Shown: piece after piece, positions 1-64,000 of the stretch
Numbering within the stretch: position 1 is the stretch's first letter
Layout: every line of letters starts with the position of its first letter
NCBI RefSeq assembly: GCF_964355755.1
Contig: NC_092671.1
Coordinates: 4,599,001-4,663,000, forward strand
Direction: 5' to 3'
Origin: Antedon mediterranea
Taxonomy: Eukaryota > Echinodermata > Crinoidea > Comatulida > Antedonidae
Length of the DNA stretch: 64,000 nt
Program-made: the position numbers and the translations under genes
The notes under the pieces: generated by a model
Database searches by the model: none
Told to the model about the DNA's origin: nothing
The model's input: the letters and a program-made list of their open reading frames with translations, nothing else

Positions 1-1
1 G

Positions 2-379
2 AACTTAACATTACGCCATTCTAAGACTTCTACGGGAAAACCTCCGATCATTGTAAATATTACATCACAAACAAATAAGGCGTTTTGCCCTGTACACCAC
101 CTTCGGGTGTATTTAGATTCCTTCGGTCATACGCACGGTCCTCTATTCCAACACATGAACGGTAAACCAGTGACACCACAATTCATATCATCGTGCATTA
201 AGACAGCAATTTCTTGTATTGGGTTAAACACTAATTTATACAAAGGCCATAGTTTTAGAATAGGAGCGGCTACGCACGCCGCAGGTCTTGGGCTGTCAGA
301 GCATATAATTCAAAAGATGGGGCGTTGGTCCTCCGATGCCTTTAAAACCTATATACGGATACATTCCTTCAAAATCTAG
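2..379 (+). CDS. Tyrosine recombinase, C-terminal part (retroelement YR ORF)
   Basis: The frame is open from base 2 to the stop after residue 126, so the N-terminus lies outside the window. The C-terminal catalytic block of the tyrosine recombinase (phage integrase-like) family is visible: KGHSFRIGAATHAA contains the H-x-x-R pair, GRWSSDAF carries the following W, and TYIRI contains the probable nucleophilic tyrosine about 9 residues later. Spacing and motif wording match the YR ORF of DIRS/Ngaro elements, in which the enzyme integrates a circular cDNA. No host gene in the window resembles it. A Crypton-type DNA transposon recombinase is the alternative, but the downstream split repeats favour a retroelement. 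Confidence 0.7.
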   Translation, partial: NLTLRHSKTSTGKPPIIVNITSQTNKAFCPVHHLRVYLDSFGHTHGPLFQHMNGKPVTPQFISSCIKTAISCIGLNTNLYKGHSFRIGAATHAAGLGLSEHIIQKMGRWSSDAFKTYIRIHSFKI

Positions 380-641
380 TTTACCACATAAAACACGGCG
401 TTTGGCCGAACATACCGAGCGTATGGCTCTTGATAATGAGCTTGTGGCTCTTGATAATGAGCTTGTGGCTCAAGAGTAAGGTCTTTTACATTAAAATAGA
501 TGTTTGTAACTTTGTTAGTTAACTAAGTACTGTATTAGTACTGGTATGTTAGATGATACTGTTTCGTTTTAAATTTCCTTGTCCTTTTTTTTTTTTTTTC
601 TTTCTTGGTTTTGTTTGGGTGCTCCCATTTGCAATGGGTTC

Positions 642-942
642 TGGCCTTTTTGGCACCCACGATTATAAGCATGTATCATTATATCATTATATTTTATTTT
701 ATATTAATTTAAACTACTGTGTTAACTACAGTTTTGATTTCAATGTTTATGTTTCTATTCGATCAATTATTATTATACATGTTTAACCTGTAATTTAAAG
801 GCAGAGAGTGAACCCACATTTCGTAGGGAAGATCAATTCTCTCGTAATTTTTATTGCTTCTCTACTTTGCGTCATTATCAAATAAAATGGCATTTGACAC
901 TAAACTTGTTTCGTATTTTTGTGAGAGCCAGTTGTCACAAAA
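642..942 (+). repeat. Split direct repeat, copy 1 (B1)
   Basis: A ~300-bp sequence beginning 'tggcctttttggcaccca' and ending 'gttgtcacaaa'. It recurs almost unchanged at 1284-1586. It follows the recombinase ORF and precedes the unique A2-like stretch. A short 21-bp tandem duplication ('cttgtggctcttgataatga') lies just upstream at about 430-472. Confidence 0.7.
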
Positions 943-1283
943 TAATTTCTTCCGAGTAAAAATACCAAAGGAAGAATCGTTTGTGTCAATGGGTTTCACT
1001 CTATTAGTATAGTTTATCGGTCAGTTTCCCATGACTTTATGTAAACTGTTTGGATGGGATGACCATGAAGCTACCGATTTATGATATCCTCAGGGTAGAA
1101 TGGTATTCAAAGTATGACTGGTAAACTCATTAAATTCTAGGCGTGTGGTTTAATTCTGAAGCACGACATTCGCTTCATAACCGTCTCCGGACAAACATCG
1201 CATTTATTAAGTTTGATGTATAAAATAATTTCCCGCCTCCACCCCTTACTCCACCGGTGTTATTGTACGGTGTTTTATAAGTT

Positions 1284-1586
1284 TGGCCTTTTTGGCACCC
1301 ACGATTATAAGCATGTATCATTATATCATTATATTTTATTTTATATTAATTTAAACTACTGTGTTAACTACAGTTTTGATTTCAATGTTTATGTTTCTAT
1401 TCGATCAATTATTATTATTATACATGTTTAACCTGTAATTTAAGGGCAGAGAGTGAACCCACATTTCGTAGGGAAGATCAATTTTCTCGTAATTTTTATT
1501 GCTTCCCTACTTTGCGTCATTATCAAATAAAATGGCATTTGACACTAAACTTGTTTCGTATTTTTGTGAGAGCCAGTTGTCACAAA
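1284..1586 (+). repeat. Split direct repeat, copy 2 (B2), at the element/host junction
   Basis: Second copy of the 642-942 sequence, differing by a 3-bp ATT expansion and about three substitutions. It ends at 'cacaaa', where receptor coding sequence (minus strand) begins. The stretch between the copies (943-1283) has no ORF that I can support. Confidence 0.7.
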
Positions 1587-2140
1587 TATTACAGTATTCA
1601 CAGAAAAACTGAAAATCCATATAATTGTACAAACTATTACGGATCTAGAAGGAGCACCCAATCCACTTCTTTGAAACCAGTAAGATCTACAAATTGCCAT
1701 ATAGCGTTCAACAGAAAGCCAGAAAATTGTTAAAAAGGCTGCAAGTATAGCACTAAAAGGAAGGTAACCTTGAAGTCCACAATCCAATTGCTTTCTACAT
1801 CATCAATACTATAATTTGATATCGGGATAAGTTCCTTAAAATTTCTCATTTCAATGGGCGTTGCAATTAAAAATATCGTATCAGCTATTGCCAAGTTTGC
1901 TAGATAAACGTACACTGATGTTCGTAGTTTACTTACTATAACGATAAATATCATTATGTTGCCGACAATACCAAAAAATATCACAATATGAATTGCATAC
2001 ATAAACACCATCTTTTCAACATCTGTATTCAGGAACATATCAATGATATCATCATATTGACTCGTATTAAACGTCGAATTCCCGTATTCAGAGTCCGGTA
2101 CATCATAAAATGATAAGTATTTTCTCTTGAATCTGACATC
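1587..2140 (-). pseudogene. 7TM receptor pseudogene (alpha-1), cut by the YR element
   Basis: N-terminal half of a class A GPCR: N-terminal tail, TM1 (VGNIMIFIVIVSKL), TM2 (LANLAIAD), TM3-TM4 with SVERYMAICR and IIWIFSFSVN. The homology stops at 1587, in the loop after TM4, where the retroelement begins. It is also broken in two other places. The initiating ATG near 2140 is out of frame with the body, and a frameshift near 1785 splits ECL1/TM2 (downstream of 2038) from TM3. No C-terminal half is present in the window. The closest relative is the alpha-2 copy at 23214-24060. TM3-TM4 resembles the gamma genes at 13517 and 28686. Confidence 0.85.
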
Positions 2141-3822
2141 TTATTATTATTGAAAATGTTTACATTCATACTCTCTTCTCTCAGTTCAATTCTCAGTTCT
2201 ACCAATACAATAATTGAACTACTAATGTAGGCCTAATACCGGTTGGGAAGGTTACATTGCAATTCTTACTATATACACTAACTGGAAACTCCAACTCAAC
2301 GAAAGCTTATCTGAAAGCATCATGGGCTACGTTGTTATTATTATATATATTTTCTAAACAATAACCACCTATATCGATATTTTTGGCAATTTATTCCATT
2401 ACCTTCATAAAGTCCGGTCAATAATTGTTGTTTTTGTGATCCCACTTTTGTAGTGATTAATTTTGTTGCAGCTGTTTTCCTGGAACTTAATGATAATGTT
2501 TAAATTGTAGCACCACCAACACAGCATCATTGTTTTCGACATCGTCGTCAAAATCATCATCATCACCACCATCATCGTCATCATTATCATTGACTTTCAA
2601 ACAATTACTACGAGAATAAATGAGCAATTGTTTTATTGAGTGCAGAAATCAATGTAAACAGCATCATTACTTATTGGTAATGCAATTAATCTGCTTAATA
2701 TTTAATAATAATTAATTATGATTCATAATTCATTATTTTCCTTAGAATAATTACTTATTAATCCGTAAATAAATGAGTTAACATGACGCCAGCATATGTG
2801 TAAAAAAAAACCGAGTGCTTATCTGAAAGCTTCGTATAGTAGGTAATATCGTTATTAATGTATCAGAATATTTTTTTAAAACGAACCCATTTATTTTTTT
2901 AAATTTTGCTATGAAAAATATAAGTACCTAAGCAGGAATGAAAGTAACTACAACAATCACACAGGTTCAGCGTAAAACATTGGCAGGCCTACAAGTTTCT
3001 CTAACTATTAGTTACCGTGTGTTCAGCGCACAACATTTGTACAAGTTTCTATACCTAAAGTGAAAGCGAGTTCAGCATCAAAAAAATGGTACAAGTTTCT
3101 AATATCTATAATAGTGACATTGAATTTAGCGTAATTGTACAGACAATAATTTCTGAATCTATAGCAAGTTCAGAGTGAAACAAATGTAACTTTCTATAAC
3201 ATTGAGTTATGCATAAAACAATTGGTACAAGTTTCTATAACTGTTGACAGTGAATGTGTAAAACATTAGTACAAGTTTATATAACTTGTGTACATACATA
3301 GATATAATGACAGTAAAACAATTGGAACAGTATATCATTTTATAGCTTGTCCACGCCGGACAATCTACTACCGTATTAGGCCTAATGTTTCTTTACTCTG
3401 AAATTATTGACTACATCCTTCCGCACAATAGAGTACAATACTTTGGTGTGTATCAACTACAATATTATTTACAATGAAAGTTGCTTTCATTTTATGATGC
3501 AAGGAATAAGACAATGGAACATAGCCAAAGAAATAATAGCCTACAACAAAAACAAAAATTATGTAGATTTTACAAAGTAATATTTGTAAACATTAATTGA
3601 ACAAACGTTTACATATATAAATGGATTACTAAATCAAATTTATAAACTGTCAGATAACGTTTAAAAGAAATTGTGAATATAGCCAATAGTAAAAGTAAGA
3701 AATCTCACGTTTGTAGCGAGATTGTTGAAGCTAGTAAATACAAAATTAGATTTACAATTCTGAAAAAGAAGTTTAAAACTTAATCTATTGTATATTTATT
3801 AATATACCTAATGGTAATAATT
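2141..3822. repeat. Duplicated spacer module, copy 1
   Basis: Non-coding spacer between alpha-1 and beta-1. It recurs at 7805-11690 (interrupted by a transposon) and 24061-25609. It contains a CAT/CAC-rich patch (about 2540-2592) and a run of degenerate ~60-bp repeats built on 'acaagtttct' and 'gttcagcg' (about 2960-3320). I see no gene in it; the small ORF at 2405-2590 is a translation of the CAT-rich patch. Confidence 0.75.
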
Positions 3823-4799
3823 TTATTTATTATCTACTAATCTTTTTCTGAAGAAGACATCAACAAATGCCTGTCTAAAACTTTCATTAACTACATTGTA
3901 TATCAAAGGGTTTATAGACGAATTTATATATGTTAAAAACCAAAAAATATTCGATCCAAGAATATCAAACAAGTACATAATGCCAAATACATACACACAC
4001 TGGTGTAATGCAGAGAACATAAACAGTAACTGTCACAATAAATGTCCACAATATTTTCCTCTCAGATTTTGAACGTGGGTCCGTCTCGCATGGATTTGGC
4101 ACCGTGATGTTCTGAGATTTTTTTTAAATCATAAGGAAACATCCACAATTAGCAATATAGTCACTGTAAATTGTAGAATCCAAGACATTGTACAAAGTTT
4201 TTCGTAGCTTTGTTTAATAGTACATACAGTTGCATGGTTTGAGATATCATACATATCAGACCAAGCAAATATAATTGTATTCACAGACAAAATGAAAATC
4301 CATATAATTACACATACTTTCACAGATCTTGTGGGAGAACCAAATTCACTTGTTTTAAACTGATAAGGTCTACAAACTGCCATATAACGTTCAACAGAAA
4401 GCCAAAAAATCGTTAAAATGGCTACAAGCGCTGCACTACAGGAAAGTAAGTTAGCATTCCACACCACCAATTCCATTCTTCATCATAAATCGTATAAGGT
4501 ATTAGAACAAAATCCTCACCTTGTCCGATTTCAAAGACGGATATAATTAAAAACAATACATAAGCTATTGCCAAATTGGCTAGATACACGTACACTGATT
4601 TGCGCAGTTTACTCACTATTACGATAAATGTCATTATGTTTCCGATCATACCAAAGGCGGTCACAATATGAATCACATTTTTAAACACCATCTTCTCAAA
4701 ATCTCTCCGTAGGAACATATCTATGACAGCATCATACTGACTGGTGTTGAACATTGAATTCCCGTGTTCATAAACCGGTTCACCTTCTGAAATTGACAT
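3823..4799 (-). pseudogene. 7TM receptor pseudogene (beta-1)
   Basis: Decayed duplicate of the intact beta-2 gene at 11691-12734. The start codon (4799, MSISEGEPVYEHGNS) and TM1-TM2 are intact. A one-base deletion in TM3 near 4440 ends the frame. A second open segment (4129-4476) carries TM3 (SVERYMAVCRPYQF), TM4 and TM5, but about 30 bp of ECL2 are missing (the Y-R-Y-R-A-T to W-P-D-M-Y stretch is collapsed) and another deletion removes the end of TM5. The last segment (3823-4020) has the end of TM6 and TM7 (NPLIYNVVNESFRQAF) with part of ECL3 deleted. At least three disabling lesions are present, so it cannot encode a receptor. Confidence 0.9.
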
Positions 4800-5607
4800 T
4801 TAAATATTTAGATATGTTGTTTTCTGCTTCGACAAAATTAAAACAGCAACCAACGACGAATGGAATACCAATTCGCGGGGTAACTAAATTTGCTGTTGAC
4901 GTGTTAAAAATAGGCCTACTGTTGCAAAGATTACCACTTTTGTGGGTTACTAAAATGCAACTAAAGATGTTTAAAACGTTTACACCACGACTGTACCAAG
5001 TTAATCTGGGAAACGATTTGCTAAAAACAAAAAACGGACGTAAACTGTGTGACCTTTGAACTTAGTTCATTTTATAAACTATGTACAGGTATATGATCAC
5101 AAGTTACCACAAAACTTAAAACAGTACTTCTTTCCCTTTTCTTTTAATTTTACTGCAGAAAACGTCACATCACACGTGCAGGTAAGTATTGACCAATAAT
5201 ATAACAAGAGACGACTTGAACGATAATATGAATTCTTATTCTTCGCAAACAAATCTGCTTCTTTCTCTAATCAACGCAATATCTGAGTTGCGTGTAATTG
5301 TATTCAGTGGTAGTTAATATATAATTCCGTGTAGAAATTTCCTTTTTAAAGAAATATCATCTCTTCTAGCTATATGTCTAAAACATCGTAAGTGTCAGTG
5401 AGTTGATTTTGTTCAGCGGGGTTTTCTTTGCAAATATTTCTACATCAGTTATTTGCATACAGATGAATAGCATTCTACGTAAACGCCATAATCAGTCAAA
5501 CATTATTTTTTATCAAGCTTCCAAGTTTCATACCGCAGCAAAAGATGTGAATATTATTATTTAGCGATAACGATGATACGTACCAATTAATCATAAAATA
5601 CATCATT
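4800..5607. other. Intergenic spacer between beta-1 and gamma-1, duplicated at 12735-13516
   Basis: About 0.8 kb carrying the beta-1 5' flank and the gamma-1 3' flank. It aligns almost end to end with 12735-13516. The 101-residue ORF at 4754-5059 is the antisense of the receptor N-terminus and is not a gene. I see nothing else in it. Confidence 0.6.
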
Positions 5608-6663
5608 TTATTTCCTTCGAATTTTCTTGTAGAAAACGTCAACAAATGCTTGTCTAAAACTTTCATTCACTACATTATATATTAAAGGATTTACAGATGA
5701 ATTAAACAACGATCCCGTACGAGAAATTGAGGGCCAAACTGCATCGGATTCAAGAATATTAAAAAAGTATAGTATTGTACACACAATATACGGTGATATG
5801 CATACAAAATAAACTATGACTGTCACAAAAATTGTCCAGAGTATTTTTTTCTCAGATTTAGAACATAAGTTGGTTTCACATGAAGTCGGCACGATTTTGC
5901 TTGACTTTCTTAATGAATAAAACATGAGCAAATATAAAACTAACATAATCACAATTAACACCATAAAAATCGTAAATTGCAGTGTCCACAAAATTCTACA
6001 AAGTTTATAGTAGGTTGGCTTAATAAGACATATAGTTGAACGATTTGAGATACCTCTATACATATCTGGCCAAGGAAAATTGACGGTTGCTCGATACTTG
6101 TAAACAAATACTACAGCATTCACCGGAAAACTGAAAATCCATATAATTGTACAGACTATTACTGATCTCGAGAGAGTACCAAACTTACTTTCTTGAAACT
6201 GATAAGGTCTACAAACTGCCATATAACGTTCAATGGAAAGCCATAAAATGGTTAAAATGGCAACATCTGCAGCAATAAAAAGGAGGTAAGCTGGTAGTCC
6301 ACACAACACATTCTTTTGTACATCATCAATTATGGTATACTTTTTTGGCAATAGAATTAGTTCCTTATGTGTGCTCATATCAATGGGTGACACGATTAGA
6401 TATAACGTATCAGCTATTGCCAAATTGGCTAGATACACGTACACTGATTTGCGCAGTTTACTTACTATTACAAAAAATGCCATTATGTTGCTGATAATAC
6501 CAAAAGCGATGATAATATTGATTACATAATTAAGCAACATCATCTCAAAATCTCTGTCCAGGTACATACGAATGACATCATCATATTGGCTCGTGTTAGA
6601 TGTTGAATTCATGTATTCAGATTCCGGTAAATGATATGATGTATTGTCAGCTGAAATTGACAT
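5608..6663 (-). CDS. Class A 7TM receptor (gamma-1), intact, 351 aa
   Basis: Single-exon rhodopsin-type GPCR, presumably at the plasma membrane; the ligand is unknown. The N-terminus (1-42) has sequons at N7, N19 and N23. TM1 is about 43-67, with SNI in place of the usual GN. TM2 is 76-97 (LANLAIAD, D85), TM3 119-150 (C121; ERY 145-147), TM4 166-188 (W175), ECL2 has C212, TM5 is about 225-252 (no proline), TM6 271-303 (CISP 288-291, so no toggle W), TM7 311-335 (NPLIY 325-329), then helix 8 and a basic tail. The start is the Met aligned with all gamma paralogs. An ATG 33 bases upstream opens only a 7-codon uORF. A TATA box lies ~240 bp upstream and a leader element between the two. It looks functional. 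Overall style is peptide-receptor-like. Confidence 0.92.
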   Translation of the reverse strand: MSISADNTSYHLPESEYMNSTSNTSQYDDVIRMYLDRDFEMMLLNYVINIIIAFGIISNIMAFFVIVSKLRKSVYVYLANLAIADTLYLIVSPIDMSTHKELILLPKKYTIIDDVQKNVLCGLPAYLLFIAADVAILTILWLSIERYMAVCRPYQFQESKFGTLSRSVIVCTIIWIFSFPVNAVVFVYKYRATVNFPWPDMYRGISNRSTICLIKPTYYKLCRILWTLQFTIFMVLIVIMLVLYLLMFYSLRKSSKIVPTSCETNLCSKSEKKILWTIFVTVIVYFVCISPYIVCTILYFFNILESDAVWPSISRTGSLFNSSVNPLIYNVVNESFRQAFVDVFYKKIRRK

Positions 6664-6789
6664 CTTGCTATTTATTTATGTCCACATTCATATTCTCATC
6701 ATCTCCTCAATTACATATAAGCAATCAATCAAAATAAATTGTATTCCATAGAAAATATAAAGCTAATAAAAGTAAACAATTACGATGGT

Positions 6790-6850
6790 ATGGTAGAGTT
6801 ACTCACTTGTGGAGTGACCACCACGGAGTGATAAAACACTGTCCGTTTAC
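6790..6850 (-). promoter_or_regulatory. Single copy of the gamma leader element (GGAGTGATAAAACACTGTC)
   Basis: Single unit containing 'gtggagtgaccaccacggag' and then 'tgataaaacactgtc' on the + strand. It lies between the TATA box and the start codon of gamma-1, so it is probably transcribed as 5' UTR. Matching single units occur at 27495-27550 and 29872-29905, and about ten tandem copies at 14642-15185. Confidence 0.5.
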
Positions 6851-6900
6851 AAAGTAGTGGTCTGCGGCAATACGGTAAAGATGATCAACCAGTTAACACC

Positions 6901-6911
6901 ACTTTATATAA
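6901..6911 (-). promoter_or_regulatory. TATA box of gamma-1
   Basis: TTATATAAAGT on the minus strand, about 240 bp upstream of the gamma-1 start codon. The same word in the same context (CCACTTTATATAATAA on the + strand) sits upstream of gamma-3 (27607-27617) and gamma-4 (29966-29976). Conservation across three paralogs supports a core promoter role. Confidence 0.55.
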
Positions 6912-7049
6912 TAAAGTCATCTGGAAAAAGTTTTGTTTACTAAAAACCGGAACTGACTATTACACGCGGTCAACGGCTCCTACTTAGCAATACTACCTGA
7001 CCACGTTTATTCACGTATAGGCCTCAGTAACAAAGTTTATCTGATCTGG

Positions 7050-7270
7050 TAAATGGTGTTTCTATTATAAGGCGGGCGTGCCAATTGCAAACAAATTTGT
7101 AATGAGACGTACATACGATTTCTGGTAAATAATTTAATCTTTTTTAAAACTAAGTGGAGATTATTAATGTAGAGATTGATACGGACATTGCCTAATGCTA
7201 AAGTGAATCGTTTATTGTACCTTTGTATAGGAATAGTGTATTGTGTGTTACGCAAATGAACTTATTATAG
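7050..7270 (-). promoter_or_regulatory. Conserved upstream block, gamma-1
   Basis: A ~220-bp block containing, on the + strand, 'ctattataaggcgggcgtg' and 'ccaattgcaaac'. It is shared with 27749-27970 (gamma-3) and 34683-34875 (delta-1). It contains a GC-box-like CACGCCCGCC (minus strand) beside a TATAATAG. The remaining spacer, 7271-7804, holds no gene I can support. Confidence 0.45.
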
Positions 7271-7862
7271 CGCCAACATATTACACAAACTTGTACAGAA
7301 ACAAAAATGTTTTTTGTACACATCATATCATTAGTGGAAACTCCAAGTAACCCATTTTTACTTATAACTTTGTTTGGAATATCAAATTCTCCAATTGTGC
7401 TGTAATAAACTTGTGTGTTTGGGTGTCCATGTAGGGCCTACAGGGACATTGTTAAGAATGCCCCCTAAATGGTTCATGACTCGCATCTGAAATTGTCTAC
7501 TCCGCCGACGTCATAACCAATAACGAAACTAAGACATATATTGGTATGACGGGTGGGCAGTTTAAAACTATAGGTTTAACAATCACAAGAAATCTTTCAA
7601 AAAAGAAACGTACAGTAAAGAATCCGAGCTCTCAAAGTACGTATGGTCTTTGAAAAGTAATGACGTAATGTTCACAATTAAATGGAAAGTAATTAAATAT
7701 TCCTCCACTAAGAACGCCGCTTATGGGCGTTGTAGTCTTTGTCTAGATGAAAAGCTATGTATTCTAAATGCAAACAAAACAAATTACACCATTTCTAGGT
7801 ACATTTTGTGATCCCACTTTTGTAGTGATTAATTTTGTTGCAGCTGTTTTCCTGGAACTTAA

Positions 7863-10307
7863 AGATGTATTGTCCCCCTGAAAAAAAATTTTTTTTCAAT
7901 ATTTTTGTTGAATAGGCAATTTTAATTGCACATAAAAGTTATTCACTTTGACCTCAATTTGGATTGAAAAAAATAATTTTTTACACGGGAAAATCGCAAT
8001 TTAATGCAAAAATTAACCAACCGGAAGCTATTTGTCTGAGACAAATGTGTTCCGGTTTAATTTAACCCTTGACCTGAGTTAGCTCATAAATATTCATATT
8101 GTATGGATACATCATGTGGATGATGATGCTTTCCAAATCAACAGCCAACAACGATAGCAATGCGTGCGTGCGAGAGAGTCGAGTAGTGATGCGAGACGAA
8201 TCTTGAAGAAAACACGAAAACTATAGCTAGCAGAATGCTAAGTTAGAATTACAGTTAGTAACTTTGATGTTGAATCTTATTCATTTAGGTGAGTTTTTGT
8301 TTCGCTAACAGGAGAGGCCTAGCTAGGCCTAGGCCCGAATTTGCTGCTACTGTACTACTAGTCTACTACTACTAGCACTGACAGTCTCGAGTAGCCTAAA
8401 CTGCTGCCTACTTCTGTCTCTAGAAGTAGAGTGTAGTAGGCCTAGGCAGTACACTGCTAGCTAGGGCTACAGTAGACCACCACCAGAAAGGATGTATTTT
8501 TGTTTCTATCATGATGAATTGGTTTAATTTTTAAAGATTTCAACTATCTATTCGGCAGTGAAAATTTAAAAAAAAAGAAAATCTAAATATTGTTTTGGAT
8601 GTTTTACTGATGCAATATTTTAAAAATATTTTCTTTATCAAATGCAATAGGTTCAAATTAACATTCCGCAAATAAACATTTTATGCAGATATTTTGACAC
8701 AAATTTCTTTTTTTTTAGGTTGATTGATTGAACAATAAGAGCAAGTAGTGAGAAACATAAAATGTATCGTACAGTGGCAACATTCACAATTTATTGAAAC
8801 GTTTCTTACTATTAAAATGACACTTTGTAATGGATGTGAGCGATCTTAGAAGACTATAGCTGTCGTAATTACTGCCACAATCAACAAATTGATAATTAGT
8901 AGACAAATTGACACAAAAAACAATACAGGAATTCAATAAGATATACTGTATATATATATTTTATTAACTCCTTTTGCACTGTAATATTTACAGTAAAATT
9001 ATGAAGTGTAAGTAAATTTGAAGAATTTATCCTGTGTACTGTTGTAGTAGTTTTTTTTTATTTATTGAATGTTATGTTTACAAAATAATATACTGTACAT
9101 ATAATACAAACAAAATTATACAATATTTTACAAGCTGGACAAGAACATATTGGCCGAATGCAGCAGGAGAGTCGGAAATATTTTTCCTGCAATATCCAAT
9201 CATATTCCAATACCGAGTCTATCATTGTTGTCTTTGGGTGACCTCTGTTCCAGTCTTCATCAACGTCTTTAAAAAAAGTAAAAGCAAAGTATGAAAATCT
9301 GGAAAAAATAGATCATGCATATTTAGTGCAAAATTGTGCTAGTGAAATTGCTTACTTTGACATATAGTCAAATAAGTACATATACTACCTTTCTATGGTA
9401 ATTAAAACACATTACTTATAATGTTATAACTTATAAAAAGAGAAAATAAATATTTGACTTACTACAGTACAGAGAACATTTGTTTGTGTTGTAAAATGGC
9501 TAAGCTGGCTTTTCCCCTCTGTCTACTTGTACAGTGCTGCTGGAAGGTTCTCCATTTCAGGCTTGTATTGCAACCATTTTCCCTGAAAAATGTTTGTTTT
9601 ATTTTTATCATAAAAATTAGTTAAACAAGCTTCAACTGTAAATATATATGGTACAGCAAGCTGGCTGTATTTTCGGAATGTAGCTAAGATTGATGGCATA
9701 TAGCCTAGGCCAGTCTATGAAGAGTACAATGTATAGGGCCTAGCTGGGCATCTTCTGCAGGGACCTGATTGTCACAGTCTGCTTGCTACTAGCCTAGTAA
9801 TATGCAGCAGCATGTATTAATTATTCTAGGCCTAGCCCTGAACTGAAAAAATCCCAGGCTAAGTTAATTAATTTACCTTCCTGTTATTATTGCGTTATAT
9901 ATATTATTATATCTAAAATAACCGTCTAGGCCTACTTACCGACAAATTAACAGCTCAGCTTTACATATTTATACGATCAGGCCAGGGAAACCCACAGTCG
10001 AGTAGCGTCGATCTCTGGTGGTGTTGTTGTACAACGTGCATCGTCCATTGTTAGATCAGATCTCTGCTGTGTGGATGCTCATTAACATATCATGCATATG
10101 TATGAGTTAGCTCTACCGGCCTAATTTCTGAGCCGACGAGTTCGAAAAAATGGTAAACTTATTTTGATTTTTTTATAAGCGAAATCAATATTTTTTTCGG
10201 ATTTTTTTTCGGTGGAAGTGAATAACTTTATGTTAACTACAAAACGGTCTATTCAAAATTTGATTTTTTCCATCTTTATTTTTCATTTTTTGGGGGACAA
10301 TACATCT
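7863..10307. mobile_element. TTAA-flanked DNA transposon, non-autonomous, 2.45 kb
   Basis: The ends are inverted repeats beginning AGATGTATTGTCCCCC, flanked on both sides by TTAA (7859-7862 and 10308-10311). The empty site, with a single TTAA, is present in the duplicated spacers at about 2490 and 24491. Inverted similarity continues imperfectly for ~220 bp: AAAGTTATTCACTT lies near both ends, and a GAGTTAGCTCATAAATATTC block matches GAGCTAACTCATACATATGC in the other arm. TTAA targets are typical of piggyBac and Kolobok, and the AG terminus fits Kolobok better. I see no transposase; the 86-residue ORF at 9034-9294 resembles nothing I know. The core is AT-rich with CTACTA/TAGGCCTAG-rich tracts. 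Confidence 0.8.
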
Positions 10308-10930
10308 TTAATGATAATGTTTAAATGGTAGCACCACCAACACAGCATCATTGTTTTCGTCATCGTCGTCAAAATCATCATCATCACCACCATCATCGTC
10401 ATCATTATCATTGACTTTCAAACAATTACTACGAGAATAAATGAGCAATTGTTTTATTGCGTGCAGAAATCAATGTAAACAGCATCATTACTTATTGGTA
10501 ATGCAATTAATATTTAATAATAATTAATTATGATTCATAATTCATTATTTTCCTTAGAATAATTACTTATTAATCCGTAAATAAATGAGTTAACATGACG
10601 CCGGCATATGTGAAAAAAGGTGCTTATCTGAAAGCTTCGTATAGTAGGTAATATCGTTATCAATGTATAAGAATATTTTTAAAAACGAACCGATTTATTT
10701 TTTGTTAATTTTGCTATCAAAAATATAAGTACCTAAGCAGGAATGAATGTAACTACAACAATCACACAGGTTCAGCGTAAAACATTGGAAGGCCTAAGAG
10801 TTTCTCTAACTATTAGTTACCGTGTGTTCAGCGCACAACATTTGTACAAGTTTCTATACCTAAAGTGAAAATGAGTTCAGCATCAAAATATGGTACAAGT
10901 TTCTATATCTATAATAGTGACATTGAATTT

Positions 10931-11010
10931 AGCGTAATTGTACGTAATTTAGCGTAATTGTACGTAATTAAGCGTAATTGTACGTAATTTAGCGTAATTG
11001 TACGTAATTT
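10931..11010 (+). repeat. 20-bp tandem repeat, four copies
   Basis: Four consecutive units of AGCGTAATTGTACGTAATTT (one has a T-to-A change). The same spacer has one unit in copy 3 (about 25137) and a degenerate one in copy 1, so the array expanded after the module duplicated. Confidence 0.85.
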
Positions 11011-11690
11011 CTGAATCTATAACGAGTTCAGAGTGAAACAAAGGTAACATTTTCTAAAACCAGTGACAATGAGTTATGCATAAAACAATTGGTACAAGTT
11101 TCTGTTGACAGTGAGTGTGTAAAACATTAGTACAAGTTTATATAACTTGTGTACATACTTCATATAGATTATAATGACAGCAAAACAATTGGAACAGTAT
11201 ATCATTTTTATAGCTTGGCCACGCCGGACAATCTACTATTAACCCTTTCTTTACTTCTGAAATTATTTACCACATCCTTCCGCACAATAGAGTAGGCCTA
11301 CAATACAATACTACAATATTATTTACAATGAAATTTACTTTCATTTTATGATGCAAGGAATAACACAATGAAACATAAGCAAAGAAAGAATAGCCTACAA
11401 CCTTTCGTAATACAAACATTATATAGATTTAATAAAATAATATTTTAAAACAATAATTCAACAAACGTTTACAGATCTAAATGGATTACTAAATCAAATT
11501 TATAAACTGTCAGATAACGTTTAAAAGAAATTGTGAGTATAGCCAATAGTAAAAGTAAGAAATCTCACCTTTGTAGCGAAATTGTTGAAGCCAGTAAATA
11601 CAAAATTAGATTAGAAAAAGAAGTTTAAAACTAAATCTACTGTATAATATTTAGTAAGCTTAAGTAAGTGTCACCTAAATGGTGGTAATT

Positions 11691-12734
11691 TTATTTATTA
11701 TCTACTAATCTTTTTCTGAAGAAGACATCAACAAATGCTTGTCTAAAACTTTCATTAACTACATTATATATCAAAGGGTTTATAGACGAATTTATATATA
11801 TTCCAAAACGACACATAGTGAAAAACAAAAAAATATTCGATCCAAGAATATCAAACAAGTACATAATGCCAAACACATACATTGGTGTAATGCAGATAAC
11901 ATAAGCTGTAACTGTCACAAAAACCGTCCACAATATCTTCCTCTCAGATTTTGATCGTGGGTCAGTATCGCCTGGATTTGGCACCGTGATGTTCTGGGAT
12001 TTTCTTAAAGAATAGATCATAAGGAAACATACAACTAAGATAACCACAATTAGCAATACAGTGACTGTAAATTGTAGAATCCAAGAAATTGTACAAAGTT
12101 GTTCGTAGCTTTCCTTAATAATACATACAGTTGCACGATTTGAGACATCACTATACATATCAGGCCATGGAAAAGTGATGGTTGCTCGATACCTATAAGC
12201 AAATATTACTGAGTTCACAGACAAACTGAACATCCATATAATTGCACATACTTTCACGGATCTTGAGAGAGAACCAAATTTACTTGTTTTAAACTGATAA
12301 GGTCTACAAACTGCCATATAACGTTCAACAGAAAGCCAAGAGATCGTTAAAATTGCTACAAGCGCTGCACTACAAGGAATGTAAGTTAGCATTCCACACC
12401 ACCAATTCCTTTCTTCATCATAAATCGTATAAGGTATTTGAACAAAATCCTCACCTTGTCCGATTTCAAAGACCGATATAATTAAAAACAATGCATCTGC
12501 TATTGCCAAATTGGCTAGATAAACGTACACTGATTTGCGCAGTTTACTAACTATTACGATAAATGTCATTATGTTTCCGATAATACCAAAGGCGGCCACA
12601 ATATAAATCACATTTTTAAACACCATCTTCTCAAAATCTCTCCGTAGGAACATATCTATGACATCAACATACTGACTGGTGTTGAACGTTGAATTTCCGT
12701 GTTCATAAACCAGTTCACCTTCTGAAATTGACAT
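11691..12734 (-). CDS. Class A 7TM receptor (beta-2), intact, 347 aa
   Basis: Single-exon GPCR and the only intact beta gene. The N-terminus has sequons at N14 and N18. TM1 is about 40-64 (GNIMTFIVIVSKL), TM2 71-92 (LANLAIADALFL, D80), TM3 111-142 (C113; ERY 137-139), TM4 158-180 (W167), ECL2 has C204, TM5 is about 218-242, TM6 266-294 (CITP 281-284, isoleucine at the toggle position), TM7 304-327 (NPLIY 319-323), then helix 8 NESFRQAF and a short basic tail. ICL3 is short and polar (about 245-265). The start aligns with beta-1. Beta-1 and beta-3 are broken duplicates of it. Ligand unknown. The upstream flank (12735-13120) is shared with beta-1 and shows no ORF I trust. Confidence 0.92.
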   Translation of the reverse strand: MSISEGELVYEHGNSTFNTSQYVDVIDMFLRRDFEKMVFKNVIYIVAAFGIIGNIMTFIVIVSKLRKSVYVYLANLAIADALFLIISVFEIGQGEDFVQIPYTIYDEERNWWCGMLTYIPCSAALVAILTISWLSVERYMAVCRPYQFKTSKFGSLSRSVKVCAIIWMFSLSVNSVIFAYRYRATITFPWPDMYSDVSNRATVCIIKESYEQLCTISWILQFTVTVLLIVVILVVCFLMIYSLRKSQNITVPNPGDTDPRSKSERKILWTVFVTVTAYVICITPMYVFGIMYLFDILGSNIFLFFTMCRFGIYINSSINPLIYNVVNESFRQAFVDVFFRKRLVDNK

Positions 12735-13516
12735 TATTTAAATATTCAGAATTGTTGTTTTCTGCTTCGACAAAATTAAAACAGCAACCAACGACGAATG
12801 TAATACCAATTCGCGAGGTGGCTAGATTTGTTCTTGACGTGTCAAAAATAGGTCCACTTTTGTGGGTTACCAAAATGCAATTAAAGATGTTCAAATGTTT
12901 ACACCACGACTGTACCAAGCTAATCTGGCAAACGATTTGCTACAAACAAGAAACGGACGTGAACTTTGTGACCTTTGAACTTAGTTCATTTTATAAACTA
13001 TATGTACAGGTATATAATCACAAGTTACCACAAAACCTAATACAGTACTTCCTTTCCATTTCTTTTAAATTTACTGCAGAAAACGTCACATCACACGTGC
13101 AGGTAAGTATTGACCAATAACAAGAGACGGCTTGAACGATAATATGAATTCTTATTCTTCGCAAACAAATCTGCTTAGGCTTTCTCTAATCAACGCAACA
13201 TCTGAGTTGCGTGTAATTGTATTCATTAGCAGTTAATATATAATTCCGTGTAAAAATGTCCTTTCAAAAGAAATACCATATCTTCTAGCTATATGTCTAA
13301 AACATCGTAAGTGTTAGTGAGTTGATTTTGTTCAGCGGGGTTTTCTTTGCAACTATTTTTAAATATAGGCATCAGTTATTTTCATACTCCCATTATGATT
13401 AGTAGCATCCTACGCCAACACCATAATCAGTCAAACATTATTTGTTATCAAGCATCCAAGTTTCACCGCAGCAAAAGATGTGAATATTATTTAGCGCTAA
13501 CGATGATACGTACCAA
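12735..13516. other. Intergenic spacer between beta-2 and gamma-2
   Basis: Aligns with 4800-5607 and, over its last ~140 bp, with 26156-26297. The ORF at 12689-13120 starts antisense to the beta-2 N-terminus and lacks any recognisable domain, so I do not call it. No other feature seen. Confidence 0.55.
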
Positions 13517-14632
13517 TTAATCATAAAATATATCATTTAATTTCCTTCGAATTGTCTTGTAGAAAACGTCAACAAATGCTTCTCTAAAATTTTCATTTAC
13601 TACATTATATATCAACGGGTTTACCGAAGAATTGAACAACATTCCAAAACGAGAAATTGAGAGCCAAATTACATCGGATATGAGAATATGAAAAAAGTAT
13701 AGTATTATACATACATTAAGCTGCGTTATGCATACAAAATAAACCGCGACTGTCACGAAAATTGTCCAGAGTATTTTCCTTTCAGATTTAGAATGTAAGT
13801 CGGTTTCACATGAAGTCTGCACGATTTTGCTTGACTTTCTTAATGAATAAAACATGAGCAAATATAAAACTAACATAATCACAATTAACACCATACAAAT
13901 CGTAAATTGCAGTGTCCACAAAATTCTACAAAGTTTATAGTAGGTTGGCTTAATAAGACATATAGTTGAACGATTTGAGATACCTCTATACATATCTGGC
14001 CAAGGAAAATTGACGGTTGCTCGGTATTTGTGAACAAATATTACAGTATTCACAGAAAAGCTGAAAACCCATATAATTGTACAGACTATTACGGATCTAG
14101 AAAGAGTACCAAATCCACTTCTTTGAAACCAGTAAGGTCTACAAATTGCCATATAGCGTTCAACAGAAAGCCAGAAAATGGTTAAAATGGCCACATGTGC
14201 AGCACTAAAAGGAAGGTATACTAGAAGTCCACAAATCCAATTCCTTTCGACATCAGAAGTATTATAATCTGGTATCGGAATAAGTTCCTTATATGTTGTC
14301 ATTTCAATGGGCGACACAATTAGATACAACGTATCAGCTATTGCCAGGTTGGCTAGATACACGTAAACTGATTTGCGCAGTTTACTTACTATAACGATAA
14401 ATGTCATTATGTTGCCGATAACACCAAAAGTGACAACAATATTAATCACATAATTAAGAACAATCATCCCAAAATCTGTATTCAGGTACAAACGAATGGC
14501 ATCATCATATTGACTCGTTTCAGACGTTGAATTCATGTATTCAGATTCCGGTAAATGATATGATGTATTGTCTGCTAACATTGGCATCTTGTTATTTTCG
14601 AAAATATCCACATTCATATTCTCTTTTATCAA
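13517..14632 (-). CDS. Class A 7TM receptor (gamma-2), open, 371 aa, lacks the TM6 proline
   Basis: Single-exon GPCR. Three in-frame Met candidates exist: 1, 6 (aligned with the MNVD start of gamma-3) and 16 (MPMLADNTSY, aligned with the gamma-1 start). TM1 is about 59-84, TM2 91-112 (D100), C134, TM3 to ERY 158-160, TM4 W188, ECL2 C225, TM5 about 240-265, TM6 285-314, TM7 NPLIY 338-342, tail KLNDIFYD. In TM6 the usual C-x-x-P reads CITQ (301-304), so the most conserved TM6 residue, P6.50, is glutamine. The first two-thirds resemble gamma-4. From the end of TM4 to ICL3 it is nearly identical to gamma-1, which suggests gene conversion. Directly upstream is a ten-copy minisatellite made from the gamma leader element. 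Confidence 0.88.
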   Translation of the reverse strand: MIKENMNVDIFENNKMPMLADNTSYHLPESEYMNSTSETSQYDDAIRLYLNTDFGMIVLNYVINIVVTFGVIGNIMTFIVIVSKLRKSVYVYLANLAIADTLYLIVSPIEMTTYKELIPIPDYNTSDVERNWICGLLVYLPFSAAHVAILTIFWLSVERYMAICRPYWFQRSGFGTLSRSVIVCTIIWVFSFSVNTVIFVHKYRATVNFPWPDMYRGISNRSTICLIKPTYYKLCRILWTLQFTICMVLIVIMLVLYLLMFYSLRKSSKIVQTSCETDLHSKSERKILWTIFVTVAVYFVCITQLNVCIILYFFHILISDVIWLSISRFGMLFNSSVNPLIYNVVNENFREAFVDVFYKTIRRKLNDIFYD

Positions 14633-14641
14633 TACCGATTA

Positions 14642-15185
14642 CTTTTCTCGGTGAGTGAACTCCACGGAGCGATAAAACACTGTCAGTGTTCGATTACTTG
14701 CTTGTAGAGTTAACTCCACGGAGTGATAAAACGCTGTCAGTCTTCGATTACTTTGCTTGTAGAGTGATGAACTAAATGGAGTGATAAAACACTGTCAGTG
14801 TTCAATTACTTTGCTTGTAGAGTGAACTGAATGGAGTGATAATAACACTGTCAGTCTTCGATTAATTTGATTGTAGAGTGAACTGAATGGAGTGATAAAA
14901 TACTGTCAGTCTTCGCTTACTTTGCTTGTAGAGTGAACTCCGCGGAGTGATAAAACACTGTCAGTCTTCGATTAATTTGCTTGTAGAGTGAACTCCAAGG
15001 AGTGATAAAAACACTGTCAGTCTTCGATTAATTTGCTTGTAGAGTGAACTCCACGGAGTGATAAAACACTGTCAGTCTTCGATTAATTTGCTTGTAGAGT
15101 GAACTCCACGGAGTGATAAAACACTGTCAGTCTTCGATTAATTTGCTTGTAGAGTGAACTCAATGGAATGATAAAACACTGCCAG
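14642..15185. repeat. 55-bp minisatellite, about ten copies, built from the gamma leader element
   Basis: Units contain 'ttgcttgtagagtgaactcc', then an ACTCCACGGAGT palindrome-like core, 'gataaaacactgtcag' and 'tcttcgatta'. About ten consecutive copies fit between 14642 and 15185, with small variants (caatgga, ccaagga, ccgcgga) at the core. The other gamma genes have one related unit in the same place relative to the start codon. The array begins 10 bp upstream of the gamma-2 ORF. Confidence 0.9.
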
Positions 15186-16452
15186 TATTACGAAAATGTT
15201 GAAATCACGTATAAAATACCAAGGAAATCTGCAATTTTTAAAATCAGACTATATCTACTTCCGGGGACGTCACTGGATGCTTGATTATTCTCCGTACGAA
15301 AGAAGTTCCCTGGATGTATTGGCTCTCCCCGGATAACGGGATAGGAGTTAAATTATATATTAGATTAAATATATATTATGACCTATAAATGTAATATTCG
15401 TATTATGTGTTGGATATCCATTTCCTTATACAGCATAACGTTTTCCGTGGGTGTATGTTAATGTTATCACTTTGTAGGTATTTTTTTACAAATATTTTAA
15501 AAATAAATTCAAATTAAATCACCAAACATTATTTAAATAATACATATAAAAACAATAAATAGAAAGTACATTAACAATAATATATTAATATATTTTATTT
15601 TTTATATATTTTTATTATTATTGATGGCGTTTTATAATATTACAATTATTTGCTTTTAAAATAAAGTTTTAAAAGTATATAAAAAATAATAGACATTCAA
15701 GCTCAAATATTATTCATTTATTATACTTTTTATTGTACATTTTATTACATTTAAAATAATTATAAGTTAAGTAGGCCTAAACTTTCCGGGCTTATTAACT
15801 TCATATTAAATACTCTTTTTTTTTAAATTTTGGATAATTTGTACTTTTAAACCGACGCGTCATTACACCATTTTAGGTACATGTTGCCTATAATTGTAAT
15901 ATGTTCTGGTACTCGACATCACGAAAAGCCAATTTACACCGACGAGCGGTAACGGGAATAGAAATATAGAATCTATATTATTCCTTATGACCATTTACAC
16001 AGATTCTAAGTGGGACAAGCTACGCGGCTTTCCACTTAGCGTTATCGCTCGTCTGTGTAATTGGACGGCTGTTTATAATAATTATCAAACACAATATAAT
16101 TTTAATTTATGGAGACATTCGTACAAATTACATTAATTAAAATTGGGAACTGGGTTTAATCCACATTACTGTAAATTTGACAACGAAACCAGTTTATTTC
16201 CATCTGCCATGTCATACCTTATCTTACTTTCTTTTTGTATACATGTTGCTGACTGATTGTGCAAGAACTTTATTCTTTGGGTATATTTATTGTATCTTCG
16301 TGATAATTAGTACATTATATGTGTAATATTGTTAGCATAACTTTTTCAAAAGTTGTTTATAATGAGAAATTATGTTTAATGATCAAAATATGTATAATAT
16401 GTTAAAGCAATTTCTTCACATATTTTTACCAATAAAGAGTGAAATGTGCAAC
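15186..16452. other. AT-rich intergenic region with one MITE
   Basis: Mostly A/T (very low GC from about 15350 to 15830). Contains the small inverted-repeat element at 15929-16064. No gene seen. Confidence 0.5.
15929..16064. mobile_element. MITE, 136 bp, TIR CCAATTTACACCGACGAGCG
   Basis: The left end CCAATTTACACCGACGAGCG pairs with the right end CGCTCGTCTGTGTAATTGG (reverse complement CCAATTACACAGACGAGCG). The interior word 'gtgggacaagctacgcggct' recurs in inverse orientation at about 55990-56100 and 58735-58830, so this is a dispersed family. No clear target duplication is visible. Confidence 0.6.
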
Positions 16453-16606
16453 TTAATAGTGAAATATATCGTTTAATTTGCTTTGGAGTTTGCTGTAAAA
16501 TACGTCAGCAAATGCTTGTCTAAAATTGTCATTTACTACATTATATATTAAAGGATTTACAGACGAATTTAAAAATGTTCCAAAAGTGCAAATTGAAAGC
16601 CATAAT
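16453..16606 (-). pseudogene. Receptor alpha-2, C-terminal fragment (TM7 and tail)
   Basis: Encodes NPLIYNVVNDNFRQAFADVF and a tail ending in a stop at 16453-16455. The homology ends at the ATAAT target site (16602-16606), where the BEL element starts. The rest of the same gene resumes at 23214. The exact 5-bp duplication shows both pieces were once contiguous. Confidence 0.85.
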
Positions 16607-17064
16607 TGTTTCGGATTTCGAACTTTGACGTTGGTGGCGTAAATATTTTATTTTTGATTGTACGCAGAATTGTCAGCAAGATATAACGCTTATTATCTAA
16701 TAGTAGATATTGTAACTTTCTTATTTCTGACAGTGATACGTGGGAGTACTACGTACGTTATTATAACCTTTAAGTTGTGTTAATGTTCTTGACTTGGATA
16801 TAAAAATTATTTGTTAGGCTATTTAGCTAAGTGTTTCGATCAGCTAATTGGCCATAAGCCTGCCTAGCCTAGCTAGCCCTCGTGTAGTGCTACTAGTAGT
16901 AGTTTGACTGTATGTATGTATCTGCTATGCTGTTTTGCGGGGTTGTTTGCACACGCAGCTGTGCTGCCTTGTGTGTGTTTTGTTTATTTGTGTTTCAGAC
17001 TTTACCGAAGAATAAAGAACGGGTAAAGCAACTACCACGAGTTTGTGTATCATTGTCCGAACTA
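16607..17064 (+). repeat. 5' LTR of the BEL/Pao element
   Basis: 458 bp, starting TGTTTCGGATTTCG and ending CATTGTCCGAACTA. Matched by 22745-23208. Confidence 0.92.
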
Positions 17065-17085
17065 GTAAAGTGTAATCCCTTAATA

Positions 17086-19443
17086 ATGGAGGAAAATACG
17101 TTCATCGACCTCAGCTTCGAAGAGCTCGAGGTCAAACACCGTTCGTTTAAAGGTCATCTAACGAGGGCAAGGGACCGCTTTACCCGTGTTCTCGACCGAG
17201 ACGAACCGGAACTGGTTAAAGTGGCATTCGACCATATACAAAAGAAAATTCGAAAGATAACCAACTTACTTGATGCTATGGATGTTGTCAAACCACCTGA
17301 TGAGACTAACACTACTACACGTCTACATGCAGAACTAATGTCAGCAGCTGATGACGTGGAGAAAAAATATCAAGAGTACAGAAGGTTTTCAAGGAATGAG
17401 CAAACCGCTCATTCTTCCCAAGGTGAGCCAACTGCAGCAGGAAAAGATGAAGAGATGATAAAATTAATTAAAGCTCAGTCTGACATGGTGGCACAGCTTA
17501 CAATAAAATTGAACGGAAACGGCTCATACAACAAACGGCCTTCAATTAAAACACCAGGACTCCCAGCCCCACGGTGGGATGGATCTCCAAGAAACTTCCA
17601 TTCTTGGCATGTACGAATTGACCAATACTTCGAATCTGCTGGTATTAAAGGTGACCAAGAAAAATTGATGGTTTTGCTCAATGGTGATGCGTTACCCAAA
17701 TCTATTCAAGATCATATTGCTGATTGCTGTTCTGTTGAAGGTGATAATGGAGCTTGGGCTCGTCTGAAGGAAAAGGTCCCGACTTCAGCTATTGTTCGTG
17801 ATGTTATTCTAACACTTCAGATGTTGAAGCCATTGAAGTCAGCAACAGCAAAGGAAATGCGGCCTGTTTTGAATGGACTCACAGACTTTGCAAGACGAAT
17901 GCGTGAACTTGGATAAGAATTAGAACTCTCATCGTCAGTAGTTGTTGAACTAGCGAGTCAGAAAATCGATGCTGAATTAAGTTTCGAATACATGCGGCAG
18001 ATAAAGCAAGATGAGCCGACAATACCAAGTTTGATCTCATTCTTACGAAGTGAAACGGAAGCAAGGGAACGTCGAGAGCAACCTCATATGTTTGGCGATC
18101 AAAATGCATCTACTCATCACATTACAGGACAAATTAGTACACTTGAAAATACTACCCAATTCCCACCGAAATCTAATTTTAAAGGTGCTGAAACTAGCAC
18201 GGATGATTGTCCTTTCTGCACTGACCACTCACGTCACTTGATTATAAAGTTCCCTAATTTTAACTCAAAATCTAACGAAGAGAGACGGTTAATGATAATG
18301 GAAGCTAGAAGATGTTTCCTATGTTTTCGCACAAATCACAGTGCGTTCAGATGCCCCAGACATGACAAAAAACGCTGCTCTGTATGTCAACTATTTCACC
18401 ACCGACTGATTGCTTGCCCACCCAATCGCACTTTGAGAATTAACAACGCAGATGGTTTCTGTCAAAGCCAAATGTCACCAAAAACACAGGCGGGAGCGAA
18501 CACAAATCTACGGCCAATTGTACGCCACGAAAACCAGGTAGGAACCAACTTAGGTCAGAATCCATTCATATATTTGCCAGCATCAACTAACCAAACTGTT
18601 TCAAATATGAATTTAGATAAAACGTCAATAAATTCACCTCAGATAGTTCAGGCGGGAGCAAACCCAAGTCTACGTCAGACTGTAGCAGGGCCCAGTCAAA
18701 ATCCATTCGTGTCTTTGTCTCCATCAACGAACCAGACAATTTCGAAAATGAATTCGACGAGGCATGCCGAACGTCGTCGCTACTCACCGACTACATATGT
18801 CGAGATACAAGACAACGAGGGCAATTGGCAGAAAGCTGTCGCATTCTTTGATAGTGGTGCTGATACCACTCTGGTCAAGTGCTCCACCGCTGAAAGTCTA
18901 GGCTTAAACGGACTGCCCTTTGTATTTACTTATGGCGTGGCCGGAGGGGGCATCGTACAAGAAAACAGTGCAAGGTATCAACTTCGAGTCAGACCACTAC
19001 AGGAATTGAAAGCATACGACTTGGTTGCAATTAGTGTACAAAAGCCTGCCCATGATAGCCCATCTGTTGGCGAAGATATCTTTGACGAACGCCCTCATTT
19101 AACGGTAGTTAAAGAACATTTGCCTGCGGAGGAAGCCGAGATCGACTTACTCATTGGATACGACTATCAAAGTCTTACTACACCACTGAAAACAATACGT
19201 TCATTAACTGATCCTGATACATCGCCAACTGCGGCAAAAAGTGCTCTAGGTTGGACAATTATTGGACAAACCATTCCAAAGCCAACTTCCAATGTCATCA
19301 GCCACATCACAAACGTAACTTTCATGGACGACTCCCAGCTTTTATATACATCCGATGTCATTGGAGTTAAACCAACAACCTTGTGTACATGTACAGAAAA
19401 GAATCTCAGTTTATCAAACATTGTAGAAAAAATCTTCAAATAA
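17086..19443 (+). pseudogene. BEL/Pao gag, zinc knuckles and protease (nonsense-interrupted)
   Basis: The likely start is the ATG at 17086 (MEENTFIDLSFEELEVKHR). An ORF reaching back to 16912 only extends into the LTR. The gag region includes a DUF1759-like stretch (PAPRWDGSPRNFHSWHVRI, about 17560). A TAA at 17914-17916 interrupts the frame, which otherwise stays open across it. Downstream are two CX2CX4HX4C zinc knuckles (about 18311-18352 and 18370-18420) and a retropepsin-type aspartic protease with DSGADTTLV (about 18850-18876). The segment ends at 19443, where the reading frame shifts into the RT frame. Nucleic-acid binding, particle and protein-processing functions are inferred from family knowledge. 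Confidence 0.85.
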
Positions 19444-22004
19444 ATGAGAAGGGCCGCATTACCGTGGAAATGCCATGGAAGGATGGATTTCCTGAGTCTC
19501 TAGACTGTAATAGAGTACAAGCCGTGACGAGGATGATTTCACATGAGGCTAGGTTGCTAAAAAACAAGCAAATCAATGACTACAATGATGAAATTCAAGC
19601 TCTCCTTGACAATGGATTTACGCGTGAGCTTACGCCAAGTGAAGACAGAAATGAAGGATGGTACCTTCAACACCATGCTGTCCATCAGCAACACAAGACA
19701 ACGAAGATTCGAATTGTATGGAATTCCGCTGCTAAGTTTAACGGGTTGTGTCTCAACGACGGATTCCACAAAGGGCCAGATTTCCTAAACTCACTTGTGA
19801 CATGCTTTCTATACTGGCGGAAGTACGGAATTGCCGTAGCTGGAGACGTTCGGAAGATGTTTAACCAGATTGCATTATCAGTGCGTGATCAAAAGTTTCA
19901 TCGTTTTGTCTGGCGATTTGGTGATACCTCAAAGGATATTAGGTATTTTCAGTGGTTGCGTTTGCCGTTTGGGGACAAACCAGCACCGGACATTTCTATG
20001 ATGGCCGTTCATTTACTAGCTGAGGCTAACGCCGATTCAGATCCTATAGGGGCTCTTAGGATCAAAGATCGTATGTACATGGATGATATAACCGACTCAT
20101 TTACAAAACCGAACGATGCAGTTGAGGCAGTTGAGCAGGTTACTCGTATTCTAAGAAAGGGATCTTTCGAAATCAAAGTGTGGCATTCTAACCATCCGAT
20201 GGTAGACCAGTGCCCTGAAGAGAAGCACACACGTGTTTTAGGCCACTTGTGGAATAAGCTAGATGACACTGTAACAATTCAACTTGATAAATTCGATGAA
20301 GAACAGACTCCACTTACCAAAAGAAAAGTTTCCAGTCTTGTTGCCAGGTTGTGGGATCCATTAGGAATGTTGAGCCCTGTGAGTATTCGTTATAAAATTG
20401 GACTCCAGGAGATTTGGGCAGCTAGGCTTGATTGGGACGACGTGTTTGATGATGAGCAAACAACTATGTGGAAAGGTTTTATAAAGGAGATGAATCATCT
20501 TGTGGGATTCGAAATTCCACGTCAGCTAACGCCTGAGGATTCTATTGCTTACCCTCAGTTACACTGTTTCAGTGATGCTAGTGAAGCTGCATTTGGTTCT
20601 GTCATCTGGCTGCGTTGGGATACCCCAGCAGGAGTTAAATTGACATACGTTATAGCAAAGGCTCTAGTTGCACCGTTAAAGAAAAGATCAATTCCAAGAT
20701 TAGAGTTAACTGCAGTTGTTGTCATTGCTCGACTCGCTAAACTTGTCTTAGAAGTGGTAGGAGATGTTAGTCTATGCAAGTTCTGGACCGACTCGAAAGT
20801 TGTCCTGTCTTGGGTTAGGTCGCCCGCCAGGACCTTCAAACCGTTTGTGTCTGCTCGTGTTCAAGAGATTCAGGATACACTTCCAACATTTATTGATGAC
20901 TTATGTTACATCCCTTCTAACATCAATCCAGCGGATCAGTTAACCAAGCCAATATACCCAAGTGACCTTCAGAAATGGATTCAAGGCCCAGATTTTCTTT
21001 TTCAAAGTTCTAACCAATGGCCAAACTATGAACCCGACTATGACACAGAGTTAAAACAAATGGTTGTAAAGGAGTACACAACGGAGTCTCTACGCAAAAC
21101 AAATTATGTTACAGCTGTCAGAGGTAGGCCTACATTTGAAGACCTGTTGGTCAACACCGTGTCAAATTGGACTCGGCTGGTTCACCGAATAGCATACTGT
21201 CGTCGATTCATTTTAAAAAGGCGACCAGAAACCCTCTTTTTGACTGCCGACGAACTGCAAAGGGCTGAATTTTCACTCTTCTACGTTTCTCAGCGCACTG
21301 CGAACGATCGTTTGGATGCTTGGAGTACTAGAAAGCTAAACCCTAAAGTGGACGAGAGTGGTATGATAAGGGTCGAGGGAAGACTTAACAAGCTTCATAT
21401 CCCTGAACAACAAAAACGGCCGATTCTTCTTCGTAGAGGATCATTTCTGGTAGAGTTGTTTGCCAAATATATTCATAAGACGATTGGTCATCAGGGATAC
21501 CGAGTGGCTGTTGCAAGCACATTTAAACGTGGAATTTACATACTCGGAGGACCCAAATTGTTTAAAGATATTGCTGCCAAATGTATGTTCTGTCGAACTC
21601 GACGTAGGAGTTTACTTAGCCAACAAATGGGAGAACTTCCCAGTTTTAGAGGCGATCCGCATACACCACCCTTTTGTAACGTAGCTCTTGATTTCTTTGG
21701 ACCGATTTCTATCAAGCTCACTCGTAATACCAATACAGAAGGTAACATTCTGATAGTGACCTGCATGACCACACGAGTTATCTCATTAGAATTAGTGGAT
21801 TCTCTATCATCAGAATCATTTATTAATGCTTGGAGACGATTTGTCTGCTCGCGGGGGATCCACCCAGTAACCGCTTTTAGTGACCATGGCCGCAATTTCG
21901 TCGGCGCTCAGCAGAAGTTGAGAGATTTGATCAAATCATGGGACGAACTAAAACCAATACATCTTTTGACTGGCAGTTCAATACTCCTTACGCTTCTCAC
22001 ATGA
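19383..22004 (+). pseudogene. BEL/Pao reverse transcriptase, RNase H and integrase N-terminal part
   Basis: 873 open codons in a different frame from the gag/protease part, so an indel near 19400 separates them (BEL elements normally have one ORF). The RT carries DVRKMFNQI, LPFGDKPAPD and the MYMDD catalytic box (about 20074-20090). RNase H shows FSDASEAAFGS and FWTDSKVVLSWVRS (about 20780). The integrase zinc-binding region has the H..H...C..C pattern (HKTIGHQ near 21475, CMFC near 21583), followed by the first core aspartates (VALDFFGP; FSDHGRNF). The frame is lost again near 21950, just before the catalytic glutamate. Confidence 0.9.
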
Positions 22005-22609
22005 ATGGAGTTGTCGAATCGCTTATAAGGAGTTGCCGTAAAGGTCTAGATGCCGTAGTCGATTACCATCATCGCCGTTTTAGTGCCCTTGAATGGCAGA
22101 CTATTTTGAGTGAAGTGACTTATCTTATAAACTCACGACCATTGTTTCCGGATGGGCCTGATCCACTTGAATCACCGCCAATTACTGGTAATGATATTCC
22201 ATTTCCACATGGACAACCCGTACTCTTGCAACCGAACTTGGAAGTGGTAACGAATCAGAGTATTGTCGACATCGCACAACGACGTGTTCATGCATTCTGG
22301 GATTGTTGGATGTGTCATATGCCACCTCAATTAGTACAACGTTCAAAGTGGTTTCACCCAAGAGAAAATTTGCAGATTGGAGATTTAGTGCTAGTACTGG
22401 AACCTGGATTAAAGGGGGTTGCAGCACCACGTGGACATTGGCGACGGGGAATAGTTGAGGATGTGAAGCCAGGGAAGGACAATCTCGTTCGGAAGGCCAT
22501 GATTAAAACTGTTGAAAGATCGAATATAAGTATTAAGGAAAGGCCTGTACATAAGTTGTGTTTGATTGCAACTGTGGGAGAACTTAACCACGGGTTTTCT
22601 TCTAAATAA
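21938..22609 (+). pseudogene. BEL/Pao integrase C-terminal part
   Basis: Continues the integrase in a third frame: NTPYASHMNGVVESLIRS includes the probable catalytic glutamate. The DUF5641-like C-terminal domain typical of BEL/Pao integrases follows (GDLVLVLEP; RGHWRRGIVEDV), with a stop at 22609. About 125 bp of untranslated sequence separates it from the polypurine tract. Confidence 0.85.
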
Positions 22610-22744
22610 GGAATGCTTTATTATGTAACTACTTGAGTCGTGAACATTTAATTACTGCATTTTAATTAAGATTTACTTTGTTGTGGTTATTTTTCGAAAT
22701 CCTTTATGTACTGTGACTCATGTCAATTTGTCACGAGGCGGGAG

Positions 22745-23208
22745 TGTTTCGGATTTCGAACTTTGACGTTGGTGGCGTAAATATTTTATTTTTGATTGTA
22801 CGCAGAATTGTCAGCAAGATATAACGCTTATTATCTAATAGTAGATACTGTAACTTTCTTATTTCTGAAAGTGATACGTGGGAGTACTACGTACGTTATT
22901 ATAACCTTTAAGTTGTGTTAATGTTCTTGACTTGGATATAAAAATTATTTGTTAGGCTATTTAGTTAAGTGTTTCGATCAGCTAATTGGCCATAAGCCTG
23001 CCTAGCCTAGCTAGCCCTCGTGTAGTGCTACTAGTAGTAGTTTGACTGTATGTATGTATCTGCTATGCTGTTTTGCGGGGTTGTTTGCACACGCAGCTGT
23101 GCTGCCTTGTGCGTGTTTTCATTGAGTTTATTTGTGTTTCAGACTTTACCGAAGAATAAAGAACGGTTAAAGCAACTACCACGAGTTTGTGTATCATTGT
23201 CCGAACTA
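22745..23208 (+). repeat. 3' LTR of the BEL/Pao element
   Basis: 464 bp. It differs from the 5' LTR by a few substitutions and a short insertion ('cattga') near 23120. Followed by ATAAT (23209-23213). Confidence 0.92.
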
Positions 23209-23213
23209 ATAAT

Positions 23214-24060
23214 ATATCGGATTCAAGAATATTAGAAAAATATAATATTGAAAACATAAACTGTAACTGTCACAACAACTGTCCTGAGTATTTTCCTCTC
23301 AGATTTCAAACGTGGATCGTTCTCGCATGAATTTGACACGATTTTGCGGGATTTTCTGATAGAATAGAGCATAAATGAATATAAAATTATAATAAACACA
23401 ATCAACATTACAGTAATCGTAAAGTGCATTATCCAAACAACTTTACATAGTTTGTAGTAGCTTGGCTTAACAAGACATATAGTTGCACGATTTGAGATAC
23501 CTCTATACATATCAGGCCAAGGAAAAATGGCGGTTGCTCGGCACTTGTAAACAAATATTACAGTATCCACAGACAAACTGAAAATCCAAATAATCGTACA
23601 GACTTTTACGGATCTTGAGAGAGTACCAAATCCACTCGTTTGAAACTGGTAAGGTCTGCAAACTGCCATATAGCGTTCAACAGAAAGCCAGAAAATGGAA
23701 GGTAACTTAGAATTTGATATCGGAATAAATTCCTTAAAATTTGTTATATATGCAATTAGAAGTATTGTATCAGCTATTGCCAAGTTGGCTAGATACACGT
23801 ACACTGATGTTCGTAGTTTACTTACTATAACGATAAATATCATTATGTTGCCGACAATACCAAACATATCACAATATGAATCGCATATATAAACACCATC
23901 TTCTCAACATCTGTATTCAGGAACATATCAATGACATCATCATATTGACTCGTATTTAACGTCGAATTCTCGTATGCAGATTCCGGAAAATCATAAAATT
24001 ATGTAGTTTCTCTTGAATCTGATGTCTTATTATTTTTGAAAATGTCTACATTCATGCTGT
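23214..24060 (-). pseudogene. Receptor alpha-2, N-terminal to TM6 part (pseudogene)
   Basis: The other side of the BEL insertion. TM1 (GNIMIFIVIVSKL), TM2 (LANLAIADTILL), SVERYMAVCRPYQF, TM4, WPDMYRGISNRATICLVKP and TM5 are readable. Damage besides the insertion: most of ECL1-TM3 is deleted (the reading passes directly from an ISNSKL stretch to FWLSVERY), sequence between TM6 and ECL3 is missing near 23255, and the N-terminal frame breaks near 23870. The gene was therefore probably already dead, or died independently. Closest relative is alpha-1 at 1587-2140, which also shares the 5' flank. Confidence 0.88.
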
Positions 24061-25609
24061 CTTCTCTCAGTTAAATTTTTTACCAATACAATAATTGAAC
24101 TACTACGACCAATATAGGCCTAATACCGGTTGGGAAGGTTACTTTGCAATTCTTGCTATACACTAACTGGAAACCTATTGATTTCTAAAGGGTAGATGTG
24201 ACAATTGGAACATCTGGAAAATGATCAGTCAATGTTGAAATATATTATTCATTCTTATCTGAAATATATTATTCATTCTTGTAGGTGAAACTCCAACTCA
24301 ACGAAAGCTTATCTTAAAGCATCATGGGCTACGTTGTTATTATTATATATATTTTCTAAACAATAACCACCTATATCGATATTTTTGGCAATTTATTCCA
24401 TTACCTTCATAAAGTCCGGTCAATAATTGTTGTTTTTGTGATCCCACTTTTGTAGTGATTAATTTTGTTGCAGCTGTTTTCCTGGAACTTAATGATAATG
24501 TTTAAATGGTAGCACCACCAACACAGCATCATTGTTTTCGACATCGTTGTCAAAATCATCATCATCACCACCATCATCGTCATCATTATCATTGACTTTC
24601 AAACAATTACTACGAGAATAAATGAGCAATTGTTTTATTGCGTGCAGAAATAAATGTAAACAGCATCATTACTTATTGGTAATGCAATTAATCTGCTTAA
24701 TATTTAATAATAATTAATTATGATTCATAATTCATTATTTTCCTTTGAATAATTACTTATTAATCCGTAAATAAATGAGTTAACATGACGCCAGCATATG
24801 TGAAAAAAAGTGCTTATCTAAAGCTTCGTATAGTAGGTAATAATTATCGTTATCAATGTATTAGAATATTTTTAAAAACGAACCCATTTATTTTTTGTTA
24901 ATTTTGCTATAAAAAATATAAGTACCTAAGCAGGAATGAATGTAACTACAACAATCACACAGGTTTAGCGTAAAACATTGGTAGGCCTAAGAGTTTCTCT
25001 AACTATTAGTTACCGTGTGTTCAGCGCACAACATTTGTACAAGTTTCTATACCTAAAGTGAAAGTGAGTTCAGCATCAAAAAAATGGTACAAGTTTCTAT
25101 ATCTATAATAGTGACAGTGAATTTAGCGTAATTGTACGTAATTTCTGAATCTATAGCGAGTTCAGAGTGAAACAAAGGTAACATTTTATAAAACTAGTGA
25201 CAATGAGTTATGCATAAAACAATTGGTACCAGTTTCTGTTGACAGTGAGTGTGTAAAACATTGGTACAAGTTTATATAACTTGTGTACATACTTCATATA
25301 GATAAAATGGCAGTAAAACAATTGGGACAGTAGGGCCTATATCATTTTTATAGCTTGGCCACTCCGGACAATCTACTATTATCCCTTTCTTTACTTCTGA
25401 AATTATTTACCACATCCTTCCGCACAATAGAGTACAATACAATACTACAATATTATTTACAATGAAATTTGCTTTCATTTTATGATGCAAGGAATAACAC
25501 AATGAAACATAAGCAAAGAAAGCATAGCCTACAACCTTTCGTAACACAAACATTTTATAAAATAATGTTTTAAAACAATAATTGAACAAACGTTTACAGA
25601 TCTAAATGG
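24061..25609. repeat. Duplicated spacer module, copy 3
   Basis: Third copy of the 2141-3822 spacer, including the unoccupied TTAA site (about 24491), the CAT-rich patch (24548-24594) and the 'acaagtttct' repeats (about 24960-25290). No gene. Confidence 0.75.
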
Positions 25610-26155
25610 ATTACTAAAGAAGACATCAACAAATGCTTGTCTAAAACTTTCATTAACTACATTATATATCAAAGGGTTTATAGACGAATTTATCAATTAA
25701 GAATATCAAACAAGTACATAATGCCAAACACATACATTGGTGTAATGCAGATAACATAAACTGTAACTGTCACAAAACTGTCCACAATATTTTCCTCTCA
25801 GATTTTGATCGTGGGTCAGTATCGCATGGATTTGGCAGCGTGATGTTCTGGGATTTTCTTAAAGAATAAATCATAAGGAAACATGCAGCTACAATAACCA
25901 CAATTAGTAATATAGTCACTGTAAATGTTAGAATCCAAGAAATTGTACAAAGTTTTTCGTAGCTTTGTTTAATAATACATACAGTTGCATGGTTTCAGAT
26001 ATCTCTATACATATCTGGCCAAGCAAATATGATGGTTGCTTGGTACCTATAAGCAAATATAATTGTATTCACAGACAAACTGAAAATCCATATAATTACA
26101 CATACTTTCACGGATCTTGAGAGAGCACCAAATTGACTTGTTTGAAACTTGTAAG
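25610..26155 (-). pseudogene. 7TM receptor pseudogene (beta-3), C-terminal half only
   Basis: Readable from TM7 (25625-25690) through TM6, ICL3 and TM5 to ICL2/TM4, then truncated at 26155. The start, TM1-TM3 and the beta 5' flank are missing, and sequence jumps directly into the gamma-3 3' flank. The ECL3/TM7 junction and ECL2 are also damaged. The last ~80 bp ('accaaattgacttgtttgaa') match gamma-3 rather than the beta genes, so the breakpoint is a beta/gamma hybrid. Confidence 0.85.
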
Positions 26156-26297
26156 TAATTTTTTTACATAGGCACCAGATGAGTAGTATTCTACGCCAAC
26201 ACCATACTCAGTCAAACGTCATTTATTATTAAGCATCCAAGTTTCAAGGCAGCAAAAGATGTGAATATTATTTACCGATAACGATGATACGTACCCA

Positions 26298-27398
26298 TTA
26301 ATCATAAAATATATCATTTAATTTCCTTAGAATTTTCTTGTAGAAAACGTCAACAAATGCTTGTCTAAAACTTTCATTCACTACATTATATATTACAGGA
26401 TTTATGGATACATTAAACAACATTCCAAAACGACACATTGAGAGCCAAAATATATCGTATTCAAGAATTTTAAAAAGGTATAACATTAACCACACGGTAT
26501 ATGGTGATATGCAAACAACATAAAGTGTGAATGTCACAAAAATTGTCCATAGAATTTTCTTCTCAGATTTTGACCGTGGTTCGCATGTATTTGGAATGAT
26601 ATTACGGGACTTTCTTAATGTATAGGCAATGCGCGAATATAAAACTAAAATAATCACAATTAACACCATAATAATCGTAAAGTGCAGCATCCACACAATT
26701 CTACATAGTTTAAAATAACTTGGCTTAATAACACATATAGTTGATTGATTAGAGATACCTTTATACATATCAGGCCATGGAAAAATAACAATTGCTCGGT
26801 ACCTATAAACAAATGCTGTAGTATCCACAGACAAACTGAAAATCCATATAATTACACAGACTTTTACGGATCTTGAGAGAGTACCAAATTGACTTGTTTG
26901 AAACTTGTAAGGTCTGCAAACTGCCATATAACGTTCAACGGAAAGCCATAAAATGGTTAAAATGGCAACATCTGCAGCAATAAAAAGGAGGTAACCTGGT
27001 AGTCCACACAACAAACTCTTTTGTACATCATCAATTATGGTATACTTTTTTGGCAATATAATGAGTTCCTTATATGTGCTCATATCAATGGGCGACACGA
27101 TTAAATATACCGTATCAGCTATTGCCAAATTTGCTAGATACACGTACACTGATTTGCGCAGTTTACTTACTATTACAAAAAATGCCATTATGTTGCTGAT
27201 AATACCAAAAGCGATGATAATATTGATTACATAATTAAGCAACATCATCTCAAAATCTCTGTCCAGGTACATACGAATGACATCATCATATTGGCTCGTG
27301 TTAGATGTTGAATTCCCGTATTCAGATTCTGGTAAATGATATGATGTATTGCCAGCTGAAATTGACATCTTGCTATTAATTTCAATGTCCACATTCAT
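26298..27398 (-). CDS. Class A 7TM receptor (gamma-3), intact, 366 aa
   Basis: Single-exon GPCR. Two start candidates: M1 (MNVDIEINSK) and M11 (MSISAGNTSY, aligned with gamma-1). Sequons at N17, N29 and N33. TM1 about 53-77, TM2 86-107 (D95), C131, TM3 to ERY 155-157, TM4 W185, ECL2 C222, TM5 about 236-262, TM6 281-309 (CISP 296-299), TM7 319-343 with NPVIY (333-337) instead of NPLIY, helix 8 NESFRQAF, tail KLNDIFYD. The N-terminus to TM3 is almost identical to gamma-1. TM4 onward diverges (VYRYRAIVIFPWPDMYKG), so the pair is mosaic. TATA box at 27607-27617. It appears functional. Confidence 0.92.
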   Translation of the reverse strand: MNVDIEINSKMSISAGNTSYHLPESEYGNSTSNTSQYDDVIRMYLDRDFEMMLLNYVINIIIAFGIISNIMAFFVIVSKLRKSVYVYLANLAIADTVYLIVSPIDMSTYKELIILPKKYTIIDDVQKSLLCGLPGYLLFIAADVAILTILWLSVERYMAVCRPYKFQTSQFGTLSRSVKVCVIIWIFSLSVDTTAFVYRYRAIVIFPWPDMYKGISNQSTICVIKPSYFKLCRIVWMLHFTIIMVLIVIILVLYSRIAYTLRKSRNIIPNTCEPRSKSEKKILWTIFVTFTLYVVCISPYTVWLMLYLFKILEYDIFWLSMCRFGMLFNVSINPVIYNVVNESFRQAFVDVFYKKILRKLNDIFYD

Positions 27399-27494
27399 AT
27401 TCTTATCTCCTCAATTACATAGAAACAATCAATAAAAATAAATTGTATTCCATAGAAATAATGTAGCTAATAAAAGTAACCAATTACGACGGTT

Positions 27495-27550
27495 TGGTAG
27501 AGTTACTCACTTGTGGAGTGACCACTACGGAGTGATAAAACACTGTCAGT
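27495..27550 (-). promoter_or_regulatory. Gamma leader element, gamma-3
   Basis: Single unit 'acttgtggagtgaccactac' then 'ggagtgataaaacactgtca', between the TATA box and the start codon. Confidence 0.5.
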
Positions 27551-27606
27551 TCTACAAAGTAGTGGTCTGTGGCAATACAGGTAAAGATGATCAACAAGTC
27601 CACACC

Positions 27607-27617
27607 ACTTTATATAA
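27607..27617 (-). promoter_or_regulatory. TATA box of gamma-3
   Basis: TTATATAAAGT on the minus strand, ~210 bp upstream of the ORF; same context as 6901-6911. Confidence 0.55.
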
Positions 27618-27748
27618 TAAGGTCATCATGGAAAACGATTTGTTTACTAAAAACCGGAACTGACTATTACACGCGTTCAAAGGTTCCTACTTAGCAATAC
27701 TACTGACCACGTCTAATCACGTATATGCCTCAGTAACAAAAATGAATT

Positions 27749-27970
27749 GTTAAATGGTGTTTCTATTATAAGGCGGGCGTGACCATTGCAAACACATTTA
27801 TAATGTGACGTACATACGTTTTCTGGTAAATCATTTTAATCTTTTTCAAACTAAGTGGAGATTCTTAATGTAAAAATGATACGGACATTTTATAATGCTA
27901 AGTGAATCGTTTATTGTACCATTGTATAGGAATAGTATATTGTGTGTTACACAAATGAACTTATTATAGC
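27749..27970 (-). promoter_or_regulatory. Conserved upstream block, gamma-3
   Basis: Shares ~220 bp with 7050-7270 and 34683-34875, including GGCGGGCGTGACCATTGCAA at about 27772. The rest of the gap to 28685 has no gene I recognise; the 76-residue ORF at 28034-28264 is unsupported. Confidence 0.45.
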
Positions 27971-28685
27971 GCCATCATATTACACAAAGTTGTACAGAAA
28001 CCAAAATGCTGTTTTGTATACATCATAGCATTAGTGGAAATTCCAAGCAAAATAAAATGTTACCGATTTTTCCTTATAAATTTGTTTGGAATATCAAATT
28101 CTCTAAAAATAATTGTTAAAGTGCTGCAACAAAACTTCCACATACCTGGGTATTTTCAGAAATATTCAGAGACAATTATTCTAGTTTCAAGAATTTGCGA
28201 ATGCTTGGAGTTTCGACCACGCAGAATCTTTTCAAAGATGGCCTCAACAGAATGGATTTATTGAGTGTCAAATCCTAACTGTAAAATGAAAACTAAAGAA
28301 AACAAAGCAATCGTCTACCAATCTCGAGTTCGCACTTCTCCATCGGCCAGCACTTTAGTTAATTGAGAATTTCTTACGAATAGGTTGTCCAACCAAACTT
28401 TTTATTCTGTAAAAATGACGTCCTGGTCTCCGATAATCCTTGATTTTGCATTGCGTATGTCCAAAGTTTATATTTTTCGGCGGGTTTTTGTTTGAAGCTA
28501 TTTACTTGTAGTACACTCGCATATAATTATTTTCATACCCCATGCGATACATAGCATAACTTCATAATTTGTTTTTGCAACTCATTAATTAACTTTAATA
28601 ATATTAAGTTTTTACCGTAGAAAAAATACTACTGTAATATCATTTAGCAGTAAGTGCGGCACGTGTCACCTAATCGTAAAACATA

Positions 28686-29771
28686 TCATTTAATTTTACT
28701 TCGAATTGTCTTGTAGAAAACGTCAACAAATGCTTGTCTAAAATTTTCATTTACTACATTATATATTAAAGGATTTACAAAAGAATTGAACAACATTCCA
28801 AAACGAGAAATTGAGAGCCAAACTACATCGGATTTAAGAATATTAAAAAAATATAGTGTTATACATACATTATACGGTGTTATGCATACAAAATAAATTG
28901 CTACTGTCACGAAAATTGTCCAGAGTATTTTCCTTTCAGATTTAGAACCTAAGTCGGTTTCATATGAAGTCGACACGATTTTGCGGGACATTCTTAATGA
29001 ATGAAAAATTAGCAAATATAAAACTAACATGATCACAAGTAACACCATATGAATCGTAAATTGCAGTGTCCACACAATTCTACATAGTTTATAGTAGGTT
29101 GGCTTAATAAGACATATAGTTGAACGATTTGAGATACCTCTATACATATCAGGCCAAGGAAAATTGACGGTTGCTCGATGCTTGTGAACAAATATTACAG
29201 TATTCATAGAAAAACAGAAAATCAATATAATTGTGCAGACTATTACTGATCTCGAGAGAGTACCAAATCCACTTCTTTGAAACCAGTAAGGTCTACAAAT
29301 TGCCATATAGCGTTCAACAGAAAGCCAGAAAATGGTTAAAATGGCCACATGTGCAGCACTAAAAGGAAGGTATGCTAGAAGTCCACAAATCCAATTCCTT
29401 TCTAACTCAGAAATATTATAATTTGGTATCGGAATAAGTTCCTTATATGTTGTCATTTCAATGGGCGACACAATTAGATACAACGTATCAGCTATTGCCA
29501 GGTTGGCTAGATACACGTAAACTGATTTGCGCAGTTTACTTACTATAACGATAAATGTCATTATGTTGCCTATAATACCAAAAGCGATCATAATATAAGT
29601 TACATAACTAAGCAACATCATCTCAAAATCTCTGTCCAGGTACATACCAATGACATCATCATATTGGCTCGTGTTAGATGTTGAATTCCCGTATTCAGAT
29701 TCCGGTAAATGATATGATGTATTGCCAGCTGAAATTGACATCTTGTTTTTTGTTTTAATGTTCACATTCAT
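28686..29771 (-). CDS. Class A 7TM receptor (gamma-4), open, 361 aa, W4.50 lost
   Basis: Single-exon GPCR with starts at M1 (MNVNIKTKNK) or M11 (MSISAGNTSY). TM1 about 53-77 (GNIMTFIVIV), TM2 86-107 (D95), C129, TM3 to ERY 153-155, TM4 about 174-196, ECL2 C220, TM5 about 234-260, TM6 280-308 (CITP 296-299), TM7 NPLIY 333-337, tail KTIRSKIK. In TM4 the near-universal tryptophan (W4.50; TIIWIF in paralogs) is leucine (TIILIF, residue 183). This is one base change, TGG to TTG. TM2-TM4 closely match gamma-2. TATA box at 29966-29976 and a degenerate leader unit at 29872-29905. Probably expressible; whether the receptor folds normally is unknown. Confidence 0.9.
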   Translation of the reverse strand: MNVNIKTKNKMSISAGNTSYHLPESEYGNSTSNTSQYDDVIGMYLDRDFEMMLLSYVTYIMIAFGIIGNIMTFIVIVSKLRKSVYVYLANLAIADTLYLIVSPIEMTTYKELIPIPNYNISELERNWICGLLAYLPFSAAHVAILTIFWLSVERYMAICRPYWFQRSGFGTLSRSVIVCTIILIFCFSMNTVIFVHKHRATVNFPWPDMYRGISNRSTICLIKPTYYKLCRIVWTLQFTIHMVLLVIMLVLYLLIFHSLRMSRKIVSTSYETDLGSKSERKILWTIFVTVAIYFVCITPYNVCITLYFFNILKSDVVWLSISRFGMLFNSFVNPLIYNVVNENFRQAFVDVFYKTIRSKIK

Positions 29772-29965
29772 ATTCTTATCTCCTCAATTACATAGAAACA
29801 ATCAATAAAAATAAATAGTATTTCATAGAAAATATACAGCTAATAAAAGTAAACAATTACGACGGTTTGGTAGAGTTATTCGCCTGTGGAGTGACCACCA
29901 TGGAGTCTCAACAGTTATAAGTGATGATCTGTGGTGATACAGTTAAAGATGATCAAGTCCACACC

Positions 29966-29976
29966 ACTTTATATAA
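29966..29976 (-). promoter_or_regulatory. TATA box of gamma-4
   Basis: TTATATAAAGT on the minus strand, ~200 bp upstream of the ORF; same flanks as the gamma-1 and gamma-3 boxes. Confidence 0.5.
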
Positions 29977-30639
29977 TAAGAGGTCATCTGGAAAACGATT
30001 TGTTTACTAAAAAACGGAAGGCAACTACTTAGCACAACTGCAGTATAATTTAACAGTATTGAAATATTTAAATCAACCAATAATTGTATGAAAGTTTCAT
30101 ATGTATACTTATCAAAGGATTTACGGCATAAACATTTAATAAAACAGGGCGAATATCTACCTTTTAATAAAGGTTTACGAAATGTATAGTTTTTAGACAG
30201 CGGTTGGAATTTGGTATTCATGACTAATGTTACCATTTCGAAAAACAATCTAGGCCTAATGATACTGTACAAATGATAAGACTAGAATAGATACAGAATG
30301 CTATTATAGGTACCAGAAGTTGGTTTGTTACTGAAATAGGGGAAGGGTTATATATTACTGCATATGAAATCGATATAACTGTGTCATCAAAGAAGCCCAT
30401 ACATTGATTTGGTTGTTAGTAAATGTATAAGTGTGTCATACTATGTATAACGTAAGGCCTAATGGTTTAAGTTGAAGAGAAACTTATTTTTAGAAATGTT
30501 ACATGCCGTATATGAGTGGCCCTGTGTTCACTTGTTAGGCTATCGCTATCAAATAAGGTACTCGTATATATATATTTTTAATTGAATTTTGCTGAAACTT
30601 TTATAACGGCTAATTTTGTAACGTTATGTTATGTTTTAT

Positions 30640-31945
30640 AACACACCTTGGTAAAATTGTCATTTGATCACTTAAAAAAATATATGTTTAGTTTTCCCTT
30701 AAAAGTTGGTGCTACCAGGCTGCCACCAATTAGTGGAGTAAACTCTGATTTCCCCCTTTGGGACATGTTACCCAAAATTGGGAAAGTGGATGTTTCCTTG
30801 GCCAGGGAAAATAAGTTTACCCGGGTATTTCGGGTTACAATACCCAACTTTTAATTAAATGTTTTTTTACACCAGTTTTTGGTGGCAGAAAAGTAGCAAC
30901 CAACTATTTTGGGTAATCTGATAACACCAAAATGTCGGTTTAAGTTAGTTTTCCTCAAAAACAGAAACAAAATAGAAAAATATATTTAAAAAATCACATG
31001 ATTTTTTATTGATCAAAAATAAACATAAATTTACAGAGGTACAAAATTGATTCAAACTAACAAAAATGTTTATTAAATATGACCTACCCTGTACTATTCT
31101 ATTCTAAAATATTATTTCAAAATCTTTTATTTTTAATGAAAATGTATTAGGAACACATAAATTAACGTGGTCTGCAGTAAAATGAAGTGGCGATTTGTTT
31201 AAACATTCTTCAATTAAATTACTTGAACAGTCACCTGCAAGATACAATTTCAATCAAAGATAATCAACTAGCAACCTAGTTCATTTCGGCTACATTTTTA
31301 GGCATACAATAATAATAAATAACTATAAAAACAATGTATTCATACGGAAATTTAGGCTAAGCAATGTAAAAGTCATCAGGCCTAGACCAAGCCTACTAGG
31401 CGAGGCTGATTTCACTTCATAGTGCCCTCGTGCACTGGGCGCATACATACAGAGCAGTGAACTAAACTTAACTAGACCCTAGGCCTAGGGCCTACTTTTT
31501 AAGCTTACCTTATTTTTTCATCTTTTAGTCCGTGACTGATAACATCTACTCCAGCTGTTACAAAAATAGGTCTTATATGCAAAATAAAAATAATTATTAA
31601 AAATATGGATTTGTTCCACGCGAAAGTCGTCATATCGCATGCTTTCCTCCGCACTTTACTTGTGAATCCAGGGTAATACAATTCTCGCGCAATTGGGGGA
31701 AACTTTTCCGGGGGAAGTTCACCCCTTTCATAGTGTAACCGTCGGACTTTACCCATGCCGAATGTGTAACTTTATTAGATTACCTCAAAAGAAGGGAACA
31801 TTATAGTTTCCCACTGTTGGGTACTCATAATCCTAAAAACTTAGACTCAAATTGAAGGAAAAGGAGAGTTTACTCCAAGGAGGAAACATATTTACCCGAA
31901 AATATGGTGTAAAATCCGAATTATTTTTTACAGTGATTGAAGCAT
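30640..31945. mobile_element. Possible DNA element with imperfect inverted arms
   Basis: GGAGTAAACTCT at 30735-30746 is mirrored by AGAGTTTACTCC at about 31865-31876. Further inside, 'ttacccaaaattgggaaa' (about 30770) is mirrored by 'gtttcccactgttgggtac' (about 31810). The arms are imperfect and no target duplication is evident, so the boundaries are approximate and the call is tentative. Confidence 0.3.
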
Positions 31946-32677
31946 TGTGGCTCACATAATATTCAATAAGTACTCTATTTAACACTTATACGTCACGAAT
32001 CCTTGAATTTTGTTAAATGGCGGTTAAATTTCGCTATATGCGCGTTCGTTCTTGTTACACAATAGGGACAGTTAGGGGAGGACGACATAGATTCTGTGTT
32101 CGCTAGAGAGCGTAAAAAAACAGGCGACATAGCCGTTTCAGTAGTTACGCACTCTTGCGCAAAGACTACGACCGGCCAGATAGTGGCAACCTACCTTCTA
32201 ACCTAAGGGCTAGCCTAGGGGTCTACCTAGATACTAATGGCAGTAGTTATGTTACTTACTAGATATGGCTGTATTGATTTGGGTGTTTGACCCAGCTAGA
32301 ATAGCAGTATCTCTCTCCCTCCCCTGTCTCTTGGCCCTGGACTGGTGGTACAGCATATGCTTAGCGTTCGTAGCTAGTAGGGGCCGCACAAAATGTATTG
32401 CTTTAACAGCCATTTTAACCCAATAATATTGTTATTATTATATTTCGTTAAGCAATTAAATTAGAAGTTAAATGTTACTTAGTTTCGGAAATTCCACTAA
32501 ATAAGTTTATTTAAACTGTATATGTAAGGTTATAGGCCTATGTACATTATTTCTAGTCATTCTCCGTAAAACCTTAATCGTCCTCAAAAAGTTAAGAAGA
32601 CAGAATTTCACGCTAACCTCCGCCCACTTTGATAAAGCTCATGCATAAATTATTCATGAGCACCGTACTACTGTGGC

Positions 32678-32840
32678 TTCCCGACAAGGACGTAACACAA
32701 CGCAAGTGAATTGACCAATCACAAGCGATGGCTTATTCGCTTGCGATTGCTAACTATCTATAACTTCGCTTGTCATTGGTAAAAAAAACGCTTGCGTTGC
32801 GTTTACGTCCTTGCGTTACGTTCTAGTGGGAACCAAGCTT
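32678..32840. mobile_element. MITE (TTCCCACTAG family), copy 1
   Basis: A 163-bp inverted-repeat element ending 'ttctagtgggaaccaagctt'. Both arms contain 'aaggacgtaa' and 'acgcaag' words. A second copy lies in opposite orientation at 37575-37756 and a 3' fragment at 52634-52674. Confidence 0.7.
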
Positions 32841-33430
32841 AAGCACCCAAATACAACACGATCCTCAACGTATAAACATTATTTTTTCTATATATTCTCC
32901 TTTTGAGTATCAGGCCAACAAACCATGACGTATAACATTCTAAATTCCATTATGACATTAATTTGTAGACTTTTAAAACATTTTAAGAATAGCAAATAAA
33001 TATAGAGACTATGTTTTAGGGGGAAATCTAATTAATGCTATTGAACTACAGTAGCACAAGCAGTGATCTCAATCTGCCTTGTCATACATTTAATTCTCTT
33101 GTTTTCTTTTCATTTACATTTGATGTAATTACATTGTTTTGCAAGAATTTTCTTTATTGGTATATTTATAATTATCATTGCTATCATGATAATTCATCAT
33201 CACTGTCATCATCATAACTAAATAGATCTACATGAAACCAATGTTAAACAAAATAGTTATTTAAACATTGCTTTATTTTTGTACACGAAGGAAACCTAAC
33301 AAAAATACGTCATCTACTAAATTATTAGTTAAGCTAAAGTTAATATTATTATTTCATTATCTTACTTTCAAACTATCAATAATAAATTCTTCATTGGAAA
33401 TTAAGCGTAATGATTAAAGCATAGAATCAC

Positions 33431-34447
33431 TTACGTATTAAAAACATCATTAATTTTTTTCCGGATTTTGCTGTAGAAAATGTCAACAAATGCCTGTCTA
33501 AAATTGTCATTTACTACATTATATATCAAAGGATTTACAGAAGAATTTATATATAATCCCAGAATACATGAATACACAAACCAAAATTTATCCAATCCCA
33601 CAATACTATAATAGAATAGTATTCCAAACAAATTAAACGGTATCGTACAGAAAACATAAACGGTGACTGTCACAAAAACTGTCCAAAATATTTTCTTCTC
33701 AGATTTAGAACGTGGGTCGGTGTTGCTTGAATTTGGCATTACTTTGCGGGATTTTCGAACAGAAAAGAGCATAAGTGAGTATAAAATCACCATAATTATA
33801 ATCAAAATCATAGTTACAGTAAAGTTTAACGGCCACAAAATCTCAAATAGTTTAATGTAACTTTGCTTGAAAAGACATATAGTTACACAATATAAGTCGT
33901 CGTTATGCATATCAGATAAAGAACGCATTACATATACTTGTTTGTAAACAATCAGCAGTACACCATTCAACATCAAACTAACAATCCATATAACTATACA
34001 TATTTTTACGGATCTTGAGAGCGTACCAAATCCACTTGTTTTAAACTGACATGGTTTACTAACTGCCATATAACGTTCGATGGAAAGCCAAGTAATTGTT
34101 AAAATGCCTACATGCACGGAACTATTAGAAAAATAGCACAACAGTCCACATACCCAGCTGTGGCTTCCAACTACATCGTTCGTAGAGAGTACAAGAGGAA
34201 ACGCCACTGGAATGAACTCGACTCTCCACACTGCAATTGGTGCCAAAATTAAATACAGCATATCAGCTATTGCCAAGTTGGCTAGATACACGGAAACCAA
34301 TGTGTGTAATTTACACACTATAACGATAACTGTCATTATGTTGGCGACAATACCAAATGTGATGATAAAAGGTATAATATTGTAACGTAAAATTCTCTCA
34401 AACTCGCTATACACAAACATATCCGTGAAAGCATCATGTTGACTCAT
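33431..34447 (-). CDS. Class A 7TM receptor (delta-1), 338 aa, N-terminus shortened
   Basis: Single-exon GPCR. TM1 about 20-47 (VANIMTVIVIVCKL), TM2 52-73 (LANLAIAD), C100, TM3 to ERY 124-126, TM4 W154, ECL2 C191, TM5 about 206-230, TM6 250-280 (CTIP 267-270), TM7 NPLIY 305-309, helix 8 NDNFRQAF, tail KINDVFNT. The ORF starts at an internal Met (MSQHDAF). The ancestral start, homologous to MSLSTDN of delta-3, lies ~60 bp upstream. A 2-base deletion just after its ATG (about 34504) puts it out of frame; without it the sequence reads on as STDNVSYRPNGYENSTCN. The seven membrane segments are intact, but the glycosylated tail is truncated unless another start is used. Confidence 0.85.
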   Translation of the reverse strand: MSQHDAFTDMFVYSEFERILRYNIIPFIITFGIVANIMTVIVIVCKLHTLVSVYLANLAIADMLYLILAPIAVWRVEFIPVAFPLVLSTNDVVGSHSWVCGLLCYFSNSSVHVGILTITWLSIERYMAVSKPCQFKTSGFGTLSRSVKICIVIWIVSLMLNGVLLIVYKQVYVMRSLSDMHNDDLYCVTICLFKQSYIKLFEILWPLNFTVTMILIIIMVILYSLMLFSVRKSRKVMPNSSNTDPRSKSEKKIFWTVFVTVTVYVFCTIPFNLFGILFYYSIVGLDKFWFVYSCILGLYINSSVNPLIYNVVNDNFRQAFVDIFYSKIRKKINDVFNT

Positions 34448-34682
34448 ATTACAAGTTGAATTTTCGTACCCATTAGGCCTATATGATACATTGTCGGTTG
34501 AACGTCATTTTTTTAAAATTTGCTCTCTCTCGCCAATTGCTTCAAAATTAAATATATTTTTCGAATAAACTAAATATATAACGGCAATGACTACAATAAG
34601 ATACCGACAAGATACTGAAATTAGCTTTTACAAAATACAAGGCTGTTTAGTATTAGTTTGTCACAATACTATGTAAATAATG

Positions 34683-34875
34683 TTAAATGGTGTTTCTATT
34701 ATAAGGCGGGCGTGACCATTTCAAACACATTTATAATGAGAAGAGCATACGTCTTCTGGTAAATAACTTAATCTTTTTCAAATTAAGTGGAGATTCTTAA
34801 TGTAAAGATTGATACTGACATTGTTTAATGCTAAGTGAATCGTTTATTGTACCTGTGTATACACACATGTTATGC
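34683..34875 (-). promoter_or_regulatory. Conserved upstream block, delta-1
   Basis: Same block as at 7050-7270 and 27749-27970, with GGCGGGCGTGACCATTTCAA. It lies ~190-240 bp upstream of the delta-1 start and may supply its core promoter (TATAATAG). Confidence 0.45.
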
Positions 34876-37800
34876 AAATGAGCGCAACCTTAAATATTAA
34901 ACGTACAGAAACAATTTTTTTTTTTATACAGCATAGTCAAACATCTTTTCCCAGATGGCCCCAACGTCATGGATTTATTGAACGTCATATCCAAACTGCA
35001 AAATAAAGTCTTTGTAAGTGGAGTTAGGGAGAAACCCACAGTGGTAGAAAGACATCAGTATTAAATGGAGATTCATTATTCAATTTCAATTCAAATGTAT
35101 GTAACCACCGAGGACTAGATCAACAGATTGCAATTGTTACGGTACTTATATTTTTACTTAGTCTGAAATATTTAAGTGCTTAAGCAAATAACTTAACCGT
35201 ATTAGCAGAAAAATTGTCTTATTTAAATTTACTTTTCGCATTCGCAAAATTAAATTCTAGAGGGCAGCAAATAATGAAAAATCCTTGCTTACGCGAACGC
35301 ATTAGCTTTTTTCTTTTAGCGATGGCGGCGCTATAACATCTCCGTAAATGTCCTAACCTCATTTCCATGGTTATATATTTACTTATTTCTATACGCATTT
35401 TGAACGTCAAAGCATAGAGGCAAAGATGAAGTGTAGAAAATCATATGAATGAGTTCAAATTCCGCCATGGATTCTGTAAACAGACGACCACATAATTTAA
35501 CGTTCATCATCACATCTTCTTATAATGTACAGAGCCTCGTTTGAATATAGTCGAACATGGGTTGCATTTATGAAGCCGTGATTCCTAATTTCTGAGTTTC
35601 CTGTTATGTAATCCTAAATCCATACAAAAGACACTGCATTATAACAATACAAGTATGTGCAAAGGACAAAAATGTTTTGTGTGGGAGTAGTCATTTATTC
35701 CTTTTTGGACCCTATGTGAGACATTTTACCCTAGATTAGGAACACCACTTAAATGGGGGGAGGAGCACCATTCATTTAATAATAATAATTCAACTTTATT
35801 TCAAACAAACTGTCCATATGAAACATATAAATATAATAAAAAATAATACAAAGCATTATGTGACAACCATCATGGAGAGAGGACTAATAATTATTTGTTG
35901 ACATATAGTGCCTCTTAAAATACATGTGGATTATGTGTTGGGATTTATTGGATGTAGACTGTAGACATTATTATAATATTATTGATTACTATAATTTACA
36001 AAACAACACATTTCTATTCGTTATCGCTTGGTAAGAGCATGGAACATGGTAATAGAGAGAAAGAGGAATTAGTGACGTCATCATTTGCGGGATTTTTAAA
36101 TGGGGCTTACCCAAAAGGGTAAATTCGTATTTTTTATTTGAGGCAAATAATAATTATAAATAAATTAATAATAACAATTAATTGTTGGCCTAATGTTACA
36201 CTATAGAAGTATGATGCATTTTAAAAGAAATCGTACCAAAAACAGTATTAAAAATGAATATGAGATATATTTTAAATATTCATTTCGACGTGGCTGGAGG
36301 AAAAATCTATACTATGTGATGGCTAACTCACTAACTTTGAGAAAGGTTGTCAAGGAAGGGAATACTATAATACACATGTTAGTAGGCCTAACCACCAAAA
36401 TGATGTATTGTACTTACCCCACTTTATTTAAAATTGTGTAGCATGAGTTTAACTTGTCCAATAAAATGATAGGATTTCTCATCTTGCAAATAAAATTTCC
36501 TTGGTAATTCCGATATAATTTATCCTCAGCGCCCGATACACACACAACAATATGAAAACTTCAGTGCTTTATAATAGTCAATCGATCAGTTTAACTTGCT
36601 ATGCGTTTGACAGTGTGTGGTATAACTATACATCTGAAATCTATCAGAGTTATAGGAAGTTAGATCACACGACCACTTAAGTCGGATTTAATAACTCTAA
36701 TATGAATATGATCAGCTTAAATCTGTGTTATGCCCGATATAAAAACAGCCTAATAAAAAAAACTGTTAAACATCGTACTATTCATTCAACGGCCAGCGAA
36801 AGAATGACGAGAACAAAAGATTTACTAATGTCTGTGAGCGCAACCACCTGCCTATTATTACCCAAATCAGCTCCCTTTTTAGAATGCTAATGAAATGTAG
36901 CCAGCGAAAAGGAATGAAAATAATACCACAATACAGTTTAAGAAAACACAAACAACAATCGTGATCAGAAAACTTGTGCATCTGTATTTAGACCTATTTG
37001 TCATTATTAACTATACTTTTATTTTAAAGGTTTAAATGGCAAACTCAATATGTTGATCTAAAGTTTGCAGTACACCATGTATTTAGTATTTAGAATTACT
37101 GTTGAGTTTCTGGACGTTTCGATCAGTATACTTTGATCATTCCCAGAAATAAGAATGCTGGAAAACTGGGGTGAAATAGGCCTGCACTGTTAGTCAAACA
37201 TCGAATGCAGGTTTAAACAAAGGACCACACTTGCTGCAGAGGAGAGCCATGGCTTACTTCTACTATCTATCATCTACAATGCCAGAAAAGAAGAGCAGGA
37301 AATGATCCACAGTTATGCATTCTTACAAACACCACGACCGAGCTAATGCGATACCCTATTTAAACACAACATTCGTCACATTTCAGATATGTTTTGTATT
37401 GACAATCGAACAATGAATAATTGTAAACAAGCAAACAAACAATCTGGTGTCATTACATTAAGCGTATTTGACACCGGTTCCTCATGTTTTTGTGACGTTT
37501 TCAATTAAAGTGGGGACCCCCAACTTATGTACGGACAAAAACGTAGGTTCGCGTCTGATTACGCGTTCATCATAAAGCTTGGTTCCCACTAGAAAGGTAA
37601 CGCAAGGACGTAAAGGCAACGCAAGCGTTTTAACCAATGAAAAGCGAAGTTATAGACAGTTAGCAATCACAAGCGAATAAGCCTTCGCTTGTGATTGGTC
37701 AATTCACTTGCGTTGCGTTACGTCCTTGTGTTGCGTCGCTAGTGGGAACAACGCTTTACCGATTGTTCGTTGTCACGACGCGGCTGCTACGCACATATTG

Positions 37801-38379
37801 AGTAAAATATTGCCGCATAGCCGCGTGGAGACTCTGAAAACGAAACACTGATATGAGATTTTATTTTCCGGACCGGAGCAGGAGAAAGCACTAACATGAA
37901 TGCGTTTCTAAAATTATTTGTTTTCGGACCTGGTCCCCAAAAAGAAAATATGATTATTGTCTGAAATCAAATGGTCCATGGCGTTTTTGCCACTATATCA
38001 GCTACAATCCTGCAAAAATCATGGTGCGAAACAACACACAAATTGGCGGTCAACAATTATTATTTTTATTATTATTAATACATATACAATAATGAACACA
38101 CCCACACACAATAATTACACAAACAAATAATGAAGTTTTACTGGTTATGTAATTGATACACTTAAAGTGTATCTCCATGTATAAATATATAAAACGAATA
38201 TATCTGATCACATAATTCATTACCTTAATTTCAAACTATTAAATAATAAATATAATAATTAAAAAGTAATGTAATGATTACAGCATATGGTGTTTTTCTT
38301 GTAATATTTCTTGTTTAAAAGCTTAATGTTGTGTACTCAGCTATGTCATGTGAATGTCGTGTTGGCCGAAAATCCATTT
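34876..38379. other. Intergenic region
   Basis: No gene supported. At 35770-35850 the sequence 'aataataataattcaacttt' followed by 'atttcaaac' resembles the reverse complement of a LINE/SINE 3' tail. A MITE lies at 37575-37756. Small ORFs at 35219-35410, 36193-36441 and 36702-36981 carry no known domain. Confidence 0.4.
37575..37756. mobile_element. MITE (TTCCCACTAG family), copy 2, inverted relative to copy 1
   Basis: 182 bp from AAGCTTGGTTCCCACTAG to CTAGTGGGAACAACGCTT. The arms carry 'acgcaaggacgtaa' and 'cgcaacgcaag'. It is the reverse complement of 32678-32840 over its length. Confidence 0.75.
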
Positions 38380-38470
38380 AATTATGAAATATACTTTATA
38401 ATTTGCTGCGAATTCTTTTGTAGAAAACGTCGGCAAATGCTTGTCGACAAATTTCATTTACTACCTTGTT
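38380..38470 (-). pseudogene. 7TM receptor relic (C-terminal end only)
   Basis: About 90 bp encode a degraded helix 8 and tail (..RQAFADVFYKRIR..) with an altered NPLIY region. Nothing of TM1-TM6 follows, so this is a solo 3' fragment. Confidence 0.7.
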
Positions 38471-39074
38471 GAAAATGTTTCAAGTATAAAGGTAATATGG
38501 AAAACGATGTGCTGGTAAAAAGCGGACGTAATCGTTGAATTAAATTGAACAACTTACATCCGGAAATAGGAATCACCGGCGGATAAAATAGGAGGCAACC
38601 CGAAGCGGTGGATGACTTAGTTTATCTAGGATCATTTGAGCAAGAACGATTTACATTTCTGAAAAGGTCAAATATGGACTAGTAGTAATTAGTATAAGCT
38701 GAAAATAAAATATCTCCTAACCAAACCATACTGGTCTTGTTCATAGCATGTGTAGAAAGAAATTCTACAGTACAGTGATATTGTATACTGTAGTAGCAAA
38801 ACAATAACAATATTTTGTTTGTTTTTTTTTATTTATATTTTATTTTATATTTTAATATTCTAAACTGTTACTACTGCATTAAATAACTATCCTACTCCAA
38901 ACTGCTTAATGAACCTTCACATTTCTAAGGCTACAGTACTGTAAAATTATTTAGGTACACGTTGATTTACAAAATATTGTTTTATTGACTGTTAACTGGA
39001 ACTGTTTAATTACCATGCAGAACAATCTATTACTCTGAATTGTACTGAAAAAATACAGTAACCACATCCTTCCC
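38471..39074. other. Intergenic, AT-rich
   Basis: No gene or repeat I can identify beyond a T/A-rich tract at about 38815-38860. Confidence 0.4.
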
Positions 39075-39872
39075 TGATCCCCTTTCTCACAGATGTGCCT
39101 GCAAAATACCGGTATTATGCTGGCGTCGTGCCGGTATCGTTACCGGCATATACCCATTCTCATAGGACCGTGCCGGAAATATAACCGGTATATATCGGCT
39201 TTCTGTGAGAAAGGAGTCGGGCATATTCGGCCAACAAAAAGTCTCCGACAAAATAATTATTGAGGGCGTCCTTTATTGTTATTATTTTTGTCTAGCGATA
39301 TATGGCGGCGAATTTTAAGTTACAGATTATTATCTTCCTTTATAGCATATTTATTCAATACATGCTATGTACAGTATATTGTGCATATATTATACAGGTA
39401 CAGCAATTAATTATCCGTTATCGGCAATCTGTAAAACACCTTAGAAGGCTGTACAATTTACAAGGCGACGAAGGGTTAGGCACCAAAAAAGAGCTATGGC
39501 CTAGGCCTATGATTATGCTACAAATTTCTTCTTGTCCCCTTATTTTAATCAGCTCTCTTATCTCATTATCCCTCCAGTTCGACATTATTATTGTTAATTT
39601 AATTGAATCGGCGTCAAAGTGATACACTTGACCGCGCAAGGTGTGAAAGCCTCGACGGGGAATTAAATATAACCCCGGAATATAACGGCGTTACGTTCTC
39701 ACAGAATGCCCGTCTGGCATTGCGGGGAATATCCCTAGGATATTACTATACTAGGTCTAAAGCAGGTCATGTCGATGCCGGCATGATGCCAAGACGACCC
39801 GTTCTCACAGAAAACCATACCGGCATGGTAATGGTATATTCCCGCAATATTCCTGGAGAAAGGGGCTCCTGA
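39075..39872. mobile_element. Inverted-repeat element(s) with CCGGTAT/ATACCGG palindromes
   Basis: The left end reads GATCCCCTTTCTCACAGA and the right end GAGAAAGGGGCTCC. The left 150 bp (39078-39228) form their own inverted repeat, closing with TCTGTGAGAAAGGAG. The words 'gttctcacaga' and 'accggtat' or 'ataccgg' recur throughout, including 39640-39870. I read this as one ~800-bp non-autonomous element or two nested related ones. No convincing target duplication. The ORFs 39302-39622 and 39603-39872 are translations of it. Confidence 0.5.
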
Positions 39873-40089
39873 TTGCTATTGTGTTAAACTTGGTTTAATA
39901 AATCATGCTGAAAATAGCGATTTAACATTTTTTTTTTAAATCTAAGAACATTTTGTGTAGCCTGTCTTATTATTGCATCCCCTATGTGTACCATGCCGAG
40001 GAAGAATGACAAATATAATAATACCTTGATTATGTAATGACTAACGACAAACTTTGCATTGCATTGCAGACTTTTAAATATCAACGTCA

Positions 40090-40262
40090 TGAGGTAATTT
40101 CCCGATTGATCGTAATCAAAACGGTACTGGGTTTGGTCTACTAGCGTTCCTGCTCCCAACCAGTACATCCATTCATAGAAGCCTTAATGAAGTAAGCCTA
40201 CCTGGTGGTGGCCATAGAACGGTCCCGAGATAACGACTATACTTCGGCTTTAGTCGATAGAA
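40090..40262 (-). repeat. Dispersed ~170-bp repeat, copy 1
   Basis: On the minus strand, 'cttctatgaatggatg' and 'cccagtaccgttttgatt' match 46262-46440 (+ strand) over ~170 bp. An ORF (39884-40168, minus) reads through this copy, but the other copy has stops, so I treat it as a repeat of unknown origin. Confidence 0.6.
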
Positions 40263-40752
40263 GATTGAATAAATTGTTAGAGATAGAGTATACGATGTTA
40301 TGATTATGTGTAGATATGTGATTTGTTCTTTTTATTCCAATGATGTTATGTATTTAATAAATTTGTTATATCAATTAATTAAATTATCGTAGATTGCATA
40401 TTATGCGATGAATATTATTTAATAAATTTTTGATATATTATTATTATTATATTAATAAAAAAGATATTTGTTAGTATAAATTAAAAAATATAGATATAAG
40501 GAAGAAAAGCAAAGAGATTATGGAGCGGCTGTACCAGAATATACAACACTAAGTATTGTAAAGTTAATATATTAAAAATTTAGGCGATCTTGTCAAAGGT
40601 CAAGCGCCTTCAGCCTGCCACGTTTCGATATTCAATATTGAACTTGACCTGACGTGGTTCCACAATATCTTTATATGAAAATGGTAGAGTGGATAGAAAC
40701 ATAAATTAATTTAAATTTAAAATGACAACGTTCGATATATACATACATATTA

Positions 40753-40812
40753 TCGTTTCAAAAATTAATTAAATAATTTTCAGTGTATCACCGGGCGGTT
40801 TGGAATTTATTT
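40753..40812 (+). repeat. 60-bp direct repeat, left copy
   Basis: 'tatcgtttcaaaaattaatt' through 'ggtttggaatttatttc'. Repeated at 41126-41186 on either side of a 313-bp segment containing a tRNA-like gene. The right copy is continuous with a receptor 3' end. The stretch from 40263 to 40752 has nothing I can identify. Confidence 0.8.
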
Positions 40813-41017
40813 CTATGCCTGTTGTGTTTATATATATATAAAAGTATCTCTCGAGATCCCGCTTAGTGAATAAATATACTGAATTATAGATGAGGGCGTA
40901 TCAATTTGATCTCTGGTGCGCGTGCGTACAACTGAGGACTAGTTGTGTTCCAACCGTACCACGCCGAGAATGTTAAAGGGTCGTTATCCGATCAAGTTAA
41001 AGAACAATACCATGAAA

Positions 41018-41089
41018 GCTCCAGTGGTCTAATGGTTAGGGCAACTGCATATCAAGCAGACGGTCCGAGTTAGAGTCTCGGTTGGGGCG
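41018..41089 (+). tRNA. tRNA-like gene, anticodon AUC
   Basis: A 72-nt cloverleaf can be drawn. Acceptor GCTCCAG pairs with TTGGGGC (two G-U pairs). The D stem is GTCT/GGGC around AATGGTTA. The anticodon stem CTGC/GCAG has an A-A mismatch at its outer pair, and the loop ATATCAA gives anticodon AUC (Asp GAU box). T stem CCGAG/CTCGG encloses TTAGAGT. A TTTTT terminator follows at 41092. The T loop lacks the usual TTCGA, and cytosolic tRNA-Asp normally has GUC. It could be a decayed tRNA gene or a tRNA-derived SINE head. Confidence 0.5.
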
Positions 41090-41125
41090 ACTTTTTCTCA
41101 TTCTCCCAGATTTCCTCATCTTTAT

Positions 41126-41186
41126 CGTTTCAAAAATGAATTAAATTATTTTCAGTGTATCACCGGGCGGTTTGGAATTTATTTCC
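41126..41186 (+). repeat. 60-bp direct repeat, right copy
   Basis: Near-identical to 40753-40812. Runs straight into the 3' end of the receptor pseudogene at 41190. Confidence 0.8.
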
Positions 41187-41189
41187 TGC

Positions 41190-41730
41190 GGATTCTGAAA
41201 TAGAAGACGTCGACAAACGCTCGTCTAAAACTGGTATTTACCGCATTGTATATCAGAGGATTCACAGATGAATTTAAATATTCACCAAGGCGAACAACTG
41301 TTATCCAGAGACTGTTTTAATTATATCAACATAATATATGCTATATACAAGTAGGAACGGTGTAATACAAACAACATAAACGGTGGTGGTCACAAAAACT
41401 GTTAAGAATAACTTCTTCTCAGATTTAAATCTGGTAGCAATTCTGGATTGTTTTATTGAATAAATCATAAGCGAATATAAAAATATCACAATGGCAATTA
41501 ATGTCAGCATTACAAACGCGCTTATCTTTAAGAAAATGTAATATTTGAATAATACTCATCGATAAACTAAAAGTCTAGATAACTGCACAGACTTTTACGG
41601 ATCTTGAGAGAGTACCAAATCCAATTGTTTTAAACCAATAAGGTTTACAGACTGCCATGTAACGCTCAACAGAAAGCCAGAAAATTGTAAAAATAGCTAC
41701 AAGAAAAGCACTCTTAAACAAGAAATATTT
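41190..41730 (-). pseudogene. 7TM receptor pseudogene (epsilon-1)
   Basis: Three separated pieces: TM7 and tail (41190-41300), TM5-TM6 (41301-41510, with LIAIVIFLYSLMIYSIKQSR and FVTTTVYVVCITPF), and ICL2-TM3 (about 41590-41725; SVERYMAVCKPYWF-like). Most of ECL2 and the TM4 end are missing, the frame is lost between TM6 and TM7, and everything before TM3 is absent. Closest to the epsilon gene at 60805. Confidence 0.85.
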
Positions 41731-42446
41731 CTTACAAAAAACGCCGCGTAACTTTTTGACTGGGCAGTTGTAAGAACAGTCTTCATTAATCTAATATAAT
41801 AGGTCGGCCAATCAAAACGCAAGTGAACAATTGGGACTTTACTTGTGATTTATGTCATTGGCCTGTCAGCACAGTCGTTTCTTTCTAGAATTAAACGCAC
41901 AAACTTGTATTGGGAATAATGTATGTGGTTATTACTATCGCATTTAGGTATTGATAATAATAATAATATGGCTTTTGAATATATAATTACTGTCTGTAGA
42001 ATAACATTTATACATTTTCGGTTCGCGATCAAAAGTTATATGAATGGATTTGTAATAGGTATTTATAATAATAGTATATGGGTTGTATTATTGCTAAGCT
42101 ATCACCAAATCGCGTTATAACATTATTTCTCAGGGTTTTTTGCACCATTGATCAATACCAAACGCGTATCGGTATTATAGTTTTTAATGAATCATTACAT
42201 TAATAAAAATACCCAATTAAATCAATCGCGTCAGTCCAATTCCGACTTATGTTTCGATCACATAGTTCTGTGTCTACACTGTCCCAACTAGTTTAACAAA
42301 AAAAGTGTGATGTGCCCAAATATGGTAGTGATATGCCCGAATATCGTAGTGATATGACATCGTCATGTCTATATAATATGGGCACATCATATTTAGTTTG
42401 ATAGTATAGACAAAGCTTAAGGATTATATCTAATATTATAATAGTT
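41731..42446. other. Intergenic, no feature seen
   Basis: AT-rich sequence without a supportable gene; ORFs 41850-42032 and 41923-42120 overlap in antisense and have no domain. Confidence 0.4.
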
Positions 42447-42670
42447 TTCTTACATTTTGAACGGAAGTATTTATTTGTTTATAAGCCCAATTTTCCAGTC
42501 TTAATTTTACATTTTGAAAAAAAAGTATTTTATTTGTTGATAAGCCCAATTGTGCAGTCTTATTTTACATTTTGAACGAAAGTATTTATTTGTTGATAAG
42601 CCCAATTTTGCATTCTTATTTTACATTTTAAATGAAAGTATTTATTTGTTGATAAGCCGAATTTTCCAGT
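42447..42670. repeat. ~57-bp minisatellite, four copies
   Basis: Units read 'cttattttacattttgaacg', 'aaagtatttatttgttgata', 'agcccaattttgcagt'. Copies start near 42450, 42505, 42562 and 42621. The downstream stretch (42675-42755, 'atgaccccttccacagtgc', 'gatattgaccgtgggttctt') belongs to the same duplicated block. Confidence 0.8.
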
Positions 42671-43212
42671 TTAATAATAATGACCCCTTCCACAGTGCTT
42701 ATACCATATACATTTTACATGATATTGACCGTGGGTTCTTTACGCCTCTGATGCATTTGTTTTTATTGTACCTTTTTAATAAATTATTATATGTTTAGGC
42801 CTAATCACACCCAATTTAATGAAATGGTCAGATTCCGATTTCAATTGAACGAAAGTAGTACTGTATTTATTATTCATTGATAAGCCAAGGGTCCCATAGC
42901 GTTAGCTGATATCTTGAGCATTTGACTCTTGTGTAAACGTAACCTGTAACACAAATCATTCTTCAAAATCTAAAGAAAGAACCTCACACGTCTTTTTTGT
43001 GAGTGATACACTATGGATATGCCCACGGAAATAATATGTGGACATTGCAAACAATCATAGGCCTACAGTAACAAACATAGAATGGCTAATAAGCATAACA
43101 TTCAGACTTGCTTGTTTTCTAGTGGATTTTTATTTACTTTAGCATGTAGAATAAAACTAGTAACAGTGGCTATATTAATAATTATACTGATTATCCTTGA
43201 TGTTATCGCGTC

Positions 43213-43375
43213 TAATAATAAAATATTTTGTTGTTGATAAGCCCAATTTTTCAGCCTTGATTTTACATTTTGAACGAAAGTATTTATTTGTTGATAAGCC
43301 CAATTTTGCAGTCTTAATAATGACCCTTCCACAGTGCATTTTACATGATATTGACCGAGGGTTTTTACGCCTCTA
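43213..43375. repeat. Second block of the 42.4-kb minisatellite
   Basis: One and a half units followed by the same 'aatgacccttccacagtgc' and 'gatattgaccgagggttttt' tail as at 42675-42755, so the block duplicated ~0.7 kb apart. The gap 42761-43212 and the following 43376-43952 show no gene. Confidence 0.75.
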
Positions 43376-43952
43376 TAGCCACTGATCAATACCATAATTA
43401 ATGTACTTTTTTAAATGAATATTGAAATGTTTCAACATACCCAATTCAAAAAAACGGTCCGTTTTCGAGTTCAATCTTTTGATTAGAGAGGTTGGAGTTT
43501 CATTTTGAATTATAACATTAGCCTAGATTGACAGTCATAAAAAAGAAAGTCATTGTAACTACTTCCCTTTATGTTGACAGAGCCAAAATAAAGTTTTGAC
43601 CATTATCGAATGATTATTTGACAGTGACTTATTATAATACCGGCCTGGTTGACAGCAAAAACGAAGTTATTATTTATTAAACAAGATTTTACAGATTTCC
43701 GTCTACATCTCAATAATACTGTATTATCAGCAAAGGCTTTCATATAGACTCTCTTCTCCCAGACGTTTTTTGGGTCCAGCAGCTACCTATAAATTATAGT
43801 CGAGTTTCCAAATTCACAAAACTGTCAGCCTTAGATACTAAAGCTACCGCTATGAAACAGCTTATTAATGAATGTGTCCTCCTGGGACATAGCTGGCTAG
43901 AGCCGCGGCGCGAAAAATAAACCAACATGCAGAATAAATCAAAATTCTATTT

Positions 43953-44176
43953 TTCGTGACGTAGAAGAAAGTATTAGTCGTACAAAAACCTCACGTGTTA
44001 GTGAGAATAAAAGATGTATATACCATATATAACAACTCTGGCAACAATTTGTACAAAAAACCATTCAAAGAATAACAAACATTTAAAATGCTGGTTGCGG
44101 ATTCGAAGTACAGTTTCTTTTAAATCTTGCTATATACTAATAATTCATAATACATTGTTGAATACCTCGTTATGAA
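43953..44176. repeat. Receptor 3'-flank block, orphan copy
   Basis: ~220 bp ('ttcgtgacgtagaagaaagt' to 'aatacctcgttatg') that also lies at 52792-53034, immediately 3' of the intact epsilon-3 gene. Here no receptor tail follows. Instead the sequence turns into one resembling 49990-50040. Confidence 0.75.
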
Positions 44177-44479
44177 TGTAAGTCATTATAGCCTATGATT
44201 CTAATGGTTAATGATAAGTATACATTTATGGATAAGCAGTACAATTTGTTAAAGCTGAGAAGAAAGAAGGAACTTGTGAAAGCATCATGTTACAAGTTGC
44301 ATTTTTGTACCCGGATACATCAGGATAGAATAATGATAACTTTTGGAAATTTCACAGTTGCGAATATTATACTCATATTAATATTGACAACGACAACGAT
44401 AACGACAACAATAATGATAAATAACAACAACAACAAATCATTCTTTGTCTATTATGTTCGGTTGGTCTCGAATAGCGTG

Positions 44480-44654
44480 TTTTTCTTACAGAACATAAAA
44501 CAGAATATAAAATTACTATAATCATAATTTACATCATAGAAATAGTTAATTTGCAGCGGCAACAAAATTGTACATACTGTAGTCTATTGTAGCTTTGCTT
44601 AAAAATACATTTGGTGCTCATTATATATCAAAAGATTTACAGATAAATTTTCTC
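44480..44654 (-). pseudogene. 7TM receptor relic
   Basis: Degraded TM5 and ECL2 words (about 44500-44615, 'aaaattgtacatactgtagt' resembling the YKLCTI region) next to a TM7 word 'atatatcaaaagatttacag' (NPLIY region, about 44624-44643). No open frame. It abuts a LINE 3' end. Confidence 0.5.
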
Positions 44655-45548
44655 AGCTAAACGACGTTGGTATGTTAAACGTCCAAGATCGTGTCGTTTC
44701 TTAGAGTCTGCCATGCTTTTAAAATACATAATCATTGTTGTCCACCTTATTTATGCAATCATTTTATTAGAATTTCAGACAGTCAGAATTACAATACTAG
44801 GGGATGTAATTTTAATTTTAGAACTCCAACTATCAAGCCAATGGCACATGCAACCTTTTTTTACAATGCTATTAAAGAATGGAATAATTTACCAATTAAC
44901 ATTAAGGAATCACAAACTGTTTGTTGTTTTAAAAGTAAAGTTAAAAAGTATCTACAGGAACGTACACTTGCATTAGAAACTATTCAATAAGCGCTACTTC
45001 TATATTTGATAGTCTTATTGTTAGTTTTTTTATTAATTATTATATGTTTCATTGTATGTCTTTTTTGCTGTTCTTTCAAAGGACCTCATTGGAAACAAGT
45101 CCGTAAAGGACTTTTATGAGTTTTCCTTCTTGTTTTATTCATGGTTTTTTATATATAATAATAATAATAACACTAATAATAATAATAATAATAATAGTTC
45201 ATTCTTATATAGCGCATATAAGCAAGCTCTCAATGCGCTGAACATTATTACCCCAGTCATTTCCTGATCAAACACCTATGGAAACATACTCCCATATTAT
45301 GCAGCTAGTAATCAGCGCAAAGTTGTGTCTTGATCTAACCGGGTTCCCAATTATACACCTGGGTGGAGAAAGGCAAACGTAAGTAAAGTATCTTGCCTAA
45401 GGATACAAGCAATACGGCGAGAGTTGGATTCGAACCTCGGTCTAACGATCAGTAGTCGAACGTCCAACACACGCCCTCATATATGCTATTTTTAATTGTA
45501 TGTCTGTGATTTTTTATGTACTGATGCCGAAATAAATCAAATCAAATC
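44655..45548 (+). mobile_element. LINE 3' end, with a nested SINE
   Basis: Encodes the last ~100 residues of a LINE ORF2: FYNAIKEWNNLPINIKES, then FKSKVKKYLQE. This is the C-terminal signature common in L2/CR1/jockey-like LINEs. The coding part ends at 44990, with a frameshift near 44690 from the preceding LNDVGMLNVQDR stretch. The 3' UTR continues to about 45141, is interrupted by the SINE (45142-45484), and resumes to end in 'aaataaatcaaatcaaatc'. Confidence 0.7.
45142..45484 (-). mobile_element. tRNA-derived SINE with (ATT)n tail
   Basis: Reading the minus strand: tRNA-like head with B box GGTTCGAATCC (about 45420-45440), body with 'gcaagatactttacttacgt' and 'cctttctccacccaggtgta', end 'gcgctatataagaatgaact' and an (ATT)n tail (45142-45192). 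The conserved body resembles deuterostome SINE superfamilies (DeuSINE or MetaSINE type); I cannot tell which. It sits in the 3' UTR of the LINE. Confidence 0.75.
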
Positions 45549-46261
45549 ATGAATTTAAATACTATAAAGCCCAAAATCTTCGCGCGCCCGTTATTTTCGC
45601 GACTTTCGCGATTGAAACATTACAGTCGATCAGGCCTAGGCTTAGTTAGTTAGCCAGGCCTAGTCCTAATATGGAAACAATGAATATAAAATAGTTACGA
45701 TAAACTTCTAATTGTGTATTCTTTGAAACATTTACGATCCCCAATTATTAATTATATTGTTTATTCAGGTGTACCTAATTAAAACATTAAAATAAATTGC
45801 AACCGACCGCCGAAAATGCTAGGCCCTACTCAGCCTGCGCTGCCTCGCTCAAAACAATGATGAAATTCCTCCTCATAGCGCTCGTCGGTGGATTGATCGC
45901 TAAAATAAAGTTCGAATTGAAATAAAAAAAAAAAAGCTTACGACATTTCTTTGGTAATTTTTTTATGAAATGTATAGTGTACTTGCTTGAAGAAACCTTT
46001 GTCCATTAAATCATATCATAAGTTGTAATGTGTCCATAAAGTAATTAAGACGAAGAGCAATTACTGCCCAAAAACAATTATTTTCCCACAACCTATTTTA
46101 TATTGGTTGGTAATCCAACAGTCCAAAGATCCAGTTATCACCTGTTTCCTTTTTTTCTTCCTTATATCTTATTAACTCAAAATATATAAACATTATTGAC
46201 ATAATTTCATTAAACATCCACATACAGTACAACTCTTCTTAACAATTTTGTTCAATCTAAC
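45549..46261. other. Intergenic
   Basis: AT-rich with a poly-A run (about 45922-45937). No gene seen. Confidence 0.4.
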
Positions 46262-46440
46262 TCAACTAAAAGTCGTGGTTAGTCATGTCTCGGCTCACAT
46301 TCTATGGTCGCCGTACAGATAGGCTGCTACATCAGTACTTCTATGAATGGATGGCTAGTTGGTGACAAGAACGCTAGTTAGTCATACCCAGTACCGTTTT
46401 GATTTAACGATCATTCGGGAAACCACCTCACGACGGTGCC
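46262..46440 (+). repeat. Dispersed ~170-bp repeat, copy 2
   Basis: Matches 40090-40262 in reverse ('tacttctatgaatggatggc', 'cccagtaccgttttgattta'). Contains in-frame stops in every frame. Its nature is unknown. Confidence 0.6.
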
Positions 46441-46521
46441 TGTTTCTTTTGAGTAAAAGAGATGTTGTTAAAGTATATACAGAGTTTATCTGGCAAACTT
46501 TAAAATTGTCTATTTATTTAG

Positions 46522-47596
46522 CTAGGTTTTTCTAATGATAAAATGATGTAATTTCCTGCGAACTTTGATGTAGAAGACGTCAACAAATGCTTTTCTAAAA
46601 CTTTCATTTACTACAGTATATATCAAAGGATTTACAGATGAATTTATATATAATCCTAAACGACAAATATTCAAAACCAACGAAAGTTCATTATATCCAA
46701 GATTACAAAAATAGAATAATGTCCCTAACATATAAAACGGTGTCATGCAGATAACATAAACTGTGACCGTCACAAAAACTGTCCAGAATATTTTTTTTCT
46801 CAGATTTCGAACGTGGGTCGGTCTCGCATGAATTTGGCATAATGTTCCGGGATTTTCTTAATGAATAGAACATACACGAATATAAAGCTGCAATGACCAC
46901 AATTAACACCATAGTGACAGTAAAGTTAATCATCCAAATAATTTCATAAAGTTGTTCGTAGACTTGTTTTTTAAAAAGACAAGTAGTTGCACGATTTGAG
47001 ATACCTCTATACATATCAGGCCAAGGAAGAATGACGGATACTCGTTCGCAACACAGCAAATCTATAATATTTACCGGCAAACTGAAAATCCATATTATTA
47101 CACAGACTTTTACAGATCTTGAAAGAGTACCAAATCCACTTGTTTTAAACTGATAAGGTCTACAAATCGCCATACAACGTTCAACAGAAAGCCAGAATAT
47201 AGTTAAAATGCCTACATTCACGGCACAATCGGGTAAGTAATCCAATAGTCCACATATCCAGTTATTTCCTACTTCATCAATCGTATATGGAACAGAAATT
47301 AATTCAGTTGTCCATACAGCAATGGGTGCCACAATTAAATTCATTGTATCAGCTATTGCCAAATTGGCTAGATACACGTACGCTGATGTATGTAGTTTTA
47401 TCACTATAACGATGAATGTCGTCATGTTTCCGACAATTCCAAAGGCGACCATAACAGGAATTATATTGTAACGTAAAATCCTCTCCCAGTCACTAAGAAG
47501 GAACATGTCTATGCATGAATCATAGTCAGTGGTGTTAAATGTTGAACACCCGTATTCAGATGCATCATAGGATGCATTGTTGACTGAAAGTGACAT
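46522..47596 (-). pseudogene. 7TM receptor (delta-2), one homopolymer frameshift
   Basis: Starts at 47596 (MSLSVNNASYDASEYGCS). The N-terminus is glycosylated, TM1 about 44-66 (VGNMTTFIVIVIKL), TM2 LANLAIAD, C115, TM3 with ERC in place of ERY (139-141), TM4 W169, ECL2 C206, TM5. At KSEKK (about 46790) a run of eight A where seven are expected shifts the frame. The remaining TM6 (CMTP), TM7 (NPLIY) and tail are open in the next frame (46522-46773). Everything else is intact, so this is either a very young pseudogene or a sequencing error in a homopolymer. The upstream flank lacks the blocks seen at gamma genes. Confidence 0.85.
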
Positions 47597-47840
47597 TTTC
47601 TTTGTTTTTTTTTTAATATTTCCAAACTAAAAATTGCAAGTAAAATGTTGTTTCTAATTAAAGATACATGTAATCACTGAGTGGACTGACTGGATCGCAA
47701 TAAAGAATTGATGCGCTTCTTGTGTGTACGTACACAGTTCAGAATTAATAATGTAATTTGCTGCAATGTTCGAAACGTATTATTACTCCAGGGAGTAAGG
47801 GAAAAGTAACTACTTAATTAAAAGACGTATAATATGACGT
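47597..47840. other. 5' flank of delta-2
   Basis: No recognisable element shared with the gamma upstream blocks. Confidence 0.4.
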
Positions 47841-48055
47841 TAATGAAATATTCGTAGTCGTAGTAGTAAACAATTCTTCACGTTCTGTTACACAATAAGT
47901 TTCAAGAATTACAGCTTTATGATATACTTAATTCTTATACTAAGTTATAAATTCCATCTTATACACGAGAGAAGATGTAATAAAATACTTACTAATAATT
48001 CATTATCTCACAGCTTACGAACTTCAATTATATTGAATAATAAACAATCTTCAAT
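47841..48055. repeat. Shared flank block, copy 1 of 3
   Basis: ~215 bp ('ttcgtagtcgtagtagtaaa', 'caagaattacagcttt', 'gaataataaacaatctt') recurring at 55575-55790 and 58294-58510, always 3' of a minus-strand receptor locus. Confidence 0.75.
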
Positions 48056-48079
48056 CTTTAATTAAAAAGAATATTTGCT

Positions 48080-48400
48080 AGCCACATACTGTTATTGATT
48101 TTCCCATTACCTAATCCACATTTTGTAATAAATGGCGTCATAAAAACAACGTAAACCTAACTGTCACAAAAACTGTAACGAATGTTTTTTTCTTAGATTT
48201 AATTCTGGGATCAGTTCCTTGAATATTTGACACCGGTACGGCAGTAATGGTATGGGATTTTCTTAATGAATAAAACATAAACGAATATAAACATATCACA
48301 ATGACAATTAGTATCATGCTCAAAATATTGATTATCTTGAAATGCCGTAGCCAATCATTGATTCTGGTTTGTGGGACAACATTCAATATTATACAAATAA
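48080..48400 (-). pseudogene. 7TM receptor pseudogene (epsilon-2), TM5-ECL3 fragment fused to a promoter block
   Basis: Readable from ECL3/TM6 (48080-48180) through SKKKTFVTVFVTV, ICL3 (TDPRIKSKKK, TAVPVSN) and TM5 (ILIVIVICLYSFMFYSLRKSH). At about 48345 it stops, and the sequence turns into 'cgtagccaatcattgattct' and 'ggtttgtgggacaacattca', which lies far upstream of epsilon-3 and epsilon-5. TM1-TM4 were deleted and the remainder was joined to the 5' flank. No TM7. Confidence 0.8.
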
Positions 48401-49972
48401 TGAATGTTTTATATTCGTGTAATGGTACAAATAATGGCATGAGGTGAATGATGAAAGGTTATATATCAACGAGGCAACGCAAATAAAAGGTAGCCCAAGC
48501 CAACCCTACATTTCATTCACATTGATTAAAACAGTAACTTTTGGTTTTTAATATTATATTAAATGTTATATTTATATGGATTTTATAAACACACCTACTT
48601 TAGTGTTAATTATGTCAACAAACGACCAAACAATCCTAGGCCTAGCAAGGCTAAAAGGCCTAGGCTAGACCTAGTAGTAGCACTAGCCTAGCTTGACTGA
48701 AAGGCAAAACTTCGACAGACAATTGGAACTTATCTAGGCTAATTATGGTTTTTTCAACGATTTCACGTTTTGTAGAGATGTCCTAATTATTTATTCAAAA
48801 TCCTAAAAACGATCTAAAGCTAATTTAAATGCCTTTTTCAATGAAATTAGTACATATATATCTCCAAATCGTACATAAAAATCTGCTGCTGTTGGAACAG
48901 AGGCAGGACAACAGGTGGCGCTGTTGTATTTCACATTAATTTGTACACCAGATTTTTTTCATCCACGAAACGTTTTTTTTTTCGTACTATTGCACGCCAT
49001 GTGACCCACAATCGTCCAATCAAATGACAGGAATTTATTTAGGTGTTATATAATGTAAATCCAAAGGCAAATTACTAAAAAAAATGACAATGCTGTGGGT
49101 ATCAGTGGCTGGATCTCAATGGAGATACAAAAAAAAAAGCTAAATCAAAACAATAAAGTAAAACAGCCAGAAAAGTTAGCAGAGCTTTCGGGCAACACTA
49201 GCCCTTTATCAGTGCAAGTGAAGGCATTTGGATAACGTCATAGTATAAGAACTGGCAAGTGCTGCCTGGGTGGACAGTTATATAATATACAAATACTGAA
49301 TGTTTATGAGTTGGATCGTAAGAATATTTCATGAGTTGAAAGATTGACTGCTGTCGCTGCACATCCGATAGAGTCGAAAAATCTTCAAAACTGTTTGAAT
49401 GGAAAGAAACACAATTTCGGGGTAAGTTTAAAATTGAAGAGATTGAGGGAATTTTCATGAATTTCGTGATATCCTTTACATAAACGAATTTTACTTTGTG
49501 CCACAATTAAATTATATTGCCAAATTTGCTAGATACACGTAAACGACAGGGAGTCATACGCAATACCGTTGTGAACACATACATTATATCATTTATACCA
49601 AGTCTATCTGGCAAACGATTCGTTTCGTGTTCCAAGAATGTTAATTTCGTTATAAATGTAATTATGTAAAAGGTTAATCATAACAATAATGTGCATGAAA
49701 GTAACGCTCGTGCTAATATTTACAAACATTGGTTTATTATTACATTTAATACTATGCTTTCTACATCATCAAACAATAATAATGATGTTTACTTGTCTGC
49801 AAATCGTGTTAACATTTTACTGTTTGTAAACTAAAGTTGATAGAGTGTGTCCTCCGTAATCAGCTATTACTGGGATATTGAATGATTAACTAGACAATTG
49901 TACAATATTTGTTGACTGAGAGACCAGAATGTAAGTCATTATTCAAATTCAAAAACATTTATTGTCCAATAT
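48401..49972. other. Intergenic with an unoccupied transposon site
   Basis: No gene supported. 49290-49380 is the unoccupied counterpart of the hAT-like insertion at 54513 ('gagttggatcgtaagaatat' then 'ttcatgagttgaaag'). Around 49090-49215 a sequence resembling the end of a Penelope-like element is present (see the ncRNA entry). The ORF at 49198-49506 spans these repeats and is not called. Confidence 0.45.
49184..49212 (-). ncRNA. Hammerhead-ribozyme-like core (degenerate), possible Penelope-like relic
   Basis: The minus strand reads CTGATAA, a GGGC/GCCC stem around TAGTGTT, then GAAA. This is the layout of the hammerhead core (CUGANGA, stem II, GAAA) found in terminal repeats of Penelope-like elements. 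The G of CUGANGA is A here, so activity is not expected. Stems I and III were not established. Tentative. Confidence 0.25.
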
Positions 49973-50161
49973 TCAAGCACAAAATATAAAAAATATCATA
50001 TAGCCTATGATTTTAATGGTTAATGATAAACATACATTTATACACAACATAATGTTGCCGATAATACCAAACGGGAACACAATATTAGTCACACATTGAA
50101 ACAGGTGGAGTAATTTGTCAAAATCATAATAATAATATAGACTCGTGTTATACATTGAACT
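49973..50161 (-). pseudogene. 7TM receptor relic, TM1 part, left of a foldback element
   Basis: Encodes MYGSSMYNTSLYYYYDFDK, then TM1 (FPFGIIGNIML), after which the receptor homology is lost near 50048. The upstream end abuts the 9-bp target duplication at 50162-50170. The beginning of the same reading frame continues at 52125-52154 on the other side of the element. Confidence 0.75.
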
Positions 50162-50170
50162 CCCGTACAT

Positions 50171-50430
50171 GGTTCTAGGACACCTACCCCCTAGACAGTT
50201 TCCCCCCGGATATTTACCACCCGGACAACTACCCCCTTAGGACAACTAACCCCCGGACAACTACCCCCCGGACAACTACCCCCTTAGGACAACTACCCCC
50301 TTAGGATAACAACCCCCCGGACAACTACCCCCCGGACAACTACCTCCTTAGGACAACTACCCCCTTAGGATAACTACCCCCCGGATAACTACCCCCCGGT
50401 CAACTACCCCCCGGTCAACTACCCCCCCCC
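50171..50430. repeat. Left arm: C-rich minisatellite (~16-bp units)
   Basis: Alternating GGACAACTACCCCCC and TTAGGACAACTACCCCC units. Complementary to the right arm. Confidence 0.9.
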
Positions 50431-50486
50431 CCCAATCCAAAAGTAGACAAACGGTTTCTGTAAAAATGAAATCATCTGTTTTTAAC

Positions 50487-50775
50487 GGGTGTTTCGAAAC
50501 TAGAGACCCGAGACCAGAGACCTGACACGAGGCCCAATACGAAAAGGGAGACCTATATTTGGGTCTCCCTTTTCGTATATTAGGGTCTCCCTTTTCGTAT
50601 AGTGGGGTCTCCCTTTTCGTATATTTAGGTCTCCCTTTTCGTATATTAGGGTCTCTCTTTTCGTATAGTGGGGTCTCCCTTTTCGTACGTGGGTCTCTCT
50701 TTTCGTATATTTAGGTCTCCCTTTTCGTATTGGGTCTCTGGTCTCTGGTCTCGGGTCTCTAGTTTCGAAACACCC
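50487..50775. mobile_element. Nested foldback/MULE-like element, 289 bp, 9-bp TSD
   Basis: Flanked by GTTTTTAAC (50478-50486 and 50776-50784). The termini are inverted repeats GGGTGTTTCGAAACTAGAGA, continuing GACCCGAGACCAGAGACC to ~70 bp almost perfectly. The interior (about 50545-50735) is a tandem array of about nine ~23-bp units GGTCTCCCTTTTCGTATA. A 9-bp target duplication and short TIRs also fit Mutator-like non-autonomous elements. Confidence 0.85.
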
Positions 50776-51414
50776 GTTTTTAACCGATTATTCTGTTTAA
50801 CAGCACGCTAGACCCTAGATGTGCTAGATTTAAAGTACCGTATTTATTGACAAAACGGCCTGGGCTGTTTATTGTTTAGGTGGTTTTTAGGTGGACATTT
50901 ATTGGAAGAAAGTTGTTTATTCAATGGGAGGGGGTATAATCTAATGGAAATAGACGCCGATTATTAATTCCATATGATGTTTCATGGGAGTGACATGATC
51001 ACCGTTTATTTGAGGGGAATTTATTTAAAGATCGCCGTTTATTCGGTGAGTGAACATTGAGGTCAAATATCAAAAGTGATATTATTCTTCAAGTGTACAA
51101 AAATACTTAGGCCTATATGACAAATTTGAGACAAAAATTAATTCTTTTAAGACCAGTGGTTATCGAAGCATTGTCCTGACGCAAACATTATTATTATTAT
51201 TAGCGAACCCATGCCAGTCTTTACAGTAAATACAGAGAGTACTATATAATACGTTCGACTATCCTATGATCATGTGTGACAATCTTCAGTTTAAACCAGG
51301 CTATATTTATGTTCAATCTTTTACTTTTGTTTACAATAATGAATAGTAATTCATCAAAGTAACGAATTAAAATATAGTTATTAATTCCTATTATACACTG
51401 TTGCAGAGTCAGGT

Positions 51415-52115
51415 TGTTGAATGGTCTGGGTGGTAGTTGTCCGTCCGGGGGTAGTTGTTCTAAAGGGATAGTTTTCTGGGTGGTAGTTGTCCAGGGGTTA
51501 GTTGTCCTACGGAGGTAGTTGTCCTAAAATATTATTTGCCCTCGGAGTATTGTCCAGGTCCAGGAGGTAGTTGTCCTACGGGGAGTATTGTGTCAGAGGT
51601 AGTTATCCGCGGGGTAATTACCCGGGGGGGGGGGGTTGTCAGGGGGTAATTGTTCCTAGGGGGTAATTGTCCGGGGGGAATTGTTCCTAGGGGGTAATTG
51701 TCCGGGGGGTAGTTGTCCAGGGGTTAGTTGTCCTACGGAGGTAGTTGTCCTAAAAGATTATTTGCCCTCGGAGTATTGTCCAGGAAGTAGTTGTCCTACG
51801 GGGAGTATTGTGTCAGAGGTAGTTGTCTGGGGGGTAATTATCCGGGGGGTAATTGTCCGGGGGGTAATTGTCCGGAGGGTAATTGTCCGGGGGGTAATTG
51901 TTCCTAGAGGGTAATTGTCCGGGGGGTAGTTGTCCGGGGGGTAGTTGTCCTAAGGGGGTTGTTGTCCTAAGGGGGTAGTTGTCCGGGGGGTATTTGTCCG
52001 GGGGGTAGTTGTCCTAAAGGGGTAGTTGTCCTAAGGGGGTAGTGGTCCAGGTGGTGGTTGTCCGGGGGGTAGTTTTCCGGGTGGTAAATGTCCAGGGGGT
52101 GAATATCCGGATACG
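51415..52115. repeat. Right arm: G-rich minisatellite
   Basis: About 700 bp of GGTAGTTGTCCGGGGGG / GTCCTAAGGGGGTAGTTG units, longer and more varied than the left arm. The 77-residue ORF at 51681-51914 is just this repeat translated. Confidence 0.9.
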
Positions 52116-52124
52116 CCCGTACAT

Positions 52125-52154
52125 AGATACTTCAACATCCAATGACGATGCCAT
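52125..52154 (-). pseudogene. 7TM receptor relic, first codons, right of the foldback element
   Basis: The minus strand starts with ATG at 52154 and reads MASSLDVEVS, in frame with the MYG... sequence on the other side of the element once the duplicated target is taken into account. It is the 5' end of the receptor fragment at 49973-50161. Confidence 0.7.
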
Positions 52155-52791
52155 TTTGTTAATAAAATGTATATATTGACTAAAGTTCAGGTCAACAATG
52201 TAATACAAACAAACATTAAATCTTACAAAAATCTCACTTTTCTTTAGTGGCTGGTTGTCCTAATGTGATGGAGTACGGTAGCTTTAAGAGTAATTACTAC
52301 AACGTGGCGCCGTATTACGTACAGTATATCCAAGTTTATCTGGCAAACAATTAATTTGTCTATTAATGTACATTGTAAACATTATGATCCAAATAATTAT
52401 GGATGTACATGTCTGTCATTATATAGTTCACGGCATGACAACATTAAAAGTTTCAATTCCTGGTTTCCGATATTTCAAGTCCACTTTCACTACACTTGGT
52501 TCTTACAAACTTCCATAAACGTCCGATGAAAAGCTACAATATCTTTACTAATTACTTAATTGCCACATATCCAGCAGCACCCTTCATGTTTTATATATAC
52601 GTTTATTTTTCCTTCTAAACAAGAGTTTCCGTTTAGTTTACGTCCTTCCGTTGCGTCTCTAGTGGGAACCAAGCATTATACATCCAGCACTATATTTATG
52701 TTTATTTATTAATATGATTTACGTTATTAAGAAGAATGGATGACCAATGATTAGAGCATGAGTTGGTTTTCTTATAAAATATTCGTGACGT
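52155..52791. other. Intergenic, one MITE fragment
   Basis: 52634-52674 is the 3' end of the TTCCCACTAG MITE family ('ctctagtgggaaccaagc'). Otherwise no feature seen. Confidence 0.5.
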
Positions 52792-53034
52792 AGAAGAAAG
52801 TATTAGTCGTACAAAAACCTCACGTGTTTAGTGGTGGATTGTCGAAATGCTGTTGAGAATAAAAGATAAACGTATATACCAGATATATAGCAACTCTGAC
52901 AACAATTTACAAGTACAAAAACCCATTCAAAGAAAAATAAACATTTAAAATACTGGTTGCGGATTCGAAGTTTCTTTTAAATCTTGATATATACAATTAA
53001 TTCATAATACATTGTATGAATACCTCGTTATGTT
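52792..53034. repeat. 3'-flank block of epsilon-3
   Basis: Same as the orphan block at 43953-44176. It begins directly 3' of the epsilon-3 stop. Confidence 0.75.
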
Positions 53035-53036
53035 AT

Positions 53037-54095
53037 TTATGAACTATTGACTAATGCAAATAAATTATTTAATTTCTTGCGAATTCTTTTATAGAAAACG
53101 TCAACAAATGCTTGTCTAAAATTTTTATTTACCACGTTATATATCAGAGGATTCACAGCTGAATTTAAATATATACCAAGACGAAGAATATTTTCTACCC
53201 AAAAACTGATACTGATTTTCCTATAACCTACTCTAAATACCATAAACGGCGTCATACAAGCAACATAAACTGTAACTGTCACAACAACTGTAACGAATGT
53301 TTTTTTCTCAGATTTAATTCTGGGATCAGTTCCTTGAAGATTTGGTGCCGGTACGGCGGTAATGGTATGGGATTTTCTTAATGAATAAAGCATAAACGAA
53401 TATAAACATATCACAATGACAATTAGTATCACGCTGAAAGTAGCGTGTATCTTTAAATACATGTTGTACTCAAACTTATGAACGCACCATGTTAGTTTAT
53501 TTGAGACACCTCTATACTTATCAGGCCAAGGAAGAATGACGGATACTGGTTTGTAATAAAAAAACACTACAGCACTCACAGATAAACTGATAATCCATAA
53601 AGTAACACAGATTTTTACGGATCTTGAAAGAGTACCAAATCCACTTGTTTGAAACCAATAAGGTTTACAAACTGCCATATAACGTTCAATAGAAAGCCAG
53701 AAAATCGTTAATATAGCCACAAGAAAAGCACACTCAGGTAGATAAATCAAGTAAACGCAGAAAAAATTATCTATTTCTTCAATCTCAGTAGAAAATTGAG
53801 AGAAGTTTTTTTCGCCTTTCCATATTCCAATAGGCGCTGTAATTAGAAACAACGTATCAGCTATTGACAAATTGGCTAGATACACGTACACTGACTTGCG
53901 CAATTTACTTACTATAACGATAAACGTCGTTATGTTGCCGATTATGCCAAGAACGACAACAATATGAATCGCATACTTAACCCAATATCTCTCAAAATCT
54001 CTATTCAGAAACATATCGATGTAATCATCATATTGACCCGTTTTCAACGTTGAGTTTCCGTATTCAGCTACCGGTATACCTTGTGATGTTGTCAT
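53037..54095 (-). CDS. Class A 7TM receptor (epsilon-3), intact, 352 aa
   Basis: Single-exon GPCR. The ORF extends 45 codons further upstream (to 54230), but I start at MTTSQGIPVAEYGNST because it aligns with the start of epsilon-5. Sequon at N14. TM1 about 42-64 (GNITTFIVIVSKL), TM2 71-92 (LANLSIAD, D80), C113, TM3 to ERY 137-139, TM4 W167, ECL2 C204, TM5 about 215-239, TM6 264-292 (CMTP 280-283), TM7 NPLIY 315-319, tail KKLNNLFALVNSS. ECL1 is longer and acidic (EIEEIDN) compared with the gamma genes. The 5' flank carries a GGGCGTGAACATTGC motif and a CCAAT block. It looks functional; ligand unknown. Confidence 0.92.
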   Translation of the reverse strand: MTTSQGIPVAEYGNSTLKTGQYDDYIDMFLNRDFERYWVKYAIHIVVVLGIIGNITTFIVIVSKLRKSVYVYLANLSIADTLFLITAPIGIWKGEKNFSQFSTEIEEIDNFFCVYLIYLPECAFLVAILTIFWLSIERYMAVCKPYWFQTSGFGTLSRSVKICVTLWIISLSVSAVVFFYYKPVSVILPWPDKYRGVSNKLTWCVHKFEYNMYLKIHATFSVILIVIVICLYSFMLYSLRKSHTITAVPAPNLQGTDPRIKSEKKTFVTVVVTVTVYVACMTPFMVFRVGYRKISISFWVENILRLGIYLNSAVNPLIYNVVNKNFRQAFVDVFYKRIRKKLNNLFALVNSS

Positions 54096-54387
54096 TTTAT
54101 TTTTAATGTTGATATATAAATAAAATATATAAATGTCTTCGCAAATCTGATTAAAGCGACGATGACTGAAATAGCTAAGTAGATAGATAAGTTTGTTTGA
54201 CTTGTTTACAAGCAATAATGCTCTGCTCAACTTTTCTTTAGTGCCTGTTAGTCGAAATACTTTTTAGTATAACAGAGATGTAGGTATACATATATATAAG
54301 TATATATCGAGTTCATCGTTTAAAACGCGGACGTGGTAATTGCGAGCAAAATTCAATTCAATTGTTATAATATTGAGTTCTCGTGAT

Positions 54388-54449
54388 GGGGCGTGAACAT
54401 TGCACACTTGTCATTGAATTGTCGTAGCCAATCACTGATTCTGGTTTGT
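54388..54449 (-). promoter_or_regulatory. Upstream motifs of epsilon-3: GGCGTGAACATTGC and CCAAT block
   Basis: 'ggggcgtgaacattgcac' (54388-54406) followed by 'cgtagccaatcactgattct' (about 54422-54441). The pair recurs in the same order upstream of epsilon-5 (62203-62264), and the CCAAT block alone at 48346-48374. The first motif also resembles GGGCGTGACCATTGC upstream of gamma-1, gamma-3 and delta-1. Confidence 0.45.
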
Positions 54450-55022
54450 AGGACAACATTCACAATTATACAACAAACAATGAATGTTTATGAGTTGGAT
54501 GGTGAGAATATTGGTTCAGAGACGATTCGGCCCGGGACTATTCGGCCCACTTTTGGTGGGACGATTCGGCCCACTTTTGGGCCGAAACATCCCACTTTGT
54601 GGGCCGAAACGTCTCACTTTAGACCAAATTCATATTCATTTTTTGGGTATTTATCAAGTTTTTAACAATCCATATTTTTTTGATATTGACAATTTTGATA
54701 TAATATATATAATAAATTACTAAAAAAACGTAATTTTATATTCAATTTATTACTTCGAAAACCTTGTTTATTTCGTGCATTCGCCAAGCGGCCAACAGAG
54801 GGCGTAACTTGTTTACATCGTTCGCGTGACTAAAAAATGATCATTTTCGACAATGTTTTCAAAATGTTTGCTTTATTGCATCTTTATCCCTAGTAGTAGG
54901 CCTACTACCCCATAGTCTCTCTGGAAATAAAGTTTGGGGAAAAAGCTTATTTTATGCTTATAAAATGCATATCAAAGCCGATAAATTTAAGTGTGCCGAA
55001 TCGTCTCAGGGCCGAATGCGTA

Positions 55023-55389
55023 ATTTTTTTTTCCAGGACGAACGTGGGCAGAAATCATGAATAATTCATGTTTAATTATGACATAATAGAGAACATTATA
55101 GAGGGCGCTGTATAAGAATGCAGAGAGATTAAATAATTAGTGTAAACAAAGTTTGCCAACCGAAATGTTTGGTCTAGTGGTAAAGGCTTTAACCTATTAC
55201 GCTGAAGCCCTCGGTTCGAGGTCTTTCATGAACATGTTTTTTTTAATAGTTGAAAGAGATTATTTAGAGGGTTAGGTTTAGTATATTTTGGAAGTAGATC
55301 AACTATCTTTCAATTCTTTATAATAGAAAATAATTAAGGTAATGAATTATTCATGACTTCTGCCCACGTTCGTCCTGGGAAAAAAAAAC
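55023..55389. mobile_element. Nested TIR element with a tRNA-like core
   Basis: About 367 bp with ~48-bp inverted ends (TTCCAGGACGAACGTGGGCA, then GAAATCATGAATAATTCAT, mirrored at 55341-55382). Inside, at about 55160-55240, an A-box-like TGGTCTAGTGGTAAAGGC and a B-box-like GGTTCGAGGTC are followed by T8. It may be a SINE-like transcription unit captured in a MITE, or an old tRNA relic. Confidence 0.7.
55155..55245 (+). ncRNA. tRNA-like relic (A and B boxes, T8 terminator)
   Basis: A box TGGTCTAGTGGTAAAGGC and B box GGTTCGAGGTC at tRNA-like spacing, then a run of eight T. The T stem does not close properly, so I do not assign an anticodon. Confidence 0.4.
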
Positions 55390-55438
55390 ACGCGGGCCGA
55401 ATCGTCTCAGGGCCGAATCGTCCCGTTACCAGAATATT

Positions 55439-55574
55439 TCATGACTTGAAAGATCGACTGCTGCACACCCGATAGAACCGAAAAATCTTTAAAAATGTTT
55501 GACCGAGAAACCGAGATGTGTTTATTAAGAAGTGGGCTACTTCAATAAAATGTATTATCATTATTTGCAAAAAA
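55439..55574. other. Flank resuming after the hAT-like element
   Basis: 'ttcatgacttgaaagatcga' continues the sequence interrupted by the element and matches 49330-49400. Confidence 0.5.
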
Positions 55575-55790
55575 GTTAATGAATTCTTTGTAGTCGTATA
55601 ATTAAACCATTATTTGTGTTACAGAATACCTTCCAAGAATTACAGCTTTTATAATACTTAATACTTTTACAAAGATATAAATGACATCTGATAGATAAGA
55701 AGATGTAACAAAACACTTACAAATAATTCATTATCTCCAAGCATACGAATATAATTATATTGAATAGTAAACAATCATCAGATAATTTAA
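55575..55790. repeat. Shared flank block, copy 2 of 3
   Basis: See 47841-48055. Here the 'gttaatgaattctttgtag' site is intact; in copy 3 it is split by a LINE end. A MITE-family fragment follows at about 55985-56105. Confidence 0.75.
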
Positions 55791-56279
55791 TTATAAAGTT
55801 TTCTAAAAAACGATTCACGGTATAGCGTAATTAATAATATTGTGTTATTGAAAGAGCACTTTGATATTAATTGCTTTTTAAACTTTAAATTATTCATTAT
55901 TTTAGATGGTACAGTAATAATATCAATAGACAAGTTTCATGTTTGGAAATTGAAAACCATGATGGCTATATATATAATAATATGGTAATTTTAGTATTAA
56001 ACTAAGCGGAAAACCGTGTAGCTTGTCCCACGTAGAATCTGTATCTATCCTGAGCGGAAACTGCCGCTCCGCGTTGTCCGTCGTCTGTGTAAATTTAATT
56101 GGCATTAATGCTCAGCAAGAGTGGAAAAAAGGGAGCATTTTCTTGGGTTCGCGCCGCATTCGTCTGGTGAAGAAAAGACTCTGAATCCAACACACTACTT
56201 AATGTCTGGTTCTACAAAAATGATTTTCTTAATGATATGATTATTTAATTACTAACTAATCGCTAATATACTTTTTCTT

Positions 56280-57304
56280 CCGGATCCTGCAGAAAAAAAC
56301 GTCAACAAATGCTTGTCTAAAACATTCATTTATCACACTATATATTAAAGGATTTAAAGATAAATTTTAATAAATTCCTAAACGACAAACATTTAAAAAC
56401 CAAGATACATCCGATCCAATGATATTATAATAATATAATATTCCTAACACATACAAAGGTGTCATGCAGAAAACGTAAATTGTGACTAACAAAAACTGTC
56501 CAGAATATTTTCCTCTCCGATTTAGAACGTGTGTCGGTCTCGCGAGAATTTTGCATAATGTTCCGGGATTTTCCTAAAGAATCTGCGAATAAAAAACTAC
56601 AATAACAATATTTAACACTATAGAAATAGTAAATTGCATCGTCCACACAATTATGCATAGTTTATAGTAGCTAGTTTTAATAATACAAATAGTTGCACAG
56701 TTTGATATACCTCTATACATATCAGGCCAAGGAGAATGACGAACACTCGTTCGTAAAAGACAAATTGCATACTATTCATCGACAAACTAAAAGTCCATAT
56801 AACCGCACAGATCTTTATAGATCGTGAGAGAGTACCAACTCCACTTGTTTTAAACCAATAAGGTCTACAAACTGCCATATAACGTTCAATGTAAAGCCAC
56901 ACAATTGTTAGAAGGGCTATATGCACGGCAATAAAAAGACAGTAACTTAGCAGTCCACACACCCAGTTCCTTGCTACTTCATCTGTCGTATATGGTACCG
57001 GAATGAAATCATCAGTTGTCCATAAGATAATAGGCGCAACAGTTAAATTTAACGTATCAGCTATTGCCAAATTGGCTAAATACACGTACACTGGTTTGCG
57101 TAGTTTACTCACTATTACGATAAACGTCATTGTGTTTCCCACAATGCCTAAAGCGACCAAAGCAGGAACACTGTTAAAACGTAAAATCTTCTCCCAGTCA
57201 CCATACAGGAATATATCGATAAAATGATCGTATTGACTTATGTTAGTAGTTGAATTCCCGTATTCAGATACATTATATAATGTATTGTCGGTTGAAAGCG
57301 ACAT
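56280..57304 (-). pseudogene. 7TM receptor pseudogene (delta-3)
   Basis: Starts at 57304 (MSLSTDNTLYNVSEYGNST). TM1-TM4 are open to about residue 195 (TM2 LANLAIADTLNL; TM3 IERYMAVCRPYWF). A one-base deletion near 56735 (ECL2, before WPDM) breaks the frame. The TM5/ICL3 part is in another frame (56425-56658) with a 7-base loss at the end of TM5 and a 2-base loss in TM6 (about 56487). In TM7 a TTA codon has become TAA (about 56368). The duplicate at 58977-59743 is intact at the TM7 codon, so these lesions arose after duplication. Confidence 0.88.
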
Positions 57305-58104
57305 AGTGTGTTTGATTTAACCTATCGAAATAACGTGTGACAACTGACAACCTTTTAGGTTAACCAGTGTCATAAACACAGATGCCGCTACACACACGAT
57401 CAATTTGATATTAATCCGCAACACGAAATGTGGTGTTCCGTACCAGGAGTTATATAACAAGAATGTACGTTAAAATATGAACGCAGAAAGTGTATTAAAT
57501 AAAACAAATCAAATGTTTATACTGCTGTTATTATGTCTATATTGTGTAATGTTGAATTTGATATGAAAAAAAACCCTAAAATTTAGATCATATGATGACG
57601 TCACAACATCCAATATTTAAATATTTTACATGAATTCATATCTACAACTCATCGAATAAAATGAGGGAACACCGTCCATCTCGAGGAGCCCGTTCTCAAG
57701 CACTTTTAAGCTTCCAAATGAGGTCGTAAAGGTGTGATGGCGCTAGTTACACTCCGTTATGCATGATTAAATAATAGAATGACGAAGGTTGGAATTTTAA
57801 TATTTTCAATACCTTACTTATGAGAAACCAACATAAATTGTAACTACCAGAAAAATCGTCACTGTTTCGTCTCGTACTTGTCACCAGTAGCGGTAGGCCA
57901 TTATGGTTTACAAAAACCGCGTTCGATTTTACTATTTGTTCTTTTTTAATTTATGCCGATCATTCTACTAGGTAAATTTAACATTGAATATACCGGTGAT
58001 AAAACATCTACCATCCCTACAATCGAGTTATACTATTGAAACCGAGATGTGTTTATTAGGAAGTGGGCTACTTAAATAAAACGTGTTATCATTATCTGCA
58101 AGGA
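57305..58104. other. 5' flank of delta-3 and intergenic
   Basis: No shared promoter block recognised. The word 'ccgatcattctactag' (about 57957) reappears at the truncation point of delta-4 (about 59751). Confidence 0.4.
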
Positions 58105-58114
58105 AGTTAATGAA

Positions 58115-58293
58115 AGTTAATTGAAATTGTTTATGGCTTGCCGATCTATGTTTTATATATATATATATATATTTTATCTGTATTTTATTGTTAACCGTTT
58201 TTGATGTTGTATTGTTTTATGTTTCAAACCTGTTAGTGGCGGTATTTATCGCTGTTGGTTTTGATTGAATAAAATAAAATAAAATAAAAATAA
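58115..58293 (+). mobile_element. LINE 3' end, 5'-truncated, TSD AATGAA
   Basis: ~180 bp ending in 'gttggttttgattgaataaa' and an (AAAAT)n tail, with a (TA)n tract inside. Flanked by AATGAA (58109-58114 and 58294-58299). The empty site is at about 55579-55585 in the duplicate. A tail-repeat end with 5' truncation is typical of LINE insertion. Confidence 0.65.
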
Positions 58294-58510
58294 AATGAAT
58301 TATTCGTAGTTGTAGTATTAAACCATTCTTTGTGCTACAGAATAACTTCCAAGAATTACAGCTTTCATGATAATTAATACTTTTACAGAGATATAAATGA
58401 CATCTGATAGATAAGAAGATGTAATAAAACACTTACAAATAATTCATTATCTCCCACTAGCTTGCGAATATAATTATATTGAATAGTAAACAATCAACAG
58501 ATAATTTAAT
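58294..58510. repeat. Shared flank block, copy 3 of 3
   Basis: Continues the 55575-55790 duplication. 58511-58976 carries on in parallel with 55791-56279, including the MITE-family fragment (58735-58830). No gene. Confidence 0.75.
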
Positions 58511-58976
58511 TATAAAGTTTAAAAAAAAAACGATTCCCTGTATAGCGTAATTATTAATATTTTGTTATTGAAAGAGCACTTTGATATTAATTGCTTTTTA
58601 AACTTTAAATTATTCATTATTTTAGATGGTACAGTAATAATATCAATAGACAAGTTTCATGTTTGGAAATTGAAAACCGTGATGGCTATATATATATAAT
58701 AATATGGTAATTTTATTATTAAACTAAGCGGAAAACCGCGTAGCTTGTCCCACGTAGAATCTGTATCTATCTTGAGCGGAAACTGCCGCTCCGCGTTGTC
58801 CGTCGTCTGTGTAAATTTAATTGGCATTAATGCTCAGCAAGAGTGGTGGAAAAAGGGAGCATTTTCTTGCGGTTCGCGCCGCATTCGTCTGGTGAAGAAA
58901 AGACTCTAAATCCAACACACTACTTAATGTCTGGTTCTACAAAAATGATTTTCTTAATGATATGATTATTTAATTA

Positions 58977-59743
58977 CTAACTAATCGCTAGTATACTTTT
59001 TCTTCTGAATCCTGCAGAAAAAACGTCAACAAATGCTTGTCTAAAACATTCATTTATCACACTATATATTAAAGGATTTAAAGATGAATTTAAATAAATT
59101 CCTAAACGACAAACATTTAAAAACCAAGATACATCCGATCCAATGATATTATAATAATATAATATTCCTAACACATACAAAGGTGTCATGCAGAAAACGT
59201 AAATTGTGACTGTAACAAAAACTGTCCAGAATATTTTCCTCTCCGATTTAGAACGTGTGTCGGTCTCGCGAGAATTTTGCATAATGTTCCGGGATTTTTC
59301 TAAAGAATAGAACATCTGCGAATATAAAACTACAATAACAATATTCAACACTATATTATTATAGAATTATTATAAATTGCATCATCCACACAATTATGCA
59401 TAGTTTATAGTAGCTAGTTATAATAATACAAATAGTCGCACGGTTTGAGATACCTCTACATATCAGGCCAAGGAAGAATGACGAACACTCGTTCGTAAAA
59501 GACAAATTGCATACTATTCATCGACAAACTAAAAGTCCATATAACCGCACAGATCTTTATAGATCTTGAGAGAGTACCAAATCCACTTGTTTTAAACCAA
59601 TAAGGTCTACAAACTGCCATATAACGTTCAATGGAAAGCCACAAAATTGTTAGAAGGGCTACATCCACAGCAATAAAAAGCAAGTAACTTAGCAGTCCAC
59701 ACACCCAGTTCCTTGCTACTTCATCTGTCGTATAGGGTACCAT
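58977..59743 (-). pseudogene. 7TM receptor pseudogene (delta-4), 5'-truncated
   Basis: Duplicate of delta-3. TM7/TM6/ICL3 are open at 58977-59351 (NPLIYSVINECFRQAF; FCMTPLYVLG). TM5 carries a short duplication ('attattatagaattattata'). ECL2 has a 2-base deletion near 59455. TM3-TM4 are open at 59456-59743 (SIERYMAVCRPYWF). Everything upstream of ECL1 is missing: at about 59745 the sequence jumps to one beginning 'ccgatcattctactag'. Confidence 0.88.
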
Positions 59744-59859
59744 ACCATACCGATCATTCTACTAGTCAGCTTAATAATACATCACTGTACTATACTGCGT
59801 ATTATTTAGACGTTCTTTTAGCATGTTACATGCGCTTACATTCAACATAACTCCTTATA

Positions 59860-60000
59860 TTATATTCCTTGACAAACTGATAGGATCTACAAAATGCCAT
59901 ATAACGTTCAACGGCAAGTTAATCGTTAAAATGGCTACATGCACAGAACTATTAGAAAAGTAATTTTACACACCCAGCTGTGTCTTTCTACTTTCTACTT
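59860..60000 (-). pseudogene. 7TM receptor relic (TM3 region)
   Basis: ~140 bp spanning ICL2 to ECL1: 'ctacaaaatgccatataacg' (ERYMAFCRS-like) and 'gctacatgcacagaactatt', closest to delta-1 (34080-34170). Too damaged to translate. Confidence 0.7.
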
Positions 60001-60329
60001 TCTACATTTCAATACGATAAGATTGTATCATGATATTTAGAGCATTATGTGTCTAAAGTTTGGTACACACGAACGACAATTAATGATTTGCCAATGACGC
60101 ATAATAAATCACATAGTTATTTAGACATTTTAAATAACGGATATTTATTAAGGTTGATGATAAAAATCGATTGCATTAATTTCATGGTGTACAAATAAGC
60201 TTAGAACCCAAATCTCGGTACTGTATCTTATTATTCCCAGTATCGTAAGAATACTCGCCGTTCAAAACCAATGGAAATGTCTACAACAATTTACAAAATC
60301 TTTCGAACTAAACTAATAATAATAACAAG

Positions 60330-60640
60330 TCATTTAATTTCCTTCGAATTCTGGAATAGAAACGTCGACAAACGCTTGTCTAAAACTTTCATTTACCACA
60401 TTATTTATTTATAGGATTATTAGGATTTACAGAATAATTTACAAATTGTTGATGAATTAAAGAATGAGAGATAAAGCATACTCGGTCTTAATACACAAAT
60501 TGCACTGCAAAATTCATCGATAAAATTAAAATATATGTAACTGCACAAACTTCGAAGAATTTTGAGAGAGTACTTGCTTGCTACATACCGTCCAACGAAA
60601 AGCCAGAAAATTGTAAACAAAATAGCTACAAGAAAATCAA
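60330..60640 (-). pseudogene. 7TM receptor pseudogene (epsilon-4)
   Basis: C-terminal tail and TM7 (60330-60430; a small duplication 'tttataggattattaggatt' disrupts the NPLIY region), then a jump to degraded TM4/ICL2/TM3 (60480-60635). TM5-TM6, TM1-TM2 and the N-terminus are gone. Truncated immediately downstream of the epsilon-5 3' flank. Confidence 0.75.
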
Positions 60641-60804
60641 AAGGGGTTTTCAGTCTAAAAAAACGTTGACGTTTTTAGTTAAACTGTAGTTATTGTGTAC
60701 TTCATGGACACCGTTAAAATTATAACTTTATAGTCAAGTTTTTTTATTCCGATGTTTGCACACATTTTGCAATTTATTTGGGCCTATAACAATTTGTCTA
60801 TTGA

Positions 60805-61866
60805 CTAAACACAATGGTGAAATATGCCATTTAATTTTCTGCGAACTTTCGTGTAGAAAACGTCAACAAATGCTTGTCTGAAACTTTCATTTACTACATT
60901 ATATATCAACGGATTTACAGATGAATTTAAATATACACTAAGACGAAGAGCAAGTACTGCCCAAAAACGTTCAATTATTTCCACATAACCTATGCTATAT
61001 ATTATTATAAATGGTGTCACTAAAACAACATAAACTGTGACTGTCACAAAAACAGTCAGGAATGTTTTCTTCTCAGATTGAATTCTGCAATCATTTCCTT
61101 GAGGAGGTGGTACTTGTGCAACAGCAGTGGTTCTAGACTTTTTTATTGAATAAATCATAAGCGAATATAAAAATATCACAATCACAATTAACGTCAGCAT
61201 GATAATAGCACTTATCTTTAAGGAAATATAATATTGTGTTACATAACCTGTCTTAATAACACACAAGGTTACTTTATTTGAAACACCTTTATACATATCA
61301 GGCCAAGGGAGAATGATGGATATTCGTTTGTAATACACAAATACTATGCTGTTCAACGACAAACTGAAAATCCATATAACTACACAGACTTTAACAGATC
61401 TTGAGAGAGTACCAAATCCACTTGTTTGAAACCGAAAAGGTCTACAAACTGCCATATAACGTTCAACAGAAAGCCAGAAAATTGTGAATATAGCCACAAG
61501 TAAAGCACACTCAGAAAAGTAAACCGAAACGCAGAAAAAGTTAACTATTTCTTCAATCTTAACGGGCAATTGAAAAATATCATCATCGTTAGACAATTCA
61601 ACCGGCGACACAATAAGAAGCAACGTATCAGCTATTGCCAAGTTGGCTAGATATACGTACACTGATTTGCGCAGTTTACTCACTATTACTATACATGTCA
61701 TAATGTTGCCGATAATACCAAAAGCGATCACAATATAAATCAAAAACGTAAGCACCATCTCTTCAAAATGTCTGTGCAGGAACATGTATATGTATTCATC
61801 ATATTGATTCGTGTTAAACGATGAGTTTCCGTATTCAGATACCGGCATACCATGTGACCTTGTCAT
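60805..61866 (-). CDS. Class A 7TM receptor (epsilon-5), intact, 353 aa
   Basis: Single-exon GPCR starting MTRSHGMPVSEYGNSS; sequons at N14 and N18 (NTN is not a sequon). TM1 about 40-64 (GNIMTCIVIVSKL), TM2 71-92 (LANLAIAD, D80), C112, TM3 to ERY 135-137, TM4 W165, ECL2 C202, TM5 about 214-240, ICL3 proline-rich (QVPPPQGN), TM6 about 264-293 where the usual C-x-x-P reads LVTP (282-285; cysteine absent), TM7 NPLIY 318-322, tail KLNGIFHHCV. Acidic ECL1 (NDDD, KIEEI), as in epsilon-3. 5' motifs at 62180-62264. Looks functional; ligand unknown. Confidence 0.92.
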   Translation of the reverse strand: MTRSHGMPVSEYGNSSFNTNQYDEYIYMFLHRHFEEMVLTFLIYIVIAFGIIGNIMTCIVIVSKLRKSVYVYLANLAIADTLLLIVSPVELSNDDDIFQLPVKIEEIVNFFCVSVYFSECALLVAIFTIFWLSVERYMAVCRPFRFQTSGFGTLSRSVKVCVVIWIFSLSLNSIVFVYYKRISIILPWPDMYKGVSNKVTLCVIKTGYVTQYYISLKISAIIMLTLIVIVIFLYSLMIYSIKKSRTTAVAQVPPPQGNDCRIQSEKKTFLTVFVTVTVYVVLVTPFIIIYSIGYVEIIERFWAVLALRLSVYLNSSVNPLIYNVVNESFRQAFVDVFYTKVRRKLNGIFHHCV

Positions 61867-62179
61867 TGTGTTTTGAAAATGTTTAATAATTTCTTCACAA
61901 ATATGTTCGCTTAGAACAGAATAAAGTAAAAGTAAATGGAGACGAATAAAATATCGATCGAAGTTGAGTTGACTTGTTTACAACAAACAGGAAAAAACAA
62001 CCTCTAAGCCTAGCTCTATAAAATATTAATTTCCTTTGGTGGCTGTTTGTCGCAATGCTTATGAGTAAAGCGAAGTTGGTAAAGTATATGCCAAGATTGC
62101 CTGACAAACGGTTGTGTCTATTTAAAACGTGGGCGTGGCCCGTGCGAACATTCAGGCTACCAACCTCCGTCGGTTAAAT

Positions 62180-62264
62180 CTTTATATATATTGAGTCTTG
62201 ATGAGGCGTGATCATTGTACATGATATTATACAGTTGTAGCCAATCACTGATTCTGGTTTGTGA
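62180..62264 (-). promoter_or_regulatory. Upstream block of epsilon-5: TATA, GGCGTGATCATTG and CCAAT
   Basis: 'tttatatatattgag' (62181-62195), 'gaggcgtgatcattgtacat' (62203-62222) and 'gtagccaatcactgattctg' (about 62236-62255) in the same order and spacing as upstream of epsilon-3. A second related motif 'gtgggcgtggcccgtgcg' lies at about 62129-62146. Confidence 0.5.
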
Positions 62265-62469
62265 GCATTCAACATAGTGCATTGTACGACAAAGGTAAAC
62301 ATCTAAATCGGGACAGTTTACCTAATCTACTTTCATTAAACTTAGAAGGTTTAGAAATTGACATGTTTTCTTGCACCTGTTTCTGCCTCCACCCATCTCC
62401 TCAATTCTTTCCCGTTCAAAAGTTTGTCTACATATACCTGATCTGACTCTCTTTCTTTTCAACCCTGTT

Positions 62470-63575
62470 GTATTATGCCGGTTTTCTTAGCAAATATCAG
62501 TTCAATCCTGTTGTCGTCTGCTGGTGTTCTTAGCACATGCCAGTTCAATCCTGCTGTCTTCTGCTGTTTTTTTAGCACATGTCAGTTCAATCCTGTTGTC
62601 GCCTGCCGGTTTTCTTAGCACATGTCAGTTCAATCTTGTTGTTGTCTGATTGTTTCCTTAGCACATGTCAGTTCAATCCTGTTGTCCTCTGCCGGTTTTC
62701 TTAGCACATGTCAGTTCAATCCTGTTTTCTGCTGGTTTTCTTAGCACATGTCAGTTCAATCCTGTTGTCGTATGCTGGTTTTCTCATCATATATCCGTTC
62801 AATCCTGTTGTCGTCTGCTGGTTTTCTTAGCACATGTCAGTTCAATCCTGTTGTCGTCTGCTGGTTTTCTTAGCACATGTCAGTTCAATCCTGTTGTCGT
62901 CTGCTGGTTTTCTTGGCACATGTCAGTTCAATCCTGTTGTTGTCTGCTTGTTTTCTTAGTACATGCCAGTGCAATCCTGTTGTCATCTGCTGGTTTTCTT
63001 AGCACATGTCAGTTCAATCCTGTTGTCGTCTGCTGGTTTTCTTGGCACATGTCAGTTCAATCCTGTTGTTGTCTGCTTTTTTTCTTAGTACATGCCAGTG
63101 CAATCCTGTTGTCATCTGCTGGTTTTCTTAGCACATGTCAGTTCAATCCTGTTGTCATCTGCTGGTTTTCTTAGCACATGTCAGTTCAATCCTGTTGTCT
63201 GCTTGTTTTCTTAACACATGTCAGTTCAATCCTGTTGTCATCTGCTTGTTTTCTTAGCACATGTCAGTTCAATCCTGTTATCTGCTGCTTTTCTTAGCAC
63301 ATGTCAGTTCAATCATGTTGTCGTCTGCTGGTTTTCTTGGCACATGTCAGTTCAATCCTGTTTGCCGTCTGCTGGTTTTCTTCTTAGCACATGTCAGTTC
63401 AATCCTGTTGTCGTCTGCTGGTTTTCTTGGCACATGTCAGTTCAATCCTGTTGTCGTCCCCTTTTTTCTTAGCACATCAGTTAAATCCTGTTGTTGTCTG
63501 CTGGTTTTCTTAGCACATGTCAGTTCAATCATGTTATCTGCTGGTTTTCTTATCATATCAGTTTAATCCTGTTGT
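62470..63575. repeat. 43-bp minisatellite, about 25 copies
   Basis: Unit: CACATGTCAGTTCAATCCTG, TTGTCGTCTGCTGGTTTTCT, TAG. Copies vary by substitutions and by short deletions in the GTCGTCTGCTG part. The long ORFs here (for example 62665-63174) are translations of the repeat with no start context and are not genes. The array abuts a LINE fragment on its right. Confidence 0.92.
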
Positions 63576-64000
63576 CTTGAAAATATTGTATTTTCGGTAG
63601 AAGATGTTCAGAAAAAATTTAATCAACAGCAACCAAACAAAGCTCCTGGTCCAGATGGTGTCCATCCTATGGTTCTGAACCAATGTGCCAGTTCTCTAGC
63701 TCATCCACTTACTATCATTTTCAAGCTCTCACTTGAGACAGGTAAATTACCATAAGATTGGAAGACTGCAAATGTCACTCCAATTTTCAAGAAAGGATCC
63801 AAGAAGAAAGCTGAAAATTATCGGCCCATCAGCCTAACATCAATACCATGTAAAGTTTTTGAATCAATCATCAAAGACAATGTGCTTGGCTTTGTTAAAG
63901 GAAGTAGAATGCTGTCTAGGTGTCAACATGGATTCCTAAGTGGTAGGTCTTGTCTAACAAATTTGCTACAAACATTCGAAACAGTCACTGAAGCTCTAGA
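63576..64000 (+). mobile_element. LINE reverse transcriptase fragment (runs off the window)
   Basis: Frame 3 is open except for one stop. It reads through NKAPGPDGVHPMVL, ANVTPIFKKGSKKKAENYRP, ISLTSIPCKVFE and QHGFLSGRSCLTNLL. These are the N-terminal fingers/palm motifs of non-LTR retrotransposon RTs of the CR1/jockey/L2 type. A TAA at 63753-63755 (LP*DWK) disables it. No ATG or endonuclease domain precedes it, so it is 5'-truncated at the minisatellite border. The catalytic YxDD box would lie beyond the window. Confidence 0.85.

Follow-up and report, generated by a model that had tools for sequence, protein, structure and literature searches.

A one-direction tandem array of peptide-receptor-like class A GPCRs with mosaic copies in the feather star Antedon mediterranea

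The window analysed here, a stretch of 64,000 nucleotides from the genome of the crinoid Antedon mediterranea (contig NC_092671.1, positions 4,599,001 to 4,663,000), holds a tandem series of class A GPCR genes and their remnants. Tblastn with 37 family proteins as queries delimits 24 receptor intervals, and 1127 of 1127 HSPs lie on the minus strand, which bears out the single orientation claimed in an earlier, sequence-only reading of this DNA. Eight complete 7TM ORFs are present among the following features (coordinates within the window).

1548-2169, minus: receptor pseudogene, gamma type, N-terminal part (87% DNA identity to the 23286 locus)
3817-4799, minus: beta-type receptor pseudogene whose frame changes near 4425-4446 (tblastn, DNA similarity)
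5608-6663, minus: complete receptor ORF, alpha type, mosaic
11691-12734, minus: complete receptor ORF, beta type
13517-14617, minus: complete ORF, alpha type, Q in place of the TM6 proline
16420-16606, minus: 3' part of split receptor gene (flank comparison)
16607-23212, plus: Pao/BEL LTR element inside the receptor gene, with its LTRs at 16607-17068 and 22745-23212
23213-24069, minus: 5' part of split receptor gene, gamma type (tblastn, flank comparison, DNA similarity)
25574-26201, minus: receptor pseudogene, beta type (tblastn, DNA similarity)
26298-27398, minus: complete receptor ORF, alpha type
28686-29771, minus: complete receptor ORF, alpha type, mosaic
33431-34447, minus: complete 7TM ORF of epsilon type that has lost its upstream start and PWPDM loop
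38381-38476, minus: receptor C-terminal remnant (tblastn, best E 1.3e-5)
41161-41790, minus: receptor pseudogene (tblastn)
44445-44615, minus: weak possible remnant (one HSP, E 0.006)
46104-46178, minus: weak possible remnant (one HSP, E 7e-4)
46528-47620, minus: receptor pseudogene, late frame change (tblastn)
48082-48458, minus: receptor fragment, delta type (tblastn, DNA similarity)
49997-50206, minus: weak N-terminal remnant (best E 4.8e-5)
53037-54095, minus: complete receptor ORF, delta type
56268-57316, minus: receptor pseudogene, frame change near 56732
58992-59758, minus: receptor pseudogene, a duplicate of the locus at 56268 (94% identity)
59871-60022, minus: weak receptor remnant (tblastn)
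60361-60620, minus: weak receptor remnant (tblastn)
60805-61866, minus: complete receptor ORF, delta type

Two of the intervals, 16456-16689 and 23286-24055, were considered as separate loci and rejected as such, since the sequences flanking the Pao/BEL element abut in the neighbouring gene at 26298, where the alignment of the left flank ends at 26451 and that of the right flank starts at 26449. Consequently, 16420-16606 and 23213-24069 are one gene, and the 24 intervals leave 23 receptor units, consisting of 18 firm loci and five weak remnants (44445, 46104, 49997, 59871 and 60361); the earlier observation is confirmed, with corrections of this kind. Broken copies make up 10 of the 18 firm loci, or 15 of all 23 units, either of which is consistent with the 'about 60%' of dead copies first proposed. 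The coding region is a single exon in all eight complete window copies, as judged from ORFs, to which introns in the UTRs are invisible, and of 29 family copies taken from elsewhere in the genome, 27 have one ORF of at least 330 aa; for the coding region, the claim of single-exon receptors stands. Spurious ORFs can be ruled out, because all eight complete frames pass the Pfam 7tm_1 model (E 6.4e-23 to 1.7e-26) above its curated cut-off of 30.5 bits.

The array extends beyond the window, which covers about one sixth of it, to span 372 kb (C2:4311982-4684250) with at least 63 merged loci, 61 on the minus and two on the plus strand. This count derives from 84 places found by two protein searches (70 and 14), merged at 400 bases, and it is a lower bound because the searches scored only part of their candidates (147 of 978 in the PF00001 search, 112 of 501 and 115 of 513 in the protein searches). 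Merging at 400 bases also gives 15 units in the window against the 18 firm loci found by tblastn, and so the merged count is too low; for example, it fuses the gene at 26298 with its adjoining pseudogene.

All of the copies included in our trees, of 46 and 40 sequences, sit on one long branch, with support for the family node of 81 and 41 respectively, rising to 100 when it is joined with a pair at C2:8.9 Mb; labels in these trees may shift on re-rooting, and two copies with short ORFs (L019 and L028) were excluded from them and from the dN/dS estimates. Members of other arrays of the same genome (C3:4.8, 31.6 and 5.9 Mb) group elsewhere in the tree. The one-branch topology leads us to reject an array assembled from several unrelated receptor families and agrees, in both trees, with the proposal that the copies are one related family.

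Within the family, duplication has operated on blocks. Duplicated stretches of 29 kb and 13 kb are 100% identical, and may be recent duplications or artefacts of the assembly. An alpha-beta block is recognisable from DNA matches between 2487-6697 and 10308-14623 (86%), 2285-3633 and 24287-25618 (90%), and 5460-7394 and 26176-28106 (88%), and a gamma match links 1810-2289 to 23708-24174 (87%). Of the three alpha-beta-gamma modules originally described, the alpha-beta part does occur three times, but gamma accompanies just two of them; a division into five subfamilies would fit the DNA similarities loosely.

Two receptors in the window, those at 5608 and 28686, are clear mosaics. In identity windows across copy 5608, columns 0-510 are 94-100% identical to the copy at 26298, compared with 76-89% to that at 13517, while the relationship is reversed across columns 540-870, where 13517 and L013 are nearest, at 94-99% for 13517 against 81-85% for 26298; the last 250 or so columns have no single best parent. 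Copy 28686 switches at about nucleotide column 204 (codon column 68 or so), the share of informative sites that side with L013 rather than 26298 being 7% to the left of this point and 91% to the right. A family-wide scan from which six near-identical copies were left out placed 139 of 10932 triples above the maximum of six column shuffles, although the weaker mosaics among these may be false because column shuffles ignore lineage-specific selection. Taken with the tandem blocks and the pseudogenes, such segment swaps uphold the view that turnover is rapid, and we regard both the array and its turnover as real with near certainty.

The complete copies carry the usual marks of class A receptors in invariant alignment columns and motifs: N1.50 and D2.50, the E/DRY and NPxxY motifs, and the cysteines that pair TM3 with ECL2. 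ERY, NPxxY and the paired cysteines are kept in all eight. The TM6 CWxP motif is incomplete, having its proline in 34 and its cysteine in 22 of 35 family copies but its tryptophan in none; this tryptophan is typical of class A, though not obligatory. The copy with Q at the TM6 proline (13517-14617) is one of 35, and it and the copy at 33431-34447, which has an in-frame stop at its relatives' start position and no PWPDM loop, look weakened, making two of the eight complete copies. Extracellular loop 2 bears the motif PWPDMYxG, found at 55 sites in the genome against none in the control, of which PWPDM is kept in 31 of 35 copies. Neither 'PWPDM' nor 'WPDMY' was found in literature text, a negative of little weight, since papers seldom give protein sequences in a form that a text search can reach, and 104 pattern stretches in viral contigs included no relative. 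The nearest solved structures, among the best 60 of 756 and the best 60 of 300 PDB matches, are the NMUR2, opioid, galanin, orexin, TRHR, ghrelin, motilin, neurotensin, neuromedin-B and nociceptin receptors, with E-values of about 1e-12 to 2e-21. A distant relative, L052, matches GHSR best, but melatonin, serotonin, adenosine and dopamine receptors are among its matches as well. Judged by sequence likeness, the array family belongs to a peptide-receptor-like branch marked by PWPDMYxG, and this branch appears closer to hormone receptors than to smell receptors.

Selection on these genes is purifying overall and looser in the outer halves of the TM helices. Pairwise dN/dS ranges from 0.33 to 0.79 (median 0.51) and lies below 1 in all 583 of the 595 pairs with dS between 0.05 and 1. 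In eight close pairs, which are not fully independent since two share the sequence L013, the outer TM halves have a dN/dS of 0.68 and the inner halves 0.37 (CI of the difference 0.14-0.63), the TM limits being taken from a poor AlphaFold2 model of the eight window proteins (pLDDT 49); the same low-confidence model places ECL2 strands at 198-204 and 217-223, a possible beta-hairpin of the peptide-receptor kind. The pattern is not simply one of a fast exterior, because TM6 (0.25) and the N-terminus (0.37) are slow, while TM3 (0.84) and TM5 (0.91) are fast; the ratio in ECL2 is 0.38. Nor is the contrast specific to this family, since among eight control receptor pairs from the same genome the outer halves also exceed the inner in L045/L046 and L064/L065; it is reversed in L042/L043 and L042/L061 and about equal in L062/L063, while L051/L052 and L047/L050 give no usable outer ratio and L043/L060 are nearly identical.

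The structure of the array has analogues elsewhere. Vertebrate odorant receptor clusters combine intronless coding regions with tandem birth-and-death, pseudogenes and gene conversion, and the array resembles them in all of these, gene conversion being the proposed one; unlike odorant receptors, its members have a shifted TM2 proline and do not match the vertebrate OR Pfam model, which is absent among the eight families matched by the eight proteins at E up to 10, bearing in mind that most matches weaker than about 0.1 are removed by the filters of HMMER. Vertebrate peptide receptors provide the best PDB sequence matches and have the conserved loop-2 cysteine in common with the array, which differs from them in its lineage-specific tandem expansion, the loss of the CWxP tryptophan and the PWPDM loop motif. 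Closer to home, the surreal-GPCRs and OR-like receptors of sea urchin, crown-of-thorns starfish and sea cucumber are likewise lineage-specific tandem arrays of the rhodopsin class under purifying selection, and mostly single-exon, as stated for sea cucumber (PMC5442662, PMC7042368). The 12-gene array described in starfish is bidirectional, whereas the feather-star array runs in one direction at 61 of 63 merged loci.

The earlier suggestion that the array matches the sea-urchin receptor type is unsupported in the form given. Four of the six positions of the OR motif LxxPxYxxxxxLxxxDxxxxxxxxP are retained (L 35/35, Y 34/35, L 35/35, D 35/35), but P at -12 occurs in only 4 of 35 copies and P at +9 in none, the TM2 proline preceding its expected place by one residue in 33 of 35. 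Peptide receptors are nearest among the solved structures listed, the vertebrate OR model does not appear in the listed matches (E up to 10), and the TM6 tryptophan is absent from all 35. One might still suppose that the array belongs to the echinoderm OR-like or surreal-GPCR clade with a drifted motif, given the four retained positions and a shared genomic habit of tandem, mostly single-exon, species-specific expansion (PMC7042368, PMC5442662); according to PMC7042368, the motif is also variably kept among echinoderm clades. The scarcity of the first proline, the lack of the second and the separate tree position of the other arrays of this genome speak against it, and we consider it rather unlikely. 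It overlaps the chemosensory interpretation below; the probabilities attached to the two do not sum to one.

In our model the array would descend from an ancestor of peptide-receptor-like type, in the PWPDM branch, and would have grown within the crinoid lineage. Copies lying in the same direction would misalign, leading to unequal crossing-over that adds and deletes blocks, while gene conversion or intragenic crossing-over would swap the N-terminus or N-terminal half between neighbours; segment swaps would thereby create novel ligand pockets while the core that couples to G proteins stays constant. The likeliest use of the array is chemosensory, which seems to us somewhat probable: it would detect many external chemical cues, perhaps peptides, that signal food, conspecifics or settlement sites. 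More tentatively, crinoids may have built a large chemosensory array out of the PWPDM branch, a branch distinct from that of the OR-like receptors in other echinoderms. New receptors could then arise combinatorially, as same-direction neighbours exchange the N-terminus or the N-terminal half (as far as about TM3/TM4) against the remainder, shuffling pockets on a fixed signalling core.

The similarity to the NMUR2, opioid, TRH, orexin, galanin, ghrelin and neurotensin receptors, and a loop-2 motif kept as if it answered to a shared ligand feature (PWPDM and the low ECL2 ratio), would also suit internal neuropeptide or hormone receptors expanded in this lineage for an endogenous peptide family. 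However, large, partly broken, segment-swapping arrays are unusual among hormone receptors, this one having at least 63 loci, many of them broken, and divergence in the outer TM halves runs at about double the rate of the inner; an internal role is a minority prospect. Birth and death, mosaicism and fast change in the outer pocket also fit immune-type sensors of chemotactic, pathogen or damage peptides in an arms race, yet no chemokine or formyl-peptide receptor occurs among the best 60 of 756 and 60 of 300 PDB matches, and we think this improbable. Slightly less credible still is an array that is mostly dead, with few or no functional members: ten of the 18 firm window loci are broken and, of the eight open frames, two have lost key features, but dN/dS lies below 1 in all 583 pairs counted and the core motifs persist in all eight.

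Tandem receptor arrays are already known in other echinoderms, and it is the crinoid case that is new; among the matches listed in the open-paper literature, there was no report of crinoid chemoreceptors. Crinoids are the first branch among living echinoderms (PMC7351957). If the array is sensory, this would suggest that echinoderm classes drew their chemoreceptor families from different ancestral GPCR branches. The array also offers a clean case of receptor mosaics arising by segment exchange within a one-direction array, and the PWPDM loop motif makes it simple to look for the family in other genomes. Two further features mark the Antedon mediterranea genome as that of a crinoid, and so of an echinoderm: it contains a 12-gene Hox cluster and carries the crinoid L-type SALMFamide.

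The receptor loci of this window form a one-directional array shaped by duplication, decay and exchange of segments. As the sequence-only reading had claimed, every locus is on the minus strand (1127 of 1127 tblastn HSPs). A tblastn search with 37 family proteins gave 24 receptor intervals, two of which are the halves of a single gene, and the earlier count of about 22 loci therefore resolves into 18 firm loci and five weak remnants. Ten of the 18 firm loci are broken, in agreement with the estimate that some 60% of copies are dead.

Features of the window
5608, 11691, 13517, 26298, 28686, 33431, 53037 and 60805: minus strand, starts of complete receptor ORFs (ORF scan)
16607-23212: plus strand, Pao/BEL LTR element (Pfam matches; LTRs)
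16607-17068 and 22745-23212: plus strand, LTRs of this element, 97.4% identical to each other
2487-6697 and 10308-14623: duplicated block, 86% identity (DNA self-comparison)
2285-3633 and 24287-25618: duplicated block, 90% (same comparison)
5460-7394 and 26176-28106: duplicated block, 88% (same comparison)
55570-56999 and 58286-59741: duplicated block, 94% (same comparison)

The eight complete ORFs encode 338-366 aa and all exceed the Pfam 7tm_1 cut-off; two of them look weakened from their sequence, the 33431 copy having lost PWPDM and carrying an in-frame stop where its relatives start, and the 13517 copy having Q in place of the TM6 proline. The split gene holds the Pao/BEL element: when the two flanks of the insertion are mapped on the 26298 gene, the left one runs up to the counterpart of position 26451 and the right one begins at 26449, and the flanking sequence reads as a 5-bp target duplication, ATAAT. 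In the ORF scan the coding region of the element appears as four adjoining ORFs. Three alpha-beta-gamma modules had been proposed; the alpha-beta pair is indeed present in three copies, while gamma occurs only twice (the 1548 and 23286 loci, 87% identical in DNA).

The window lies at C2:4599001-4663000. Whole-genome searches with two window proteins (354 Mb, 18 contigs) extend the array to 372 kb, C2:4311982-4684250, in which 84 places merge into at least 63 loci, an undercount; 61 of the 63 are minus, and the two plus loci are both at the left end. Smaller related groups occur at C3:13.25-13.34, C3:13.75-13.78, C3:9.49-9.55 and C2:8.91-8.93 Mb. In the tree, L026 on C3 and L025 on C2 are sister copies with dS 0.089, and copies therefore also move between chromosomes. 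Outside the window, two tandem duplications (L054-L057) are 100% identical over the lengths compared, C2:4456k/4486k (offset 29069 bases, 5001 nt) and C2:4340k/4353k (offset 13094 bases, 4001 nt); they are either very recent or an assembly artefact.

Two window copies are clear mosaics. Over alignment columns 0-510, windows of the 5608 gene share 94-100% identity with 26298; over columns 540-870 they share 94-99% with 13517, while identity to 26298 falls to 81-85%. Beyond column 870 the gene has no clearly nearest single parent. In 28686 an N-terminus like those of 26298 and 5608 is joined to a remainder like 13517 and another family copy, L013; the switch lies at column 204, and L013 is matched in preference to 26298 at 7% of the informative sites on its left and at 91% on its right (permutation p 0.001, the minimum for 1000 shuffles). 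Among 29 family copies, 28 on C2 and one on C3, 139 of 10932 triples exceeded the maximum of six column shuffles, and the weaker of these cases may reflect uneven selection. The core is constrained, dN/dS being 0.33-0.79 with a median of 0.51 (583 of 595 pairs, with 0.05<dS<1). Outer TM halves reach 0.68 against 0.37 for inner halves in eight close pairs, two of which share L013 (bootstrap difference 0.14-0.63; TM limits set by hand from a low-confidence structure model). The single segments are uneven, with TM3 (0.84) and TM5 (0.91) high, and TM6 (0.25), the N-terminus (0.37) and ECL2 (0.38) low; since controls on other receptor pairs were mixed, this contrast is a supportive sign, short of proof. 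In the mechanism that we envisage, copies in the same direction would misalign and then recombine; with breakpoints close to the beginning of TM1 and around TM4, separate portions of the ligand pocket would be brought together, and a constant intracellular face would stay beneath the recombined pocket.

When placed in a tree beside further receptors from this genome, the family nests inside the PWPDM branch; support for the family-only node is 41 in this tree and 81 in another. PWPDM is present in 31 of 35 family proteins, and PWPDMYxG, directly before the loop-2 cysteine, has 55 genome sites against none in the control (38 in the main array, 16 in related groups on C3 and one in a related receptor on C9). 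With a profile of the eight window proteins, the closest PDB entries are NMUR2, opioid, galanin, orexin and TRH receptors (best E 1.6e-21; best 60 of 756 matches), and with a single window protein NMUR2 and TRHR rank first (best 60 of 300); a distant relative, L052, has the ghrelin receptor as its best PDB match, with some amine, melatonin and adenosine receptors among the others. None of the 35 family proteins has the tryptophan of CWxP in TM6, and the Pfam matches of the window proteins at E up to 10 do not include the vertebrate OR model. The proline following D2.50 stands at +8 in 33 of 35 proteins and never at +9, so that the echinoderm OR motif, as defined in PMC7042368, agrees at four of six positions. 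The family stands apart from sampled members of the C3 arrays at 4.8, 31.6 and 5.9 Mb. These further class A tandem groups (C3:4.81-4.89, 31.55-31.65 and 5.86-5.89 Mb) are possible crinoid counterparts of OR-like receptors.

Tandem, lineage-specific GPCR arrays are described for sea urchin, starfish and sea cucumber in PMC5442662 and PMC7042368, and the crinoid array shares both properties. What appears to be new is the occurrence of such an array in a crinoid, with an origin from a peptide-receptor-like branch, a nearly single direction over 372 kb and clear mosaics; no report of such an array among crinoid chemoreceptors or GPCRs was among the matches listed in the open literature. Judged from sequence, the most probable use of the array is chemosensory, a reading that we favour without great confidence. 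A hormone-type use would be a good deal less probable, and an immune-type use very unlikely.

Other features of the window are a minisatellite at 62458-63576 (26 copies of a 43-bp unit), a GC content of 40.5% in the bin 62001-64000 after 31.8% in the preceding bin, and GGACAACTACCCCCC repeats at 50178-50427 with a complementary repeat about 1 kb on, at 51432-52100. GC over the window is 34.4%; 33.2% is given for Anneissia japonica in PMC7351957. From this, the Hox cluster and the SALMFamide locus described below, the genome is concluded to be that of a crinoid. A tRNA-Asp-like gene at 41018-41089 has the anticodon ATC and is perhaps a pseudogene or SINE-derived. The usual tRNA-Asp anticodon is GTC. 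Elsewhere on C2, twelve contiguous Hox genes (L001-L012, named by reading their homeodomains) occupy about 380 kb at 7827600-8206400, and include anterior, central and four posterior-type genes. Both posterior-most genes are linked to the rest, one of them (L002) in opposite orientation, whereas PMC7351957 describes for A. japonica ten ordered, clustered genes with 11/13b and c on another scaffold. Finally, the pattern of the crinoid L-type SALMFamide, GLRFHKGAPF in PMC9793003, has one genome match and none in the control; this locus (L053, C5 around 24566751-24566779) reads by eye RGLRFHKGAPF-GKR on the reverse strand, which identifies it, by sequence, as the crinoid L-type SALMFamide precursor gene.
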